A stretch of DNA of 64,000 bases from Aurantiochytrium sp. KH105. Its lineage: Eukaryota; Sar; Bigyra; Thraustochytrida; Thraustochytriidae. The notes beneath the pieces were generated by a model. That model had not been told where the DNA came from and did not search any database. It was given only the letters and a program-made list of their open reading frames with translations. This document shows, in pieces, positions 1 through 64,000 of this stretch. The translations under genes were made by a program, and so were the position numbers. The stretch is from positions 186,001-250,000 of the forward strand of contig BGKB01000078.1 of the NCBI GenBank assembly GCA_003116975.1. The letters are read 5' to 3'. Numbering within the stretch: the first letter of the stretch is position 1; every line of letters begins with the position of its first letter.

Positions 1-1475
1 GCACCTCGCGACCTTTCAAATCGCCCGCTGTGTTGAATGAGATGTTCGAGCCACATTGGCCCCCGTTCCGAAGAGAGAACCGCGTGCGAGCTGTATTGTA
101 GAGCCTTCAAGCACTCGTCGTGAGGAACGCTGGTCTCGAAGCTTGCCGCAACTTCCTCCTCCCAGCCCAATAGCAACCGTGGAGGCAGCGGGTGCGCAGT
201 GTGGGCGAGACGAAGCCAGAGGTCCTCTTCGGGAGGCCAGCGAACTTCACAAAGCAGAGAATCAGACGAACTGGCTCTTTCATCGAGAATTTCGGAGGCA
301 TCTTGAGGATACCTCAGCTTGCTTTCCGCCGCCCCCGGTACAGTTCCTTTCCCCTTTTTCTGCTGTTGTTTCAGGGATGCCAGGTGTCGATCTTGTGCGA
401 TTTTCAATCCGAGCGGGTCTGGGGCAAATCCGTCATATTCAGTGTCAATCTCAGGCAGAGACAAGGTAATGTTCACCTCGGAAAGGTTACTTCGCGTCTG
501 GGATACGAGCGCGCCGAGAAGACAATCTTTGGACGGCAGTGGCTCCAAGAAATCTTCACACGTGTTTGCGGGCGCATTTCCAGAATTTTCGTCCACGTTT
601 TGGGGATCACTTTCCCTCGCTGGCCTGGATGTCGGCTCCATGGTTAATCTTTCGAGATTCATCGAAGGGCCCCACTGTTCCTCTTCGGTGATGTCATTGT
701 CGCCTTGGAGTCGCTTAAAGACTTGGCATCCATTCTCCGCAGCCTCGGCCCATGAAGTCTCATCAAGAGGCAGCAAAGGATAGCGCTTGAGCTCAGAGGC
801 TGGCGTCCGGGTCTGGACGCGCAGACGCAAGGTCGTTGCGGGACCGTCGGTGGATGTGCCCAAAAGCCGTTGAGCACTCGGCGTGAGGGAAACTGTGCGA
901 ATGAGACTGGGGTCCATACCTGGCGCTTCACTATTCATCGACATTTGAGATGCTTGGGGGGCGAGAGATGCGTGCCCGTGAGCGATAGCGCTTGAGGCTG
1001 CAAGAAGACGGTCCGCAGTATCCGAGAGGACCACCTGTGAAGGAGATCTTTCGCGCCGGCTCGAATGAGACACAGGATCTTCTGAATGCGATCTCGCAAG
1101 CATGGAAAGGAGTGTGAGCACACTGGGGAGCGCATCCCCTGTATACGAGGTGCCAAGATATTCGAGGCATGCGTCGAGGGTTTCTGCAGCTCTCGCGTGA
1201 CCCTTGCGCCTGAAGTTGAATTCGAAGGCGCGAAGAATCTCAGTCGCGCGTCTTGCGTTCCTCTTTTCACGCCATTCGCTCTCACTGGCATGATTGCCGT
1301 CTTCTTCAAGGCCTCGTCTTTGTCCTTCGTCGTCGTCGTCGTCAGGATTTGCTGCCTTGGCGGCATGTCGCGCAGCCCAGAGACCGCCAAAAAAGGTCTC
1401 CTCAGCGCTACGCGTGTTCCCTGCGCCCTGCGTCGCACCGAGCGCACGGACGCTGCGCCGCACGTCGGCCTCCAT
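1..1475 (-). CDS. Unrecognised protein, C-terminus beyond left edge
   Basis: A minus-strand frame is open from an ATG at 1475 to the window edge (about 491 codons) and would be missed by any ORF call that requires a stop. The start context is good (AAATATGG) and an in-frame stop lies upstream at 1575-1577. The protein has ordinary composition. An N-terminal acidic run (about five Asp) is followed by a helical segment ending TLLSMLARSHSED, Ser/Pro-rich linkers, and a region near the edge containing PPRLLLGWEEE and GPMWLEHLIQHSGR. I recognise no family. The pattern of ordered helical segments joined by polar linkers suggests a large cytosolic or cytoskeletal protein, but that is a guess. The plus-strand ORFs here are shadows. 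The gene is divergent from the one starting at 2856. Confidence 0.7.
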   Translation of the reverse strand, partial: MEADVRRSVRALGATQGAGNTRSAEETFFGGLWAARHAAKAANPDDDDDEGQRRGLEEDGNHASESEWREKRNARRATEILRAFEFNFRRKGHARAAETLDACLEYLGTSYTGDALPSVLTLLSMLARSHSEDPVSHSSRRERSPSQVVLSDTADRLLAASSAIAHGHASLAPQASQMSMNSEAPGMDPSLIRTVSLTPSAQRLLGTSTDGPATTLRLRVQTRTPASELKRYPLLPLDETSWAEAAENGCQVFKRLQGDNDITEEEQWGPSMNLERLTMEPTSRPARESDPQNVDENSGNAPANTCEDFLEPLPSKDCLLGALVSQTRSNLSEVNITLSLPEIDTEYDGFAPDPLGLKIAQDRHLASLKQQQKKGKGTVPGAAESKLRYPQDASEILDERASSSDSLLCEVRWPPEEDLWLRLAHTAHPLPPRLLLGWEEEVAASFETSVPHDECLKALQYSSHAVLSSERGPMWLEHLIQHSGRFERSRG

Positions 1476-2855
1476 ATTTCCGCCAGCAGCAGTCGCGGCA
1501 GCAGCAGCAGCAGCAGCAGCGTCACCGCAAGCTCGCGTGTTAGCAAGATGTCTCGGCGAGCTCGCGCCGCTTCCTTACCGCGACGGTTAGCCAAGCTATC
1601 CTGCTGATAGCGAGAGCGAGGGAGATGATGACAGAGAGAGAAAACAATGGTGGAAAGAGAAGGATAGTAGGCCTATAGACAAAGCAAGTTGGAGCATTTG
1701 ACGACCAGCCTTTTTTGTTGAGATTGGTGGGTTGGTTTACCATTGTCCACTTCGGTAGTGCCGGCAAGTCGCTTCTGCTGCCGATAATGCACTTGCGGCC
1801 GGCTAGCTGCGCTGCTGGCTGGCGAGTCTCTGCGGAGTTCGTCCCAAAGCACTGCCTGCAGCAGTAGGCAGCAGTCTTTGAATTTTCCTCGGGGAGCAAG
1901 GTCGCCGCCGCGCGGGACGCAAAAGGTAAAACCCCAACACTGGCCGCAAGAACCCGGTCTCGATCCTCTCCACGGTCCGCTCTTCTTCTGCTCCGTCCGC
2001 CGTCCGCGCGCGCTAGGGCAGTCACGCCAGGCCAGACCAGGCCACGCCAGGCCACGCCGCGCTGCCGCGTCCGCCAAGGCCGCAAGGCCGAGGACCGGTC
2101 GGTCGGCGTTGCCCTTTTCTTGTCTAGTATTTTCCAAGGGGTGTTTGTCCAGTCTGCTTGCTACGTATAGCTGCTATAGCTTGCTGCCAGTGAGGTGGCC
2201 CTCCTCGCGCTGCGCACACACGCGTGAGCGTGAGGGGGGCGCTACCGCGCCGCGCCGGCCAGCATTGGCGTCACAGCGAGGTGACTCGGAAGGCCAAGAG
2301 GTGAAGAAGGCAGACACGGCGCTTGCGCACACGCATCCTTGATTTCGGGCTCGCCTCGCCTCGCCTCGCCTCCACGCGGGGGCGAGCAAGCAAGCAAGCA
2401 AGCAGGCAGGAATACTTGTGGTCGCAGTCGTAGTCAAGGTGGGTGGGTTGGTGGGTAGTAGTAGGGTAGGGAATAGAAAAAGAGGCAAGGGGCAGACAGA
2501 CACAAGCAGCAAGACGAACAAGTATAAGTGGGCGGCACAGGCTGGAGATACATACGGGCAAAGACGCTTCGTACCGCCGCTCGCGCCCGCCCGCTCCGCG
2601 CCGGCGCGCAGAGACTGGCGGCCCTGGCTAGCCTACAGCCTCGGCGAGCGCAAGGATCAGTGCGCCTCCTTCGTGGGACACACACGCGCGCCATAGCGCC
2701 GCCGCCTGGGCGGCAGGGAGACAGACTGTAGAAATAGCCTCGTCGCCTCGTTGTCGTGACGAGCCAGCTCCTCTGCTAGGTAATCTTGACAAGCGAACAA
2801 GCGCGCAGCAAGCATCAGGGTGCGGGAGGTCCGGTCGGCCGTCGAGGCAGCAAAG
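1476..2855. promoter_or_regulatory. Divergent intergenic region with simple repeats
   Basis: This is a 1.4 kb gap between two divergent start codons. It holds an Ala/Gln-type GCA repeat near 1497-1520, a CGCCT run at about 2350-2372 followed by a CAAG run at about 2384-2405, and one copy of the CGCAAGTG element at 1783-1798. No convincing coding frame is present; the short ORFs are low-complexity Ala/Arg/Cys-rich shadows. Confidence 0.6.
1783..1798 (-). promoter_or_regulatory. CGCAAGTG-N3-WAT element
   Basis: On the minus strand this reads CCGCAAGTGCATTATC, matching the element CGCAAGTG-N3-WAT-N-CGC found repeatedly in other intergenic regions of this window. It sits about 310 bases upstream of the ATG at 1475 and points towards that gene. 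Its function is inferred from recurrence and position only. Confidence 0.5.
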
Positions 2856-5420
2856 ATGCGGCGTCGCGGAAGCACCGAGAATGGCGGAAGCTTTTGGTCC
2901 ACGGGCGATTCTTCACAGACAGATCTCTCCGCGTTTGAAGATGGCGAAGAATCCGAAAGGATCGACAACGCGCTCCACGCGCGCATGCTCAAGTCGAGGA
3001 ACAGCAGCGAAGAGGACGCCACCATGTCCGGGGAGTACTGGAAAGAGAAGAAAGAATCAAGCGAAAGCGACGAGAAAAGCATTCCGCGCGCCAAGCGCAT
3101 CGCCGCCAGAAAGATTGTAGCCCCGCAACACGACGTGGGCATCACCCTCGATGGCCAACGCGTCTTTGACGTGCCTGCCACGCACTCCCTTTCCCACTCG
3201 CTCTTTCGCAAATGGTACACACTGCCGTCGCTCCTGGCGTATCTAGGGTTCCTCACGTCGATTTTTTGCACGGTCGTGTGGTCCAATCAGCCCTTCATCA
3301 TCCTCGTCGTGGCTTGTATGTGGCGACTCATGTACAACGGTGGCGTGGGCTGGTTGCTGCGCAAGGAAAGCAAGGAGCATTTCCTCACGCAGTGGATCAC
3401 CCGCGTGCGGCGTCGGCCCTTTTCTCCGGAAAACACCTTTTGGAGCGGCGTGCTCCGCAGCACCATGCCCAACGATCGCGAGGTCATCAACAATGCCCGG
3501 CTCCCGCCTTCTTTCGCGGCCTGGGTCGCCTTTCGCAGCTTTGTCATTATGGTCGAAAGCAACGACGTGCTTGCATTCACACTCATGGCCGTGAGCTACG
3601 GCTTCCATGAACGCCCCACCTTTGATTGGCCCCTGCTCAGCCCGTTAATCGATCTCGTCGGCGTCGTCCTCGTCATTGCAAGCCTGGGCGGAAAAGTTGC
3701 AGCCATGGCGCACGCGGGCGATCCGGCGTGGTTCTGGTTCGATTTTTTCTTTCTGCGCACAGGCACGATGGAGCTCACGTACGCCGGCGTCTTTGCACTC
3801 TTTCCGCATCCCATGTACACGGTCGGGTACGGCTGGATGTATGGCTGCGCCCTGTTGTCGCGTAGCTACCAGGTCCTTGCCTGTGCGATGGGCTTCCACT
3901 TTTCGCAGCTCATCTTTCTCATCCTGGTAGAAGCGCCCCACGTGGACGAGCTCTATGGCAGCGGAAATTCGCTCTTGCACGCCGAGATGGAGGCCATGCG
4001 CGACGGCATCATTCACGACGTCACCCTCGTCGGAACTTCTTACATTTACTTGCTGCGCCACTTTGATATGTATCGCGCTGCCGATGTGCTCTTGATCCTC
4101 TCCATTTGCCTCTTTATCAGCTCCGTCTGGGTGGGCTCGTTTCCGGGCGGCCCCTTTGAGGGTCAAATGCCCATGATTCTCATTGCCGTGGGAGTCCGAC
4201 TGGCCTCGGCCCTCATCAAGGGACTTATCCTCATTGGCCAGGAAAAGGACAAACGCTGGACGCGACACTACCAGGCTGCCGGGCGTTCCCGCGTCCAGGC
4301 ATTCGAGAATTGGAAGCGCATTTACCTTCTCTTTGGCGGGCTTGAGACGTCGAGCTTCATCATGTGCGCGATCCGCTTCGTACACGTGCCAGACAATGTA
4401 CTGACTGCAGGGGTTGCCTGCCAAGTCATGCTGGGGGTCTTCCTCGTTGTCGTGGCGCTTTGGGCACATGGGGCCTGCTATCAGGTCATGGGGGACTTTG
4501 GAACATTCTACGGCGACTTCTTCTTGCCACCAGCCCGTCTGAACAGCGCTGCCGGCCCTGCGCCCACGTACGAGGGCCTCTACCGCTACCTCAACAACCC
4601 CGACACATATCTGGGTCACCTCTGGATGTACGGGCTCGCTGTCCTCGCGTCTTCCCCCGAAGTTCTCGCGGTTGCCATTCTGGGTCACGGTATCATGATT
4701 GCCTTCCTCAATGTCATCGAAAAGCCGCACTTGCGTGCAGTCTACAAACAGCAGGTACGCACCGAATCTACAGCGTTGGGCCGCGCCATTGTCTCCAAGG
4801 TAAGCGAGATCCGTCGCAGCGAGACAGCCTTGTTCCTTGCGAATTGGGTCAAACATCCCGTCGAGACGGGCGCCCTCGCCCCGAGCTCGGAACAGCTTGC
4901 CGAAGCCATGTGCGACACAATGGACCTTGGCGACAATTCGGTCGTGGTTGAGCTTGGACCTGGAACCGGCCCCTTTACCGCGGTTATCCTCAAGCGTCTC
5001 AGTACATCCAAGAACGCCACATATTTGGCCTTTGAGCTGTCCAAGGAGTTTGTCGACCGTCTGTGTGACCGTTTTCCTGACCACAAGGACGCATTCTTGC
5101 TCGAATCTGCAGAACGGATCGTTGACGCCCTGCACGAGCGCGGCCTCCACCACGCCGATACGGTCATCAGCGGACTTCCCTGGGCGATTTTCCCAAAGAG
5201 CTTGCAGCGAAAGATTCTCTTGGCCGTCTACGCCTCGTTGCGGCCGGGCGGGCGGTTCTGCACATTTGCCTACCTCCAAGGTCTCGTCTTGCCTGCGGGG
5301 CAGAATTTTAAGGCACTGCTTGACGAGACCTTTGAAAAAGTCGAGCGCTCCAACATTGTCTGGGCGAACCTACCACCTGCCTTCGTGTACCGATGCGAGA
5401 AACAGACTGGCTCGCGCTAA
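2856..5420 (+). CDS. Phosphatidylethanolamine N-methyltransferase (CHO2-like) fused to PmtA-like methyltransferase
   Basis: The 854-residue protein should methylate phosphatidylethanolamine towards phosphatidylcholine in the ER membrane using SAM. The frame is open from a GTG at 2820, but the first ATG is at 2856 (context GCAAAGATGC), so I start there. After an acidic, Ser-rich N-terminus come many hydrophobic segments with two CHO2-type repeats. The first carries FPHPMYTVGYGWMYG and VEAPHVDELYG; the second carries NNPDTYLGHLWMYG and IEKPHLRAVY. From about residue 640 there is a second, soluble class I methyltransferase with the SAM motif VVELGPGTGP (about residue 697) and SGLPWAIFP plus PPAFVYRC, which resemble bacterial PmtA. 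CHO2 from yeast normally lacks this C-terminal catalytic domain. The fusion could supply successive methylations in one chain. Family assignment is firm; the combined activity is inferred. Confidence 0.9.
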   Translation: MRRRGSTENGGSFWSTGDSSQTDLSAFEDGEESERIDNALHARMLKSRNSSEEDATMSGEYWKEKKESSESDEKSIPRAKRIAARKIVAPQHDVGITLDGQRVFDVPATHSLSHSLFRKWYTLPSLLAYLGFLTSIFCTVVWSNQPFIILVVACMWRLMYNGGVGWLLRKESKEHFLTQWITRVRRRPFSPENTFWSGVLRSTMPNDREVINNARLPPSFAAWVAFRSFVIMVESNDVLAFTLMAVSYGFHERPTFDWPLLSPLIDLVGVVLVIASLGGKVAAMAHAGDPAWFWFDFFFLRTGTMELTYAGVFALFPHPMYTVGYGWMYGCALLSRSYQVLACAMGFHFSQLIFLILVEAPHVDELYGSGNSLLHAEMEAMRDGIIHDVTLVGTSYIYLLRHFDMYRAADVLLILSICLFISSVWVGSFPGGPFEGQMPMILIAVGVRLASALIKGLILIGQEKDKRWTRHYQAAGRSRVQAFENWKRIYLLFGGLETSSFIMCAIRFVHVPDNVLTAGVACQVMLGVFLVVVALWAHGACYQVMGDFGTFYGDFFLPPARLNSAAGPAPTYEGLYRYLNNPDTYLGHLWMYGLAVLASSPEVLAVAILGHGIMIAFLNVIEKPHLRAVYKQQVRTESTALGRAIVSKVSEIRRSETALFLANWVKHPVETGALAPSSEQLAEAMCDTMDLGDNSVVVELGPGTGPFTAVILKRLSTSKNATYLAFELSKEFVDRLCDRFPDHKDAFLLESAERIVDALHERGLHHADTVISGLPWAIFPKSLQRKILLAVYASLRPGGRFCTFAYLQGLVLPAGQNFKALLDETFEKVERSNIVWANLPPAFVYRCEKQTGSR

Positions 5421-7379
5421 CTGACTGACGAATAAGGAAAGACTACAAAGCAATCTGGCCCCATCATTTGATCCTCTTGTTAAGTTTTCCGTCTCTACAT
5501 TCCGCTCAACATCTTTCCTGCACACGAGGCGTGTCCTCCACTCTCGTGTGCCTGCCTTCCGTCCTTTTTCTTCCTTTCTTTCTTTCTTTTTTTTCTTTCC
5601 AGCTGCGCGCGTGTAGTAGTACTTTTTCCCATGTCAGTTCGGTTGCCAGAGCAAGGCGTGGACCCTGAGCGTCCAACAACACGCGTCGCTTTCTCCACTC
5701 CTCTCTTGCACAGCAGGTTATCGCCGCATTGACGAGAGACTTTGCGCGTTGCTGCGACGCGGGACATGGGCAAAAAGTGATGGGAGGGCAACGGAAGGTG
5801 AGGCGCTTGCGGCGCCGCCCGGCTGACGGCTTCGCTTCTTGGAATACAAACACAATGAAGTAACCCAAAAAACGGAGAGCCTGCTTCTCCACGCCACCAA
5901 AGGGAGGAGGAGAAGACGCAGCCAACGAGCACAGAGACTTCAAGGCGCCCCCGCGCCCGCGGCTACGCGCGACCCGACGTGAGGCTGGCGTGCCTTCAAA
6001 GACGGACGGCCGCTACCTTCGATTTTGGACCTTGCCACTGGTCCAGCCGCGCCTTGTGGCGCGACTAGCGTCACTGTTCATTTCCTGGAACCCTTGTTGA
6101 ATGCGCCAAGCCGGGCGTTCGTTCGTTCTGTGCCTGCTTACGCGCAAGCGAGCAAGCACAGGACAATGCAAAGCCCACCAGCCCGCCGCGCCGCCAAAGC
6201 CTGCGCCGCCCGAGCCTACGTCCCTTGGCCCACCCATCGCCCACCCTGCGCGCGCGCGCGAGGTCGTCTTCGCCTGGCGCGGCGAGCTCCAATCCAAAAG
6301 CAAATCAAATCATTTCAAATCAACTCGAATCGAAGCATCCATCTCGCAGCCTCGCCTCGACCGAGCCGGCAAACTCAAGGCCCGGTCGCGCTCGCGAGCG
6401 ACGGGCCGTCCGTCTGGCTGCTGCCGTCCTCGCCCCCGCCCCCGCCCTCGCCCTCGCCCTCGCCCTCCGCGCGTACCCTGTACCGCGCCGCGCCGGCCGG
6501 AGTCCCCGTTTGCGCTTTGCTCTCGTCTCTCTGTGTCTCTCTCTCTCTCTGTCTCTCCGTCAAGTTCGGATGCCGCCGGGATCCCCGGCCAGAACGGGTA
6601 GGAACCGGGCAGTGAAGTCGTCGCTGCGGTGGCGGGTCGCCGCTTTTCTGCGCAACGCAATTTGTAGGTGTCGTGCGGTCTGGTATATACAGTAGACCCA
6701 TTCGGCAGTAGCAGCAGCTCGAAAGGGGGAAGATGGAAACAAGACACAGAGGAACACGAGCGCGCATGTGTCCGTTGGAAAGGGAGGCCGCCCGGACTCC
6801 TTCGATGGCGAACTGTGAGTTGGAGCTGGGCCGGGCAAGGGGCCGAGCTGAGCGGAGGTGCGTCGACCGGAGCTGTGTTGTGCTGTACTTTGGGTCAGAG
6901 AGCCTGGCGATTTCTGCGCACTTGAGGCTCGGTGGCGGTGGTCGGTTGATCAATCGACCCGATCCAGCCAAGAAACATCAGAAAAAGCAGAGAAAGGGAA
7001 GATCGCTACTTGTCTCGCTGACGAAGCAATGTCGTCCACCCCTCTGTTTTGCCCCGCACTTTTTCAGTTCCTTGAGTATGGGGCGCCAAGGTCTCGCTTC
7101 CAATAGGTGGTTGCAATTGACAGACAGTGATCTACCGGCTTTCAAGTCGTCGGCATAGAAGCATTTTGATAAGGCGAGGCGAGGCGAGGCGAGGCGAAGA
7201 ATCGAATATACTCTTACAGTGACGTGACGACACGTGCAAACCTCTTCATTTGCAATAGGAGCAAGTCGAACACCAAAGTCTGGTTGGTTGACGCTCACGG
7301 GCTGTAGAAGCCTAGCGAGAGGTCGATCAGTCCATCAGTCAGTCAGGCAGGCAGGCAGGTAGGCAGACGCGCAGGCACG
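5421..7379. promoter_or_regulatory. Intergenic region upstream of bestrophin gene
   Basis: This is 2 kb without a convincing gene. It contains a pyrimidine run (about 5565-5600), a CGCCCT-type repeat (about 6430-6470), a CT-rich run (about 6530-6560) and a GGCGA repeat (about 7172-7197). GGCA/GGCAGG repeats follow just before the ATG at 7380. The ORFs of up to about 200 codons on both strands are Pro/Arg/Ser-rich and overlap each other, as expected of GC-rich non-coding DNA. Confidence 0.55.
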
Positions 7380-9050
7380 ATGGCGACGCGCACGAGCGCC
7401 AAGCGCTACCGGACAGCATCGTCTGCCGTCTCGCCCATGGGGCAAGTGATCCTAACCCGCGCGAACACAACAAAAATTACGCGAGAAATCAATGAGGCCA
7501 AGCACACCATTGCGCATGTAGACAGAAAGCTGCTCAAGGCGCGCGATCAAAAGCCCTCGACGATGCTCTCGCTCAAGGGCGTCTGGGATCTATTTGCACA
7601 GTTGCGAGTGCTCACCTTTGCGCTGTACCACTGCGGCATCGCCTCCTACGCACAATTCACTCTTATGGGCAGCGAAAACTTGGCCGAGTCCATGGGATAC
7701 GTTGACATTCTCGGCTGGGTCGTCGGCCTCATGGTTGCTTTCCGGCAGCGAGAAGGCATGCTTCGATGGTGGGAAGGTAGGAGCGCTTGGGGAAGGCTCA
7801 CCACCGTGTCTCGCGATCTCGTCCGCTCCGTCCTAGCCTACAACCACAGCAAGCCAACGTCTATGTCCTTTGCCATGTACTCGATCGCCTTTCCCATTGC
7901 CATGAAAAATTGCTTGCGAGGAGAGTACGAATTCGATCGTAAAGAGCTCAAGCTCATTTTAAGTGAGCTCGACCTTGAGTACGTGCTACAGCACTCCGCG
8001 CAAGATCGCGCGCTCGCCATTCTGGACCTCATGTCGGGCACGGTGGTAATGATGATGAATGAGGGCACCATTCCAGCCTCCACAGTCAATCTCGTGTTAG
8101 AACCAAAGATCCAGGCGCTCAACGAGTGCTTTGGAAGCTGTTTGCGCATCAAAGACACGCCGATTCCGGACATGTATCGTGTATTTCTGGATCTTGTCAT
8201 TTTTCTGTTTCTAGGCTCACTCCCCTTTTCGCTTCTCAGCGACAAGTGGAATCCCATCTCCGTAGCCGTCATTTGCACAGTGTGTAGCTGTGTGTTGAAC
8301 GGTCTCGCCAAGCTTGCAGGCCAAATGGAGAATCCCTTTGACGACGATCCGAACGACCTTCCGTTGGGGGCCTATACAGCTGCGATCATGGACCAGATTA
8401 TGCACATTTCCGATCGCTGGTTCAAACCCAACTCAATTCTCTACGCCTCAAAGATGGCGCAGAAAAAGCGCCACGCGCTCGACGAAAAAATCAAGCGCGC
8501 CCAAGTCAAGGCCATGGTGATTGCATCATTCTCGCACAAGCGACGCACTTCGACCTCACCCGACGCGACGCCAAGTCCTGCCATGTCAATGCCCCTTCAA
8601 TCGAGTCAGACGGATCTTTTGGGTCACAATTCTGGCGCCCTCAACGCCGTGGATCCCATGCTCAAAGAATACATTGTTGGCTCTGTCGACGAAGACGACT
8701 CGAACTTGATGAACGACGATCTGGCCAGTGCTGATAGCAAAGACGGAAAGTCAGAGGAGGCCAACACGGAGAGCGACAGCAACAGTCAACCCGTTTTGGA
8801 TCTTGTGAATGGACCTGACAGCGCTGCACAGCAGAACGATGCTCACACTGATGCTAGTGATGCTGGCCGCAAGAATGATGAGGAGGACGAGGGAGTGGCA
8901 AAGAAACACAAAAAGCACAAGAAACACAAGAAGAAGGACAAGAGGCACAGAGCTCATGCGGGTGACCATATTAAGAGTGAAGCTACTGACAGCCACGACC
9001 AGGCTGAAGAGACCGACTTGGAGTCCACAATTGAAATAAAGAGCGAGTAA
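7380..9050 (+). CDS. Bestrophin-family anion channel
   Basis: The 556-residue membrane protein belongs to the bestrophin/RFP-TM (UPF0187) family of anion channels. Hydrophobic segments occupy roughly residues 65-120 and 265-315. The hallmark motif NPFDDDPNDLPL begins at about residue 318, matching the acidic Ca-clasp/ENPFG-DPNDLP signature of bestrophins, and the FRQREGMLRWWEGR segment matches the family's N-terminal region. The C-terminal 180 residues are a hydrophilic, acidic tail ending in a Lys/His cluster (KKHKKHKKHKKKDKRH), probably disordered and cytosolic. The ATG at 7380 is the first in frame. The channel could conduct chloride or bicarbonate; substrate and membrane cannot be told from sequence. 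Confidence 0.88.
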   Translation: MATRTSAKRYRTASSAVSPMGQVILTRANTTKITREINEAKHTIAHVDRKLLKARDQKPSTMLSLKGVWDLFAQLRVLTFALYHCGIASYAQFTLMGSENLAESMGYVDILGWVVGLMVAFRQREGMLRWWEGRSAWGRLTTVSRDLVRSVLAYNHSKPTSMSFAMYSIAFPIAMKNCLRGEYEFDRKELKLILSELDLEYVLQHSAQDRALAILDLMSGTVVMMMNEGTIPASTVNLVLEPKIQALNECFGSCLRIKDTPIPDMYRVFLDLVIFLFLGSLPFSLLSDKWNPISVAVICTVCSCVLNGLAKLAGQMENPFDDDPNDLPLGAYTAAIMDQIMHISDRWFKPNSILYASKMAQKKRHALDEKIKRAQVKAMVIASFSHKRRTSTSPDATPSPAMSMPLQSSQTDLLGHNSGALNAVDPMLKEYIVGSVDEDDSNLMNDDLASADSKDGKSEEANTESDSNSQPVLDLVNGPDSAAQQNDAHTDASDAGRKNDEEDEGVAKKHKKHKKHKKKDKRHRAHAGDHIKSEATDSHDQAEETDLESTIEIKSE

Positions 9051-9486
9051 GTTGCCTTGATCGCTCGCTACACGATCGCTTTCGTTCTTCTTCTTATTGT
9101 CCTTCTTCTTCTTCTTCAAGATTTGACGGGCAGCGCAGCGTGTTGCGGCGTGGTGCCGATCTAGTGCACTATCATAGGCTAGTCTAGAATACAAAGGAAG
9201 ATCACGAAGACACCTTGACTCAAAATGGATTTATATATAGATGTGTTGGTACGAACCGCTTTCTCGCATGCGGCATGAACCAAATTTGGCCTCTGTCATG
9301 TTCAACGAGGCAGCGCTGCGTAGCGTTGCACGTGACTGTGCGATGCTGATTCTTTTAATTTAGGAATGCATGTATGCATTGATGGATGGAAGGAGGAAGG
9401 AAGGAAGAATGCAAAAGAAGAGACTGACGGACGCTTGAGGACCTGAGCTTGCTTTTGGAGAATCTGGTAACTTTTTTGTGGCCGAC
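9051..9486. other. Convergent 3' intergenic region
   Basis: The 3' ends of the bestrophin gene (+) and Mpo1-like gene (-) face each other here. A CTT-rich stretch (9085-9120), an AT-rich segment near 9225-9245 and a GGAA run near 9385-9406 are visible. No gene or RNA feature is seen. Confidence 0.4.
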
Positions 9487-10140
9487 TCAGTTGCCGCCGC
9501 CCTGCAGACGAAAAGCCATTACATTTGCTGCAACGAGCTCGCGCACCTCGGCAAAGAATTCTTGGCGAAAGCCAAGCATGTGAGCTCCTTCAAATACAAC
9601 AAAGAGGGGCGCCATAAGAAGCGCCTGAGACAGGTTGTCAAAGAGCGCAGGAGCGCGGCCCTCGCAAAAGCGATGAGCAAGGAACTGGGCAACCCAGGCG
9701 AGAACGTGAATACCAAAAGCGCGCTTGAAATTCTTGGGGTCGCTGTTCACCCACCATCCCGAGGTGAAGTACGTTGCCACCACCATGGCAGAGGCCACGC
9801 GGCCCACGGTCTCGTCCATCAGAAAGTAGTAACCAGCGTAGAGAATCGAGGCGACCGTGGCCCAGTTGGTTTGCAAAGACTTGCTTTCTTCGCCATCTTT
9901 TTTCGTAGCGGGCCCGAAAATCGGGGACGTCTTGTGCAGCATGGCGCAGGTCGTCCACAGGATGGGCCAGATGCAGCCAAAATGGACGAGCTGGTTGTGC
10001 CAGTCCGTGTGGTACGAGGCATAAAAGGCGAACTGCTTCTTCAGGTCAAAGAGGTCCGGCGTCGCCAGCGCAGAGCCCACGAGGGTCGCAATAAATACGG
10101 ACGCCGCCTTGTCTCCCGTCGTCGAGAGGCCATTGCCCAT
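9487..10140 (-). CDS. Mpo1-like (DUF962) 2-hydroxy fatty acid dioxygenase
   Basis: The 217-residue protein matches the DUF962/Mpo1 family, iron(II) dioxygenases of the ER that shorten 2-hydroxy fatty acids by alpha-oxidation during phytosphingosine breakdown in yeast. Visible family marks are FYASYHTDWHNQLVHFG (His44, His48, His53) and, in the second half, HVLAWVAQFLAHRFCEGRAPAL followed by an APLFVVFEGAHMLGF segment. Three or four hydrophobic helices fit a small ER membrane protein. The length is close to the family norm and the ATG at 10140 is in frame with no upstream alternative. An MGNGLS N-terminus raises the possibility of N-myristoylation (inference). Confidence 0.85.
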   Translation of the reverse strand: MGNGLSTTGDKAASVFIATLVGSALATPDLFDLKKQFAFYASYHTDWHNQLVHFGCIWPILWTTCAMLHKTSPIFGPATKKDGEESKSLQTNWATVASILYAGYYFLMDETVGRVASAMVVATYFTSGWWVNSDPKNFKRAFGIHVLAWVAQFLAHRFCEGRAPALFDNLSQALLMAPLFVVFEGAHMLGFRQEFFAEVRELVAANVMAFRLQGGGN

Positions 10141-10731
10141 CTTGCTGTTCGTCCGGTTCCTTTGCTCTTTTCACTCCTTCTCGCGTCCGCGGCGCGGCGC
10201 GGCGTGGCGTGCGCGGCGTGGCGTGGCGCGGCGTGGCAGGGCGCTAGCACCTTTGGTGCGCGAATTGGGCTCGGGGTTGCAGCGAGTACTCGGTGAACGC
10301 GATCTGCCCGTCGTGGTGTCACGTCCCGACTTGTAGTGAGGAGCCTCTTTCCTATCCTCTGATCCTAGTGACTACTACTGCCGCCTCATAGTATGTAATG
10401 CGAGGAGAGCACCCAGCGCAAGCTGGCTATGGTTTCTTGCGACATTGGCTCGCGCACACGTATTGACGTACGAAAGGGCGCGGTAAGCGGGAGGCCTTGC
10501 AGAAAGCGCGACAGCGACATCAAGAGGGAAGGATGTCTCGTCTTCGCTTTCAAGCCACAACAATCTGCCACTGCGCGAGAGTGCTGATATTCCACTTGTC
10601 GTTGATTTGCTGTGTTTGTTGCCGTTACGGAATCGAAGGCCCGGACTGCCGCCAGAGCTGGCCGCCGCAACAAGTTGGGGGCTTTCTGGCGAACATCTGT
10701 CTGTCTGAATGACTGCCTGCCTGCCTGCCAG

Positions 10732-10764
<33 letters not shown>

Positions 10765-10873
10765 ACGTGCAGCGGGGGCGCGGGAGCAAGCTGCCATTGT
10801 CTGGATTCGAGATCGCCTCGTGCGCAGGCGAGTAGCAGAAGAGAACGAGCGAGCGCCAAATTGAAGTCTCCCA
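10141..10873. promoter_or_regulatory. Divergent intergenic region with CTGC repeat
   Basis: This lies between divergent starts at 10140 and 10874. It has a GGCGT/GGCGC-type run at about 10190-10237 and a (CTGC)n tract at about 10711-10762. A degenerate element, CGCAAGCTGGCTATGG, begins at 10417 and keeps the spacing of the CGCAAGTG-N3-WAT motif. No coding frame is convincing; the Ala/Cys/Gly-rich ORFs are repeat translations. Confidence 0.5.
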
Positions 10874-11152
10874 ATGTCACCGCCAGGAAAGAAAATGTCA
10901 GAAAGCAAGAGCGAGGAAAAGGAGGAGAAGTACGCAACCGCGCTTGAGGCCGCACGCACAGCAGCTCCGGGAGGTGGCGTTGTTGAAGCAACGCAGACGG
11001 CACTTGGCGAGATGGAAGCCTATGTCAAGTCAAGTGGCTGCAATAAAATTCTTCAGGATTTGTACGAAAGGATAGTCGTCGAGCAGCCAGAAGACCCGAT
11101 CACCTTTCTCATTGGCGCCGTCGAAGAGCATCGTGCGACTTCAAATCAATAA
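10874..11152 (+). CDS. Small RIIa/Dpy-30-fold protein
   Basis: This is a 92-residue protein. The N-terminal half is charged and Ala-rich. The C-terminal half (about residues 50-88) reads YVKSSGCNKILQDLYERIVV then QPEDPITFLIGAVEEHR, which fits the RIIa/Dpy-30 dimerisation-docking pattern (helix, turn, helix ending in PxxPxxFL). Such domains are common in ciliary and flagellar proteins such as EFCAB10, and in AKAP partners. The ATG at 10874 is followed by a second in-frame ATG at 10895; either could be used. A role in a flagellated zoospore stage is plausible but inferred. Confidence 0.65.
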   Translation: MSPPGKKMSESKSEEKEEKYATALEAARTAAPGGGVVEATQTALGEMEAYVKSSGCNKILQDLYERIVVEQPEDPITFLIGAVEEHRATSNQ

Positions 11153-11306
11153 CAGGGAGCCTCCGACCAACCCCGAAATTCCAGCTATTCAATCCAAGAG
11201 AAAAGAAATCTTTAATGAAAAAGACGAGGGAGAGAAGACATTCCCGTGCGCAGAGAAAGAGAGAAAGCACACGCGTACTTGACGTCGCCAACCATTTGAG
11301 ACTTGC

Positions 11307-14207
11307 TCACAACACTTTAACTTGCTGGCCGGGCGCACTCTCACTACTTGCCGCCTCGACAACGCCGACAATGTTTGCTTGCGGATAGCCGCTCTCGCGT
11401 AGCGCACTGACAAGATCTTGTGCCTTAGCAGACGGCACCGATATAAGAAGACCGCCAGAAGTTTGCGGATCATAGAGAAGCGGATACAATGCAGGATGAG
11501 CAGCCGCCGCTTCTGCATGATTGGCAATCGCTCGACGCAAACGCGTGTTCTGCGGTTGCAGTGACGAAAAGATGCCCGCCTCGACGCACTCTGCGGCACC
11601 CTCGAGCATGGGAACGTCCTCGGCTTGTACAGTAGCCATCAGGCTTGGGTCACTGGCTTGCATCATCTCGACCAGGTGGCCAATGAGACCAAAGCCCGTG
11701 ATATCCGTGCACGCAGTTGCATCATGGTCGCGCGCCAGCAGCGCCGCGTCCTTGTTCGACACTAACATGCTCTTGATGGCGCCCTCGACCCAGGCCCCTT
11801 TGGCCAAAACGCGCATATTCGCAGCGAAAAGCGTGCCTGTGCCCACAGGCTTGGTGACAATGAGCGCATCGCCAGCAAGAACGCCCCCCTTGGTGAGAAT
11901 GCGCTGTCCAGGCTGAACGACGCCACTAACCGAAAGTCCAAGAGCAAGATCCTTGCCTTCGCACGAGTGGCCCCCGACGAGAGCGCAATTGCTGTCCCGA
12001 AGAGCTGTGTTTGCGCCCGCCATGAGCTGCGTGAGCGTGCCCTCCACGACCCTTTCTGCCGCAAAGGGAACAACGGCAATCGCCATTGCGGTTACGGCCT
12101 CGGCGCACATGGCATGGCAGTCACTAAGCGCATGATTGGCCGCAATTTGGCCAAAGATATAGGGGTCGTCCACAAAAGAGCGGAAAAAGTCGACCGTCTG
12201 CACAACTTTGGGGGCATCATCATGCGCCGAGTCAAATTGAACGACGGCACAATCGTCTGGATGGTCAAGACCGACTTCAACCTCGGCCCGTGTGGGCGGA
12301 TTGAGATTCTGCACAACCCGATCGAGAACAGACTTGCCAACCTTGGCTCCGCAGCCGCCGCATCGCATGAGAGAAGCCTGAGTCAAGGCCTCGAGGCTCT
12401 GATTCTCCTCGGCGCCGTCTCCAGAGCCGCCATTGTGGCTTTCACCGGCCATGATTGGCAGCTGGGTGGTAAATCCTGCCATCCATTTGCGATCAATGTA
12501 GTCCTTCATTTTCCATAGCCACTTGCCCTCGAGGGCAATCTCGCCCCGAGAGGCAACGCAGTAAGGACGCCCAGTCCCGATGAGCCCAAGAAAGGATTTT
12601 TGAGGAACATAGTCCTCGAGCGTCTCGGGAGAAGCCGAGGCGGGAAGACTCAGGTTCCGAACGGCGCGGCGCAGATTGGCCGCCAGGGGAGGTCCCTGAC
12701 GTACGGCAAAGACGCCAGCCTTGGGACGCGGGTACTCGAGCATGTTGGCGCAGTCGCCAGCTGCAAAGACGTTGGGCGTCGACTCGCTCTCCAAGGTTTG
12801 TTTGACTCGAACAAAGCCGCCGTTATCGACAGCCAAGCCAGATTCTCCCATCCAGTCTTGCGTACGAGCGCTCGTGCACCAGATGCACTCGTCAACATTG
12901 ACAATGCGCCCATCGGCGGCGCGGAGACGGCTTTCCTCAATGCCTACCACCTCAAAGTTGTAGACGACGCTCACACCGCGCTCCTCGAGGATGCGTGCAA
13001 ACTTTTTCTGTACGGCGCGGCTGTGCGAGGGACACACTACTTTTTTATTGCTCAAGAGCACGAACTTGATTTTGAAGTGCTGTGAAGAGAGCCCCTCGAG
13101 GCGATACTGCATCGAGAGCGCGAGCTCGACGCCGCCTGCGCCTGCGCCGACCACGCCAATCGTGAGCTCGTCAACCTTGGCTGAGCCTGACTCTGCCCCG
13201 GCTCCTCCTTGTGCTTGTGCTTGTGCTTGTGCTTCATCATCATCTTCTTCTTCTTTCTGCTCCTCGCTTGCCTGAACACGGGACTCGATGGAGCGCACGA
13301 GGGCGTCCCAGCGCTCAGAAAACTGCCAGATCGGCTTGACCGGCGTTGCCACAAGGCTGGCATCGGCGTGGGACAGGGCGCTGTCCTTGATCTTCGGAGA
13401 GGACCCAATGTCGATGGACAAGACGTCGTAGCGAATGGGGGGCCGCTCCGGGTCGTCGACGTGCACGAGTTTCTGATCGAGATCGATGGAGGTCGCCGAG
13501 GCGATCACGAGCCGCACGCCTCCGAACTGGCAGAGCCGCACGAGGTCGATGTGGCACTCCTCCCTTTCGTACTGGCCGGCGATGTGCCCTGGCAGCATCC
13601 CCGAGTACGGCGTGTCCACCTGCGGCGTGATGAGGGTCACGGCTAGCCCGGGCTCGGGCTTCATGCCCATGTTCTTGACCACGAACGCGTGTGCGTGCCC
13701 GCCGCCCACCAGCACGAGGTCGCGGCTCACGGGGCCCGCGCCGTTCGCCGCCGCGCCCATCATCGTCCCGGCGCCCCTCGAGGCCGCCGCCTGCGACCTC
13801 AGCGCGGCCGCGGGCGAGAACACGCGCATCGGCCCTTCCGCCGCCGCCGCCGCCGCCGCCGCCGCCTCCGCCGCGCCCGCCTCGTCCGCCGCGCCCCGGC
13901 CGTCGCCAAGCGCGTCTGCCGCGCGCAGCAGGCCCAGCCCCAGCGCGGCCGCCGGCCAGCGGCCCGAAAAGAGCGCCGCCATTCCGCCGAGCGCGGCGCC
14001 CAGCCCCTTGGCGGCGGCCAGCGCGGGCGCGGCGCGCGCCTCGCGCTCGCGGGCGGCCAGCGCGGCGCGCATGCGCGCGTCCAGCTCCGCGCCGCCGCCC
14101 GCGCCCGCGCGCGCCGCCTCGCAGGCCCAGTCCAGCCAGAACAGGCTCAGCGGCGCGCGCCGCAGCCCCCGCGCCAGCCACGCCGCGCAGCTCCACGCCG
14201 CGCCCAT
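11307..14207 (-). CDS. selD: Pyridine nucleotide-disulfide oxidoreductase fused to selenide, water dikinase (SelD)
   Basis: The protein is 966 residues from the ATG at 14207. The first enzyme half (about residues 163-590) is an NDH-type FAD oxidoreductase: LVLVGGGHAHAF is the FAD dinucleotide-binding motif, VGAGAGGVELA the NAD-binding motif, and FAAGDCANM the second FAD motif. The second half is selenophosphate synthetase, which makes selenophosphate from selenide and ATP; MRCGGCGAKVGK holds C616 and C619, followed by HPDDCAVV and a GGHSCEGKDLALG block. The active-site position carries Cys, not selenocysteine. The same fusion is known from some bacteria and algae. The frame stays open to an ATG at 14807, but that extra 200 residues is Arg/Ala/Pro-rich and overlaps a GGAAGAGAAGA tract, so I treat it as upstream DNA. 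The N-terminal 160 residues are Ala-rich and poorly conserved. Confidence 0.88.
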   Translation of the reverse strand: MGAAWSCAAWLARGLRRAPLSLFWLDWACEAARAGAGGGAELDARMRAALAAREREARAAPALAAAKGLGAALGGMAALFSGRWPAAALGLGLLRAADALGDGRGAADEAGAAEAAAAAAAAAEGPMRVFSPAAALRSQAAASRGAGTMMGAAANGAGPVSRDLVLVGGGHAHAFVVKNMGMKPEPGLAVTLITPQVDTPYSGMLPGHIAGQYEREECHIDLVRLCQFGGVRLVIASATSIDLDQKLVHVDDPERPPIRYDVLSIDIGSSPKIKDSALSHADASLVATPVKPIWQFSERWDALVRSIESRVQASEEQKEEEDDDEAQAQAQAQGGAGAESGSAKVDELTIGVVGAGAGGVELALSMQYRLEGLSSQHFKIKFVLLSNKKVVCPSHSRAVQKKFARILEERGVSVVYNFEVVGIEESRLRAADGRIVNVDECIWCTSARTQDWMGESGLAVDNGGFVRVKQTLESESTPNVFAAGDCANMLEYPRPKAGVFAVRQGPPLAANLRRAVRNLSLPASASPETLEDYVPQKSFLGLIGTGRPYCVASRGEIALEGKWLWKMKDYIDRKWMAGFTTQLPIMAGESHNGGSGDGAEENQSLEALTQASLMRCGGCGAKVGKSVLDRVVQNLNPPTRAEVEVGLDHPDDCAVVQFDSAHDDAPKVVQTVDFFRSFVDDPYIFGQIAANHALSDCHAMCAEAVTAMAIAVVPFAAERVVEGTLTQLMAGANTALRDSNCALVGGHSCEGKDLALGLSVSGVVQPGQRILTKGGVLAGDALIVTKPVGTGTLFAANMRVLAKGAWVEGAIKSMLVSNKDAALLARDHDATACTDITGFGLIGHLVEMMQASDPSLMATVQAEDVPMLEGAAECVEAGIFSSLQPQNTRLRRAIANHAEAAAAHPALYPLLYDPQTSGGLLISVPSAKAQDLVSALRESGYPQANIVGVVEAASSESAPGQQVKVL

Positions 14208-15138
14208 GCCGCCCGCTCCTCGGCCGCCGCGCTGCGCAGGGCCGAGGCTCCGCGCCTTCGGGCTCTGCTCCGCCGCGCTCCGCCGCGCTCCGCCCGCTCC
14301 GCCCGCTCCGCCCGCTCTGCTCTGCGCGGGCGGGCCGCGGAGCGCAGCGACGGACGCGCGGATTTTGCAGAACGACGCGCGGATTTTTTTTGCAGAACCT
14401 GGCTGACGGCACGCCGCGGAAGGGAAGAGAAGAGAAGAGAAGAGAGAGGACAGCGGCCACGGCAGCCGGAGCGGAGAAGATTCCCGGCGGCTGGGCGCCC
14501 TTGGGCCCTGGCATGTGGCGCGCGGATCTGCAGACGGGAGGAGGGAGGCAGGGATCCGCCTGCGCCGGGCACGAGGAGCGCGGACGCGAGTCTGGGAGTC
14601 TGCGACGCGACAGCGAGGCGCGGCGGAAAAGGCGGAAGGTGGCGAGGAGGGGGGGTTCGAGGCGCGGCAGGAGGCTGGCTTGGCCTTGGGAGAGAGGAGA
14701 GGAACACGCGAGGCGGCGATCACACACGGGCTGCGCGCTGTCGATAATCGGCAGCCTGCAGCTGAACGGGGCTGGCCTCGGGGCAAGTGCGGCTGCGGGT
14801 TATCCATGCACGTCTCCTCCTTTCCGTTGGATGGGCATGACTGTGAGTGCTTCTACGCGCCTTTTTCATCATCAAACAAACACACGTGCATCTTTTAGGC
14901 CTGGCTGATCTTGATTAGCCAGAAATCACCAGCACATTCACAAGGTGCTTTTGCTGCGCTGTGCTTCGCAGCTTTATCTCCTAGCACAGCCAAGGCTCTC
15001 TTGCCGGAGTCCGTCGCGAGGCTTCCACCCACCACGGCCACCGTCACCGTCATCCACGATCTTGTCTTGACTGGCTGATTATAAATAAGGGCTTGGATTG
15101 CAAGTGCTTGGATCACCAAGACCTCATTCCCTGCCGAG
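14208..15138. promoter_or_regulatory. Divergent intergenic region (SelD fusion / TELO2)
   Basis: The probable start of the minus-strand SelD fusion and the TELO2 start at 15139 flank this region. It includes alternating GCTCCGCC repeats (about 14275-14320), an 8-base T run at 14383-14390 and an AGAGAAG repeat (about 14420-14450). The minus frame of the SelD gene remains open to 14807, so a longer N-terminus cannot be excluded. Confidence 0.45.
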
Positions 15139-17874
15139 ATGGAGGAGGCGCGGGAGCGCGTGGCGGCGCTGGAGCGCGCGCGGGCGGCAGAGAGCTCGGA
15201 CGGCCCGCTCGTGACTGAGGCTGTCGCAGCGCTGCGAAGCCTCGAGGTGGCGCGGCTTGAGACGGCCTCGCTGGACGCGCGATGGGTCTCGGCCTTTGCC
15301 GCGCTCGCCGCGCGGCTCTTGCAGATTCTTGGCGCCTTCGAGGCCGTCATGAACCAGGACGAGCGCCGGCGCATGGATAGAGTCTATTGTGTCACACTGT
15401 CCCAAGAAAACGAGGAGAAACGAGAGGAGGAGGAGGAGGAGACCTCGCCAAACGCAGGCGCTCGTCTCGCGGCCTTTTTAGCGTGCCACAGATGCCTCGC
15501 GACGGCGACCAGAGGTCAGCAACACAATCAGCAAGGGTTGCATGAACAACGACTCAGCTTGCTTGCCTCTAGTTGGCGAGGAGGTGCTGAGGCGACAGCA
15601 GCACGCACGAGTTTTGCTCGTGCATCGAAACTGATCTCGCCTGCTCTCGTGGGTTCGACGGTTTTGGTCGACCTTGCAAATGCCGCGCAAGCATCGCAAA
15701 TGGTTGGTGTTTTGGTGCAGGCGCTCGCCAGTCTTCCAGACTTTTTGTGCGGGCCTCTTGCTTCCAAGCCGCATGCACTGCGCCCGAATAGCTATTTCGA
15801 CCATCTCGCTCGGGCTTTGCTCGCATCATCATCACCAGAAGCAATGGCCCTTGCTCTTTCGTCTGGTTCTTTTCGCGCAGAACTCATTGCAAAGCTCGTG
15901 GGTATTGGGCGGGCTTCGGCTGTAGCCAAGGCGGTCTTGACCGGACCTGACGCAAAGGGATTTATCAACTCGACACTTTCAACCGATGCTGTGTCTACTC
16001 TTGGCCTCTCGTTGCGCGAGACCCTGTGGAAGGCGCTGTTGTCGTTTGGCGCGGGGAAACTCGAACAAGCTGGCATCGATGATCCGGAAACGTTGGCCGC
16101 CTTCGTGGCGTGTGTCTTTCCCGAGGCTCTCGTCAAGGACCCGGGTCACGCCCAGGACTTTGCTTTCCGCAAACTTTTGCTTCGTCCACGGACAGTGCCA
16201 CGTAATGTGCTATGGGGCCTTGTCAGGCACATGCTCCACACTTCACAAAACATTGGCAAATTTAACGATGCCCCAGACAAGGAGATCGGCGTGGGGAAAC
16301 TTTTTGTGGAGCGTGCACGACACGTGGCAAGTATCTGGAGCGATCGCGCCTTTGTCATCGGCAGCGATGTAGAAACGCTGTCACATGTCAGCGGCGCCCT
16401 GTACAACGTGATCTCTTTGATGGACGATAAAGAGATTTCCCGTTCTGGGCTCCTCCCACGAGTCATTACGGGAGTGCAGCATTACTTGGAAGTTGCAGAG
16501 AGTAAAATTCGCGTCCTTGGCATGCTCATTGCTGTTCACATATCGCGCACCTCAAGCCCTGACCATGCGCTTCGCTTCGAAGAAGTTGACGCGCTTCAAG
16601 GGTTTATGTATGCGCCACCAGGCGATGCCTTTTATATCGCCAGTCCTGTCGTCGAGGATGGCAAGAGCTCGGAGGCCGAGGAGGCCCCTGATGCGGTAAG
16701 CAATCAAAGTCACTCCCAGTCGACTTTGGAAAACCTGCCAGGTGATGATCACGTGGCGAACGAAAAGGTGCAGGCGCCAGCGGAAAAATCGTACAATATT
16801 TGGGAAGACAGTAGCGACGACGACGACGACGGCCATGATGATGACGAGGAGGGAAATGAGGCCAACAGCGAGGTAGACAGTGATGACGAAGAAGGTGTCG
16901 CAAACTCGCAGTATCAGGACAAGACAGTTGATGACGGGCCTGAAGTCGATCCCTCACTCATGCCTGCGTACTTGCACGACGCTGCACAGGCTTTGCAAGA
17001 CGATAAGGACCACGTTAAATTCCAGACCTGCCTCGTGGGACTTGCAGATCTCATTCGCAGGCGTCCAGCCGATCTCGAGGTGGGCGCAGCAGAACTTGTG
17101 CATGTTCTTGTACACGGAGAGAATAGATTCGGCATGCGCGGGTTTGCGGAGCGCCGCATGGAAGCGCTAGTGGCCTTGGTGGTCGAGGCCCCGAGCGCAG
17201 CCACTGGAGTCCTCATTGCCGAAGCGACCCAGGAACGGGCCACCTTTATATCGCTCCGCACAAGCGCCTTGGAGGCACTCGTGCAGGGTGCACAGGCTCT
17301 TCAAAAGCCACCATCCGCCACAAGTAGCGAGCATGAAGGTGCAAAAGCTGCCGGGACAGACCTTCCCGTGCAGCAACCTGTGGGACGGGTGACGCGGCGC
17401 TGGGGGCAGCGGCGCCGGCCTCTGCCGGCAGAGCACAAGAGTCGGTTTGCTGGGCTTGCAGGCTCAATCTTCTTCTTCCCGCTCCTGAACGGCGGACTCG
17501 GGGCGATCAACACACAAGGAATGCGGGAACCCATCGTTCTTGCCAAATTTCTCTATGCTCTCGGGTCCATTCTTGCGGCTGCGCAGCATGCGCCAGACAT
17601 TGCTCGCATGGGCCGAGCACTATTCCGACTACTTTGGGGATGTCGCGAGCACGATGACGCGCAAGTTCGACGCTCTGCGCTTTTTGCGCTTGCCCAGGTT
17701 CTATTCGTGGTGCCCCCTTCGGTTCTTGTGAACGACGACGACTGGATTGCCAATCTCGGAGATGCCCGCGAGTGGGCTGCAAAAGTCGCAGCGCGAGACA
17801 ACGATCCGCCTTGTCGCGAACAGGCTGGCCTTTTGCTGCGCATGCTTTCGCCCGCAAACTCGAACGTGTCATAA
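15139..17874 (+). CDS. TELO2: TELO2/Tel2-like protein of the TTT complex
   Basis: The 911-residue helical-repeat protein resembles Tel2/TELO2, the core of the TTT co-chaperone complex (with TTI1 and TTI2) that matures PIK-related kinases such as TOR, ATM and ATR. The match is clearest in the C-terminal half. VHVLVHGENRFGMRGFAERR corresponds to the TELO2 segment around EKTCVVGFAGLRQRAL; SRFAGLAGSIFFFPLLNG corresponds to the conserved NRFSSVAGHFFFPL stretch; and VRRSALFALAQVLFVVPPS ends the alpha-solenoid. An acidic linker near residues 555-590, rich in Asp and Glu, separates the N- and C-terminal solenoids and is a likely CK2 site region, as in TELO2. ATG at 15139 is the first in frame. It converges with DPH4. 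Confidence 0.85.
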   Translation: MEEARERVAALERARAAESSDGPLVTEAVAALRSLEVARLETASLDARWVSAFAALAARLLQILGAFEAVMNQDERRRMDRVYCVTLSQENEEKREEEEEETSPNAGARLAAFLACHRCLATATRGQQHNQQGLHEQRLSLLASSWRGGAEATAARTSFARASKLISPALVGSTVLVDLANAAQASQMVGVLVQALASLPDFLCGPLASKPHALRPNSYFDHLARALLASSSPEAMALALSSGSFRAELIAKLVGIGRASAVAKAVLTGPDAKGFINSTLSTDAVSTLGLSLRETLWKALLSFGAGKLEQAGIDDPETLAAFVACVFPEALVKDPGHAQDFAFRKLLLRPRTVPRNVLWGLVRHMLHTSQNIGKFNDAPDKEIGVGKLFVERARHVASIWSDRAFVIGSDVETLSHVSGALYNVISLMDDKEISRSGLLPRVITGVQHYLEVAESKIRVLGMLIAVHISRTSSPDHALRFEEVDALQGFMYAPPGDAFYIASPVVEDGKSSEAEEAPDAVSNQSHSQSTLENLPGDDHVANEKVQAPAEKSYNIWEDSSDDDDDGHDDDEEGNEANSEVDSDDEEGVANSQYQDKTVDDGPEVDPSLMPAYLHDAAQALQDDKDHVKFQTCLVGLADLIRRRPADLEVGAAELVHVLVHGENRFGMRGFAERRMEALVALVVEAPSAATGVLIAEATQERATFISLRTSALEALVQGAQALQKPPSATSSEHEGAKAAGTDLPVQQPVGRVTRRWGQRRRPLPAEHKSRFAGLAGSIFFFPLLNGGLGAINTQGMREPIVLAKFLYALGSILAAAQHAPDIARMGRALFRLLWGCREHDDAQVRRSALFALAQVLFVVPPSVLVNDDDWIANLGDAREWAAKVAARDNDPPCREQAGLLLRMLSPANSNVS

Positions 17875-17991
17875 GTCACAAATGATAGTTTACATTACAC
17901 TTCTTCATTTTCATTTTTATGTCGCGTATGGCAGGCATTCACAGAAAAAGACTAACTTGCGCTTGGGCGTCCCAGAAAATCTACGGGGCCC

Positions 17992-18602
17992 TCACTCGCG
18001 TTCATCGTCGTCTTCTTGATCGTTGCTGACCTGGAAGACGACGCGAATGCGCAGCGAGCAGCTTGGACACTCAAAGATTTCACAACCCTGTAAAGAAGAA
18101 AAAACGCAATGATCAAGAGATCGTGAGAGAACGCGCGTGAGTGGACGGACTATGAAACAAAGAAGCAGGGCTCACGGCTCGCTCCTCTTTCTTTTCATAC
18201 ACGAAAGAAACAATAACCTACCTTGTCAAGATCAGCCTCCGTGACATGCACCATGTCGCTACATCGACATTTATGGACAAAGGACTTTGCGACGCCGTCC
18301 CATGCAAGATCATCAATGTCGATCTCAGCCGCCGCAGCCGCTGGGGCCTCAGCGGCCTGCAGCCGCGCGTCGTATGCCCGGCGCTCCGCCTCGTCGCTCA
18401 GCACAGCCCACGCCTCTTGCAGTGCCACGAACCGCGTTGCATCACCACCTTGTCCCACATTTTTGTCCGGATGCAGTTCGAGCGCCAGTTCCCGATAACG
18501 CTGTCGCAGCTCCGCCTGCGTGGCCCCGCGCTCGACGTCCAACACCTCGTACAGGTCGCTCGTCGCCGTTCCCGTCGCTGTTGCAGGTGTCTTCGTCGCC
18601 AT
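17992..18602 (-). CDS. DPH4: DPH4/DNAJC24-like J-protein, two exons
   Basis: Two exons, 18222-18602 and 17992-18087, encode 158 residues. The protein has a J domain (HPD at residues 44-46) followed by a CSL/DPH-type zinc finger, the architecture of DPH4, which supplies iron or reducing function for diphthamide synthesis on eEF2. Unspliced, exon 1 reads into a short tail and stops at 18195, losing half the finger. With the intron 18088-18221 removed (donor GTAGGT, acceptor TTTACAG, phase 0) the finger is completed: C112 and C114 from exon 1, then ECPSCSLRIRV with C134 and C137 from exon 2. The acidic tail ends EDDDERE. The frame upstream of 18602 is open to 18857, but the ATG at 18602 gives the normal length. 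Confidence 0.88.
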
Positions 18603-19085
18603 CCTCGCGTCCCGGCAGGCCTGGCAGCCCGAGCAAGACCTTGGCGGCGCGTGCCGTCGTCTGCACTGCACCTCGCAGTTCTTTTCCCCCGCGGCGGGCG
18701 CGGCCTCGAGGCAGTCCTGGCGCCCGAAGAAGGCGGCTTGGTCGCCCGAGACTCGCGCGACCGCGATTCCGTGGCTGGCACGAGCCTTGCGTGCCCTGCA
18801 CGTCTGGCTGCCGCAGCCGCGTAGTGTGCGCGCAAGTGCAGAATCCGTGGCGGCCAAGTGGAGCCGCGGCCGATAGTCTGCTTACGCCGGGCGCATAACT
18901 CACTTGCGGCCTCGCGACGCCCAGGGCGACCCTTGCTTGTGCCGCCCCAAACATCCGACCTTGACGCGCCGATCGATCGCGCAGCTGCGACCCGCTGCTG
19001 CTGCCTGCAAAGGCGCGATTGAGGCTCGCAAGCGGGAAGGGGCAGACCGCGCGGCTCGCGTGGAGACTTCGAGCAGGGAGAGAAC
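18603..19085. promoter_or_regulatory. Divergent promoter of DPH4 and sideroflexin
   Basis: This 483-base gap separates two divergent ATGs and holds an opposed pair of CGCAAGTG elements (18831 plus strand, 18892-18910 minus strand), spaced about 45 bases apart near its middle. No TATA box is apparent. Confidence 0.6.
18831..18910. promoter_or_regulatory. Opposed pair of CGCAAGTG-N3-WAT elements
   Basis: Plus strand: CGCAAGTGCAGAATCCG from 18831. Minus strand: GCCGCAAGTGAGTTATGCGC from 18910 down to 18891. Both keep the 3-base spacer and the AT-rich WAT block. The distances to the ATGs are 229 bases (DPH4) and 176 bases (sideroflexin), as expected for a core promoter or transcription-factor site. 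Confidence 0.55.
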
Positions 19086-20072
19086 ATGCAAGCTGCCGTG
19101 GAGAGGCTGCGAGCCAAGAACTTCTCGCTGGAGAAGGATGAGTTCGACCAGGAGGTCTTTGCGGGGCGCCTCCTCAAGTTCGTGAACCAGGTGGACCCAC
19201 GCACGCTGCTGCCAAAGTACTTTTTTGGCATTTCCGTCGATGAAGCGCAAGACATGCTCGAAAAGTTCAAGTCGCGCGAAGTCGGGTACGAACAACCCTC
19301 GGATGTCGAGCTCTGGAAGGCGCGGAAAATTGTCCGGAGCACCCTGCACCCTGATTCGGGCGAGGCGATCCCGGCCCCGTTTCGCATGTCAGGCTTTGTG
19401 CCCTTTGGCACGCCCATTGTTGTGGGCATGCTACTCGCGCAGACCCCGGCGCAAAATGTGTTTTGGCAATGGGCCAACCAGAGCCACAATGCGGCCGTGA
19501 ACTACTCAAATCGGAACATGTCGGCGCCTTCGAGTACCAAGGACATTGCCACGAGTTACACCGTGGCGGTCTCATCGGCGATTACCGTCTCACTCATTAT
19601 GGACCGTGTGGTGAAGCGCCTGCGTGCACCCGTTTTGCAACGATTTGTGCCGTTTATTGCTGTTGCCTCGGCCAATATTCTCAATGTGGGCTTTATGCGG
19701 CGCATGGAGCTCGAAAGCGGCATCACTGTCTTTGACGAAGTCGGCAAAGAACTGGGTCAGTCTGTCATGGCGGCCAAGAAGGCGCTGGCGGAGACGGCTG
19801 TGACGCGCGTTGTGCTTCCTGTGCCCATTCTCGTTCTCTCACCGCTCTTGCTCATGGCCACCGAGAAGCTCATCCCCGCCATCAAGCAGAAACCCGGGCT
19901 ACGCATTGCCGCACAGGCTACTCTTGTATCGTGCTGCTTTATGCTTGGTCTGCCTCTTTCCCTGAGTCTTTTCCGCGAACGCGGGACTCTTGCCATATCC
20001 GATCTCGAGCCCGAGCTTCGCGCAAAGTGCCCCTCGCCTCAGGGCGAGGTCTATTACAGCAAGGGTCTCTGA
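19086..20072 (+). CDS. Sideroflexin (mitochondrial serine/amino acid carrier)
   Basis: The 328-residue protein is a full-length sideroflexin, a five-helix inner mitochondrial membrane transporter; the human SFXN1 member carries serine for one-carbon metabolism. Family marks are HPDSGEAIPAPFRMSGFVPF, then FWQWANQSHNAAVNYSNRN, the central helices around VPFIAVASANILNVGFMRR, and ELGQSVMAAKKALAETAVTR, which precedes the last helices. The ATG at 19086 is first in frame. Substrate is inferred from the family only. It sits head-to-head with DPH4 and convergent with the coiled-coil gene. Confidence 0.93.
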   Translation: MQAAVERLRAKNFSLEKDEFDQEVFAGRLLKFVNQVDPRTLLPKYFFGISVDEAQDMLEKFKSREVGYEQPSDVELWKARKIVRSTLHPDSGEAIPAPFRMSGFVPFGTPIVVGMLLAQTPAQNVFWQWANQSHNAAVNYSNRNMSAPSSTKDIATSYTVAVSSAITVSLIMDRVVKRLRAPVLQRFVPFIAVASANILNVGFMRRMELESGITVFDEVGKELGQSVMAAKKALAETAVTRVVLPVPILVLSPLLLMATEKLIPAIKQKPGLRIAAQATLVSCCFMLGLPLSLSLFRERGTLAISDLEPELRAKCPSPQGEVYYSKGL

Positions 20073-20311
20073 AAACGCTATCTCTTACTAATTTTTCCTC
20101 AGTTTGCTGAACTGCCAACCTGAGCTTTTCCTTCTCAGTAAAAGTGCAAGGGAATCTTTTCTTTACAGGCTTTTATAACTTTCTGCTGTAGAGTTGACCT
20201 GGCGCAAAGGACCAAGACCATTCCAAGACGCACAAGGAAGGGGATCCGCTATCACTTCCTTTCCGCCATGCTTGGACATGTGGGGGCGGGCGCAAATCGA
20301 GAGATGTGCAC

Positions 20312-21784
20312 TTAGGCACTGGCAACCTGGTCCTCCTTGAGCGCAGGCGCGGCCTGGAGACGAGCAAGCTGTGCCGGAGACATGTACTTCTTGGCCTCCT
20401 CCAGCTCGCGGTCCAGCCACCACAGTTTGCCCTTACCGGCACCGGAGCATTCCCGCTTGACCTGCTCAAGATACGCCTGGGCAGCCTGGAAAGCTTCCGT
20501 CGATGTTTGCAAAGCTGTGTTGGCGCTCTCGCGCGCAGCCTCGGCCTGCTCACGCGCCTTTTCGGCGCTTTCGCGAGCGTTCGAGGCGCTCTCGGCATCC
20601 TCTTCGGCGCTTGCACGAGCCGAGGAGGCCTGTGCGGCGTCTTCCTCAGCGCTGCGACGACGCGACGTCGCCTGGCACGCAGCATCCTCGGCGCGCTCGC
20701 GGCTCACCACCGCTTCCTTGCGCGATTCCTCGGCCTGAACACGTGCAGACTCGGCGGCCACACGTGCGCTCGCCGCAGATTTCGTGGCTCGCTCTTGACG
20801 ACGTACCACGGCCTCTTGGCTGATCTTGGCGCGCTGAAGCGGGATAGGATCCGTCTGCTGAAGCTGTGCGAGCTCGTTCTTGGCCTTGTTCCTGGCGACA
20901 ATGCCCGAGGACTCGTCGTTGGCGGCGGCCTCGAGAGCCGCAAGCTCGTCGTTGAAGGCCTTTTCTTCGCGCTTGACAGTCTCCAGGGCCTCTTCGACTT
21001 GCTTCTGGACGGCGACCTGCTCCTCGGCGAGCTTGACGGCCTTGGTCTCGGCTTCCTTGGACGCTTCTTCTTCCTGAAAGGCTTTGGACTCTTGGTCTTT
21101 GGCACTTTGGGCTGCACGCTGCGCAACAGCGTCCGCTTCCACGGCTTCGGCTTCAGAGGCTTTCGCTTCTGCTTCCTTCTCTTTGGCTTCGGCCTCGGAG
21201 GCCTTGGCGCTCTCTTCGTTCTTCTTGGCTTGGGCCTCGGAAGCAACGGCCTCACGCTCGGCAGCCTTGGCCTCCTTGGCGCGTGCCTCGCAGTCAGCGA
21301 TGGCCTGCTTGGCCTCCTCAACCTTGTCCTGGGCAAGAGACAGCTTTGCTTCGTCCACCTCGCCCTGCGGCGCGTGTACAAGCTCGCGCCAGTCGACATT
21401 GTAGCTTGTCACGAGGTATTCGGTAAGGCTGACGTACTTGTTGAAGTCAAGATCGATGCTCTTGAGGCGTTCGCGCAGCTCACGAACGGTAAGCGCGCCT
21501 TCGGTGCGCTCGAGAAGAATGTGCGCCTTCATTTCGTCGAGCTCGTTTCCTTCTTCAGACTTGGGGTCCAGCTCGACGCAAGAGTTGTGGTAGGTCCAGA
21601 CCTTTTCGGCCTCGTCGAGGTTGTCGCCAAAGGCAGGTCCCTTTTTCCAGAAGGCATTGAGAAACCAAACGGCCTGGGCCTTGTACGGCTTGGCGTTGAG
21701 AGCCTTGAGCAGGGCAAGGTCATCCTGATTTCCTGCGCCGGCTGCGTCTGGCGTTGCCGCTGGGGCAAGAATCTCGGTAGCCAT
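20312..21784 (-). CDS. Actin-bundling-like coiled-coil protein, copy 1
   Basis: This is a 490-residue protein. Residues about 25-140 form a conserved globular block (AVWFLNAFWKKGP, EAEKVWTYHNSCVELDP, GNELDEMKAHILLE, IDLDFNKYVSLTEYLVTSY) that resembles the C-terminal domain of protist 34-kDa calcium-regulated F-actin bundling proteins. IDLDFNKYVSLTEYL has the look of a degenerate EF-hand loop. Residues about 145-420 are an almost uninterrupted Ala/Glu/Lys coiled coil. The C-terminus has LWWLDRELEEAKKYMSPAQ. It is a near-identical tandem paralogue of 22351-23742, differing by a 13-residue indel in the coil (KEKEAEAKASEAE), a diverged segment in the distal coil, and the N-terminal 20 residues. 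A cortical or cytoskeletal scaffold is the likely role (inferred). Confidence 0.75.
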   Translation of the reverse strand: MATEILAPAATPDAAGAGNQDDLALLKALNAKPYKAQAVWFLNAFWKKGPAFGDNLDEAEKVWTYHNSCVELDPKSEEGNELDEMKAHILLERTEGALTVRELRERLKSIDLDFNKYVSLTEYLVTSYNVDWRELVHAPQGEVDEAKLSLAQDKVEEAKQAIADCEARAKEAKAAEREAVASEAQAKKNEESAKASEAEAKEKEAEAKASEAEAVEADAVAQRAAQSAKDQESKAFQEEEASKEAETKAVKLAEEQVAVQKQVEEALETVKREEKAFNDELAALEAAANDESSGIVARNKAKNELAQLQQTDPIPLQRAKISQEAVVRRQERATKSAASARVAAESARVQAEESRKEAVVSRERAEDAACQATSRRRSAEEDAAQASSARASAEEDAESASNARESAEKAREQAEAARESANTALQTSTEAFQAAQAYLEQVKRECSGAGKGKLWWLDRELEEAKKYMSPAQLARLQAAPALKEDQVASA

Positions 21785-22350
21785 GATGCCTGCCGGGAGA
21801 TGGAATTTGCTTGGAATGTGCTTAAATGAGGCAGAAGAAAGGGATCTGTTTGGGATCCAGATAATCTGGACTTGGACCGATGCAAAGGCGTTGTGCCTCG
21901 AAAACGCGCCTGGATGTGCTTTTTCAAGGCCTCCAAACGACTCGTAGAAATTAATTCAATTGTTTGCACACCTTTTCTCAAATCTGCAAGGTACATTGCT
22001 CGCACAAGGTTCACCGACGCAAGGCGGACCAAAGCACCCCCCACCCCTAATCTTTCGCCTGCGATTTGCGATCTGTCATCTCTCTTTGGGGAAAAAAAAG
22101 GTGGGTGGAGGGAAGGGGGGTGGGGGATAAGGGAGAGAGTGGGTCGGGGGCGGCGCGACGCACTCATTTTACATTCAAGAGTTTGAGAACTCAAAGTCAA
22201 CCAAGGCGGACCTGCGTGACGAGGAGAAATGCCGTTTGCCGCGCATGGCACGAAGCGCAGATTAAGAAAATCGATAGAGAATGACTGGGTGTAGTAGAGA
22301 ACAAAGCATTGAGGGTGAATGATTGAATGAATGTAAAATTGAACAACAGA
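21785..22350. promoter_or_regulatory. Spacer between tandem paralogues, G-rich tract
   Basis: This lies upstream of copy 1 (start 21784) and downstream of copy 2 (stop 22351). A G-rich run at about 22098-22135 has at least four runs of three or more G and could form a G-quadruplex. No gene is seen. Confidence 0.45.
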
Positions 22351-23742
22351 TCAGGCAGAGACGACTTGGTCCTCCTTGAGCGCAGGCGCAGCCTGGAGAC
22401 GAGCAAGCTGCGCCGGAGACATGTACTTCTTGGCCTCCTCCAGCTCGCGGTCCAGCCACCACAGTTTGCCCTTGCCCGCACCAGCACATTCGCGCTTGAC
22501 TTTTTCGAGGTAAGCCTGTGCGGCCTGAAAGGCCTCCGTTGACGTTTGCAAGGCAATGTTTGCCTCCTCACGGAACTTTTCGGCCGCAGCACGATCTTCC
22601 TCGGCCTTCTCGCGGGCCGAAGAGGCCTTTGCGGCATCCTCTTCAGCGCTGCGACGACGCGACGTCGCCTGGCACGCAGCATCCTCGGCGCGCTCGCGGC
22701 TCACCACCGCTTCCTTGCGCGATTCCTCGGCCTGAACACGTGCAGACTCGGCGGCCACACGTGCGCTCGCCGCAGATTTCGTGGCTCGCTCTTGACGACG
22801 TACCACGGCCTCTTGGCTGATCTTGGCGCGCTGAAGCGGAATAGGATCCGTCTGCTGAAGCTGCGCAAGCTCGTTCTTGGCCTTGTTCCTGGCGACAATG
22901 CCCGAGGACTCGTCGTTGGCGGCGGCCTCGAGAGCCGCAAGCTCGTCGTTGAAGGCCTTTTCTTCGCGCTTGACAGTCTCCAGGGCCTCTTCGACTTGCT
23001 TCTGGACGGCGACCTGCTCCTCGGCGAGCTTGACGGCCTTGGTCTCGGCTTCCTTGGACGCTTCTTCTTCCTGAAATGCTTTGGACTCTTGGTCTTTGGC
23101 GCTCTGGGCTGCACGCTGCGCAACAGCATCCGCTTCCACGGCTTCGGCCTCGGAGGCCTTGGCGCTCTCTTCGTTCTTCTTGGCTTGGGCCTCGGAAGCA
23201 ACGGCCTCACGCTCGGCAGCCTTGGCCTCCTTGGCGCGTGCCTCGCAGTCAGCGATGGCCTGCTTGGCCTCCTCAACCTTGTCCTGGGCGAGAGACAGCT
23301 TAGCCTCGTCCACCTCGCCCTGCGGGGCATGCACGAGCTCGCGCCAATCTACGTTGTAGCTTGTCACGAGGTATTCGGTAAGACTGACATACTTGTTAAA
23401 GTCAAGATCGATGCTCTTGAGGCGTTCGCGCAGCTCACGAACGGTAAGCGCGCCTTCGGTGCGCTCGAGAAGAATATGCGCCTTCATTTCGTCGAGCTCG
23501 TTTCCTTCTTCAGACCTGGGGTCAAGCTCGACGCAAGAGTTGTGGTAGGTCCAGACCTTTTCGGCCTCGTCGAGGTTGTCGCCAAAGGCAGGTCCCTTTT
23601 TCCAGAAGGCATTGAGAAACCAAACGGCCTGGGCCTTGTACGGCTTGGCATTGAGCTCCTTGAGAAGCTTCGTGTCATCTTCGAGTGAGAACGAGGTGGT
23701 TTCCTCGCTTGGGTTGGAGGAAGCCATTACTTCAGTAGCCAT
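22351..23742 (-). CDS. Actin-bundling-like coiled-coil protein, copy 2
   Basis: This 463-residue protein is the tandem paralogue of the previous gene. The conserved N-terminal block, with WFLNAFWKKGP and the EF-hand-like IDLDFNKYVSLTEYL, is the same, and long stretches of the DNA from about 22657 to 23640 are nearly base-for-base identical to 20660-21660. The distal coil differs (SAREKAEEDRAAAEKFREEA) and the N-terminus is unrelated (MATEVMASSNPSEETTSF). Third-position identity implies a recent duplication or ongoing gene conversion, while the divergent ends suggest the tract is bounded. Function is as for copy 1; two expressed isoforms with different termini are possible. Confidence 0.75.
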   Translation of the reverse strand: MATEVMASSNPSEETTSFSLEDDTKLLKELNAKPYKAQAVWFLNAFWKKGPAFGDNLDEAEKVWTYHNSCVELDPRSEEGNELDEMKAHILLERTEGALTVRELRERLKSIDLDFNKYVSLTEYLVTSYNVDWRELVHAPQGEVDEAKLSLAQDKVEEAKQAIADCEARAKEAKAAEREAVASEAQAKKNEESAKASEAEAVEADAVAQRAAQSAKDQESKAFQEEEASKEAETKAVKLAEEQVAVQKQVEEALETVKREEKAFNDELAALEAAANDESSGIVARNKAKNELAQLQQTDPIPLQRAKISQEAVVRRQERATKSAASARVAAESARVQAEESRKEAVVSRERAEDAACQATSRRRSAEEDAAKASSAREKAEEDRAAAEKFREEANIALQTSTEAFQAAQAYLEKVKRECAGAGKGKLWWLDRELEEAKKYMSPAQLARLQAAPALKEDQVVSA

Positions 23743-24738
23743 GGTTCAAGTTTCTTTTTTCTTGCAGCAAGCAAAACGATCTTCGATTCCTTGCCTTGTT
23801 GTATTGTGTCTTGTCCGCGTGCGAAGAGCGCGTTGTGGTTTTGCAAGCCAATCAACCCTGAAAAATCAAATGCCAACTAGGCAGCAGGTGTGCTATTCTG
23901 TTCCTTCGGTCAGTACAATAACTGAAATGCGTCGAGGTCGGCTTGGTTTGGCTTGGCTGGGGATGCTGCGCTTAAAGTTAGCTCGTCAGTTGCACATCGG
24001 CTCGGGCAGCGGCTAACCTGACTTTATCTTACTACACTTTTCACTTTACCACCTTTTGCGTTGTGTTGCGTTGCGTTGCTTTGATTTGCTGCTTCGCTCG
24101 CACAACCAACCTTCCCCGGTCCAATTCTGTCCGCCTGCGGGGTCCCGAGTAAAGTCCCACCTTCCCACAGCTCGATCCCTTTGGGTCGAGTCTTGCTGTT
24201 CTCATTATCTTTGCGTGACCGTCACTTCTCCTCATCACTGCAAGTCAGTCTTACAACTACATTGACTGGGTGATGGATGGGCGGATTGCACGGGCCTGGG
24301 GAGGAGGGCCGAAGGGTCAAAATCGTAGAGGGGCCGGTCGAGGCGTCCGGAAAACTGCTGCATAGTGTCAGTTTTTAGGAGCAGGAGGAGGGGCTGTGAC
24401 TGACCATGATGGGGAAGAGCGGGAATGATCGCCTGGCTGACTGCTTGCTGAGCTTTTCGATACATTATGTCATACTGATGCGACGACACGCCAAGCTTTC
24501 AGAGGGGGCCAGATGGATAGAATGGAGACAGGGGAGAAAAATGCTTATTCAACCAATGGAATCAAGGAGAGGGAGAGAGGGAGAGAGGAGAGGAGGGCGG
24601 AGCGGTAAAGAAGGAGGGGATGAAGCCTTGTCACTCCTCTAGGAATCCTGAGCGCCAAGCGCGCAGCACATGATCGTCCAAGTCTCGGCGACCTGGTACA
24701 TACTGGCGTTTGCATCTCGATAGCACTCGCTGGCCTGT
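23743..24738. promoter_or_regulatory. Intergenic region upstream of copy 2
   Basis: This is about 1 kb between the start of copy 2 and the stop of the PH-like gene, both on the minus strand. GTTGC/GGCTT-type short repeats (about 23935-23960, 24060-24085) and a GGGAGAGA run (about 24570-24600) are present. No coding frame, tRNA or CGCAAGTG element is seen. Confidence 0.4.
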
Positions 24739-26784
24739 CTAGATGAAGAGCTCTGTCCGGTACTTGTCGACCCGCCGTGGCTTGTGGCGCTGGTTGAACT
24801 CGACCGCCTTCTTGAGAGCCGCCGCAAGGGCATCACGCTGGATGACAGAACAAGCCTGCAGATCAAGGGTTCGAGCTTGCGTCTCGAGACTGAAACACAA
24901 GCTGCGGACCTTGCGGGCATCCTTGGTGCTACGACGAATCGTCGGCGTCATCTCACCGATGCGAATGCCAACCACCTGTTTGAGTTCAAGACCACGATGG
25001 GAGCCGTCATACTGAGAGCTCTCCCACGCCAAATGCGTCAGAGCGCTGTTGATCCACATTTTGCGCTGGTGAGGACGTCCTTCACGACCAAACTTGGTTA
25101 CTGAAAAGCCTGCAAGAATACGGATATTATCCTTGCCAATTTCCTCCTCTGCCAACTCGCGCACCTCGACATGCGTAAGCGCAACGCGGTTGGTGCTGAC
25201 AGCGCCACTGTTGACACGACTTGACGTAAGCGCGGAGCCGCCAGTGCTGGCGCGAGGGTTGCTACTCTGAGCAGACCGTGAAGCAGCGGCAGCGGCGCGC
25301 GCGTCCTCCTCCTCTTGCAGTCTGCGCGCGAGCTTTTCATCCTCGGACTCTTGTTCCTTTTTCTTGCGGCGGTCTTCCTTCCTCTTGGCCTTGCGTGCGG
25401 CCTTGCGTTCCTCCTCTTCGCGGATTGCTGCTGCGTCTGCGCTGTCTGCAGTGTTGAAAACGGCGAGAGGATCTTCGGCTCCGTAGCCACTGGACGCCCA
25501 CGGCAGATCGTCGCCAAAGGCAGGCGTCCCGAACGGATTCGCAATGGGGGCATTGAGGTCCGAATCATTGTCAAAGAGCACCCAGCCATCGTCGAGTCCA
25601 CCGTTGACGGGGGGCGCCGACATTTGCTGTGACATGGGTCTCGAGGCGCCGTAGTCTGGCTGCTGCTGGTAGCCGCTCGCGTACGTAGAGGGCTGATGTT
25701 GCTGCTGCTGGCCATAACCTGGTGCGGCCCCGTACGGGTTTTGGTTGGTATCATAACCATAAGGGTTTCCCTCGTATGCTGCGGGAGGCTGCTGCTGTTG
25801 ATAATAGGCGCTATAGTCAGGTTGCGGTTGCTCCTGATGTGAGTAGCCTCCTTGGCCGCCATAGGTATCCATCGGTGGATGCTGCATTTGGGGCTGCTGT
25901 TGATGCTGCTGCTGCTGCATCATATTGAGAGGCATCGTGGTCCACGAGCTTGCGAAGCGCGCTCTCGCGTCAGCTTCGTGCTCCCTGAGAACAACGAAAT
26001 GATTATCGATAAGCGCAAGGCATTCTGGATGGCGAAGCGTAAAGTCGAGAACAGGACCATGCACAGACTGCCAGTACGTGGGCCATCCAAAGCCCGTAAT
26101 GGCCCGGATGTGGTCTTCCAGCTCCTGCACCGTTGCCGGCTGAGCACCCGTCTGCATCGCGTGATCGTAGTGACGTCGAAGGAACCCAATGGTGATGCCA
26201 AGAAGCTGAGGGTCCTCCTCCACACGATTGCGGGCCGCGGGCGCTGGTTGCTGCTGCTGCTGTGGTGTACCGTACTGAGGAAGTGCTTCGGTGATGCTCG
26301 TCGGCGCGGAGGCCTCGACCTGGTCAAAGGGATTTGAGGTGGCCGCTGGCGCTGGGGCTGGCGCTGGAGCTGCGGCAGCCTTTTCCTCCGTGGTGCCTAC
26401 CTTCATGCGTTGCATGCGCTCAATATTGCGTTTGTTGAACTCTTGAAGCATGCTATCCGACATGGTCGGCACGACGATCGATTGTTCCTTCATGATGGAG
26501 GCCGTCACATTCGCGCGGATCTGGTCGGAACCGAAGTTACCTTGCCAATCTTTCTTGGCCGCGTTCTGCGCAGAGCTCGGGGGCGGGGGTGGGGCGCCTC
26601 GCCCGTGTTGCTGTTGCTGGGACGCCTGCTGTTGCGGCTGCTGTTGCTGCTGCACATGCTGCTGCTGCTGCTGCTGCTGCGGCTGCTGCGGCTGCTGCTG
26701 CTGCTGCGGCTGTTGGTACCCGGTGTACGGCGTCTGTCCGGCGGCGGCCTGCGGCGCGCCGGGCTCTCCGAAGGGATTGCTCAT
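24739..26784 (-). CDS. PolyQ-rich protein with C-terminal PH-like domain
   Basis: The protein is 681 residues. An N-terminal Gln/Pro-rich stretch with long Q runs (about residues 20-70) is followed by KKDWQGNFGSDQIRANVTAS and a folded segment at about 195-285 (LLGITIGFLRRHYDHAM, GFGWPTYWQSVHGP). A second Gln/Tyr/Pro-rich low-complexity region follows, then a Lys/Glu helix (EEEERKAARKAKRKEDRRKK). The C-terminal 115 residues look like a PH-type domain (GFSVTKFGREGRPHQRKMWI, LELKQVVGIRIGE, CSVIQRDALAAALKKA). The NPF motifs SNPFGEP, SNPFDQ and ANPFGTP would bind EH domains, which points to endocytosis or membrane trafficking (inference). I recognise no specific orthologue. Confidence 0.7.
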   Translation of the reverse strand: MSNPFGEPGAPQAAAGQTPYTGYQQPQQQQQPQQPQQQQQQQHVQQQQQPQQQASQQQQHGRGAPPPPPSSAQNAAKKDWQGNFGSDQIRANVTASIMKEQSIVVPTMSDSMLQEFNKRNIERMQRMKVGTTEEKAAAAPAPAPAPAATSNPFDQVEASAPTSITEALPQYGTPQQQQQPAPAARNRVEEDPQLLGITIGFLRRHYDHAMQTGAQPATVQELEDHIRAITGFGWPTYWQSVHGPVLDFTLRHPECLALIDNHFVVLREHEADARARFASSWTTMPLNMMQQQQHQQQPQMQHPPMDTYGGQGGYSHQEQPQPDYSAYYQQQQPPAAYEGNPYGYDTNQNPYGAAPGYGQQQQHQPSTYASGYQQQPDYGASRPMSQQMSAPPVNGGLDDGWVLFDNDSDLNAPIANPFGTPAFGDDLPWASSGYGAEDPLAVFNTADSADAAAIREEEERKAARKAKRKEDRRKKKEQESEDEKLARRLQEEEDARAAAAASRSAQSSNPRASTGGSALTSSRVNSGAVSTNRVALTHVEVRELAEEEIGKDNIRILAGFSVTKFGREGRPHQRKMWINSALTHLAWESSQYDGSHRGLELKQVVGIRIGEMTPTIRRSTKDARKVRSLCFSLETQARTLDLQACSVIQRDALAAALKKAVEFNQRHKPRRVDKYRTELFI

Positions 26785-27863
26785 GGCTTCGGCCGGCGAC
26801 TCCGTCTCCTGCTGCTGCCACTGCTGCTGCTGCTGCTCCCACTGCCGCCGCCGCTGCTGCTCTCGCGCGCGCGCGTCGCGTCGGGTCCCTTCTCGGCGCT
26901 TCCCGGCACCCGCTTCGTCTCAATTGCGCCGGCCTCGCCGCGCCGCGCCGCTCGCCGCGCCGCTCGCCGCGCCTGGCCGCGCCTGCCGCGCCTGCGCCGC
27001 CTCCCTCTCTCCGCCGCTGCGCCGCGCGGGTGCGCGCGTCTCGGAGGCGCTCGGATCGCGCGGTCGCCGGCCGAGCGATCGATCGATCGATCGATGAATC
27101 GATGATCGACTTGTGCTTTCTCTCTTTGCTGCTCGCCTCCCTGCCCTCCTGCTTTCTTTCCCGCTTCGCTTGCGTTTTTATTCTTCTATTTTTATTTATT
27201 CCTATTCGGCCAGACAGCCAGACAGCCGGCCGACCGCAGCTTGTTCTTTTCCTTTTGCTGCCGCCAAATTCAAGTTCTCCGTGCGCAGGCGAACGCGCCT
27301 TCCTTCCTGACGGGCAACTGTTTCCTAGTTTCCTAGTCTCCTTTCTAAACATGGCGATCATGGCGTGTGTAGTTCTAGGTCGACGTTTTCTCTCTTGGAG
27401 TTCGTTTCGCCTTCTAATCCTGGTTGCTTCATTCCCGTCCTTCTTCGGCTGCGGCTGGACCTGCAGCTGCTGCGACAGCCACATGCCGGCAGCTGTGGCT
27501 GCGGCCCCACCACAACGCCAACGCCAACAGCGAACTAGGACTCGGACTCCAAGGACTCGGAGCTAGCTCGTACGAGGCGGTCAGCTAGCCTGGCTGGCTG
27601 CACAAACCTCGCATTTGCACACCGCGCCGCAAGTGAACTCTGCGCGTATTCGCCACTTGCGCAGCCGCCCGGTGCACTTGGTTGCACATGAAGCCTTGCG
27701 CCGCAAGACTGCGGCATCGTTAGGTCTCTTTTTATGGAGAGGCCCGCCAGCCTGACTTGGAGCCTCTGAGAGCCTGAGACCGTTGGGCCGCTTTCTTCTT
27801 CTTGTGATATGGTGAGTTCCCAACGCCAGACGCGAGAGCAGAGCAGAGCAGAGCAGAGCAGAA
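26785..27863. promoter_or_regulatory. Divergent intergenic region with CGCAAGTG pair
   Basis: This lies between divergent ATGs at 26784 and 27864. It contains CTGC/CTGCC repeats close to 26784, GCGCCG runs (26935-26985), a GATC run at about 27078-27105, the CGCAAGTG pair at 27628-27662 and an AGAGC repeat (about 27836-27860) that abuts the ATG. The long shadow ORFs on both strands are Ala/Arg/Leu-only translations. Confidence 0.55.
27628..27662. promoter_or_regulatory. Overlapping inverted CGCAAGTG elements
   Basis: Plus strand: CGCAAGTGAACTCTGCGCG from 27628, with an imperfect WAT block. Minus strand: GCGCAAGTGGCGAATACGCG from 27662. The two 3' halves share the central GCGCG. The pair lies about 200 bases upstream of the EGF-like gene start. 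Confidence 0.5.
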
Positions 27864-28790
27864 ATGGGACGACCGGCGATTGTGCTCGGGGCGCGCGCCG
27901 CGCGCAGGACGACCTGGGTCTTGCTGGCGCTGGCGCTGGCGGCGCGGCGGGTGGCAGCTTCGAACGAATGCTCAGTGTTTCAAAAGATGGTGGACGGCGT
28001 TCTCGTCACGTGCAGTGGCCACGGTCTCTGTACGTCGCAAATCAAGGCGTGCCAGTGCTTTGAAGGGTTCGGGAGCAGCGAGGAGCTCTCGAGGAAACTG
28101 CAGCCGCCACACCCAGCGCCAGACTGCTCAGAGCTGGTCTGCCCCTTTGGGAAATCGTGGGCTGATATTCCATCAAGCGCAACGCAAGCCCATGCCGAAG
28201 TCGAGTGCTCTGACGCAGGCTACTGTGACCGCGCGTTGGGCACGTGCAAATGCTTCGAGGGCTACGCTGGCACTGCTTGCGAACGACGCTCGTGTAAAAT
28301 GACCCAGGAAGAGGACGCTCTTTCATGCAGCGGCCATGGCCAGTGTCTCACTCTTGCAGAACTGGCCACCAGGACCGACGCGCAGCCACTTACGCCGGCC
28401 ACTTCATATGGAGGCTACCCTTTATCCACAACCTGGGACGAGGACATGATCACTGCCTGCTACTGTGACTCGGTGTGGACTGTCGGACTCTCTTCGGGAG
28501 AAACACAGCTATCTGAGTACTTTGGAACGTACTGCGAGAAGCGGCATTGTCCGAGCGGCAACGATCCGATGACCGACGAGGACGAGACTGATTGCGAAAA
28601 CAAGATACAAGACTTTATTACTGGAGAGATTTCTGATGATGCTGTAAATGGTGGTTCTGCCGGCAACCTCTGTCATGTGGACTGTTCAAATCGCGGCATT
28701 TGCGATTACGAAACGGGAACGTGTAACTGCTTCACTGGCTATGCTGGTGAAAACTGCGCTCTTCAAGATGTTCTTGCTGTGCAGGCATGA
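27864..28790 (+). CDS. Secreted EGF-like domain protein
   Basis: The 308-residue protein has an N-terminal signal peptide (hydrophobic TTWVLLALALAARRVAAS, likely cut near residue 32) and about four tenascin-type EGF modules. Each has a GHGxC or NRGxC turn and a CxCxxGxxGxxC close: SGHGLCTSQIKACQCFEGF, SDAGYCDRALGTCKCFEGYA, SGHGQCLTL, and SNRGICDYETGTCNCFTGYA. An acidic Asp/Glu segment (MTDEDETDCENK) separates the third and fourth modules. It has no C-terminal transmembrane helix, so it is probably secreted or on the cell surface, possibly for adhesion or ectoplasmic net function (inference). ATG at 27864 is preceded directly by an AGAGC repeat. Confidence 0.8.
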   Translation: MGRPAIVLGARAARRTTWVLLALALAARRVAASNECSVFQKMVDGVLVTCSGHGLCTSQIKACQCFEGFGSSEELSRKLQPPHPAPDCSELVCPFGKSWADIPSSATQAHAEVECSDAGYCDRALGTCKCFEGYAGTACERRSCKMTQEEDALSCSGHGQCLTLAELATRTDAQPLTPATSYGGYPLSTTWDEDMITACYCDSVWTVGLSSGETQLSEYFGTYCEKRHCPSGNDPMTDEDETDCENKIQDFITGEISDDAVNGGSAGNLCHVDCSNRGICDYETGTCNCFTGYAGENCALQDVLAVQA

Positions 28791-29179
28791 GGCTGGCCTC
28801 GCCTAGACTTTTTCTTCTTTCATCATGATCATTTTTGTACGATTTCTTTCTCTTTCAAATTTCGGGTCGATGCATGCATACGCATTCCTACTTGGGAGCA
28901 CCTGGGGGATGGAAAGAGAAAATCGGTTTCAGACGTGAGTCATAACATAATACTCCTCATTAGGTCGGTATAAATTCTATTCCATACTATTTTCGTATCA
29001 AGAGGATTAAATGTGTTGGGCATGGCTGATGGCCTTGAAGACCCCTCCTCATTTGATCTGATTTGTTATTGTAAATTGGGGTGGCGGGAAATCCGGAGTC
29101 GCGGGAGATCCGGAGTCGCGAATGCCGCGCTCACTGTCAGTCAAGGTCACCTGAATTTCAAGACGTTATTGTCCACGTG
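28791..29179. other. Convergent 3' intergenic region
   Basis: This AT-richer 390-base gap lies between the EGF-like gene and the TPR gene. A short direct repeat (CGGAGTCGCGGGAGATCCGGAGTCGCG) lies near 29094-29120. No gene is seen. Confidence 0.4.
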
Positions 29180-32100
29180 TTACGTCTTTCTTTTGCCCCA
29201 AAAGCACACGAGCTTCTGCACCGGGAACCGTCTCTTGGTGTTCGCTTGCATCCTCTCTCTCGTGATTCGCATGTTGTTGCGCGTAGTCGCCACATCGGGA
29301 TGCTGGTCGCCAAGACTTTCCTTGCTGATTGATAAATCTTCCTCGTAGTACGCCAAGGCCTCCTCGTAGCGGCCTTGTGAGTCATACACAGAGGCGATAC
29401 CGCTGAGCGTGGTCGCCACATAGGGATGTCGGTCGCCAAGACTTTCCTTGTAAATCGACAGCGCTTCCTCGTAGTACGTCAAGGCCTCCTCGTAGCGGCC
29501 TTGGGCTTTGTACACATTGGCGATGTTGCTGAGCGTGGTCGCCACATCGGGATGCCGGTCGCCAAGACTTTCCTTCTTCATCGACAACACTTCCTCGTAG
29601 TACGCCAAGGCCTCCTCATTGCGGTCTTGTGAGTCATACACAGAGGCGATGTTGTTGAGCGTGGTCGCCACATCGGGATGCCGGTCGCCAAGACTTTCCT
29701 TGCGAATCGACAGCGCTTCTTCGTAGTAAGCCAAGGCCTCCTCGCAGCGGTCTTGTGCTTTGTACACTAAGGCGATACCGCTGAGCGTGCTGGCCACATC
29801 GGGATGCCGGTCGCCAAGACTTTCCTTGCTGATGGATAGATCTTCCTCGTAGTACGCCAAAGCCTCCTTGTAGCGGCCTTGTGAATAGTACACGCCGGCG
29901 ATGTTGTAGAGTGAGGTCGCCACATCGGGATGCCGGTCGCCAAGACTTTCCTTGCTGATTGATAAATCTTCCTCGTAGTACGCCAAGGCCTCCTCGTAGC
30001 GGCCTTGTGAGTCATACACGCTGGCGATGTTGTTGAGGGTGGTCGCCACTAAGGGATGCCGGTCGCCAAGACTTTCCTTGCGAATCGACAGCGCTTCCTC
30101 GTAGCACGCCAAGGCCTCCTCGTAGCGGCCTTGTGAATAGTACACATTGGCGATGCCAATAAGCGTGCTCACCACATCGGGATGCCGGTCGCCAAAACTC
30201 TCCCTGCGAATCGACAGCGCTTCTTTGTAGCATGCCAAGGCCTCCTCGTAGCGGTCTAATGCTTGGTACACTAAGGCGATGTTGTTGAGCGTGGTCGCCA
30301 CTGAGGGATGCCGGTCGCCAAGACTTTCCTTGCTGATGGATAAATCCTCCTCGTAGTACGCCAAGGCCTCCTCATAGCGGCCTTGTGAGTCATAAACATT
30401 GGCGATGTTATTGAGTGTGGACGCCACATCGGGATGCCGGTCGCCAGGACCTTCCTTGCGAATCCGAATCGACAGCGCTTCCTCCCAGTACGCCAAGGCC
30501 TCCTCGTAGCGGCCTTGTGAGACATACACTGAGGCGATGTTGTTGAGCGTGGTCGCTATATCGGGATGTCGGTTGCCAAGACTCTCCCTGCGAATCGACA
30601 ACGCTTCATAGTAGTACGCCAAGGCCTCCTCGTAGTGGTCTTGTGAGTGATACACTAAGGCGATACCGCTGAGCGCGGTCGCCACATCGGGATGCCGGTC
30701 GCCAAGACTTTCCTTGCTGATGGATAGATATTCATTGTAGTACACCAAGGCCTCCTCGTAGCGGCCTTGGGCTTTGTACACATTGGCGATACCGCTGAGC
30801 GTGGTCGCCACATCGGGATGCCGGTCGCCAAGACTTTCTTTGCTGATGGATAGATATTCCTCGTAGTACACCAAGGCCTCCTTGTAGCGGCCTTGTGAGT
30901 CATACACAGAGGCGATGCCGTTTAGCGTGATCGCTACATAGGGATGCCGGTCGCCAAGACTCTCCCTGCGAATCGAAAGCGCTTCCTCGTAGTTCGCCAA
31001 GGCCTCCTCGTAGCGGCCTTGTGCTCGGTACACGTTGGCGATGTTGTTGAGCGTGGTCGCCACATCGGGATGCCGGTCGCCAAGATTTTCCTTGCGAATC
31101 GACAGCGCTTCTTTGTAGTATGCCAAGGCCTCCTTGTAGCGGCCTTGTGAGTCATACACGCTGGCGATGTTGTTGAGAGTTGTCGCCACATCGGGATGCC
31201 GGTCGCCAAGAATTTCCTTGCGAATCGACAGTGCTTCCTCGTAGTTCGCCAGGGCCTCCTTTGATAAGCCCTGGCTATTGAAAAGAGCCCCGGCACTCCA
31301 AAGAATATCCGCCAAACCCTCTTCATTCTCTCGCTGTCGTGCTTTGTCAACTGCTTGTCGCGCCATTTCCAGATGCCACTTCCGCACACGGTCGTTCACC
31401 ACCGTATTCAGCGTTGTGAAGTCCCCGCTGATTTTTGCGACAGCATCGTCAATCATCTTCTTATCTCCAGGGTTGTAGCACTTGGCGTTGCGCATGTCAT
31501 TGTTGTCTGCCATGATCTTGGCAATCTCGTCAGGATCCTTAAGAAGCTGCTCCTCAAAACCCTCCTCCTCACCGGGTGTGACGGCAATCCGCAAAGGTCG
31601 CTTGGTTTTGACGGCTCCAAGAATCTCCCATACGCACCACGCGCGCTGCAGAGGAGCTGGCATGTTCCAGCGGTCAAAAAACACCACCAATTCCTCAAAC
31701 TTGGCAATGGCGCGATGAAGACCAACTGTCATGTACTCCTCATAGGCCTTTCTCGTTTCATCAGGCGTAGCTCCGTCGCGACGTGTGAGTTCTGGCTGGT
31801 TGGCGCTAAAGATGTCGAGCCACACAAAGGCGGAGTCCGCCTTATCGTCAAAATGGGCTTCCAGCGCAGCGACGAGATCTCTGAATCGAGTTCTCCGCGC
31901 CTGGCTCACAAATGTGCCCTGGAATTCGCCACCCACATCAGCATCGTCAAGATGGTGGAGGTAGATTTGCTTGTCGTTTGTAATCAGTTCAGGAGTTACG
32001 TACTGCGCAATATCCTCGGTGGCCCAGTCACAGCGTTCCTTTACTTTGGCGTCTTCGCCGGGCATAAACGTGACTTGTTCATCGGCGTAGTGGACGCAGC

Positions 32101-32515
32101 CTTCGCGTGAACCATCATTGTTTATCTTAAAGACCTTGATTGTTGTTCCTACGGTGGTCTTTTCAGAGAGGTCTCGCGTAGCTTCAAAGAGCTGGACGTC
32201 CGGGACCAAGGCTCCACTAAGCACGTCTTCGTAGATGGCTTTGACGGCGCGAAAGGAGATGCTACGAGGATCGATGATGGCGCGAGCCTCGGCTGAGAAC
32301 ACTTCGTCCCCCGGGCCGCTCTGATTGCTCGCGACGAGCTTGCGTTCGGCTTCTTGGACGACTTCAGGGCTCGGCGCAAGACGAAGGGATTGTCTGCGAG
32401 GGTTGCCATCGTCAAAACGAACCGCCTCGAGCTGCCGCTGGCTCAGGCGCTGGCTCCGGCGCTGGCTCAGGCGCTGGCTTAGGCGCTGCGTGCGTTTGGC
32501 GTCGCGCGAGCTCAT
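29180..32515 (-). CDS. Effector-like domain plus 16 kinesin-light-chain-type TPRs
   Basis: The protein is 1111 residues from the ATG at 32515; the open frame to 32668 has a less plausible N-terminus. After a LSQR repeat (RLSQRLSQRRSQRLSQRQ), residues about 210-330 form a folded domain with VWLDIFSANQ, FEELVVFFDRWNMPAPLQRAWCVWEI and RIAVTPGE. The WLDIFSxNQ and RAWCxWEI motifs resemble HET/TIR-like effector domains that often sit before TPR arrays in protists. From about residue 402 come 16 tandem 42-residue TPRs of the type NIASVYDSQGRYEEALAYYE, each ending LGDRHPDVA; one unit (number 7) is 44 long. The repeats are close to identical in DNA (126-base units), so the array is young or being homogenised. 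It is likely a nephrocystin-3/NLR-like receptor or scaffold (inferred). Confidence 0.8.
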   Translation of the reverse strand: MSSRDAKRTQRLSQRLSQRRSQRLSQRQLEAVRFDDGNPRRQSLRLAPSPEVVQEAERKLVASNQSGPGDEVFSAEARAIIDPRSISFRAVKAIYEDVLSGALVPDVQLFEATRDLSEKTTVGTTIKVFKINNDGSREGCVHYADEQVTFMPGEDAKVKERCDWATEDIAQYVTPELITNDKQIYLHHLDDADVGGEFQGTFVSQARRTRFRDLVAALEAHFDDKADSAFVWLDIFSANQPELTRRDGATPDETRKAYEEYMTVGLHRAIAKFEELVVFFDRWNMPAPLQRAWCVWEILGAVKTKRPLRIAVTPGEEEGFEEQLLKDPDEIAKIMADNNDMRNAKCYNPGDKKMIDDAVAKISGDFTTLNTVVNDRVRKWHLEMARQAVDKARQRENEEGLADILWSAGALFNSQGLSKEALANYEEALSIRKEILGDRHPDVATTLNNIASVYDSQGRYKEALAYYKEALSIRKENLGDRHPDVATTLNNIANVYRAQGRYEEALANYEEALSIRRESLGDRHPYVAITLNGIASVYDSQGRYKEALVYYEEYLSISKESLGDRHPDVATTLSGIANVYKAQGRYEEALVYYNEYLSISKESLGDRHPDVATALSGIALVYHSQDHYEEALAYYYEALSIRRESLGNRHPDIATTLNNIASVYVSQGRYEEALAYWEEALSIRIRKEGPGDRHPDVASTLNNIANVYDSQGRYEEALAYYEEDLSISKESLGDRHPSVATTLNNIALVYQALDRYEEALACYKEALSIRRESFGDRHPDVVSTLIGIANVYYSQGRYEEALACYEEALSIRKESLGDRHPLVATTLNNIASVYDSQGRYEEALAYYEEDLSISKESLGDRHPDVATSLYNIAGVYYSQGRYKEALAYYEEDLSISKESLGDRHPDVASTLSGIALVYKAQDRCEEALAYYEEALSIRKESLGDRHPDVATTLNNIASVYDSQDRNEEALAYYEEVLSMKKESLGDRHPDVATTLSNIANVYKAQGRYEEALTYYEEALSIYKESLGDRHPYVATTLSGIASVYDSQGRYEEALAYYEEDLSISKESLGDQHPDVATTRNNMRITRERMQANTKRRFPVQKLVCFWGKRKT
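29290..31310 (-). repeat. Tandem 126-bp TPR-coding repeats
   Basis: Sixteen consecutive units of 126 bases (one of 132) lie inside the TPR gene. All contain a near-constant core encoding SLGDRHPDVAT, and blocks such as GGGATGCCGGTCGCCAAGAC recur. The array is coding throughout with no stops. Confidence 0.85.
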
Positions 32516-33210
32516 GTTCGCATGTTGCAGGTTTGCTGGTTTGCTTCGGCAGCGGGCAGCAGGCCGCGAGAGCTTACGAGAACTTATGAGTTTTAGGAGA
32601 ACCTGTGGGCGCTGGAAAGTGCCAAGGGGTACCCGAGGAGGGTAGGAAGGGGGGCGGAGACAACGCACCAGGTGCGTTGGTGCTTGCGCGGCGAAAAGGG
32701 ATTGGTCGCGCCGTCACTCCGTCGACGCTCTGCCGTATAGGTTGCAAGTCTGTTGACTGGTGAACCACAGTCGGCACAGCCACTACCGGTGGCATCGTGA
32801 ATGTAAGGTTTCAATATGCGCTGCGATGCGCGAGAAAGCAAAGCGAGGGGCTGTCTCTGCCGGACGTGGCAGGGCGCGGCTTGAAACATTGTTTGGGAAA
32901 TGCGTTTATGGCGCTTGTAGCATTAGGATAAAGAATTGGCATTCCACAACTTTTGGCGAATTGAGCTTGGAGACCTCTTTCCCCTCTGCCCCTGAAGTCT
33001 CGTTGCAAGGCTACTCTTGCCTTCCAGCAACATAAAGCCTCAGTTGCGAACAGAGAAGGAACCCTGTAGATAAAAGCAATCATGCTGATGTCATGAAAAG
33101 GAAAAAGAAAAGAAAGAAGGGAAAATGGGAGAGTCGGAGAGACAAAATGAATGTTGGCACCATTATTCAATAGTTTGCGTCGCTTGCAAGCTCATACTGC
33201 GGGTCATCCG
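32516..33210. promoter_or_regulatory. Intergenic region upstream of the TPR gene
   Basis: This 695-base gap separates two minus-strand genes. It has no coding frame of note, and the short ORFs on both strands are shadows. An AAAAGGAAAAAGAAAAG run lies at about 33096-33118, near the 3' end of the SAM-domain gene. I saw no CGCAAGTG element. Confidence 0.4.
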
Positions 33211-34566
33211 TCAGAATGCTGCGTCAAAGTCCCATCCAGAAACGTCGATGTTTCCTGGAATCAAACTCGGCGGCGGTCCATGTTTTTGTTCTTTATTCGC
33301 TTTCCCTTCCATTTCCTTACCTTCTTTGCGACCAGACTTGAGAGGGGACGCGAACCCTTGTGGTCGCTCTTCTTCGCGTGGACTTGATTCTTCAGCGTGC
33401 CTTTCTGGGCATGCAGAAGCGGGAAGCGATGCTGATGTCGCCACCTTTTTCTTCAGATTTGTCTCATATGCCTCGAGCATAGCTTGCACCTTTTCAGACC
33501 GCTTGGCACGCGCACCTTGCTTGTGCGTCTTGTAATCAACAACATCAACTCTAGAGGCCGCCCCACCGGAATTACGCCATTCCTGGACAGCTTCCTGAAA
33601 TGCGCGTCTCTCGGCCTCTTCATCAAGCACACCATGGAGGGCGGCAGGCTGATTCGACTTCCCCTCTCCCTCGACAGCACTTGCTTCGCCTCTGGCGCTT
33701 TGCACCACAATTTCTCGAAGTGCAGGTCCATCTCCTGTGGATCCATCCTTGGCTGACTTGGCGCGAGTTTGCGACTGCGTTTGTGCCTTTGTTGCGCTGC
33801 TGCCACCATTTCGCCACTCTTCCACGGCTCGTTTGAAGGCCTCGTGCTCCGCAGCCTCGTCCAATAATCCGCCTTGATACCCGCCTCCCACACTGCTGCT
33901 TGTGGCTGAAACCGGGACTTGTCGGGGACTCGGCTGCGCTGCATCGTGCGCACCGGCGTCAGCGTATTGGGAACGGCCGCTACGAAGGGGCTGTAGCTGG
34001 CGCGAACTTGGTCTTCCGTCAGTGCCTGGATCAATGCAGCGTTTCAGACGTGCTACTTCCTTGAGAAGAGCCTTTCGATGAGCCAGCGCATTTATGTTCA
34101 TATAGTCGAGGTCGTCGACACCCAGCTCGAGCAGGACAGCCCCGTCGATCTCATTTTCAGCAAAAATCCTTTTGTATTTTTCAAGTCCGAGAGAGTGCAG
34201 CCACTGTTGCACATCGGATTTCGTCCATTCGGGGCATTCATTGCCACGAAGCACGCGCTTCTTGGGCTTTGTCGAGGAAACACTCGAGCCTTTTGCGTTG
34301 CCCTTGGCAGCGCGTGATGCGCCCTTTGTGCCTTGGGATCGCGATCCGCCTCGGACATCGCTTGCAAAGGCGCGCAAGGACCCCTTGTTCGTCGATGCGC
34401 TTTGCCAAATGGGCCCTGCGCCAGCTTTAGTGGACGGAGCCTTGGCACGCTCGCGCTCGAGCGAGTTACGCAGTTTATGCAAGTTCCACTCCATTTGCAT
34501 GCTTTCTTCGCGAAGCTTGTCCGAGGGCCTCGTCTGCTGTTGCATTCTCGCCGCTCCCCGAGGCAT
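33211..34566 (-). CDS. SAM-domain protein with repeated AExxAFxxAVxEWRN motif
   Basis: The protein is 451 residues. A single SAM domain occupies about residues 113-178 (WTKSDVQQWLHSLGLEKYKR, ILLELGVDDLDYMNI-type core). Either side is basic and Ser/Lys-rich, probably disordered. Two related segments follow: DEAAEHEAFKRAVEEWRNGG and DEEAERRAFQEAVQEWRNSG, each about 20 residues and 60 apart. This repeat resembles short helical motifs in centrosomal and ciliary proteins, but I cannot name the family. The N-terminus has a short coil (LREESMQMEWNLHKLRNSLERE). ATG at 34566 is first in frame. A scaffold or cytoskeletal role is an inference. Confidence 0.75.
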   Translation of the reverse strand: MPRGAARMQQQTRPSDKLREESMQMEWNLHKLRNSLERERAKAPSTKAGAGPIWQSASTNKGSLRAFASDVRGGSRSQGTKGASRAAKGNAKGSSVSSTKPKKRVLRGNECPEWTKSDVQQWLHSLGLEKYKRIFAENEIDGAVLLELGVDDLDYMNINALAHRKALLKEVARLKRCIDPGTDGRPSSRQLQPLRSGRSQYADAGAHDAAQPSPRQVPVSATSSSVGGGYQGGLLDEAAEHEAFKRAVEEWRNGGSSATKAQTQSQTRAKSAKDGSTGDGPALREIVVQSARGEASAVEGEGKSNQPAALHGVLDEEAERRAFQEAVQEWRNSGGAASRVDVVDYKTHKQGARAKRSEKVQAMLEAYETNLKKKVATSASLPASACPERHAEESSPREEERPQGFASPLKSGRKEGKEMEGKANKEQKHGPPPSLIPGNIDVSGWDFDAAF

Positions 34567-35141
34567 TGTCGCTAATGTCTGCCAATCTAAGCAAGTAGCT
34601 CAGAACAGATCAGAGCAGCGCAGAGTAGTGCAGAGCAGAGCAGCACACAGCAAAGCGAGCGCTACTGCTAGGCGATGCAAACGTCCAGACGGGCTTTACT
34701 TTTGTCACGCCTCCTTCCTTGCCTTCCTTGCTGCCTGCCTGCGCGCCTGCGCGCCCGCGCAAAGGCCACCACTCGCTCACTGCGTGCACGCCTGCCTCGC
34801 AATCTGATGGCCGCGTCTCGTGACTCGCATCTCGCTTGTACGACGATCCCGCACACACCAACTTTCTCATATAGCCGTTGATATGCCTCTTATCCGTGTA
34901 AGAAAGGGCCCGAAGAGGCAAAATCTAGTATGAGTGGCAGTTCTTCGAGCAGACCCACCACCCGAGCCCAGCAGATCGGGATCATCGGCCAGCTAGCCCC
35001 GTGCAGCGTGTCCGAGCGTGCTGGCTTGCGCACGTTGCTTTGCGACTCGACTCAGCTAGCGCTCTTGCGCTGCGGCACAACTTCGGTTGCCTGCCTGGTT
35101 GAACAAGTAGAGAGTTTTTCGAAGCGAAAAGGTCAGCAGCC
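34567..35141. promoter_or_regulatory. Divergent intergenic region (SAM / ankyrin genes)
   Basis: This region runs between divergent ATGs at 34566 and 35142. It holds an imperfect CAGAGCAG repeat at about 34610-34645 and a CTGCCT/GCGCC run at about 34725-34765. No coding frame is convincing. Confidence 0.4.
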
Positions 35142-35186
35142 ATGATGGATGGTGGCGCCGCTGCTCCTGCCGGCGGCGATCTGGAG

Positions 35187-35218
<32 letters not shown>

Positions 35219-35885
35219 TCAGGAAGGACAGCCGCCCGCAGCCCCCTCAATTGTCATCGGTATGGCCGAGGAGAATGATGTCGAGGGCGAGGATGGAAAT
35301 GTCGTGCACACGCACTACACTCTCGATGAATTTGCGGCGCTTGCCCAGCGCATGAACAATGTTGGCGTCGATGAAAACGAGGATGATAACGACGATGACG
35401 AGAATGCAGGCAGCAGCAGCGCTGCGGAAGGGAGAAACCTGAGCGACGCGGCGCTCGCAAAGGCTGCCGAGTCTGACAACAATCTCGTTCTTCTTGCGAC
35501 CAATGGTGACCTGGAGGTTCTCAAGGCGCTCTTACTTTCAGAAAAGGCCGACATCAATGCTGGAGATGAACAAGGCTACACTGCTCTGATGGCTGCCGTT
35601 TCTTATGGTCAAACTGAAGTCACCAAATTTTTGTTGGAGCAGGACGGAATCGAGGTCAACCAAGGAGACAACGATGATGAAACAGCCATGCATTATTGCA
35701 GGGACGTTGAATGCATGAAGTTGCTACTGGCGCATGGTGGAGACCTTAGTCATGTAAGCAGTGAAGGTCTCACGCCATTAGAGGTACTTCAGGAGGAACT
35801 TGACGACGAAGACTTGTTGCGGTCCGGCAAGGAGGGTGAGCGCGTCCGGGCGCTTGTATCATTTCTTGAAGAGCAGAGCAAATGA
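35142..35885 (+). CDS. Small ankyrin-repeat protein
   Basis: The protein has 247 residues. It begins with a polyQ run (about residues 18-26) and an acidic region (ENEDDNDDDENAG). About three ankyrin repeats follow at roughly residues 105-220: NLVLLATNGDLEVLKALLL, then QGYTALMAAVSYGQTEVTKF, then DDETAMHYCRDVECMKLLL, with TPLEVL closing the stack. It resembles small cytosolic ankyrin proteins of fungi such as Yar1-like chaperones, but the match is too generic to name. ATG at 35142 is in good context (GCCATGATGG). The TPLEVLQEEL helix ends the solenoid. Confidence 0.8.
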
Positions 35886-36067
35886 GTGGCCGTGCAATTG
35901 ACAAAAGCGACAAACATGCCAACACCCCCCCCCCCCCGCGCCCCCTTTCCTTCCCTATGTCCCCTTTCAACTAACTACCTTCCCTTCTTCAAAACTTTTT
36001 CTTTTCTAAAAAGGAAGAAACAAAAGACAAAATGATGCTGTTGATCGATCTGATTCTCTCGAACCGT

Positions 36068-38113
36068 CTAGCTTGGTTCAACTCTTGAAGTGGTGCCGCC
36101 TTTACGCGTCAAAGGCGGCAACGCGCCCCTCGACGCTCCGGATCGATTACTTCCACTTGTCGATGGTCTTCGCTCCAAGAGCTGAACGGTTTGGAGGCGT
36201 TTGCCGCTCCCGGAAGAACTCGAGCTGCTTGACCGCGGTCTTCCGTCCTCTGCAATGTTTGATTTGCTCCCAACTCGATCACTGGACAGTAGTCGGCGAT
36301 GGGATTGATGTCCATTGCGCGGCTCGTGACTTGCTGCGCTTTGTGGGTGTTTTGCAGAATTCTTATGATGGGGAGTCGGCAAGGACACTTGGCCGTTCGC
36401 ACGCGTTGGCGAAAGTGGCGAACCAGGAGGCGAAGCTTGCGGCGACGCAGAGGAAGGAGACAAGGTGGTAGATGAAGTGCCGTGAGCACCGCGGCTTTGA
36501 ACGCGAGCGGAAGAAGAAGATTTTGCCAAGGCCGAGGGGGATGTGGCGGGCGATCGCGCTCTCGATAAGCTCCGCGAGCTGGTCGAGATGGGCGATCTCG
36601 AAGTCTTTGGTTCATCCCCGGATGTTGTGCGAGCTGTCTTGATCGGTGAGACGAGTTCGTTGGGATCTCTTTCGCTTGGTTGCGGAGCGTCGGCGCGCGT
36701 GTGGGGAAGACCGCGGTCGATCCAGGACATGAGGCGAACTTCGGAAACAGTCATACGCTCTTCTGGGTTCGTATTGAGCATACCAGCAATGAGCTGCTTA
36801 AAAGACTCCGAAACAGATGCGTCGGCACTCTCCCAGGAGTATGTGCCCCGACGAATCTTTTCAGAGACTTCTTGAAACGTAGATCCAGAAAAGGGAAGAC
36901 GTCCGCACACCATGGTGAAGAGAATAACGCCCAACGCCCAGACATCGCGCGGCGGGCCCGCGGTTTCTCCTGCTGCGAAGACTTCTGGAGCAATGTAAGC
37001 AAGGCTTCCAGCCGTGTACTCGGAGGTCTGGCCAGGATTGCACAGCTGAGAGAGTCCAAAGTCCGTGATTTTCACTTGAAGGCCCAAGAGTCGTTTTCGG
37101 CGGGCCGCGAGAGGGTTCTCCGTCCCGATGCTTTGTCCATCGCCAGCAGTGTCATTTGAACCCGCGGAGGGATCGTGTTCCCCGATGCTTTCATCAACCC
37201 TGGATGGAATGTTTCGCCCTGTGGTTGGCTCAACAACCGGGTCCGTGGCGTGTAGTGCGAGATGAGGGTCTTGCGTTTCTGCAAGCAAAATGTTCTCAAG
37301 TTTGAGATCGTAGTGAATAATGTGATGGCGGTGGCAGTACGTGACGCCCTCGAGAATCTGTACAAAGATGCGGGAGGCAAGGTCCTCTTCAAGAGGCCCT
37401 TCCTCGACAACCTCTTTAAGGTCACCTCCGCTTGCAAACTCAAGAGCAAGTACCATGTCATCGGGTGTCTGGATAACGTGCAGTAGCTTGATGACATTCG
37501 GGTGATCGAGCGAGTTCAGGCACTGAATCTCTGTAAAGACGCGCTCTGCATCCTGCGTGCTTCCCATTTGGTTCTTACTGAGAAATTTGAGCGCGACCTG
37601 CTCGTGGGTCATGATGTGTGTTCCAATATGTACTTTTCCAAACGAGCCGCTGCCAAGAAATTTACCGAGTATGTAGCTGCCAACGCGTTCTTGAGATGCG
37701 CCGTACCCGATTGCGCCAGTTTCGCTGGCGTTATCGTCGCTGCCCTGGAGAGCATCGCCATTCTCGTCGCATCTTGCAGTCTCCTGCGCTAGACCGGTAC
37801 CGTTTACATCCTGGTCTTCGTCCGTGACAATGTACAGCGCTTCACGATTGTTGACAAGGACAAAGTCGTCAACAACGTCACCGTCCACATTGAGAACTTG
37901 GCGCGCCTCGTTGACGTTCAGTCTCTCGGCGGCCTTTTTTAAAAAGGTTTGCAGGGTCACCTCGGGGTCGATGTAGAGCGCGACGCCAAGTTTGGGGTCC
38001 GGCGTCTGTCCGATTCGCAAAAGTGTTACGTGCATGTTCATGCCCATGCCCATCTCTCCGCCGCTTCCGCCTCCGCCAAGGCTCCCGAAGAAGTCATCGT
38101 CATTGTCCATCAT
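36068..38113 (-). CDS. CAMK/SNF1-like protein kinase with N-terminal ubiquitin-like domain
   Basis: The protein is 681 residues from the ATG at 38113; the longer frame begins at a GTG (38194). Residues about 28-105 look like a ubiquitin-like fold of KHA/doublecortin type (VTLLRIGQTPDPKLGVALYI, then QVLNVDGDVVDDF and EALYIVTDEDQ). The kinase starts near residue 152: GSGSFGKVHIG glycine loop, K176, catalytic loop HYDLKLEN (residues 267-274, D269), DFG at 351-353, and APEVF. The usual HRD Arg is Tyr (HYD). About 70 residues are inserted between the catalytic loop and DFG. A Ser/Arg-rich disordered tail of about 200 residues ends the protein. The HYD change could mean altered activation, as in non-RD kinases. 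Confidence 0.85.
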   Translation of the reverse strand: MMDNDDDFFGSLGGGGSGGEMGMGMNMHVTLLRIGQTPDPKLGVALYIDPEVTLQTFLKKAAERLNVNEARQVLNVDGDVVDDFVLVNNREALYIVTDEDQDVNGTGLAQETARCDENGDALQGSDDNASETGAIGYGASQERVGSYILGKFLGSGSFGKVHIGTHIMTHEQVALKFLSKNQMGSTQDAERVFTEIQCLNSLDHPNVIKLLHVIQTPDDMVLALEFASGGDLKEVVEEGPLEEDLASRIFVQILEGVTYCHRHHIIHYDLKLENILLAETQDPHLALHATDPVVEPTTGRNIPSRVDESIGEHDPSAGSNDTAGDGQSIGTENPLAARRKRLLGLQVKITDFGLSQLCNPGQTSEYTAGSLAYIAPEVFAAGETAGPPRDVWALGVILFTMVCGRLPFSGSTFQEVSEKIRRGTYSWESADASVSESFKQLIAGMLNTNPEERMTVSEVRLMSWIDRGLPHTRADAPQPSERDPNELVSPIKTARTTSGDEPKTSRSPISTSSRSLSRARSPATSPSALAKSSSSARVQSRGAHGTSSTTLSPSSASPQASPPGSPLSPTRANGQVSLPTPHHKNSAKHPQSAASHEPRNGHQSHRRLLSSDRVGSKSNIAEDGRPRSSSSSSSGSGKRLQTVQLLERRPSTSGSNRSGASRGALPPLTRKGGTTSRVEPS

Positions 38114-40050
38114 GGTGGCTTCTTGCTCGCGTTGTGCGCGTTGCAATCGATCGGGCGAAATGCCCGGGTGATGAAGCGATCGCAACCAGCTCACGCGACG
38201 ATAAATTCCTTGCGTCGCGCTACGTACGCCCTTGTGTGCCTGCTCGAGAGCCTGCGCTCTTCTTGCGTGAGGGCGCGCGACTCGACGTCAAGAACGTCGA
38301 CGCGGCGCAAGGCAGCGCAAGGCAGCGCAAGGCAGCACAAGCAGTGCAGCGCGACGCGATGCGACGCGACGCGACGCGACGCAACGCGACGCGACGCGAC
38401 GCGGCGAGACGAGAGTCGTCGCTTTACAGCCTTCTATTTATTTCTCTCGCGGTGTCCTCCGCGCCCGCGGCCACGACCCGGCCGGCGGCCACCGCTTTTT
38501 CCCTTTAGAAGAAGGAACACAAAGGCAAAGGAGAGCAAGGAAGGAAGGAAGGAAGGAAGGGAAAAAGAAAGTAAAGACCGAGAAGAAGGAAAGTCCACTT
38601 GGACCGGAATGGACACACTCGCGCCGCCGCACATCCGCCGCGAGCTGCGGCCGTCCTCGCTTCCTCCTTTCCTCTCCACCTCCCTTGAGCTGGCGTCACG
38701 TGTGGCGGGGACTTCGCTCTGCCTCCGGCCAGCACCCTTCCCTTCCCCATGGGTTCTCGCACGCGCCTTGCGGTCGACGGCGGCGGCATCGACGTCGATG
38801 TCGATGCGCGCGGCGCTCGGTCCTCGCCACTTCAATTCACAAAAACGAACTTTTCCCCCACAGTGCCCGACGCCGTGCACGAGATGGATGCGATGGCGCC
38901 TAGCTTGAGGGGGCGGATGGACGGTGCGAGGGGGCGGATGGATGATGCGGGTGGCGCGGCCGCGCTGCGAAGACGATATTGGCTGCAAGGAGCAGGAGCT
39001 GTGGCTACGGCGGAGACTACGCCGAGATACAGTGCTGCGCGGTTCCCCCGCGCCGCGCTGCTTCGTTGTGTCGAGGGATTTTTATTCTTATCATCATCGT
39101 CATCATCATTATCCTCATCACCATCGAGTTTGCTTGTCATTGCCTGGTGCACGAAAGGGGGGGGAGACATGACGCGACGCGCAAATACAAAGACGATCGC
39201 GGGATCGTTGAGTTCGAAAACAGCATACGTACGCTCATCTCCATGTCGGCAGAATGCCGGGTACGCTGCGTCGACATGCATCACTTCACAGGCACAGCAA
39301 GAGCCATGATCTTCTGTTGATGCGCCCGATCTATCACCTTGCTCAAGAAGGAAATTTATCACCTTGCTCAAGAAGGAAATTTATCACCTTGCTCAAGAAG
39401 GAAATTCATCCTGGCAAAGATTCTTCGTCCAAGATGCAAGCTACTTTCCCAGAGCTCCATCATCTCGTCCTCTCGCATCGCTCTCGACGCAGCCGACCTC
39501 TCTCATTCGACCCGAACCTAGCCTTCCATCCTCCCCTTCGCGCTCTCTCCCCCCTGTCTCTGCCGTAGGAGTACGACCTCTTGGCATCGCGTTCCGCGCC
39601 CTCGCCCTTCCGGTTCTCCCGCTCCTCCTCAACCAAGACATTTCAAGGCACGGGTTCCGGACTCCCTCTGTCGCTTGAGCAGGTTTCCTCCCTGCGAGGC
39701 CGCAGACCCCGAACCGCGACGGGCGGCACGCGCGCACGCGCACTCGCACGCGCAGCCGCACTCGCAGCCGCCGCGCCGCCGCTCGGAGCCCGGCCGGCTG
39801 CGCGCCGAGGCGGCGGTCGCGATCGATCGAGGGGGGCGCGAGCCCTGGCGAGGGAGTCATTCATTCATTCATCCATCCATCCGCGCAGACCGCCTTCGAC
39901 GGATACGAAGACGGAGACGGAGACGGAGACGGAGACGGAGACGGAGCCGGGCCCGGCGAGCGCGCGCCTGTCGGTGGTCCGCGCGGCGAGGCGGGGGGGC
40001 GGGGTCGGTCGCGCGGGGACCGCGCGGAGATCGCGCGGCGGCGCCGGGCG
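38114..40050. promoter_or_regulatory. Large divergent intergenic region with several repeat tracts
   Basis: This is 1.9 kb between the kinase (-) and Deltex-like (+) genes. It contains a CGACG run at about 38350-38405, a GGAA run at about 38538-38560 and a TCATCA run at about 39085-39125. The 25-base triplicate at 39333-39407 and a GGAGAC run at about 39910-39945 follow, the latter close to the Deltex gene. ORFs reach about 240 codons on both strands but are low-complexity. None has a recognisable domain. Confidence 0.45.
39333..39407 (+). repeat. Three exact 25-bp tandem repeats
   Basis: The unit TATCACCTTGCTCAAGAAGG plus AAATT occurs three times head to tail with no mismatch. It is not in a convincing gene. 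Confidence 0.8.
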
Positions 40051-41292
40051 ATGCGCTGGGAGTTCGACAACGGAGTCCTGGGAGGGCCACCGCGCTGGAC
40101 GCCGTGCGCGCCGGAGCTGGAGGCCCACCTGAACGCGCTCGTCGCGGCGGGCAGCACCTCGACGCAGGTCATGATGGGGCCCTTCGCCTACCTGCTGGAG
40201 CTCGTGCCCACGATGCGCCAGAGGAATCTTCACACGGGCCGCGCGAGGGACCTGAGGCCGGCGGGCGTCGCCACCGCCGCCGTCCCGGGGAACGCGGGCT
40301 CGCAGGCCGGCTTCGCGCCGACCGGGCACCACCACCACCAGTTGGCGGGATTTCCGTCTGCAGGCGCTCCCGCGCCAGCTCCACCCCGGACGCGCCGTGA
40401 GAAACGTAAGGCCAGCCGCGGTGATCCTCTCGATGAGCAAATCGTGCATTCTGGCCAGGAAACTGCCTCGGGCACCAAACACGAGCATGTCTGGGAGCAG
40501 ATGGAATTCATCAAGGCTGCCGATCTGGATCCCAAGGAGCATTGCCACATTTGCCTCCTCGAGTTTGTTGATGACGACGACGACACTGGCCCCAGTACAG
40601 GGGCCACGAAAGATGGGTCCAGCAGCGCAACTGAAGCGAACAGCGCAGCAAGCTCAGCGTCATCATCAGCCGCAAATTCGAATCAAGACGCCGACATGGA
40701 ACCGCTGGACTGCGTGAAATTACCAAATTGTCATGGACATTACTTTCATACGGACTGCATCAAGCGTTGGTTTGCAGAAAAGCCCAAGTGCCCGTCGTGC
40801 GGACACTTTTACGGTCAGGAGATCGGGACCCAACCGGCAGGCACGATGGTGTCGCACAAGTCAAAGAGCTCACTTCCGGGTCACGGCGGTTGCGGGACGA
40901 TTGAAATTTCGTATCATTTCTCAAGCGGGATCCAAGGCCCGGAGCATCCGAACCCTGGCGAGCGCTTTTATGGCACATCGCGTTGCGCGTATCTTCCTGA
41001 CAATGAACAGGGCCGCAAGTGCCATTTGCTCTTGCAGCAAGCCTTTCGTAACCGCGTTTGCTTCACCGTGGGAACCTCCTTGACAACTAACCGAGGCAAT
41101 TCCGTCATTTGGAATGGTATCCATCACAAAACGTCGCGATGCGGCGGTCCGACTTCCTTTGGCTACCCTGACCCAACATATCTGAATCGCCTTGAGCTCG
41201 AGCTTGCCAGCAAGGGCGTCACAGCAAGCGTACTTCCAAAGGGTACTGGCGCCAAGGCGAGCGCCCGGAGTTCCAGTCGCAAGAGCAAGTAG
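40051..41292 (+). CDS. Deltex-type RING E3 ubiquitin ligase
   Basis: The protein is 413 residues. Residues about 1-70 look like a WWE-type domain (MRWEFDNGVLGGPPRWTPCA, then FAYLLELVPTMRQRNLHTGR), which in Deltex proteins binds ADP-ribose chains. A RING finger spans about 165-251: CHICLLEF, then a 55-residue acidic/Ser insert, then CHGHYFHTDCIKRWF and CPSCGHFYG. The Deltex C-terminal domain (about 280-400) follows: GTIEISYHFSSGIQGPEHP, RTAYLP-like CAYLPDNEQGRKCHLLL, and SVIWNGIHHKTSRCGGP. This matches animal DTX, which ubiquitinates ADP-ribosylated targets and ADP-ribose itself. The start at 40051 is the first ATG after a GGAGAC repeat. An AATAAA sits at 41327. Such a full WWE-RING-DTC protein in a protist is notable. 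Confidence 0.85.
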   Translation: MRWEFDNGVLGGPPRWTPCAPELEAHLNALVAAGSTSTQVMMGPFAYLLELVPTMRQRNLHTGRARDLRPAGVATAAVPGNAGSQAGFAPTGHHHHQLAGFPSAGAPAPAPPRTRREKRKASRGDPLDEQIVHSGQETASGTKHEHVWEQMEFIKAADLDPKEHCHICLLEFVDDDDDTGPSTGATKDGSSSATEANSAASSASSSAANSNQDADMEPLDCVKLPNCHGHYFHTDCIKRWFAEKPKCPSCGHFYGQEIGTQPAGTMVSHKSKSSLPGHGGCGTIEISYHFSSGIQGPEHPNPGERFYGTSRCAYLPDNEQGRKCHLLLQQAFRNRVCFTVGTSLTTNRGNSVIWNGIHHKTSRCGGPTSFGYPDPTYLNRLELELASKGVTASVLPKGTGAKASARSSSRKSK

Positions 41293-41839
41293 CTCGAATG
41301 ATGTATGAGTGGTTGGTCACAGAATCAATAAAGAAATGTTGCAAGCTTTCGTTGGCCTCGCCAAGAGTTCTTGCCTGCGCAAAGGCTGTGCTATCAAAAC
41401 AGCTATCAACGTCAAACCTATTTTTATTAAGACAATCTCGTCTGATACTCTTTGCATGCGCGAATGTGAGACAATGAAATCACTTTTCCTTGTTTGGGTC
41501 GTCAGTCAATATTAGTGCTGGGTTGTCGGACGCTGCTGTTCTCTGATAAAGTTGTCATAGGTTGTGAAAAATTGGAAAATGAGGAGAAATACAGTCTTTT
41601 GGGCATTTGCATCCGTGTCGAGAGAGTTGCAGACATCATTCATCTTCGGAAAATACAATTGCAATAGTCAATTTTTTTTTACAATCACGCATTGTGTGAT
41701 CTTTACTGCTTTGGCATAAGCTACCGACCAAAGCAGAAAAGCAAAAAGGGTTGCAGGCATACATAAAGAAAAGATTCATTTCATGTGTCAGGGTCACGGA
41801 GGTCGCGAACGAACCAAGACAAGGAGGTAAAAACAGCAA
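41293..41839. other. 3' region of the Deltex-like gene and small ORF
   Basis: AT-rich, with a polyadenylation-like AATAAA at 41327-41332 (35 bases after the Deltex stop) and a TTTTTTTTT run near 41672. No gene is seen. Confidence 0.4.
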
Positions 41840-42121
41840 TCACTTGGTGCTTTTCCATGCTTCAGGGACGTTCACGGCGGTATGTGTCAGCAGGAATTGT
41901 TGTCCGGTGGAAGGGTTTACAAAAGGGGTCGAGCATTGCTCATCCCTCTGGTTGTCTACGTGCGTGGCGGCGGCTGGAGCCTCTCGCTTTCGCTCGGGGC
42001 TGCTGCTGCCGACTTGTGAGGATCGCCGCTGCTTTGCGGCTTGCGCGATGAGATCGATTCGCTGTTGCAGCGTCAGCGAAGCGTCTATCGCGACGTCTTC
42101 ATCCCTTGCATTTGGTGCCAT
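41840..42121 (-). CDS. Small hypothetical protein
   Basis: This is a 93-residue frame from an ATG at 42121. The composition is ordinary rather than low-complexity (a LTLQQRIDLIAQAAKQRR helix, then PSTGQQFLLTHTAVNVPEAW). It has an acidic start and a C-terminal Lys. I recognise no domain. It may be a genuine small gene or an exon of something larger; nothing adjacent extends it. The opposite frame (41751-42215) is an Arg/Ser/Cys-rich shadow. Confidence 0.4.
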   Translation of the reverse strand: MAPNARDEDVAIDASLTLQQRIDLIAQAAKQRRSSQVGSSSPERKREAPAAATHVDNQRDEQCSTPFVNPSTGQQFLLTHTAVNVPEAWKSTK

Positions 42122-43272
42122 CGGGGGTCGGGTGAGCGAGGAATCTTGCTGTTTTTCCTGTTTGCTCGCTCGCTCGCTCGCCCGCTCTCAAGTCCGTCTC
42201 GACTTTGCCTCTTGACTTGGCGCGGCGCGCAACCTTTTGGCGCTCTGTTGGCAAGTCAACTTCCCAACGCGTTGCACTGCGTGCTTGCGTGCGTGCGAGC
42301 GAGCGATGCGTGCTTGTTGCGCAAGCTGCGAATTGTCCGCGCCGGATCCACTGCGAGAGATTGGAAGCAGCGTGTCCGATTGAGAGCGCCGCGGATGTCT
42401 GGCTCGTGCTTTCCCCCCCTCTTTTCCTTCTAGTATACGTGAAACCCTTGTTCGATCCAAGTATTTGCGAGGTCTCGCGCTTGTACCGGAGTGAGTCAAC
42501 CGCCGACCTTTTTCTGGATTCGCCAAGCTCAACAGCGACCGCGCAGGACTCTCGTGCGTTCGCCCGCGCTTCCGCGCGCCCAACCAGGCCTGACTGGCCG
42601 TTGTGCCAACTTGATGCAGCGCGGCCAGCGCTCGATAAGTCGCATGAAACGATCCGTTGACGATGCGCAAAGCCTTCAAAAAGTTCCTCTTTTGGCTCAC
42701 TCATTCGCCCCGAGTCAGAGACACGGAGCACTAATCACTTCTCTCTCGGCTCTCTCTCTCTCTCTCTCTCTCTCCCTCTGTCTTTCTCTCGAACGATGCT
42801 GATTTTCCTGCTGTTGTAGTACTTGCGCGCGCTGTCAAAAATGTCAATCTGTAGCATCCCCAGATCAGATGCGATGTGGCAGAATCAACAAGCACTAAAA
42901 CGCTGCATTTCTGCGAGCCGTGTATACCTATACTACGCGCAGCCCAGCATTTTACCGTAAATTCATGAGGAAAGAGTGCGCAAAGTCGCCATTGCGAAAC
43001 TTTTGGTTCTTTGATGGTTCCGTGGATGTTCCATCGACGTTTTGGCGGCCTGCTTGATTGCTTGCCTTCGTTGCTTGCTTAGTTGCTTTGGTGGTCTGCA
43101 GTTGAGCAAGAGACTCTCGCCGCTCGCGTGGGCTGCTCAGCTGGGCTCGCAGTGGCAGCTGCCGAACAGCCTGGACGAGGCGTCCCGGCGGGTGAGCAGG
43201 CGGGCAAACGAGAGTTCGTGGCGGTCCATCTGTGCGGAGCACGGGTTTACCTCGAGGTAGTAGCCGGAAAAG
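42122..43272. promoter_or_regulatory. Divergent intergenic region before DNAJC21-like gene
   Basis: This region has CT-repeat tracts (about 42750-42778) and a GCTC/GCTT run (about 42165-42182). A degenerate element, CGCAAGCTGCGAATTG, at 42320 keeps the CGCAAG-N5-AAT spacing. No coding frame is convincing. Confidence 0.45.
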
Positions 43273-45066
43273 ATGGCGTCGAGTGCAGGACGCACCATGC
43301 GGTGCCACTACGACGTGCTTGAGGTGAGCAGGACCGCAGACGCAGACGAACTTAAGAAGCAATACAGGAAAATGGCATTGCGATGGCATCCAGACAAAAA
43401 CCGCGACAACCTGGAAGAGGCCGAACATCGCATCAAGGAGATCAACGCTGCGTACGAAGTTCTCAATGACCCGAACGAACGCGCGTGGTATGACGACCAT
43501 CGAGATGCCATCTTGCGCGGTGGAGATGGTACCGCGGGCGCCGACGGCACAGAAAGTCCGACGGTGAACCTGTGGGCCTACTTTCGATCGAGTTGCTTCG
43601 AAGGCTTTGATGACGACGAAAAAGGCTTTTACGCCGTCTACGGACGCGCGTTCACCGAAATTATGCGCGTGGAGCGCGAGTCGGGCGTGGGCGAGCCAGC
43701 GGCCATGCCCACTTTCGGAAACTCGAAAACTTCGGACAAGGACGTCGAGAGCTTTTATGGGCGATGGAGTGGCTTCATTTCCAAACTTAGCTTCGGCTGG
43801 GCCGATCTGTACAACCCCAATGAGGCCGTGAATCGCTACCAACGCCGTCTGATCGACAAAGAGAACCGCAAGGCTCGGGACATGGAGCGCCGCGCGTACA
43901 ATGAACAGGTACGCAATCTCGTTGGATACATTAAGAAGCGCGACAAGCGAGTGCTCAAGCTCGAGTTGAATCGTCAAAAGGAGCGCGAGCGTCGCGAGAA
44001 GGAGCGGCTCGCTGCTTTGGACGAAAAGAAGCGCCTGCGGCGCGAGGCGCGCGAACAATGGCGCGAGCACTACGAAGAAGATATCGCACAACAGCTTGCC
44101 GAAGCAGAGGCTTCTGGTGAACGGTTATTTCGTCTTGCGGATGAGGACGCCAAGGCGACGAACGAAGCGCGTGCCCATGCAGAGGCCCAAGACGAAATTG
44201 TGGTCTGGCATTGCGATGCCTGTAGCAAAGATTTCAAGTCTGAAAAGCAGTTGCGCAATCACGAGAATTCTAAAAAGCACAAAGAGGCGCTGAAAAAATT
44301 GCAATTGCGGATGCAGCGCGAAGAGGAGATGCTACAAGCCCTTCTTGCCCAGGAGGAAGCTGAAAACGCCGATGCAGCAGGAAGTGACGCGGGAGAGTCG
44401 ACGGATGAAGAACCTGGGGTCGGCCCAAAGGCATCGGAAGATGCGCAGGCCAGTAAAGATGTAGCGGATAATGGCGTTGACACGGCCAACAAGGATGGAG
44501 GCGCCGACAGTAGCAATGGCGACGGAAGCGATGACAACGACAGCGACGATAGCGATAGCGATAGCGATGCCGACTTTGGGGCTTTTGGAAAGTTTGTACA
44601 GGAGAGTAGTGACGAGGAGGACGATGGAGAAGACGAAGAAGACGAAGAGGAAAATGATGATGAAGAAGGCGAAGAGGACGAGGGAGAAGACGATGAAAAG
44701 GACGAGGTCGATGAAATCAATGCCAAGGGCGCGGCTGAGCAGGAGGGTGAGCATATCTCGAGCGAAGACAGTCCAAATCAGCAAGGTGAGGGCGTGTCGC
44801 CCCCAGAGGCGCCCACAGCACAGCCGACAAAAGCTCACAAATCAAAGGCAAAGAAGCAAAGCAAGTCCTCGGGACAGTCTGACTCCAAGACGGAACATCT
44901 GTGTGTGGTGTGTAACACATATTTTACGTCGCGGAACAAGCTTTTTCAGCACATCAAGGCCACAAACCATGCTGTAGCGCCAGACGCTGTCAAATCTGTA
45001 ATGGCGGACTCCGATGCCGTGCGAGGAGGCCGTCGCAAGGGCAAGGGCAAGAAGGGTCGTCGTTAG
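43273..45066 (+). CDS. DNAJC21: DNAJC21/JJJ1-like J-protein
   Basis: The 597-residue protein is a co-chaperone of cytosolic HSP70 for 60S ribosome biogenesis, where it promotes recycling of pre-60S export factors. The J domain is at the N-terminus (CHYDVLEVSRTADADELKKQ, HPD at residues 39-41) and is followed by the family-specific WAYFRSSCFEGFDDDEKGF segment. A long charged helix rich in Arg/Glu comes next (KERERREKERLAALDEKK). One C2H2-type finger lies at about residues 310-335 (CDACSKDFKSEKQLRNHENS) and a second at about 543-566 (CVVCNTYFTSRNKLFQHIKA). Long acidic stretches separate them. The Lys/Arg-rich C-terminus (GRRKGKGKKGRR) fits nucleolar or ribosomal RNA contact. ATG at 43273 is first in frame. 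Confidence 0.92.
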   Translation: MASSAGRTMRCHYDVLEVSRTADADELKKQYRKMALRWHPDKNRDNLEEAEHRIKEINAAYEVLNDPNERAWYDDHRDAILRGGDGTAGADGTESPTVNLWAYFRSSCFEGFDDDEKGFYAVYGRAFTEIMRVERESGVGEPAAMPTFGNSKTSDKDVESFYGRWSGFISKLSFGWADLYNPNEAVNRYQRRLIDKENRKARDMERRAYNEQVRNLVGYIKKRDKRVLKLELNRQKERERREKERLAALDEKKRLRREAREQWREHYEEDIAQQLAEAEASGERLFRLADEDAKATNEARAHAEAQDEIVVWHCDACSKDFKSEKQLRNHENSKKHKEALKKLQLRMQREEEMLQALLAQEEAENADAAGSDAGESTDEEPGVGPKASEDAQASKDVADNGVDTANKDGGADSSNGDGSDDNDSDDSDSDSDADFGAFGKFVQESSDEEDDGEDEEDEEENDDEEGEEDEGEDDEKDEVDEINAKGAAEQEGEHISSEDSPNQQGEGVSPPEAPTAQPTKAHKSKAKKQSKSSGQSDSKTEHLCVVCNTYFTSRNKLFQHIKATNHAVAPDAVKSVMADSDAVRGGRRKGKGKKGRR

Positions 45067-46164
45067 CGCTTAGACGTTGTCAAACAATTTTCTATTCTTT
45101 TTTCCTCGAGAATTCGCTCAGCTTCTGCTCAGCGGTATGCAAGATTTCCAAAATGTTGCGCCCCTCCGTCTTGCTGAGACCCCGCGCCGGTCCTCCCTTC
45201 TTGTTCCTTGCTTGCGTCGTCCATCTCGCTCGACCTCGGTGTGCCTGCGCCTCGGGGGCTCGCGAGGACAAAGAAAGCCTTGCCGCAGGTCAAGACGAGC
45301 CTCTGTGGTGCCCATTCGCCGACATCTTCCGCGACACTCGCACGCGCGGGTCGGGCCGCCAGCCAGCGGCTGCGGATTGGACGACCGAACCAATCGGCTG
45401 CGGCCGTCGAATCGCGGCGACGGCCTTGGTGTACGCTCGCTTGCTTGCTCGCTCGCTCGCACGCGCGCGCACACCCACCGTGCCCGCGTCTAGGCGCGCC
45501 ACTGTTCATCTAGTATCTGGTTGGCTGGACCTGTGAAAGAAGGGGACAAACAGAAGGAGACACAGGGTCGGTGTCCAACAGAGGCCGCCCACCCCCTGTT
45601 AGCGTTATTGTCATTGTATGGCTGGCTGGCTGGCTGGCTGACTGGTGTGGCAGCGGCAGGCTCGCAGGATATGTATAGTCGTCGTTGTAGTCGTTGATGA
45701 TGGGGGTTGGTTGGCTTTTGTGCCTGCCGCCGTCTCTCCGCGTCTTCTTTCTACAAGGCAGGCCCAAGACAAGACCAAGCTTTCCCAACACTGGCCCATG
45801 CCAGCATCATCATCCATCATCCATCGACCTTCCTCCAGCTGCACCAATCGCATGTCGCTCTCGCTTCCAAGCCACGGCCGCACGAGCGACCTGCCTCAGC
45901 CTGCTGCTGCCCGGGAGCTCGTTCGCCGCTCGCTCGCCCGCTCGAGCGGAGAATGGATGCGAGGCCGGCGGCTCTGGACTCCGTATACAAAGAGAAGGAG
46001 AGGAGGAAAGCAAGAAAGCAAGAAAGTCGAGGAAAGGCGAAGGAAGGAGAAGAAAATGTGTTTACGAGCTCGAGCTCGCAAGGCGGAGCGGGTCGCGAAG
46101 GAGAGGGAGCAGCAGAACAGCTTGGAGGAGGCCTCGGAGGAGGGCGGCCTTCGGAGCGCGAGCG
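45067..46164. promoter_or_regulatory. Intergenic region upstream of the OB/CCCH/methyltransferase gene
   Basis: The frame of the following gene is open to a TTG at 45694, but the first credible ATG is at 46165. The region holds a GGCT run (45617-45642), a GCTC/GCTT run (45434-45465) and a GAAAGAGG-type purine run. No separate gene is recognised. Confidence 0.45.
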
Positions 46165-48342
46165 ATGCCGCGCGCGCGGTCGTGGCGGCGCGGGCGCGCG
46201 CGGAGCGGGCAGACGGACGCGGGGGAGCTGCGCGGCGGCGCGGCGGCGGCGGCCGCGGAGGCGGCGGCGGTGGTGGCCGCCGCGGATGCAAAGCTGGAGG
46301 GCGCGAGGAAACACGCGCGCACGCTGAGCGCGACGGCGCCGCGCAGGCACGAGCGCGGCTGGATCCTCTTCGGGACCGTCCGGCGCACGCGCCTGCTCGG
46401 CAAGGCGCTGCGTTTCCTCGACCTCGAGCTCGAATCCGTGCTGCCGCCAAGACCCGATGTGGGCCCGACGCCAGCAGTTCCCAGCGACGCGGCAGACCTT
46501 AAGAGCGTGCTCGGCGCGCTCGGCAGGGGCGAGGTTGTCAAGCTGTGTCTCAAGCGGGAGGATTTTGAAGACCCCGATGAGTTTCCCTCGCATCGGAGCG
46601 CGCTCAAACCCAACGATGGGATATACGTCTCTGTCATCGGCGTTGAGGGGCCCAGCCAAGGACCACCACCCTCCGCGGCGCCGAGCGGAGCCGAAAGCAG
46701 CAGTAGCAGCAGCAGCAGCAGTAGCAGCAGCAGCCATAATAGCTTCAGTAGCGTCTGCTGCTGTGGCAACAGCAGCTGCAGCAGTGGGAGCTCGGGCAAC
46801 TGCAGCAACTGCAGCAACTGCAGCGAAGGCAGTCGAGGCAGCGTGCGAGGACGCGGCAGACGAACGGGGGCATCCGCTGCTGGGAGCGGAGGAACGAGTA
46901 CGGATGACGCTACAAGCCCGCCACGCGAGGGACCTTTGTCGTTGCCCGTGGTAAGAATGAAAACTGGCCCTTTGTCGGTCCTGACATCATCTTCATTATC
47001 GTCACCTGCAAAGGCCACCTTGACCAGTTCGAGAAAGACCGTTGACGAGGCTGACCTCGAAAAGGATGATGAGCCGGACGAGATGAAATGCCAAGAGGGA
47101 AAGTCTGACAAGCAGATGGACGTCAGTGAAGAAGACCTTTCCGGCAGCACCAGCACCAGCACGAGAGCTCCGCTCGATGAAGGCGCTGGGCAAGAGAGCG
47201 AAGATCGCGTGGACAACTCGAGGGACTTCGCGGACACCGACGCGGCTTCTACGGCGTCCGTGCCCAACACTACGCGGCTGCGCGTCTGCCACTGGCACTT
47301 GCTGAAGCGAGACCCCGGCGAAGGCGCGGAGATTCGAAAAGGCAAACGACCGCGCTGGGAGACTGAGTCCGTCGCGGAACCACCCCAGTCTGATGTGTTG
47401 TGCAGGAATTGGATCTATTCTGGACAATGCGCTCAGCATCTCCTCCAACCACAGCCTTCGGGGACGCCGTTGAGCGGCGAGACCGGCAGCGATAATGAGG
47501 ATGACCGGATAGCATCGCACGCGTCCACGCCAGCCTCGGCGAGTGGACGGTCGGCGGCGACTGCTTCAGCGGCAGCAGTCACCCCACGCCGCAAGTACGC
47601 TTGTCCGTTTCGCCATTTTGTGCGCGACAAAGAAGAGGAGGAGCGCGTGAATCGGTTGCGGCGAAATCACATGCGCATGATATCGCAAGGCGCCGCCGAG
47701 CTTTCCATTTACAACGATGGACACTCCATCATGGAGTTCCGCGAACGCTCAAAGCGGTCTGCTCTCTTTGCACGATGGCTCCTTGAAACCTTTGGTATTG
47801 CCAACCTCGCCTCAAACGGCGGGGTACTCGATATCGCGGGCGGCAAGGGCCAAAACTGTTTTCAGCTCGTAGAACAGAGCGCATGCTCTTCGTTGCGCAC
47901 GACAGTGATTGACCCTGTGGCCCGGCGCACGTTGGTGCCTAAACGGCACCGACGGCGCATCGTCAAGCTGCAGTGCAAGGTACCGACATTTCGACACATT
48001 CCCTTTAATGAATCCTTTGTCGCGACTGAGGACGGTCGCAAACTTGTGAGCGAGGCCTCGTGTCTAATTGGCATGCACCCCGATCAGGCAACGGGTTCGA
48101 TTGTGCGAATGGCAATCAAGTTCCAAAAACCCTTTGCTATTGTCCCCTGCTGCGTTTTTGCGCAGAATTTTCCGGGGCGGAAGACGCCTTCTGGAAAGCG
48201 CGTCGAGACGCTCAACGAGTTCACCGAGTGGTTACTGGCGCATCATCCGAACATGAAGGTGGACTTTTTACCGTTTTCTGGTCGCAACAAAGTTCTGTAC
48301 ATGCTTCCCCACCATTATGCAACTACGAAGCCTGCTGAGTAG
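46165..48342 (+). CDS. OB-like, split CCCH and SAM-methyltransferase-like protein
   Basis: The protein is 725 residues from the ATG at 46165 (context AGCGATGCC). The open frame upstream adds 157 Arg/Ser-rich residues without domain content, so I do not include them. An Ala-rich start is followed by an OB-like barrel (GWILFGTVRRTRLLGKALRF, then SALKPNDGIYVSVIGVEG). Then come poly-Ser and Cys/Ser runs. A split CCCH-type finger follows: C413-x8-C422, then 57 residues, then C480-x3-H484. The C-terminal 190 residues are methyltransferase-like, with the motif GVLDIAGGKGQNCF (about residue 555), HPDQAT and FAIVPCCVFAQNFPG, and a closing FLPFSGRNKVLYMLP. A tRNA or rRNA modifying enzyme is the best guess; the exact family is not recognised. 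Confidence 0.7.
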   Translation: MPRARSWRRGRARSGQTDAGELRGGAAAAAAEAAAVVAAADAKLEGARKHARTLSATAPRRHERGWILFGTVRRTRLLGKALRFLDLELESVLPPRPDVGPTPAVPSDAADLKSVLGALGRGEVVKLCLKREDFEDPDEFPSHRSALKPNDGIYVSVIGVEGPSQGPPPSAAPSGAESSSSSSSSSSSSSHNSFSSVCCCGNSSCSSGSSGNCSNCSNCSEGSRGSVRGRGRRTGASAAGSGGTSTDDATSPPREGPLSLPVVRMKTGPLSVLTSSSLSSPAKATLTSSRKTVDEADLEKDDEPDEMKCQEGKSDKQMDVSEEDLSGSTSTSTRAPLDEGAGQESEDRVDNSRDFADTDAASTASVPNTTRLRVCHWHLLKRDPGEGAEIRKGKRPRWETESVAEPPQSDVLCRNWIYSGQCAQHLLQPQPSGTPLSGETGSDNEDDRIASHASTPASASGRSAATASAAAVTPRRKYACPFRHFVRDKEEEERVNRLRRNHMRMISQGAAELSIYNDGHSIMEFRERSKRSALFARWLLETFGIANLASNGGVLDIAGGKGQNCFQLVEQSACSSLRTTVIDPVARRTLVPKRHRRRIVKLQCKVPTFRHIPFNESFVATEDGRKLVSEASCLIGMHPDQATGSIVRMAIKFQKPFAIVPCCVFAQNFPGRKTPSGKRVETLNEFTEWLLAHHPNMKVDFLPFSGRNKVLYMLPHHYATTKPAE

Positions 48343-48392
48343 AGTCTGTAAAGAATATGAACCGCGTGTTATTTTGAGGAGAGATCTTGCTC

Positions 48393-48431
<39 letters not shown>

Positions 48432-48522
48432 CGATTTCTTTCGCTGTTTGTACATTTTTTTAAAAAGACAAATCTTGGCCTACAAAGCCAGCCGAGTCGC
48501 GTCTGTGAAAAAGATGAACCGC
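48324..48522 (-). repeat. 42-bp duplicated convergent gene end
   Basis: 48324-48365 and 48481-48522 agree at 34 of 42 positions. On the minus strand they encode RFIFFTDSTQQAS and RFIFFTDATRLAL, each followed by a stop. The first copy overlaps the last codons of the methyltransferase-like gene on the plus strand, and the second forms the end of the zinc protein. Confidence 0.65.
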
Positions 48523-50390
48523 TTTTCTCTGTGAGCGTGTGTTCGCGCATCCGACCTGTCGCTTTCGTAGGCGGCCCCCACAAGTGCGCTGCATTTTGTA
48601 CAACAGACGTCTCGTACGCTAAAGTAGCCCTCTGCGAGGCGTTCCACACGCACACTTGTAGCAAGGCGCACGGCACCTGCTTCCACTGCATTAATGTATA
48701 CCGCGTTTGTCTTGGTGCGGTCTTCCTTGCGCCATGTGCGCCTGGTGCACAAGAGCTGGTCGGCTCGGGTCAACAGCGCATCACAAGAGCCACCTGCAGC
48801 CAACTGTCCACGACAAAGAATATCTTGAAAACGTTGCCTAGCATGCCCGCGGGGTGAGCCCGGTGCCGGTCGCCATCGCAGGTATCGCCCACATAGCGCC
48901 GTCCGCTCGACCGACATTTCACGAATGAGACGACCAGGTCCTGTCTGAACCTCGTCCTCGATGCGAAGTTTGGTTTGTGGGTTCGCATCAAAGACGCCAA
49001 GGGAGATCCGCAGTACGCGTGGCGAACCGTACAACGCTGTCTTGCGAATGATACCTGGGTATCGACACGTGTCAATGGCCGAGTCGGCAGGGCCCGTTTG
49101 CGTCGTGGCGGCCACGGGCCCTGGGTTTTCCTCTGGTTCAGGTTCCAACGCTGGCTCGGTCTCGCTGCGCGTCTGTCGGGCATCAGATGGCTGCGAGCCT
49201 TGTGCTGTTGTATCGCGGGGTTCAGTGAAGTGAACATGAGGTCTTGTTTGTTGCTTTTGCTCGCACTCGGACACTAGCGTGGCGCGTTGGGCATCCGTCA
49301 GCACTTGCGTCCCTCGATGCGCGACCGAGTGAAAGTAGACGCCAAGCTCGCGCTCGCAGCTTGGGCACGAGACGGTCGCCGCCTCGTACGACCAATTGGG
49401 CTGCGTACGAGGTGCAAAGACAAAGACCGGGCCGCGCTGCGCCCTCGTTGCTCGTGCGTAGAGATCGAGGTCACGCTTCGGGTCCGTGTCGACCATGATG
49501 ACACGGGGACCGGTTTGTGCATCACATGTGCGATCGAGAGCTACATCTTGGGGCCGGCAAATGGGCGTGTCGCACGCGGCGCAGCAAAAGACGCCCGCGT
49601 CAGTCGTTCGTGCCCACGGAGCATAGCTTGCCATGCGATCCTCGGTGTGGCGCCGACGTTTCGCAGGAGGAAGAATTCTAGCGTTTTCGACGGCCTTGGA
49701 GAAGATCTCACGTCTCGCTTCATCTGCCGCTTCGAGTGCAGCGCCCATGGCAGTTTGAGCCTCGTCGTTCTCTTGCGCGCGTTGTACACTGAGGCGCCGA
49801 AAGAGTTGCACGAACATGTTTCGAACGGAGTTGCGCATGGCAGGGTTGGCCGCAATGCCTTGCTCTACGTGATTTACAGTTTCTTCTTCCGGCACGACGG
49901 GCGGAAGGCCTGGTGTTTGTGTGCCCAGAGCTTGCGTTGTTGTTCTCAAGGCGTGATCGCCACCAGCTCCTCCTGCATCTTCTCCAGGCTGATGCTGTGC
50001 ATCCATGGTTCGAGATGATTGGGCATTGCGCATGTCGAGATGCGTGCGTTGCGAGACGTTGTCGGCTTGGTTGCTTGCAAACTCAGCGTCACGAATCTCA
50101 GCGTCTGCGTGACCGACTTGCTGGCGGTGGTGTTGGATGTGGTGGCGGTGGAGGTCTTCGTTGTCGTCGGGGTCATTTTCTTCGTCTTCAGAATCATCAT
50201 CGTCCTCGAGTGTCCCTGCCTCGTCTTCCTCGGTTTGCACGCTCACGCACGAGGTGGACGTCTGTATCGCGGCCAAGATGCTGATGCTGTCGCCCCCCTC
50301 GTGCTCCTGCTCGGCGTTGCCGTCCGCGTCCGTGACTGTCAGTTCGCTCTGCGCCTCGGCACGCGCACGCGCCTCCTCGACGCGCTGCAT
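48480..50390 (-). CDS. Tandem Mis18/Yippee/FAM72-like zinc-binding protein
   Basis: The 636-residue protein starts at an ATG at 50390. An acidic N-terminal third (DDDDSEDEENDPDDNED) has a short basic patch. Two related zinc-binding modules follow. The first (about residues 262-360) contains FCCAACDTPIC, a 70-residue spacer, and CPSCERELGVYFHSV. The second (about 505-636) contains CDALLTRADQLLC, then EGYFSVRDVCCTKCSALVG and KRFIFFTD at the extreme C-terminus. The spacing CxxC...CxxCxxxxG and the closing KxFIFF resemble the beta-tent fold shared by Yippee, Mis18, FAM72 and cereblon. Two modules in one chain are unusual. Functions of relatives include centromere licensing and ubiquitin-ligase substrate recognition; which applies here is unknown. 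Confidence 0.65.
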   Translation of the reverse strand: MQRVEEARARAEAQSELTVTDADGNAEQEHEGGDSISILAAIQTSTSCVSVQTEEDEAGTLEDDDDSEDEENDPDDNEDLHRHHIQHHRQQVGHADAEIRDAEFASNQADNVSQRTHLDMRNAQSSRTMDAQHQPGEDAGGAGGDHALRTTTQALGTQTPGLPPVVPEEETVNHVEQGIAANPAMRNSVRNMFVQLFRRLSVQRAQENDEAQTAMGAALEAADEARREIFSKAVENARILPPAKRRRHTEDRMASYAPWARTTDAGVFCCAACDTPICRPQDVALDRTCDAQTGPRVIMVDTDPKRDLDLYARATRAQRGPVFVFAPRTQPNWSYEAATVSCPSCERELGVYFHSVAHRGTQVLTDAQRATLVSECEQKQQTRPHVHFTEPRDTTAQGSQPSDARQTRSETEPALEPEPEENPGPVAATTQTGPADSAIDTCRYPGIIRKTALYGSPRVLRISLGVFDANPQTKLRIEDEVQTGPGRLIREMSVERTALCGRYLRWRPAPGSPRGHARQRFQDILCRGQLAAGGSCDALLTRADQLLCTRRTWRKEDRTKTNAVYINAVEAGAVRLATSVRVERLAEGYFSVRDVCCTKCSALVGAAYESDRSDARTHAHREKRFIFFTDATRLAL

Positions 50391-51356
50391 GCTGATCCTT
50401 GCTGACGATGCTTGCTGCCCACGCCGCTCCTCCCGAGTCCCCCCCTACTCCTCGGCACCTTCCCCGCGCTGCCTCCTCGCCCTCGCCCGCGGCCGGGCGC
50501 TCTCCTCAGACCTCGAGCGCAGCCTCGATGGGTCCTTGCCTGCCGCACCCGGCGCGAGAAAAGCGCTCTCGGCCGCGTGCCGCGTCGCTCTTTTCTCCCT
50601 CGCTGATTGTGACGCAGGAGGCACGCCCGCGCGGAAAAGGCCGATGTTTCTTTCTCCACTGTGAGGCTTTTGCCTCTACATTCTGCGGCAGCGGCGCAAC
50701 TCGAGCTCCTTCTCTTTCCCCTGTTCCCTCCCTCCCCCCTCTCCGCGAGGCGGGCGGGTCCGCGCCGCGCCCGAGTTCCGCGCCCCCGCGAAGCGCGAGC
50801 TCGGCGCGGCGAGCGCGGTTCTGGCTGCGCCGCGGTGTGCGCGAGGGACCAGAACCGCTGCCCCGCGGCACGGGCTTGGACCCGACTGGCCGGATGGCAG
50901 GCGGAGGCTGCGCGCGCGAGAGAGAGAATGTCAGGGTGGGCGGCCGGCTCGCTAGGCTAGGCTGGCTGGATGAATGCAGCAGGGCTGGCTGTGCATGGCG
51001 GGCAAAGGGAACGCGTCCGCGCGGAATGCGAGGTGCTGATAAAATACTCAGAGAGCGTCAGAGAGGGAGAAAAAAGTCCCCGAGGCACACGGGAGGGAAG
51101 GACGCGGGTCGGCAGAGCTCTCGACGTGCTTGCGAAGCAATCAGCCAGTCAGTTAGACAGAGCGTTCCCAGTGGAGACTGCACGCTTCAAGATGATAGAG
51201 TGGCATATTTCAAGGCGGTGAAAGAAAATCAAAGAGCGAAATCATCAAAGGAGACAAAAGGTCATTTCATTCGTGTTATTTGCATGCACACGCGAGAGCC
51301 CAAGCAGACGAACGGCGAGGAAAGAAGGGACGGAAGCCCACGCCGAGAAAAGCAGC
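50391..51356. promoter_or_regulatory. Intergenic region between two minus-strand genes
   Basis: This 966-base gap is GC-rich at the left and A-rich at the right. It is the 5' region of the zinc protein (start 50390) and the 3' region of the CW-finger gene (stop 51357). Short GGCT repeats occur at about 50940-50975. The frame of about 360 codons on the plus strand is an Arg/Ser-rich shadow. Confidence 0.45.
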
Positions 51357-53603
51357 TCAGGACGAGGAAGAAGACTCAGGCTTGCAATAGTACGGAGCCC
51401 CGGGCAGATAACCACCAGCACGTTTCCATGGCTTGGAGATTTTCAGAAGCGAAGTGGGCACGGCGTCTTGATCATCGTCCTCAATGAAGCGCCGCGCCTT
51501 GTCAAGCGCGTCTTCGCCAGGAACTTCGGCGCTGTCAACGGGGCCAGGACTGGCAATATTGACGGCGGTCTTGTTGGCGTGAGAAGCCGAGGCACCAGCA
51601 CCGGGTGAGGAATTCCTCGACGCTGAAGACGATGCCTGCGAAGACGTCGACGACGAAGCAGAGGAAGCCACGGGTCCCGGTGAATGCGTGGCCAAAGGTG
51701 GAAAGGCACTCGGGCCCGGCGAGTCATGAGCGGCGTCGGCATCAGGGTCGCGCAAGAAAAGTCGAGCAAAGGTTGTTTCCGGGATGATGGCAGCCATTGA
51801 AATGCCCTTGAACTTGCGCGAGGAGAGGCTGATGCTCGTGGCGGGCGCAGCTACCAATCCCTTTTCCTGTGCGGTCTTTTTCACGCCCCGGCCACGAACG
51901 TTGCCTCGAGGCACGAAGAGCGAAGACTCGTGATAACGCACGTTGTGAAAGATGTTGGCAGAGGAGTCGTACTTTCCAAAATGGCGGTAATGGTTGACAA
52001 TAAGCTGCCGAAAGTTAGGCGGCGCGTGCCTTTTGCCCTTGACATTGACATGAAGAAAAGGTCCGCCATAGAGATTGACGCCCTCGGGGAGACGGACGAT
52101 GGCGCTCTTGGACTCGCCGTGAGCAGCGGCCTCTTGCTCGGGAGGTTCGTCTGTCTCCTGTGGCACAGAGCAGGAGGCGCGTGTTTTGTCCCAGTAGTTC
52201 ATGTTGCAATACCATTTTTCCGGCAGGGAGGCGACGTCGACGTGCGGGGCCAAGCGACGCCACTGCTGACAGGTCTCGCACATGACCCACTGGGACTGCG
52301 GCTTTGCTTCCGAGTCGGCCACGTCTTTGATCATGTTGTTCTGACCGGCCCTGAAATTTCGGGGTTTTGCGGCGCTCGAGGCTGCATCCGCGCTGGACGC
52401 CTCGTTCTTGCCGCGCTTACCCTTTCCTCCGTTGGCGGCCTTTTTGTGTGCGCGACGGGATGACGAGGCGCGTTCTGCGCTGGACTGGCGCGACATGGGC
52501 CCAGAGGTATTGGACTGGCCGTTTGCAGCTCCGGCGGACCCATCCGCCGTGGCTGCAGAGCCAGCGTCTCCCGCGGCGCTGGGAGGGCCAGCTACACCAT
52601 TTGCGTTGCTACGATGTCTTTTCTTGGACCTCTTTGCGGGCGGCGCGGCCTCGGGTGCCACAGGGGCAGGACTTGCGGCGGCCGAGGAAGATAATTCGTC
52701 TTTTTGCGGGGCATCGCACGAGGCGTATGCTGGTTCCCAGGTATTCATGCGGCAGAACCAGCGTTCTGGCAAATTTTCCTGGTGCTTGCCCGGTGGAATG
52801 TCGCGCCACTTTCCGCACTTGTCGCACTGTACAGAAATGGCGTAGGCGGATGATTGGTCCGCATCGTCTGCGCTCGAGGCGGCGGCAGCGGCCTTGGACG
52901 CTGATGCCTTTTTCGAGCTCGACCTCGAGGTGGAGCGCGGCTTGGCGCCCTGCTCGGGATCGCTGTGTACGGAGGGTGGCGTCTTGGTCCCGAGACCAAG
53001 GCTGTTGTTGTGATGATTGTTCGTGCCGTGAAAGCCGTTCAGAGCCGCCGAGGCATGCTGGTGGTGGTGTTTGTTCGTGTTGTTGTTGTTGATGTTGGTG
53101 GTGTTGAAATTGTTGTTGGAGGTCTTGACGACGTTATTGCGTTTTGATGTTGTGCCAGATTGGGAATCCTCGCGGGATCGCTTGCGGTCGTTTTTATGGG
53201 ATGCAAGGGCAGCCTTGACGTCGGCCATGTGGCCTCCTCGGCCGTTCACGGGCCCGGCACCACCGAGTGCGCCGGGGAGATTCCCTGCGACAGCAAAGGT
53301 TGGTGGTGGTGGTGGTGGTGGTGGTGGTGGGGGCGGAGGTGGGGGCGGTGGCCCAGCCGGTGGCGACCCTGGCTCGGTGCCGGGGTCTGCGTGGACGTTT
53401 CTGCTGCTGTTGCTCCTTCGGCGGCCGGAGCCAGCCGAGCCGCCCGAAGAGCCGCGGCGCAGGGACTGCGCGCCAGCATGGGGGGGCTGTGCTTCGCCGA
53501 CCATGGCTGCCGCCGCGGCGGCCGCAGCGCCGCCATTGGCGGCCGCGCCTGACTCTGGCGCCTCCTGCGCGGTCTTGAGCATGATGCGGCGCAGAGTCGT
53601 CAT
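51357..53603 (-). CDS. Double CW-type zinc-finger protein
   Basis: The protein is 748 residues from the ATG at 53603. Low-complexity Ala, Pro (poly-Pro), Asn and Ser regions at the N-terminus are followed by two CW zinc fingers, which read histone H3 lysine-4 methylation. The first (about 253-302) contains CDKCGKWRDIPPGKHQENLP and WFCRMN; the second (about 438-490) contains CETCQQWRRLAPHVDVASLP and WYCNMNYWD. Both keep the Trp and the four zinc cysteines. A block between about 500 and 630 is dense in conserved-looking residues: GVNLYGGPFLHVNVKGKRHA, NIFHNVRYHESSLFVPRGN, and SSRKFKGISMAAIIPETTFA. I do not recognise this block. Poly-Ser regions separate the parts. A chromatin reader is likely. 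Confidence 0.85.
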   Translation of the reverse strand: MTTLRRIMLKTAQEAPESGAAANGGAAAAAAAAMVGEAQPPHAGAQSLRRGSSGGSAGSGRRRSNSSRNVHADPGTEPGSPPAGPPPPPPPPPPPPPPPPPTFAVAGNLPGALGGAGPVNGRGGHMADVKAALASHKNDRKRSREDSQSGTTSKRNNVVKTSNNNFNTTNINNNNTNKHHHQHASAALNGFHGTNNHHNNSLGLGTKTPPSVHSDPEQGAKPRSTSRSSSKKASASKAAAAASSADDADQSSAYAISVQCDKCGKWRDIPPGKHQENLPERWFCRMNTWEPAYASCDAPQKDELSSSAAASPAPVAPEAAPPAKRSKKRHRSNANGVAGPPSAAGDAGSAATADGSAGAANGQSNTSGPMSRQSSAERASSSRRAHKKAANGGKGKRGKNEASSADAASSAAKPRNFRAGQNNMIKDVADSEAKPQSQWVMCETCQQWRRLAPHVDVASLPEKWYCNMNYWDKTRASCSVPQETDEPPEQEAAAHGESKSAIVRLPEGVNLYGGPFLHVNVKGKRHAPPNFRQLIVNHYRHFGKYDSSANIFHNVRYHESSLFVPRGNVRGRGVKKTAQEKGLVAAPATSISLSSRKFKGISMAAIIPETTFARLFLRDPDADAAHDSPGPSAFPPLATHSPGPVASSASSSTSSQASSSASRNSSPGAGASASHANKTAVNIASPGPVDSAEVPGEDALDKARRFIEDDDQDAVPTSLLKISKPWKRAGGYLPGAPYYCKPESSSSS

Positions 53604-54852
53604 GATCGTTACTGTGGTCTCCTTAGGTCGTCCTCGCGCTGCAGCATGTCCAGACGCCCGACTCTTCTTCTTCTCGCTTCAATTTCGCCTGCGGGCCGGG
53701 CTTCACGACGGGCGTCGCGCGACGCCACGCCACGCCAGCCACGCCGCGACGGACCGGCAGTCAGGCAGGCAGTCGGCCGGCCACAGAGAGACGGAGGGGG
53801 AGAGAGGGAGAGAGAGAGACAAACAGACAACAGACCGACACGCCTGGCTAGTCGCCTGCGCCTTTCTTTCCCTGCTCGACACGTACTCGTCGCCCCTTTT
53901 CTTCTTCTGCTGCTGCTCCGGCTGCTGCCGCCGCTGCTGCTGCTGCTGCTCGCCTCGAGCGCGCAGCAGCTCGCTTTCTCGCGTCTGTTCGCTCGCTCGC
54001 TCGCTTGCCTGCCTCGCTCACTTGCGCGCGCCCGGACGCCGAGAGAAAAGAAGGAAAGAAGCAAAGAAAGAAGGACGCGGGAAACGAGGCGAGAGAGAGA
54101 CAGAGGGAGAGAGAGCTTTGTTAGTCAGGAGGGCGACGGAGTCAGAGAGTGCAAGCAAAGGCCCAGACCGCGCCCACTCTGCTCGCTCGCTGGCTCGCTC
54201 ACTAGCTGGCTGGCTGGCTGGCTGAGACCGCCGGGCCGCGTGCCAGGCCGCTGCTGCCGCGCCCGGTGCTCCCTCTGGCTGGCGGGCGTGCTCGCGGCTC
54301 TTGCCCACCCACCCGCCTCGCAGGAAGCTGAGTCGGGGCGAGGCGAGCTAGCTAACTACTAGCTAACTAGCTGGCTTGGCGACGAGCTGCTACCTCGGCG
54401 AGGTCTCTCTCGCCCGCTCGCTGGCCGACAGGCCCCGTCCGTCAGCCAGCCAACCAGGCAGGTGATTGGCCGCGAAGTCGCCTCGCTCGCGCGCGCGCAG
54501 GTGTGCGGGCTCGCGTCGCGTCGCGTCTCGTCCTTGGCGTCTCGTCCTTGGCGTCTCGACCCGCCGATGATGATGCGATTCGTTTCAAATCGCCTCCGCT
54601 CGATCCGCCTCGAGCGAGGCTCGCTCCTCACGCTCGCGCCTGCGCTCCGCGTCCTCGCGCGCGCCCGGCCAGGCCCTCGCGCTGCCGCCCGCGGCCGCGC
54701 TCCGCTTGCGCAGCGGCTCGCCCGCGGCTGCTCTCGCGCAGGCTCGGCAGCCAGGCCCAGCGAAGGGAGTCTGTCTCGCCTCCCCGCGCCCTCCCTCTTG
54801 TTTCCTTTTCGCCGCCTCACTCTGCGGCTGTTTCCCCGATTCCGCCTTGCGC

Positions 54853-54982
54853 GCGCTTTGCCGCACTTGCGCGCCGCCGCGCAAGTGGGCTATCCGCGCT
54901 TTGCCGCACTTGCGCCGCCGGCCGCCGGCCGCAGCGCGCGGCGCGCATTGTCCACTTGCGGCCGCGGGAGCTCCACTTGCGC
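54853..54982. promoter_or_regulatory. Cluster of five CGCAAGTG-type elements
   Basis: Two minus-strand copies read CGCAAGTGCGGCAAAGCGC (54853-54871 and 54896-54914). One plus copy reads CGCAAGTGGGCTATCCGCG (54880-54898) and partly overlaps the second. A further minus copy is at 54942-54960 (CGCAAGTGGACAATGCGCG). A partial minus copy (GCGCGCAAGTGGAG) lies around 54970-54982. The spacing between cores is between about 20 and 50 bases. Confidence 0.55.
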
Positions 54983-55559
54983 GCGCGCTTCGCGCACTGT
55001 GTGCGCGGCGCCGCCAAGGCGCAACCAGCGCGGCGAGTAACTGGCAGCGAGGGAGACGCAGATCTGATCGATCCCTCGCGCCCGCGCCGCGAGACCGCCG
55101 CCCCGCCTCGCGCGGGGACCCTCGCGCGCCGCTGCGAGGCCGCGGCTCACGCGCGCGGGCGGCGATCCTCGGCGCGCGCGTGCGGCGGGCGCGCGCGAGG
55201 CGGGGCGGAGGGAGCGGGAGGCGAGGGCGCGGAGGCGAGGCTGGCTATGGCTGGCTGGCGCGAGCATGCTTTCTTTCGTTCTTTCTTTCTTTCTTTCTTT
55301 CTTTTTTTCTTTCTTTCTTTCCACCGCGGGGCCTCGGGCCGCGGCAGGAGAGCGCGCGGTACGGCCGTGCCGTGCGGCAGGAGAGCGCGCGGCGGGCGGG
55401 CGCGAGGGAGAGAAGCAGCGCACGCCCGCCTGGCCGTCCGCCCGTCCGCCCGTCCGCCTGCCCGCCCGCCGCGCACCCGGAGCGCCTGCACGCCGCGGCC
55501 GCGCCTGGAGGGCGGCCGGCCGGGCGTCTTGCCTGGCCTCCCTCGCGCGCACCCGCCCC

Positions 55560-55614
55560 GGCAAGTGCGTTATCGCGCCGCGCAAGTGTAGAATGCGCGC
55601 ATTCCGCACTTGCG
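55560..55614. promoter_or_regulatory. Cluster of three CGCAAGTG-type elements
   Basis: GGCAAGTGCGTTATCGCGC begins at 55560, CGCAAGTGTAGAATGCGCG at 55581 and, on the minus strand, CGCAAGTGCGGAATGCGCG runs from 55614 to 55596. The last two overlap at their GCGCG ends as an inverted repeat. Confidence 0.55.
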
Positions 55615-57181
55615 CGCGGAAGGTAGCTGTGTCTACGAGGAGGGGGAGGGGGGTGTTGTAACAGTCGCCGCAAAGAGATCGTTCGGCGCCGCGCCGGGTC
55701 CCGGGGCAGCGCGCCGCCCCGCCTTGGGGTCGCGACCGCGCCTCGTCTCGCCGTGCGCAGCGCACAGGACCCGGCGCGGCGATCTTGGCTCATCTCCTCG
55801 TACTAACAGTATAACACAGTGGGAGAAAAAGGGCATGCGCGACGTCGCGAGGCGAGGCGAGACGCGCGCGGGAGCAAGCTGGACGACCAGGGCGCCGTGG
55901 CCGGCTGCTGCGGCTGCTGCTCTGGCGGATGGAGCTCCGCCGTGCAAACGCTGCCGGCGGCGACACTGGCGCAGGTCTGTCCTGGATGGCAGGCAGGCAG
56001 CTGCAGGCAGGCAGTCATGGAAGCGGTGAAAGTTGTGTGCGCTGCGAGGAGCGCTGAAGGTGGAAAACTTGCTGCCGGCCGGCGCCACGTTTCGCGCTCG
56101 GTAAAAGGCCTAGGCGCTGATCACATTGATGAGTGTGCTGCACTTGGCTTGGCTTGGCTTGGCTTGGCTTGGCTTTGTGGGCTTGGGAAAGGCAGCTCGA
56201 CGCGCCGGGAGCACTTGAGACTGAAAAAGGGTGAAAAGGACCGACGAAAGAGACCGGGAAAGGTGTCTGTTGTTCGGGACGCGCAAGTGTTTCTTGTGTT
56301 ACTTGCATGCTGACGACCAGCGGGGCAGCGTACACAACGTTCCATATGAATGAATAGTTGGTGTACTGTGCCGCTTGATTGGCGCTCTTGCCAGCCAGTC
56401 AACCAACTAGCTTGCCAGCCAGCAGGAAGACTTCTCTTCTCGTTCACTTGATTTATCTTGACCTAAAGACTTGTCTCAACGTTGAAGACCTGTCTTAACG
56501 TGAAGATCTGCCTTGACTTGACTTGACACAAAGGCGTATGGAGTTGTAAGCAGCCTCCGCCTTTACGACCCGGCTCTGCACACGGAATCTTTGCGCAAGT
56601 GCTTGTGACGCGCGGATCCATGAACGAGTGGCCTCGAGTCAGTCAAACGCCAATACTATTTTTCTTTCACTTGTTGTTGGTGAAAAACTTGGTTTCCTTT
56701 GCTTGAAAGTATTCTCGTTCACCTTCGAATCAGGCAGCAACAACCATTGCCTTTCCCATTCTCGCAAAGCTTGAAATGATCTCCTGTTGGTTGGTTGGTT
56801 GGCAATTTCGTCGCCTCGAGGTGCAGACTTCGACTCAACTCGACTTGATTCGACTCGAATTGCTTGCCCTTCTCCCTCCTATCAATTTACTCCTCGTCTT
56901 CCTGCCTGCCCGCCCGCTCTCTCGCCCTCCCGCCTTTCGAGCTCGGCCGGCCCGTCGGAGCTTTTCAGGCTATACCCAATTCAATTTATGGGCCAATTTA
57001 TACTACTACAAGAAAGCACAATTGTGACGACGTGACATACGATACATTTTGCGAGGTCACGGCGTCCGGGCCGGAGAAAAAACCAAGCCAAACCTGCGAA
57101 CCTGCGATTCTTGCTGCATAGACACTCGACCGTCGCCGAGGACGCACGAGACAGTGGCAGCAGTAGCGGTCGCGACAGAGA

Positions 57182-58879
57182 ATGCAGGCGTGCGTACGCG
57201 GCAGACTCGCAAGCAACCTGTCGAGTCGCCTCGAGTGCCGTGCTGCACAGAGCCTCGGCCTCGGCCTCGGTCGCGACCATGGACCTAATCGACTCACACA
57301 CTGGGTTTGCTCTGCGCGCCAACTCTCCGTGACCGTGCGACAGGGAAGGTTCGGGGGCTGGACGGACGAGCCCGCTAGCGAGGTTGACGCGTCAAAGGAC
57401 GCCTCGCAATTTAGATCCAGAATCAAAGTGGGCAGACACACGCTCGTCGCCGATGAACCAGAAAACGTTGGCGGCCTCGACGAGGGCCCCTCTCCGTACG
57501 ACCTTCTCCTCTCCTCACTCGGAGCATGTACCGCCATGACGCTGCGCATGTACGCCGACAGGAAAAAGCTCCCGCTCGAGGGCGTCAGCGTCGAGCTCGA
57601 TCACGCCAAAATCTACGTCAAGGACTGCGAAACGTGCACTGACGACCAAATCCACCTGGCCGAGGCCAAGAGCAAAAACGCCAAGATCGACCAAATCAGT
57701 CGTCTCATTACCCTGCACGGTGACCAGCTCACACAGAAAGACCGCGAGAACTTGCTTCGCATCGCCAACCTTTGCCCTGTGCACAAGACTTTGGAATCAA
57801 CGAGTGTCGTCACCACGGAGCTCAAGGAAGAGACTGATACGCAAAAGGCAGGCGAGAAAATGGCACATCTCTTGACCCACATCCCTGCGCGATCAAGTGT
57901 TCTCGTCCCCGGAGAGGACGGCCCAGACTCCATGACGGTGCGACGCCTCTTGCCATTTCGCAGGAAACGCTTCGTGGGGCCCATCGTCTTTCTTGACCAC
58001 TTTGGGCCCATCGATCTCGCCAAGCACCGATCGATCGACGTCGGGCCACATCCGCACATCGGGCTCTCCACAATCACATATCTCTTTCATGGCGCAATCA
58101 TCCACCGCGACAGCACAGGTGCCGAGCAGACCATCTTCCCTGGCGAGGTCAACATGATGGTGGCCGGCCGAGGCGTAACGCACAGTGAGCGCGGCGACGA
58201 GGCAGTTTCGCAAGTGCGTGGCAAGCACGCGCTCGAGGGCATCCAGCTTTGGGCGGCACTTCCCAAAGAGATGGAGGCTACCGACCCGGCCTTCTTCCAC
58301 AGCGCATCTACGATTGACGCCGGCGAGGCTCTCCGCGCGCAAAAAGGCGCGCAGGCCCGTCTCGTCTTTGGTGAAATTGCCGGAATTTCTGCCGCAGACT
58401 CGGTCCCCGTACACTGGCCCATGTTCATGCTCGATCTCACCATGCCGGAGAAAAGTTCTGTGCACATCCCCGTGGCCGCCGGTCATGAGGTCTGCGTTTA
58501 CACGGTGCACGGCCGCGTCGAGGCAGGAAGCGAACGCTCTGCGCTCGATGTTGGCGAAAGCGCAGTGTACAATCACCAAATTTCTGATGAGGCGGGCACA
58601 GAGGAGCCACCTACGTGGGTAGTGGTTCAAGCGCCCGAGAACGCACGGGTCGTCGTCTTTGGAGGTCTTCCGCTGCCCGAGCCGCGACACATTTTCTGGA
58701 ACTTTGTGAGCTCGGATCGTGACCAAGTTGCGCAAGCAGCTTCGGCGTGGCGTCAGCTCGATCGTAGCGTTTTCCCACCCGTCGTCAATGAGGAAAATAT
58801 GGATAACATTCATTTGCCAGAGGTGTCCTCTACTGTGCCACGCCAGGACAAGGGCCATCACGAGCAGCAGCAGCAGTAA
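57182..58879 (+). CDS. OsmC-like / pirin fusion protein
   Basis: The protein is 565 residues. The first 50 residues have Arg, Ser and Leu without acid residues, consistent with a mitochondrial presequence. OsmC-like peroxiredoxin (about 75-220) follows: SPYDLLLSSLGACTAMT with C116 and RIANLCPVHKTLE with C198, the pair that reduces organic peroxides. Pirin (about 240-530) is fused in frame: RRKRFVGPIVFLDHFGPIDL, HPHIGLSTITYLFHGAIIHR and the Gly/His/Glu residues that hold iron in the N-terminal cupin. It continues in MVAGRGVTHSER and a C-terminal cupin, then a polyQ tail. OsmC detoxifies peroxides and pirin is an iron redox sensor or dioxygenase. Their fusion suggests a peroxide/iron redox role (inferred). 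ATG at 57182 is first in frame. Confidence 0.88.
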   Translation: MQACVRGRLASNLSSRLECRAAQSLGLGLGRDHGPNRLTHWVCSARQLSVTVRQGRFGGWTDEPASEVDASKDASQFRSRIKVGRHTLVADEPENVGGLDEGPSPYDLLLSSLGACTAMTLRMYADRKKLPLEGVSVELDHAKIYVKDCETCTDDQIHLAEAKSKNAKIDQISRLITLHGDQLTQKDRENLLRIANLCPVHKTLESTSVVTTELKEETDTQKAGEKMAHLLTHIPARSSVLVPGEDGPDSMTVRRLLPFRRKRFVGPIVFLDHFGPIDLAKHRSIDVGPHPHIGLSTITYLFHGAIIHRDSTGAEQTIFPGEVNMMVAGRGVTHSERGDEAVSQVRGKHALEGIQLWAALPKEMEATDPAFFHSASTIDAGEALRAQKGAQARLVFGEIAGISAADSVPVHWPMFMLDLTMPEKSSVHIPVAAGHEVCVYTVHGRVEAGSERSALDVGESAVYNHQISDEAGTEEPPTWVVVQAPENARVVVFGGLPLPEPRHIFWNFVSSDRDQVAQAASAWRQLDRSVFPPVVNEENMDNIHLPEVSSTVPRQDKGHHEQQQQ

Positions 58880-59355
58880 ACTTTGTAATACCCATCCCAA
58901 GTCTTTTATGGAAAGGCAAGTGACTTTCATGTATCTTTGGCCCACGCCGACATGTTGGCACTGACTTGGCGCGAGTTTTTTTTTTTTTAATCCCAAAGGA
59001 TGGGCTGCCTCAACCAGGCCTATGAGAATTAGAGCGCAGCGGTGAATCTTGGGACATGTTCTACCTGGTTGTAACCAGCCTCTCGGCTATCCACGCATAT
59101 AGCAGACAGTCGATCAGACATCAAGCCAGCCAAGGAAGTAAAAGGGGAGCAAAATGAGTTGCAGTTACAGGCGCATTGATGTGAAGGAGGAGATAAAATG
59201 GGAAGAAAAAAGGAAGAAGAAGAAGCAAAGAAAAGAAAGAGGGCACAGGGGAGCGAAGAAAGAAATGTAGATCCGGGGTCAACGTAATTTTTAATGAAGG
59301 ACAAATAGGAAAGGAAACGTAATGAAATGAGACGAATCCAACCAACCTTCATTGT
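58880..59355. other. Convergent 3' intergenic region
   Basis: This lies between the convergent OsmC-pirin (+) and Zn2Cys6 (-) genes. It has a T run at about 58977-58988 and an AAGAAG purine run at about 59200-59240. No gene is seen. Confidence 0.4.
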
Positions 59356-61464
59356 CTACTTGGCCTCGGAAGGATTTTCAGGCAACAAATCCAAGGCACA
59401 AGAACGCCGATCCTTGTTGTCAGCGTCGGGTGTTCGGGAGGGCATTGGAGGGCCATACCCGCAGCCTCCATCACCACAAGCTGATGCTGAGGCACGCGCG
59501 CTGGCTTGCTGACTTCGCATAGCCTCAGTGCTTGCATCGGGAAAATCAAAGTCTACGCCATTGCCAGCATCCAGATCAGAGAAACTCAACTGCGACATGA
59601 CCGAGTTCGTTCCGGGAATAAACATGCTCTGACCGCCAAGTGACATATTTCCCGAAATGAACTGCGAATCCTGTCCAGGTACGGTTGGCGGAGGTGTGTC
59701 CTGGTCGCCATCGTCTACCCAACTCATAATATTGTCCAGAAACGCGCCACCCTCGAGCTCATTGTCGGGAGGCTCCGAGGCCTCGGTGCCAGCTAACACA
59801 GGGCGCTGCGTAGGCATGCGGAATTGCGGCGCCTCCTCGGGGGGCGGCCGCTTCTGTTCTTGCAATGCCATCTGCTCGACCTGGGTGTGCAGTTCCTGTT
59901 GTGCAGGACGGTGCTGACCAAGTCCGCTCGTGTACCCAGCGGTACCTCGCACGGGGATGCCGCCTGGAACGGCAGTGGTTGACATGTGCGAGTGCGCCGA
60001 GCTACCCGTTGAGGCAACCGAAGGGGAGCGGGTGCTAGGAGGAAGCGACGACGATCCCATGTTGAACGATTGTGCGTACGGCGCTGCCGAGACAGAGGAC
60101 GACAGCTTGGTCTCGTCGTACATGGAAGTATCCTCGCCCGGCATGCTTGAGATGCGAGAGCTGGCGCCTTTGATGTTGGCAAAGACACGAGGCACGTTGG
60201 GGAGCATGGGCTCAAACCCCATGTAGATGTCTACCTCGGTGCGATCCATGCTTAGGTACTCTCGGTGTACGCAAGTGAGCATGCACTCGACAACGTCACC
60301 GTTTTTGGTATCAAAGTCAAAGACGTGGTGCGAGCACGCCTGGCGCGTGGCTGGAAATTGTGGAGGACGGCCGAGGTGATTCATTTTCAGGGCAAGCGTG
60401 CGCATGAAGAACAAAAGATCGCGATCGCTCGAGAGCAAAAGTGCGAGCACGTCGCACCCCCAGGGAAGCAAGCCACCAAAGAGGCGCTCCAAAACGAGAA
60501 TGATAGAGCGAGTCGTGTAGCCAAAGAGAGCGACAAACTCGTCGTTCACCTCGACCTCGAAGCGCTCGTGCGTGGCGCGCAGATTGAGAAAGCACGAGTT
60601 TGAGCGCATGCGTTCGATCTCGCGATCGACCGGCGTCGGCGGGCCGTCGCTCACATAGTAGCCACGCGTAGAGTAGGTTTTGCTGCCAGCCTTGGCCACA
60701 CGCTTACGCTTTGACGGGTGCTCGTGTTCTGCGACTGTCATGGTCGGGCCCTTCATTGGGTGAATGGGGGGCAGAATACGGCCAGATACCTCGTCAATGA
60801 CATTGGCGGGAATCTTGCGGTAGTCTGCCGGGTCGCGACGCATGAGCCGAATTCCCTTTTTAGACATCCAGGTGTCGAGCTTTTCGGAGCCCTCCTGGTT
60901 TCCGTTGCGCAGCATAAAAGTGGACATCTTGTTAAGCTGGAAGGAGAACCATCCCTTGCAGCAGCTCTGCGGGGTGGCGTGGTGTTTGTACATGGCAAAG
61001 AAAACCTGAAAGATGCGCCTCTCCACGGACTCGAGGCCGAAACGAACGCCAAAGTTCTCGATCTTATTGATCGGGTTGAGCACGATCTGGCCCCAGCATG
61101 AGGCATCAGAGCATAGCTCCTTTTTAATCTTTAGCGCTGTCCGGCGGCCGCGCTTCTTCTCCATGCGGTACTCGCACTCGAGCCCTTTGCGTTGGCATCG
61201 TTCGCAGGGGATGCTTCCGGAGCACTTGATTTTTGCTTGCGAGCATTTCTCGCACGTCGACTTGAGCCTGCCGTTCGAGTTCAGCTCCACGTCCTCCTCG
61301 TTGCCATCATCGCAGCAGTCGCCGCTCGGGTCGCAGCAGTCCGGGTCTTCCGGGTTGCAGAACTCCGGTGGGGGCCGGATGGCGCGTCCGTTCTCGACGC
61401 CCTCCAGCTTCACGGGCAGCAGCGTCGGCTGCGCGGCTGCGCCGCCGTCGCCGTTCATGTCCAT
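59356..61464 (-). CDS. Zn(II)2Cys6 transcription factor with PAS-like domain
   Basis: The protein is 702 residues from the ATG at 61464; the open frame upstream adds about 298 Ala/Arg-rich residues without domain content and is not included. A Cys/Asp-rich patch (CNPEDPDCCDPSGDCCDD) precedes the binuclear zinc cluster at residues 71-97: C71-x2-C74-x6-C81-x5-C87-x2-C90-x6-C97. This binds DNA as in Gal4-type factors, and is followed by a basic linker (KKRGRRTALKIKK). A folded region at about 270-440 resembles PAS (RATHERFEVEVNDEFVALFG, and CVHREYLSMDRTEVDIYMGF), as in fungal AcuK/Ert1 regulators. A Gln/Ser/Pro-rich, probably activating, region ends the protein. This domain is rare outside fungi and a few protists. 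Confidence 0.85.
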   Translation of the reverse strand: MDMNGDGGAAAQPTLLPVKLEGVENGRAIRPPPEFCNPEDPDCCDPSGDCCDDGNEEDVELNSNGRLKSTCEKCSQAKIKCSGSIPCERCQRKGLECEYRMEKKRGRRTALKIKKELCSDASCWGQIVLNPINKIENFGVRFGLESVERRIFQVFFAMYKHHATPQSCCKGWFSFQLNKMSTFMLRNGNQEGSEKLDTWMSKKGIRLMRRDPADYRKIPANVIDEVSGRILPPIHPMKGPTMTVAEHEHPSKRKRVAKAGSKTYSTRGYYVSDGPPTPVDREIERMRSNSCFLNLRATHERFEVEVNDEFVALFGYTTRSIILVLERLFGGLLPWGCDVLALLLSSDRDLLFFMRTLALKMNHLGRPPQFPATRQACSHHVFDFDTKNGDVVECMLTCVHREYLSMDRTEVDIYMGFEPMLPNVPRVFANIKGASSRISSMPGEDTSMYDETKLSSSVSAAPYAQSFNMGSSSLPPSTRSPSVASTGSSAHSHMSTTAVPGGIPVRGTAGYTSGLGQHRPAQQELHTQVEQMALQEQKRPPPEEAPQFRMPTQRPVLAGTEASEPPDNELEGGAFLDNIMSWVDDGDQDTPPPTVPGQDSQFISGNMSLGGQSMFIPGTNSVMSQLSFSDLDAGNGVDFDFPDASTEAMRSQQASARASASACGDGGCGYGPPMPSRTPDADNKDRRSCALDLLPENPSEAK

Positions 61465-62891
61465 CTCTCCTCGAGCGCGCTCGCACGCACAGGCCGTAAG
61501 AGAAGAAAGGCCAGCGCGCACTCGCCCGCGGCCACGCGCGCCGCTCGCTCTCTCGCCTGCCCCCGCGGGCGAAGGCGCCCACGAGGCCGCGAGCGAAGCC
61601 CGCTGCGGCTGCGCCGAGACGCGTCCTCCGCGCTCCGCCTCCGCGCGCGCTGCCTGCCTCGCGCTCGCGCTCGCGCTCGCGCTCGAGCCTGAGCTTGCGG
61701 GTCTGACAGCCTCGGAGCAGCCCTCTAAATCGGGGGCCCCGCGCGAAAGCCGGAGAAAGCGGGGAGAAGCGGAATCAGGTGCCCGTCGAGGCCCCCGAAC
61801 CACCCGCCGGGCCAATCGGGTGCCCCGGCGCTCCCGCGCGCGGCGGCGGGTCCGGGCGGGCGGGCGAGAGGCGAGGCCTGCGCGCGGCGCGGCGCGGCGG
61901 AGAGGCGGCGAGGCGAGGCCCTGCGCGCGGCGGCTTCGCTTCTGGCTGCGCGAGGCCGCGCCTCCAGGGCAGGCTCGGCGGGCGCGTGAGGGCTGGCGCG
62001 GGAGTTGAAATTGAAATGAAATGGAAAGAAGCGAGCGAGAAAAGCTCGCTTGATCCGCTTCCCCGCGCGCGGGGCTGCGCCAGGCGCGACGGGAGGACCC
62101 GCGCGAGCGAGCGAGCGAGCGTGCGAGCGTGCGCGCGTGCGTGCGTGCGTGCGTGCGTACGCGCGCGCGCGCGTGCGTGCGATCGAACGAGCGCGCGGGA
62201 GGGCGTGCTCGTCGCGCGCGGTCTGCAGTACGTCGTGTCTGTCTGATTCTTTGACTGCTTGCTTTGCTTGTTGCGGCCTCTGCCTCCCAACGACCACACT
62301 CTTCCGCGCTATACGCCACTTGCGGCGCCGTTTGTTCTACTTGCGGGCGCACGCTCACAGTGGTCGCTGTGGCAGGAACACAGCTAACTTGTGATCTGAC
62401 TTGACTTACACGACACGTGTGATCGATTTGAGTGCGGGTGCAAGCGCAAGAAGACCTGCCCTGGCTGCCTGTCTGCCTGGCTGCCCCGCGGCTTCTTCTG
62501 TGCGGGTCCGAGGTAGTAGAATCGGTCGGGCGCAGTCGCTCGCAAGCCTGGAAACCAAAAAGGGGAGACGAGACGAGAGGAAAGTAACAATGACCACGAA
62601 ATAAATAAATCCAAGACGGCGTGCAGGCGAGTCAAGTTCCTCCCTCATCACATCGTTCATTTTTTCTTCTTTTTCTTTTTGCAACGAGGGTGGGCGTCTC
62701 ACTCGTTTAGACCATTTCATTTGGACACTTGATGGGTTTAGTCTATCTAACGCCTAGAACTTCCTATCAAATTGCGGTCGCAGCGCCACGTGCAAGAGAT
62801 AGGCCGTGACATTGCGGTAAATTTTTGTGCAGTTAACTTTGAAAATTTATCCGTTGAAGACCCGTTTATTTTTTGGTGTGAGCATTGAAGG
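61465..62891. promoter_or_regulatory. GC-rich 5' region of the Zn2Cys6 gene
   Basis: This region contains a GCGAGCGAGCG run and a GCGTGCGTGC run (about 62100-62180), and two minus-strand CGCAAGTG elements at 62305-62324 and 62327-62345. The minus frame of the Zn2Cys6 gene stays open into it. No other coding region is credible. Confidence 0.45.
62305..62345 (-). promoter_or_regulatory. Two tandem CGCAAGTG elements, minus orientation
   Basis: Read on the minus strand: CGCAAGTAGAACAAACGGC (from 62345) and CGCAAGTGGCGTATAGCGC (from 62324), 21 bases apart. Both point towards the Zn2Cys6 gene, whose ATG is about 850 bases away. Confidence 0.5.
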
Positions 62892-63188
62892 TCATTGATG
62901 AGACATCTGCTTTTGCGATTGGTCTATTTGGGTTTGAAATAGCACATTGGAAGAAATGTTATCAAGGAAGAGTTCAGCAAGACCGATCTGGGCAGCTAAA
63001 CGCTTCTGCGGGATCGCACTGCTGCCCGCCTCAGGTGTCAATGCCATGTCAAGCTCAGTTTCACCGTGCCCAGCTGCAAGCCCTGCCATCATCATCATCA
63101 CGTAAATACCACAGTCAAACCCGTTTCTTTGAGANCACCCAACGAGCTCAAGGTGTGCGTCAAAGTGGTCTATCTTCACAAAAGCGGG
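62892..63188 (-). CDS. Ulp1/C48-type cysteine protease fragment
   Basis: About 99 codons without an ATG at the left of the frame; the 5' end is not visible. It reads KIDHFDAHLELVG, then SQRNGFDCGIYVMMMM, then a helical tail to a stop at 62892. DHFD and the QRNGFDCGIYV box carry the Asp, Gln and Cys typical of SUMO-protease (Ulp1/SENP) catalytic domains. A single ambiguous base, N at 63135, lies inside it. The fragment may be the last exon of a gene whose other exons lie elsewhere, a pseudogene, or the protease part of a mobile element, since Ulp1-like proteases are carried by several. An AATAG before the frame could be a splice acceptor. It is not resolvable here. Confidence 0.4.
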   Translation of the reverse strand, partial: PAFVKIDHFDAHLELVGXSQRNGFDCGIYVMMMMAGLAAGHGETELDMALTPEAGSSAIPQKRLAAQIGLAELFLDNISSNVLFQTQIDQSQKQMSHQ

Positions 63189-63401
63189 CTATTGACCGTA
63201 GTGTTTCCTCTAGAGGCAGTGTCCCCCAGGCTGGTTTTCCCTACAGCTCGAAGCTATTCGCGTACCCCCCTTCCATGAAGTGGTCCCCATAGCTTACTCC
63301 GTTCCTGGGGGTGCCAGGGGAGGACCTGCGGCGGATCCTGGTGGGTCTGCCTCGGCGCGGGATTTCGCCGGCGCAGGCGGCTCGCGCAACTGCGGCGCCG
63401 G

Positions 63402-63484
63402 CGCAAGTGGGGAATGCCCGGCCGCAAGCGCGGTATCGGCGGCGGCGGAAGTGCGCAGAGCCGCGCGCAAGTAGGCTAAACGGC
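63402..63484 (+). promoter_or_regulatory. Three CGCAAGTG-type elements, plus orientation
   Basis: CGCAAGTGGGGAATGCCCG from 63402, CGCAAGCGCGGTATCGGCG from 63423 and CGCAAGTAGGCTAAACGGC from 63466, all on the plus strand. They lie about 330-415 bases before the possible start codon at 63815. Confidence 0.5.
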
Positions 63485-63814
63485 CCCTGCTGCTGCTGGC
63501 AGAGCTGCTACTGCTGCTGCTGCAGCGGGGCGCTGCGGCGCAGGGTTGATACGAGTTTAGAGAGGCGCCGCGCAGGGAGGACTCGCGCTCTGCGCCGCGA
63601 CAGACTCCGATCGACGCAGCCTCGCCGCCCGCGCGCGTCCCAAGGTACGTCCACCCCGCGCGAGGAGACCCGGCCGCCGCGAGCGCAGCCCCCGCCCCGC
63701 GCGCGCCCCGCCGCCCGCCGCCCGCCCGCGCCCCGCCTCCGCGCCGCGCCGCGCGGCCGTCCGCGGCCGCCCTGGGAGCGGGCTCGGACTCCGCGAACGA
63801 AACCCGGCAGAGGC

Positions 63815-64000
63815 ATGCCTGCCATGGCTGCGCGCATCATCCGCCGCGTCCGGAGAGTGCCTGGCCGCCTGCCTGGCCGCCCGCCCGCCCGCCTGCGCGC
63901 GCGCGTGCGCGCGTGCACGGCCGGCCCCGCGCCCGAGGCCCGCGAGCGAAGCTCCGACGGGCGCGAGCGCGGCTGCAAGGCCGCAGGGCGAGACGTGCAA
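63815..64000 (+). CDS. Possible 5' end of an edge-truncated gene
   Basis: An ATG at 63815 (and another at 63824 in good context, GCCATGGCT) opens 62 codons running off the right edge. The sequence is Arg/Ala/Pro-rich without acidic residues early on, like a mitochondrial presequence. GC-rich composition can produce such ORFs by chance, so the call is weak; the upstream CGCAAGTG cluster gives some support. The minus-strand ORFs here are similarly biased. Confidence 0.2.
   Translation, partial: MPAMAARIIRRVRRVPGRLPGRPPARLRARVRACTAGPAPEARERSSDGRERGCKAAGRDVQ

Follow-up and report, generated by a model that had tools for sequence, protein, structure and literature searches.

The window analysed here, a stretch of 64,000 nucleotides, carries genes for PEMT-domain, sideroflexin, EGF-like and Zn2Cys6 proteins, together with repeated copies of a short element built on the box CGCAAGTG (Table 1). 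At all 17 coordinates listed in an earlier note on this DNA, such a box was found no more than 2 bp away and with at most one mismatch. Thirteen of the 17 boxes are exact and four (55560, 62345, 63423 and 63466) carry one mismatch; one further exact box, at 54974-54981 (-), was not on that list. The copies of CGCAAGCT at 10417 and 42320, previously regarded as degenerate members, were not supported, because they have two mismatches in the box and lie outside every phased cluster. The site at 18831..18848 is divergent from a minus-strand coding segment (18220-18557) in which a DnaJ domain was recognised by eye.

Table 1 Copies of the element in the window, in window coordinates
Position	Strand	Sequence	Description and context
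1780..1797	-	CGCAAGTGCATTATCGGC	Single site between divergent genes (minus-strand gene 1-1481; plus-strand PEMT-domain gene from ~2820)
18831..18848	+	CGCAAGTGCAGAATCCGT	Site ~250 bp upstream of sideroflexin ATG (19086)
18891..18908	-	CGCAAGTGAGTTATGCGC	Exact site; shares divergent promoter with 18831..18848
27628..27645	+		Convergent pair, first half; ~220 bp upstream of EGF-like gene ATG (27864)
27644..27661	-	CGCAAGTGGCGAATACGC	Convergent pair, second half
54854..54871	-		Array unit 1; box 54864-54871; AT block shifted one base (GCAAA)
54880..54897	+	CGCAAGTGGGCTATCCGC	Array unit 2
54897..54914	-		Array unit 3; box 54907-54914
54943..54960	-	CGCAAGTGGACAATGCGC	Array unit 4
54964..54981	-		Array unit 5; box 54974-54981; 21 bp from unit 4; without AT block; absent from earlier note
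55560..55577	+	GGCAAGTGCGTTATCGCG	Array unit, 21 bp ahead of next unit (55581)
55581..55598	+	CGCAAGTGTAGAATGCGC	Array unit
55597..55614	-	CGCAAGTGCGGAATGCGC	Array unit, convergent with 55581 unit
62307..62324	-	CGCAAGTGGCGTATAGCG	Unit ~850 bp upstream of first in-frame ATG (61464) of Zn2Cys6 protein gene
62328..62345	-	CGCAAGTA	Degenerate unit, 21 bp from 62307..62324
63402..63419	+	CGCAAGTGGGGAATGCCC	Unit; right-hand gene outside window
63423..63440	+	CGCAAGCGCGGTATCGGC	Degenerate unit, 21 bp from 63402..63419
63466..63483	+	CGCAAGTAGGCTAAACGG	Degenerate unit, 43 bp (two lattice steps) from 63423..63440

The bare CGCAAGTG occurs 22 times in the window against 4.6 expected, a count reached in 0 of 100 shuffles, and the full consensus CGCAAGTGNNNWAWNCGC occurs 6 times against 0.01 expected. 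Across the whole genome (76 Mb), the 18-bp consensus was found 392 times and the reversed pattern 3 times; at this average ~0.33 exact copies would be expected in 64 kb, so that the window, with its 6, is enriched. The box is followed by a spacer of three bases, nearly always G, C or A, and then by a short A/T block. A CGC tail had been described as a fixed part of the element; it is not required, and the NSGC variant has 552 genome matches versus 3 for its reversed form. The first 100 listed direct-repeat pairs (contigs C1-C13) supplied 90 distinct copies, and in 46 of these the A/T block stands where it had been proposed; in several of the others CAAA or CTTT is displaced by one base away from the box.

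We read 264 kb of DNA, about 60% of which was called coding. None of the 61 instances of the core CGCAAGTGNNNWAW in it is coding, and the core lay upstream of gene starts, often between divergent genes, the starts being the output of a home-made gene finder. The placement of all copies outside genes therefore holds for the core with its A/T block (0/61 coding), which does not occur at equal density inside coding DNA, but not for the bare CGCAAGTG, which was coding in 12 of 103 cases. The element is also conserved between haplotypes. Counting only boxes that had not been used for selection, in eight haplotype pairs outside the window, the 104 box bases held 2 changes, with gaps counted as well as substitutions, where 15.8 were expected (P = 2e-5). 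Over a set in which many sites were motif-selected, there was 1 change in 242 fixed bases compared with 7 in 66 spacer bases. When an 11-kb part of the window served as query, neither a second haplotype nor the window itself was among the matches listed.

Arrays of copies follow a lattice of ~21.3 bp, or two helical turns, a feature absent from the earlier note. Spacing in direct repeats peaks at 21.4 and 42.6 bp; pairs in convergent or divergent orientation obey the same unit spacing with an offset of 2.25 bp. Genome-wide, direct pairs of exact boxes numbered 731 against 2 for the reversed word, and the period was 19-23 bp in 93 of the 100 pairs listed, although 9-39 bp was allowed. Convergent pairs numbered 140 against 0 (total length 33-36 in 48 of 50 listed) and divergent pairs 149 against 0 (23-27 in 37 of 50 listed). 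The box centres are 21.38 bp apart in direct, 25.79 bp in convergent and 16.78 bp in divergent pairs, and averaging the convergent and divergent values gives 21.29 bp. A second lattice step was seen at 40-46 bp in 78 of 100 listed pairs (mean 42.6), with 18 more at 59-66 bp; these pairs overlap with the first-step direct pairs wherever three boxes stand in a row. In the window, the boxes of the convergent pair at 27628/27644 start 26 bp apart.

The element is strongly over-represented upstream of ribosomal-protein (RP) genes, a link that the earlier note does not mention. The RP genes compared were chosen after RPL21e, RPS6e and an S8-family gene had come up beside motif-chosen arrays; none of these three is in the set of 14 RP genes, which were located independently of the motif. 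Arrays were present in 11 of the 14 RP upstream regions; among 24 unselected gene starts a single one had an array (Fisher P = 3e-6 for the difference), and it is RPL21e, itself an RP gene. Gene starts of the window had arrays in 3 of 23 cases, and against unselected and window starts together the contrast was 11/14 versus 4/47 (P = 9e-7). We also read five housekeeping genes (enolase, GAPDH, beta-tubulin, alpha-tubulin and actin), found with a query of eight proteins of which HSP70, calmodulin and PCNA had no match among the matches listed. One of the five had an array, and the RP contrast against these five alone is weak (P = 0.04).

Visual inspection identified the first exon of six RP genes. 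In five of them (RPL8, RPS18, RPS13, RPL10 and RPS9) the arrays lie ~103-210 bp before the ATG, which points, for RP genes, to a positional link with the start codon, one form of the link with starts asked for in the earlier note; the sixth, RPS5, has no array. RPS5, RPS3 and RPS14 are the 3 of 14 RP genes with no array in the upstream DNA read. By coordinates only, RPS16 and RPL13A have listed sites 240-820 bp upstream, and RPS4 and RPL5 have no array among the listed exact pairs of contigs C5 and C8, which are fully listed. Once these four are counted, 13 of 18 RP genes are positive. The four belong to a second RP set of ten, three further members of which had their DNA read; its remaining members, RPL12, RPL19 and RPL27A, lie beyond the reach of the coordinate lists and stand outside the 18.

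Arrays are found at other genes as well. Those of the window at the EGF-like gene, at the Zn2Cys6 gene and at 54.9-55.6 kb have no obvious link with growth, nor do those at genes with RGS, FHA-RING and RAB3GAP2 domains at other loci. An array also lies at GAPDH, and an actin copy has a divergent box pair upstream. Six of the 20 neighbour proteins scanned matched no family.

Being non-coding in its core, upstream of gene starts, conserved between haplotypes and enriched at RP genes, the element fits the promoter or transcription-factor site that had been proposed for it. Evenly spaced arrays before most RP genes examined, and before some other genes, suggest that in this protist, probably a thraustochytrid, one protein coordinates cell growth through the element. 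We think it likely, from the sequence evidence, that the element is the site of one such putative protein, placed on the ~21.3-bp lattice and switching RP genes and others together with growth. Each copy would be an asymmetric binding site of ~14 bp for one candidate sequence-specific DNA-binding protein. Because the lattice measures two helical turns, neighbouring proteins would line up along one side of the helix, where they could bind cooperatively, jointly recruiting the transcription machinery whatever the orientation of each site. Arrays in promoters would thereby switch RP genes and a mixed set of others with growth; we infer activation rather than repression, and a coupling to growth state. 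A bolder version, in which the arrays track a protein that assembles as an orientation-indifferent ladder, one molecule per two turns, and acts as general regulatory factor and growth-state switch of the thraustochytrid translation programme, unlike any known RP regulator, has in our view only a small chance of being right.

bHLH sites are built from two near-mirror-image halves and have few fixed bases on the outside, and the inner hexamer CAAGTG does match the E-box consensus CANNTG, a resemblance already pointed out in the earlier note. An E-box bound by a bHLH dimer is nevertheless unlikely, since the resemblance leaves the fixed outer bases, the A/T block and the asymmetry unexplained. 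The site is longer than an E-box, strongly asymmetric, fixed beyond the hexamer and arranged in arrays; haplotypes differ in the spacer but keep the A/T block that lies a few bases off, and the box distances of convergent and divergent pairs differ by 9 bp, at odds with mirror-image half-sites. A/T blocks that recur every ~21 bp in GC-rich promoters might instead position nucleosomes or keep a region free of them with no dedicated protein, but this is very improbable: such a signal needs no fixed 8-base word, here the word is more conserved than the DNA around it, and the A/T block keeps its place in only 46/90 of the direct-repeat copies.

Iterons are known to form arrays with a similar pitch, and the repeated sites are phased in an iteron-like manner. 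We see just as slight a prospect that they serve a replication origin or other chromosome maintenance and stand in promoters for another reason, as one would not expect origins to pick out RP genes (11/14 vs 1/24) or to lie ~103-210 bp before RP start codons. The copies are both tandem and dispersed, and without filtering their flanks align over short GC-rich or simple-repeat tracts of up to 98 bp, as might be expected of a transposable element or of a simple, GC-rich tandem repeat. With boxes masked and a low-complexity filter applied, however, 14 array regions of 1 kb share one repetitive alignment of 53 bp; spacers vary among units, orientation is mixed and the boxes are constrained, and the reversed word makes 0 pairs in 29 regions. 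The array as a transposon or simple repeat was rejected on the masked-flank alignments and the box constraint, and is hardly credible.

A PubMed Central text search for CGCAAGTG and CACTTGCG brought up no such motif in titles or abstract starts among the matches listed, and the literature on thraustochytrid and Labyrinthulomycetes promoter motifs and RP regulation did not describe the element, again among the matches listed. Excerpts of a Schizochytrium ATAC-seq study name BPC, MYB, MYC and other families and give no such word (PMC10840233). The tandem pattern had 0 matches in viral and prokaryotic contigs, a result that was expected and says nothing on lineage specificity. The way in which RP genes are co-regulated has been worked out in few groups of eukaryotes; the putative protein-binding site would add a co-regulatory element from a thraustochytrid-like protist. 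Thraustochytrids are industrially cultured for omega-3 oils. A rigid lattice indifferent to orientation would provide a clean natural test of spacing-driven cooperative binding. The site also has enough specificity for direct capture of its putative protein.

The closest counterparts are RP promoter elements of Phytophthora and yeast. PhRiboBox, a 12-nt Phytophthora motif, occurs in either orientation, both in 68 of 85 RP genes at a median of 64 nt from the start codon and at genes for translation, transcription and replication, and was reported as unlike fungal and metazoan RP elements (PMC4696810). Likened by description and not by letters, both are stramenopile promoter elements at most RP genes. 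The element here, however, lies ~103-210 bp before the ATG (five genes) rather than at a median of 64 nt, and neither array nor helical phasing appears in the excerpted description of PhRiboBox (PMC4696810). Yeast RP promoters contain closely spaced pairs of the asymmetric Rap1 site (RPG-box), near -220 or between -380 and -300 relative to the transcription start and with a preferred gap of 2-6 bp (PMC2585575, PMC3540036). They share with the present promoters the closely spaced asymmetric sites, but a comparison of consensus sequences shows WACAYCCRTAACATY to be unrelated to CGCAAGTG-NNN-A/T block. Rap1 sites, as excerpted, form pairs, mostly tandem and then head-to-head, whereas the upstream regions studied here have 2 to 16 boxes each, on a lattice common to all three relative orientations. 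On our best reading, the element would work like yeast Rap1 sites or PhRiboBox, but with a phasing that is independent of orientation.

At each of the 17 places where the earlier note had claimed a recurrent intergenic element of promoter type, a box like CGCAAGTG lies no more than 2 bp away; it is exact at 13 of them and has one mismatch at 4. For the exact 18-bp consensus 0.01 copies would be expected in the window (C78:186001-250000), which has 6; the whole genome (76.03 Mb in 367 contigs) has 392, and 3 of the reversed pattern. Coding sequence was then considered in 264 kb, namely the window and twenty 10-kb loci, where a simple hidden-Markov model trained on long open frames placed the genes and 60% was called coding. 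The core, CGCAAGTGNNNWAW, had 61 copies there with none coding; the bare 8-mer (the box alone) had 103, 12 of them coding. The reversed core was absent, and the reversed 8-mer gave 10 copies, of which 3 were coding. Because the twenty loci were picked for holding the motif and both haplotypes were counted, the 61 core sites are not independent, and the chance of zero coding hits is about 1e-12 even if only 30 sites are assumed.

Among 90 distinct direct-repeat copies, taken from the first 100 pairs among the matches listed, the A/T block that follows the box and three free bases was at its proposed place (positions 11–13, counted from 0) in 46 and not in the rest, several of which carry CAAA or CTTT one base later; the CGC tail of the original consensus is not required. 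We searched the genome for pairs of exact boxes with a free gap of 1–31 bases, which returned 731 direct, 140 convergent and 149 divergent pairs versus 2, 0 and 0 for the reversed word. Among the matches listed, the period was 19–23 in 93 of the first 100 direct pairs, the total length was 33–36 in 48 of 50 distinct convergent pairs, and it was 23–27 in 37 of 50 divergent pairs, with 10 of the other 13 listed at 44–47, one lattice step further. The mean spacing was 21.38 for direct pairs, and 25.79 and 16.78 for convergent and divergent pairs, whose mean is 21.29; if the unit centre lies 2.25 bp 3' of the box centre, one spacing holds for all three orientations. Gaps of 32–62 gave 467 pairs versus 9 reversed, many being outer members of triples already counted as direct pairs; 78 of 100 among the matches listed were at 40–46 (mean 42.6), and 18 of the 22 others listed at 59–66. 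In the DNA that was read, spacings again clustered near 21, 43 and 66, though somewhat scattered. The pair spacings in three orientations, together with the second step, thus show that the units follow a lattice whose step is two turns of the helix, whatever their direction.

Of ten contig pairs compared, eight could be aligned across kilobases with 89–96% identity (among them C1/C60, C6/C15, C33/C47, C82/C94, C124/C137 and C26/C252), and the other two are not allelic; two diverged haplotypes, or parental genomes, are therefore present in the assembly, at least at these contigs. No partner of the window was found among the matches listed, where the window itself was not listed either. A PfaA model matched at length with its first and last thirds, in separate genes with two copies each; the top match, 930 bits, was below the curated cut-off of 1010, and sub-cut-off matches also occurred in 11 of 14 control genomes. 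We take such a split PUFA synthase to be a pointer to a thraustochytrid, a presumptive group assignment.

In eight haplotype pairs, 22 sites showed 1 difference in 242 fixed bases versus 7 in 66 spacer bases, with non-coding substitution at 7.4% overall. Having the motif on both haplotypes was the reason for choosing many of these sites, so a cleaner test takes boxes that played no part in the selection: over the 104 bases of 13 such boxes there were 2 changes, counting substitutions and gaps, where the rate in adjacent non-coding DNA predicts 15.8 (P=2e-5), and 11 of them were intact versus 53% of neighbouring 8-mers. The flanks of independent arrays, two or more boxes in lattice spacing, were unrelated in 14 regions of 1 kb: with boxes masked and a low-complexity filter, one common alignment remained (53 bp, repetitive), and without the filter 33 common pieces of up to 98 bp, GC-rich or simple repeats. 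The diverged contig pairs are a ready resource for footprinting.

We compared with Pfam 20 proteins whose genes adjoin arrays chosen by the motif, or lie close by within those loci. Matches included eIF3e and the ribosomal L21e, S6e and S8 families, along with an importin-beta-like protein, cyclophilin, a succinyl-CoA-ligase-like protein, an AIM24 protein, HDAC, RAB3GAP2, an amino-acid transporter and RGS, FHA-RING and Tmpp129-jacalin proteins; six of the 20 had no Pfam match. Further neighbours, look-alikes by eye only, were CK2 beta subunit, Nup35-like, Nup205-like and a Sar1-like GTPase. Pairs upstream of an actin copy and of GAPDH (locus L053, a direct pair) show that the element also occurs at genes outside translation.

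The three ribosomal proteins (RPs) among these 20 led us to examine RP promoters. Eleven other RP genes were found by protein search blind to the motif, and their upstream DNA was read. Arrays stand upstream of RPL11, RPS23, RPS18, RPS13, RPS11, RPL8, RPL10 and RPL23, the last with 16 boxes over 1.2 kb, each exact or one mismatch off, and none was seen upstream of RPS3, RPS5 or RPS14. From a second set of 10 located genes, DNA was read for RPS15, RPS9 and RPL18, all three with arrays; by coordinates alone, RPS16 and RPL13A were positive and RPS4 and RPL5 had no exact pairs upstream. An array was scored where two boxes in lattice geometry, neither with more than one mismatch, lay up to 900 bp from the protein match or in 801 bp of upstream DNA, and 11 of 14 RPs had one. 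Among the controls, RPL21e was again the sole positive of 24 unselected gene starts in the loci, GAPDH was the sole positive of five housekeeping genes, and 3 of 23 starts in the window were positive; with the reversed word, all 19 named upstream regions were negative. Fisher tests of the RPs gave P=3e-6 against the 24 starts, 9e-7 against the 47 starts of loci and window together, and 0.04 when the housekeeping genes alone were the control. When each pair was allowed no more than one mismatch in all, 7 of the initial 11 RPs were positive, as was 1 housekeeping gene of the 5. In five of six RP genes whose first exon was recognised through the encoded N-terminus, the array stands before the ATG; the sixth, RPS5, is without one.

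Positions of arrays, pairs and other features (G000, this genome; C, contig)
Feature	Position	Description
RPL8 array	about 163-210 bp before ATG	
RPS18 array	about 114-180 bp before ATG	
RPS13 array	about 103-169 bp before ATG	
RPL10 array	about 135-178 bp before ATG	
RPS9 array	about 141-183 bp before ATG	
Divergent pair	G000:C4:113319-113342	~800 bp upstream of the actin copy
Direct pairs, 33-bp period	G000:C7:407334-407374; C10:174719-174759	AT-rich spacers; alike, unlike the array type; possibly another element
Open frame	window 11307-14807 (-)	pyridine nucleotide-disulphide oxidoreductase and AIR-synthase-related domains, the latter also in selenophosphate synthetase
Open frame	window 57182-58879 (+)	OsmC-like and pirin domains, single frame
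Short stretches	window 26606-26719 and 26926-27110	about 72-95% identical to stretches on many other contigs; presumably a dispersed repeat or low-complexity sequence
Microsatellite	window about 55270-55320	TTTC-rich, between arrays at 54.9 and 55.6 kb

No RP gene was recognised in the window. Its sites are found upstream of a sideroflexin gene and the DnaJ-domain segment divergent from it, upstream of an EGF-like gene and of a Zn2Cys6 gene, and in the interval from a CW-zinc-finger gene to the OsmC-pirin gene. Given its constraint, position and target set, the element is best explained as a putative binding site of one transcription factor, which would serve RP genes plus a wider set through it; the lattice implies that proteins bind side by side on one face of the helix.

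No published description of the element was found among the matches listed from open-licence PubMed Central papers. A 12-nt PhRiboBox is common to RP genes in Phytophthora (PMC4696810), and in yeast RP genes have close, mostly tandem pairs of Rap1 sites (PMC2585575). The present element would be a functional analogue of the PhRiboBox, as compared by description and not by letters, and of the yeast Rap1 site pairs.
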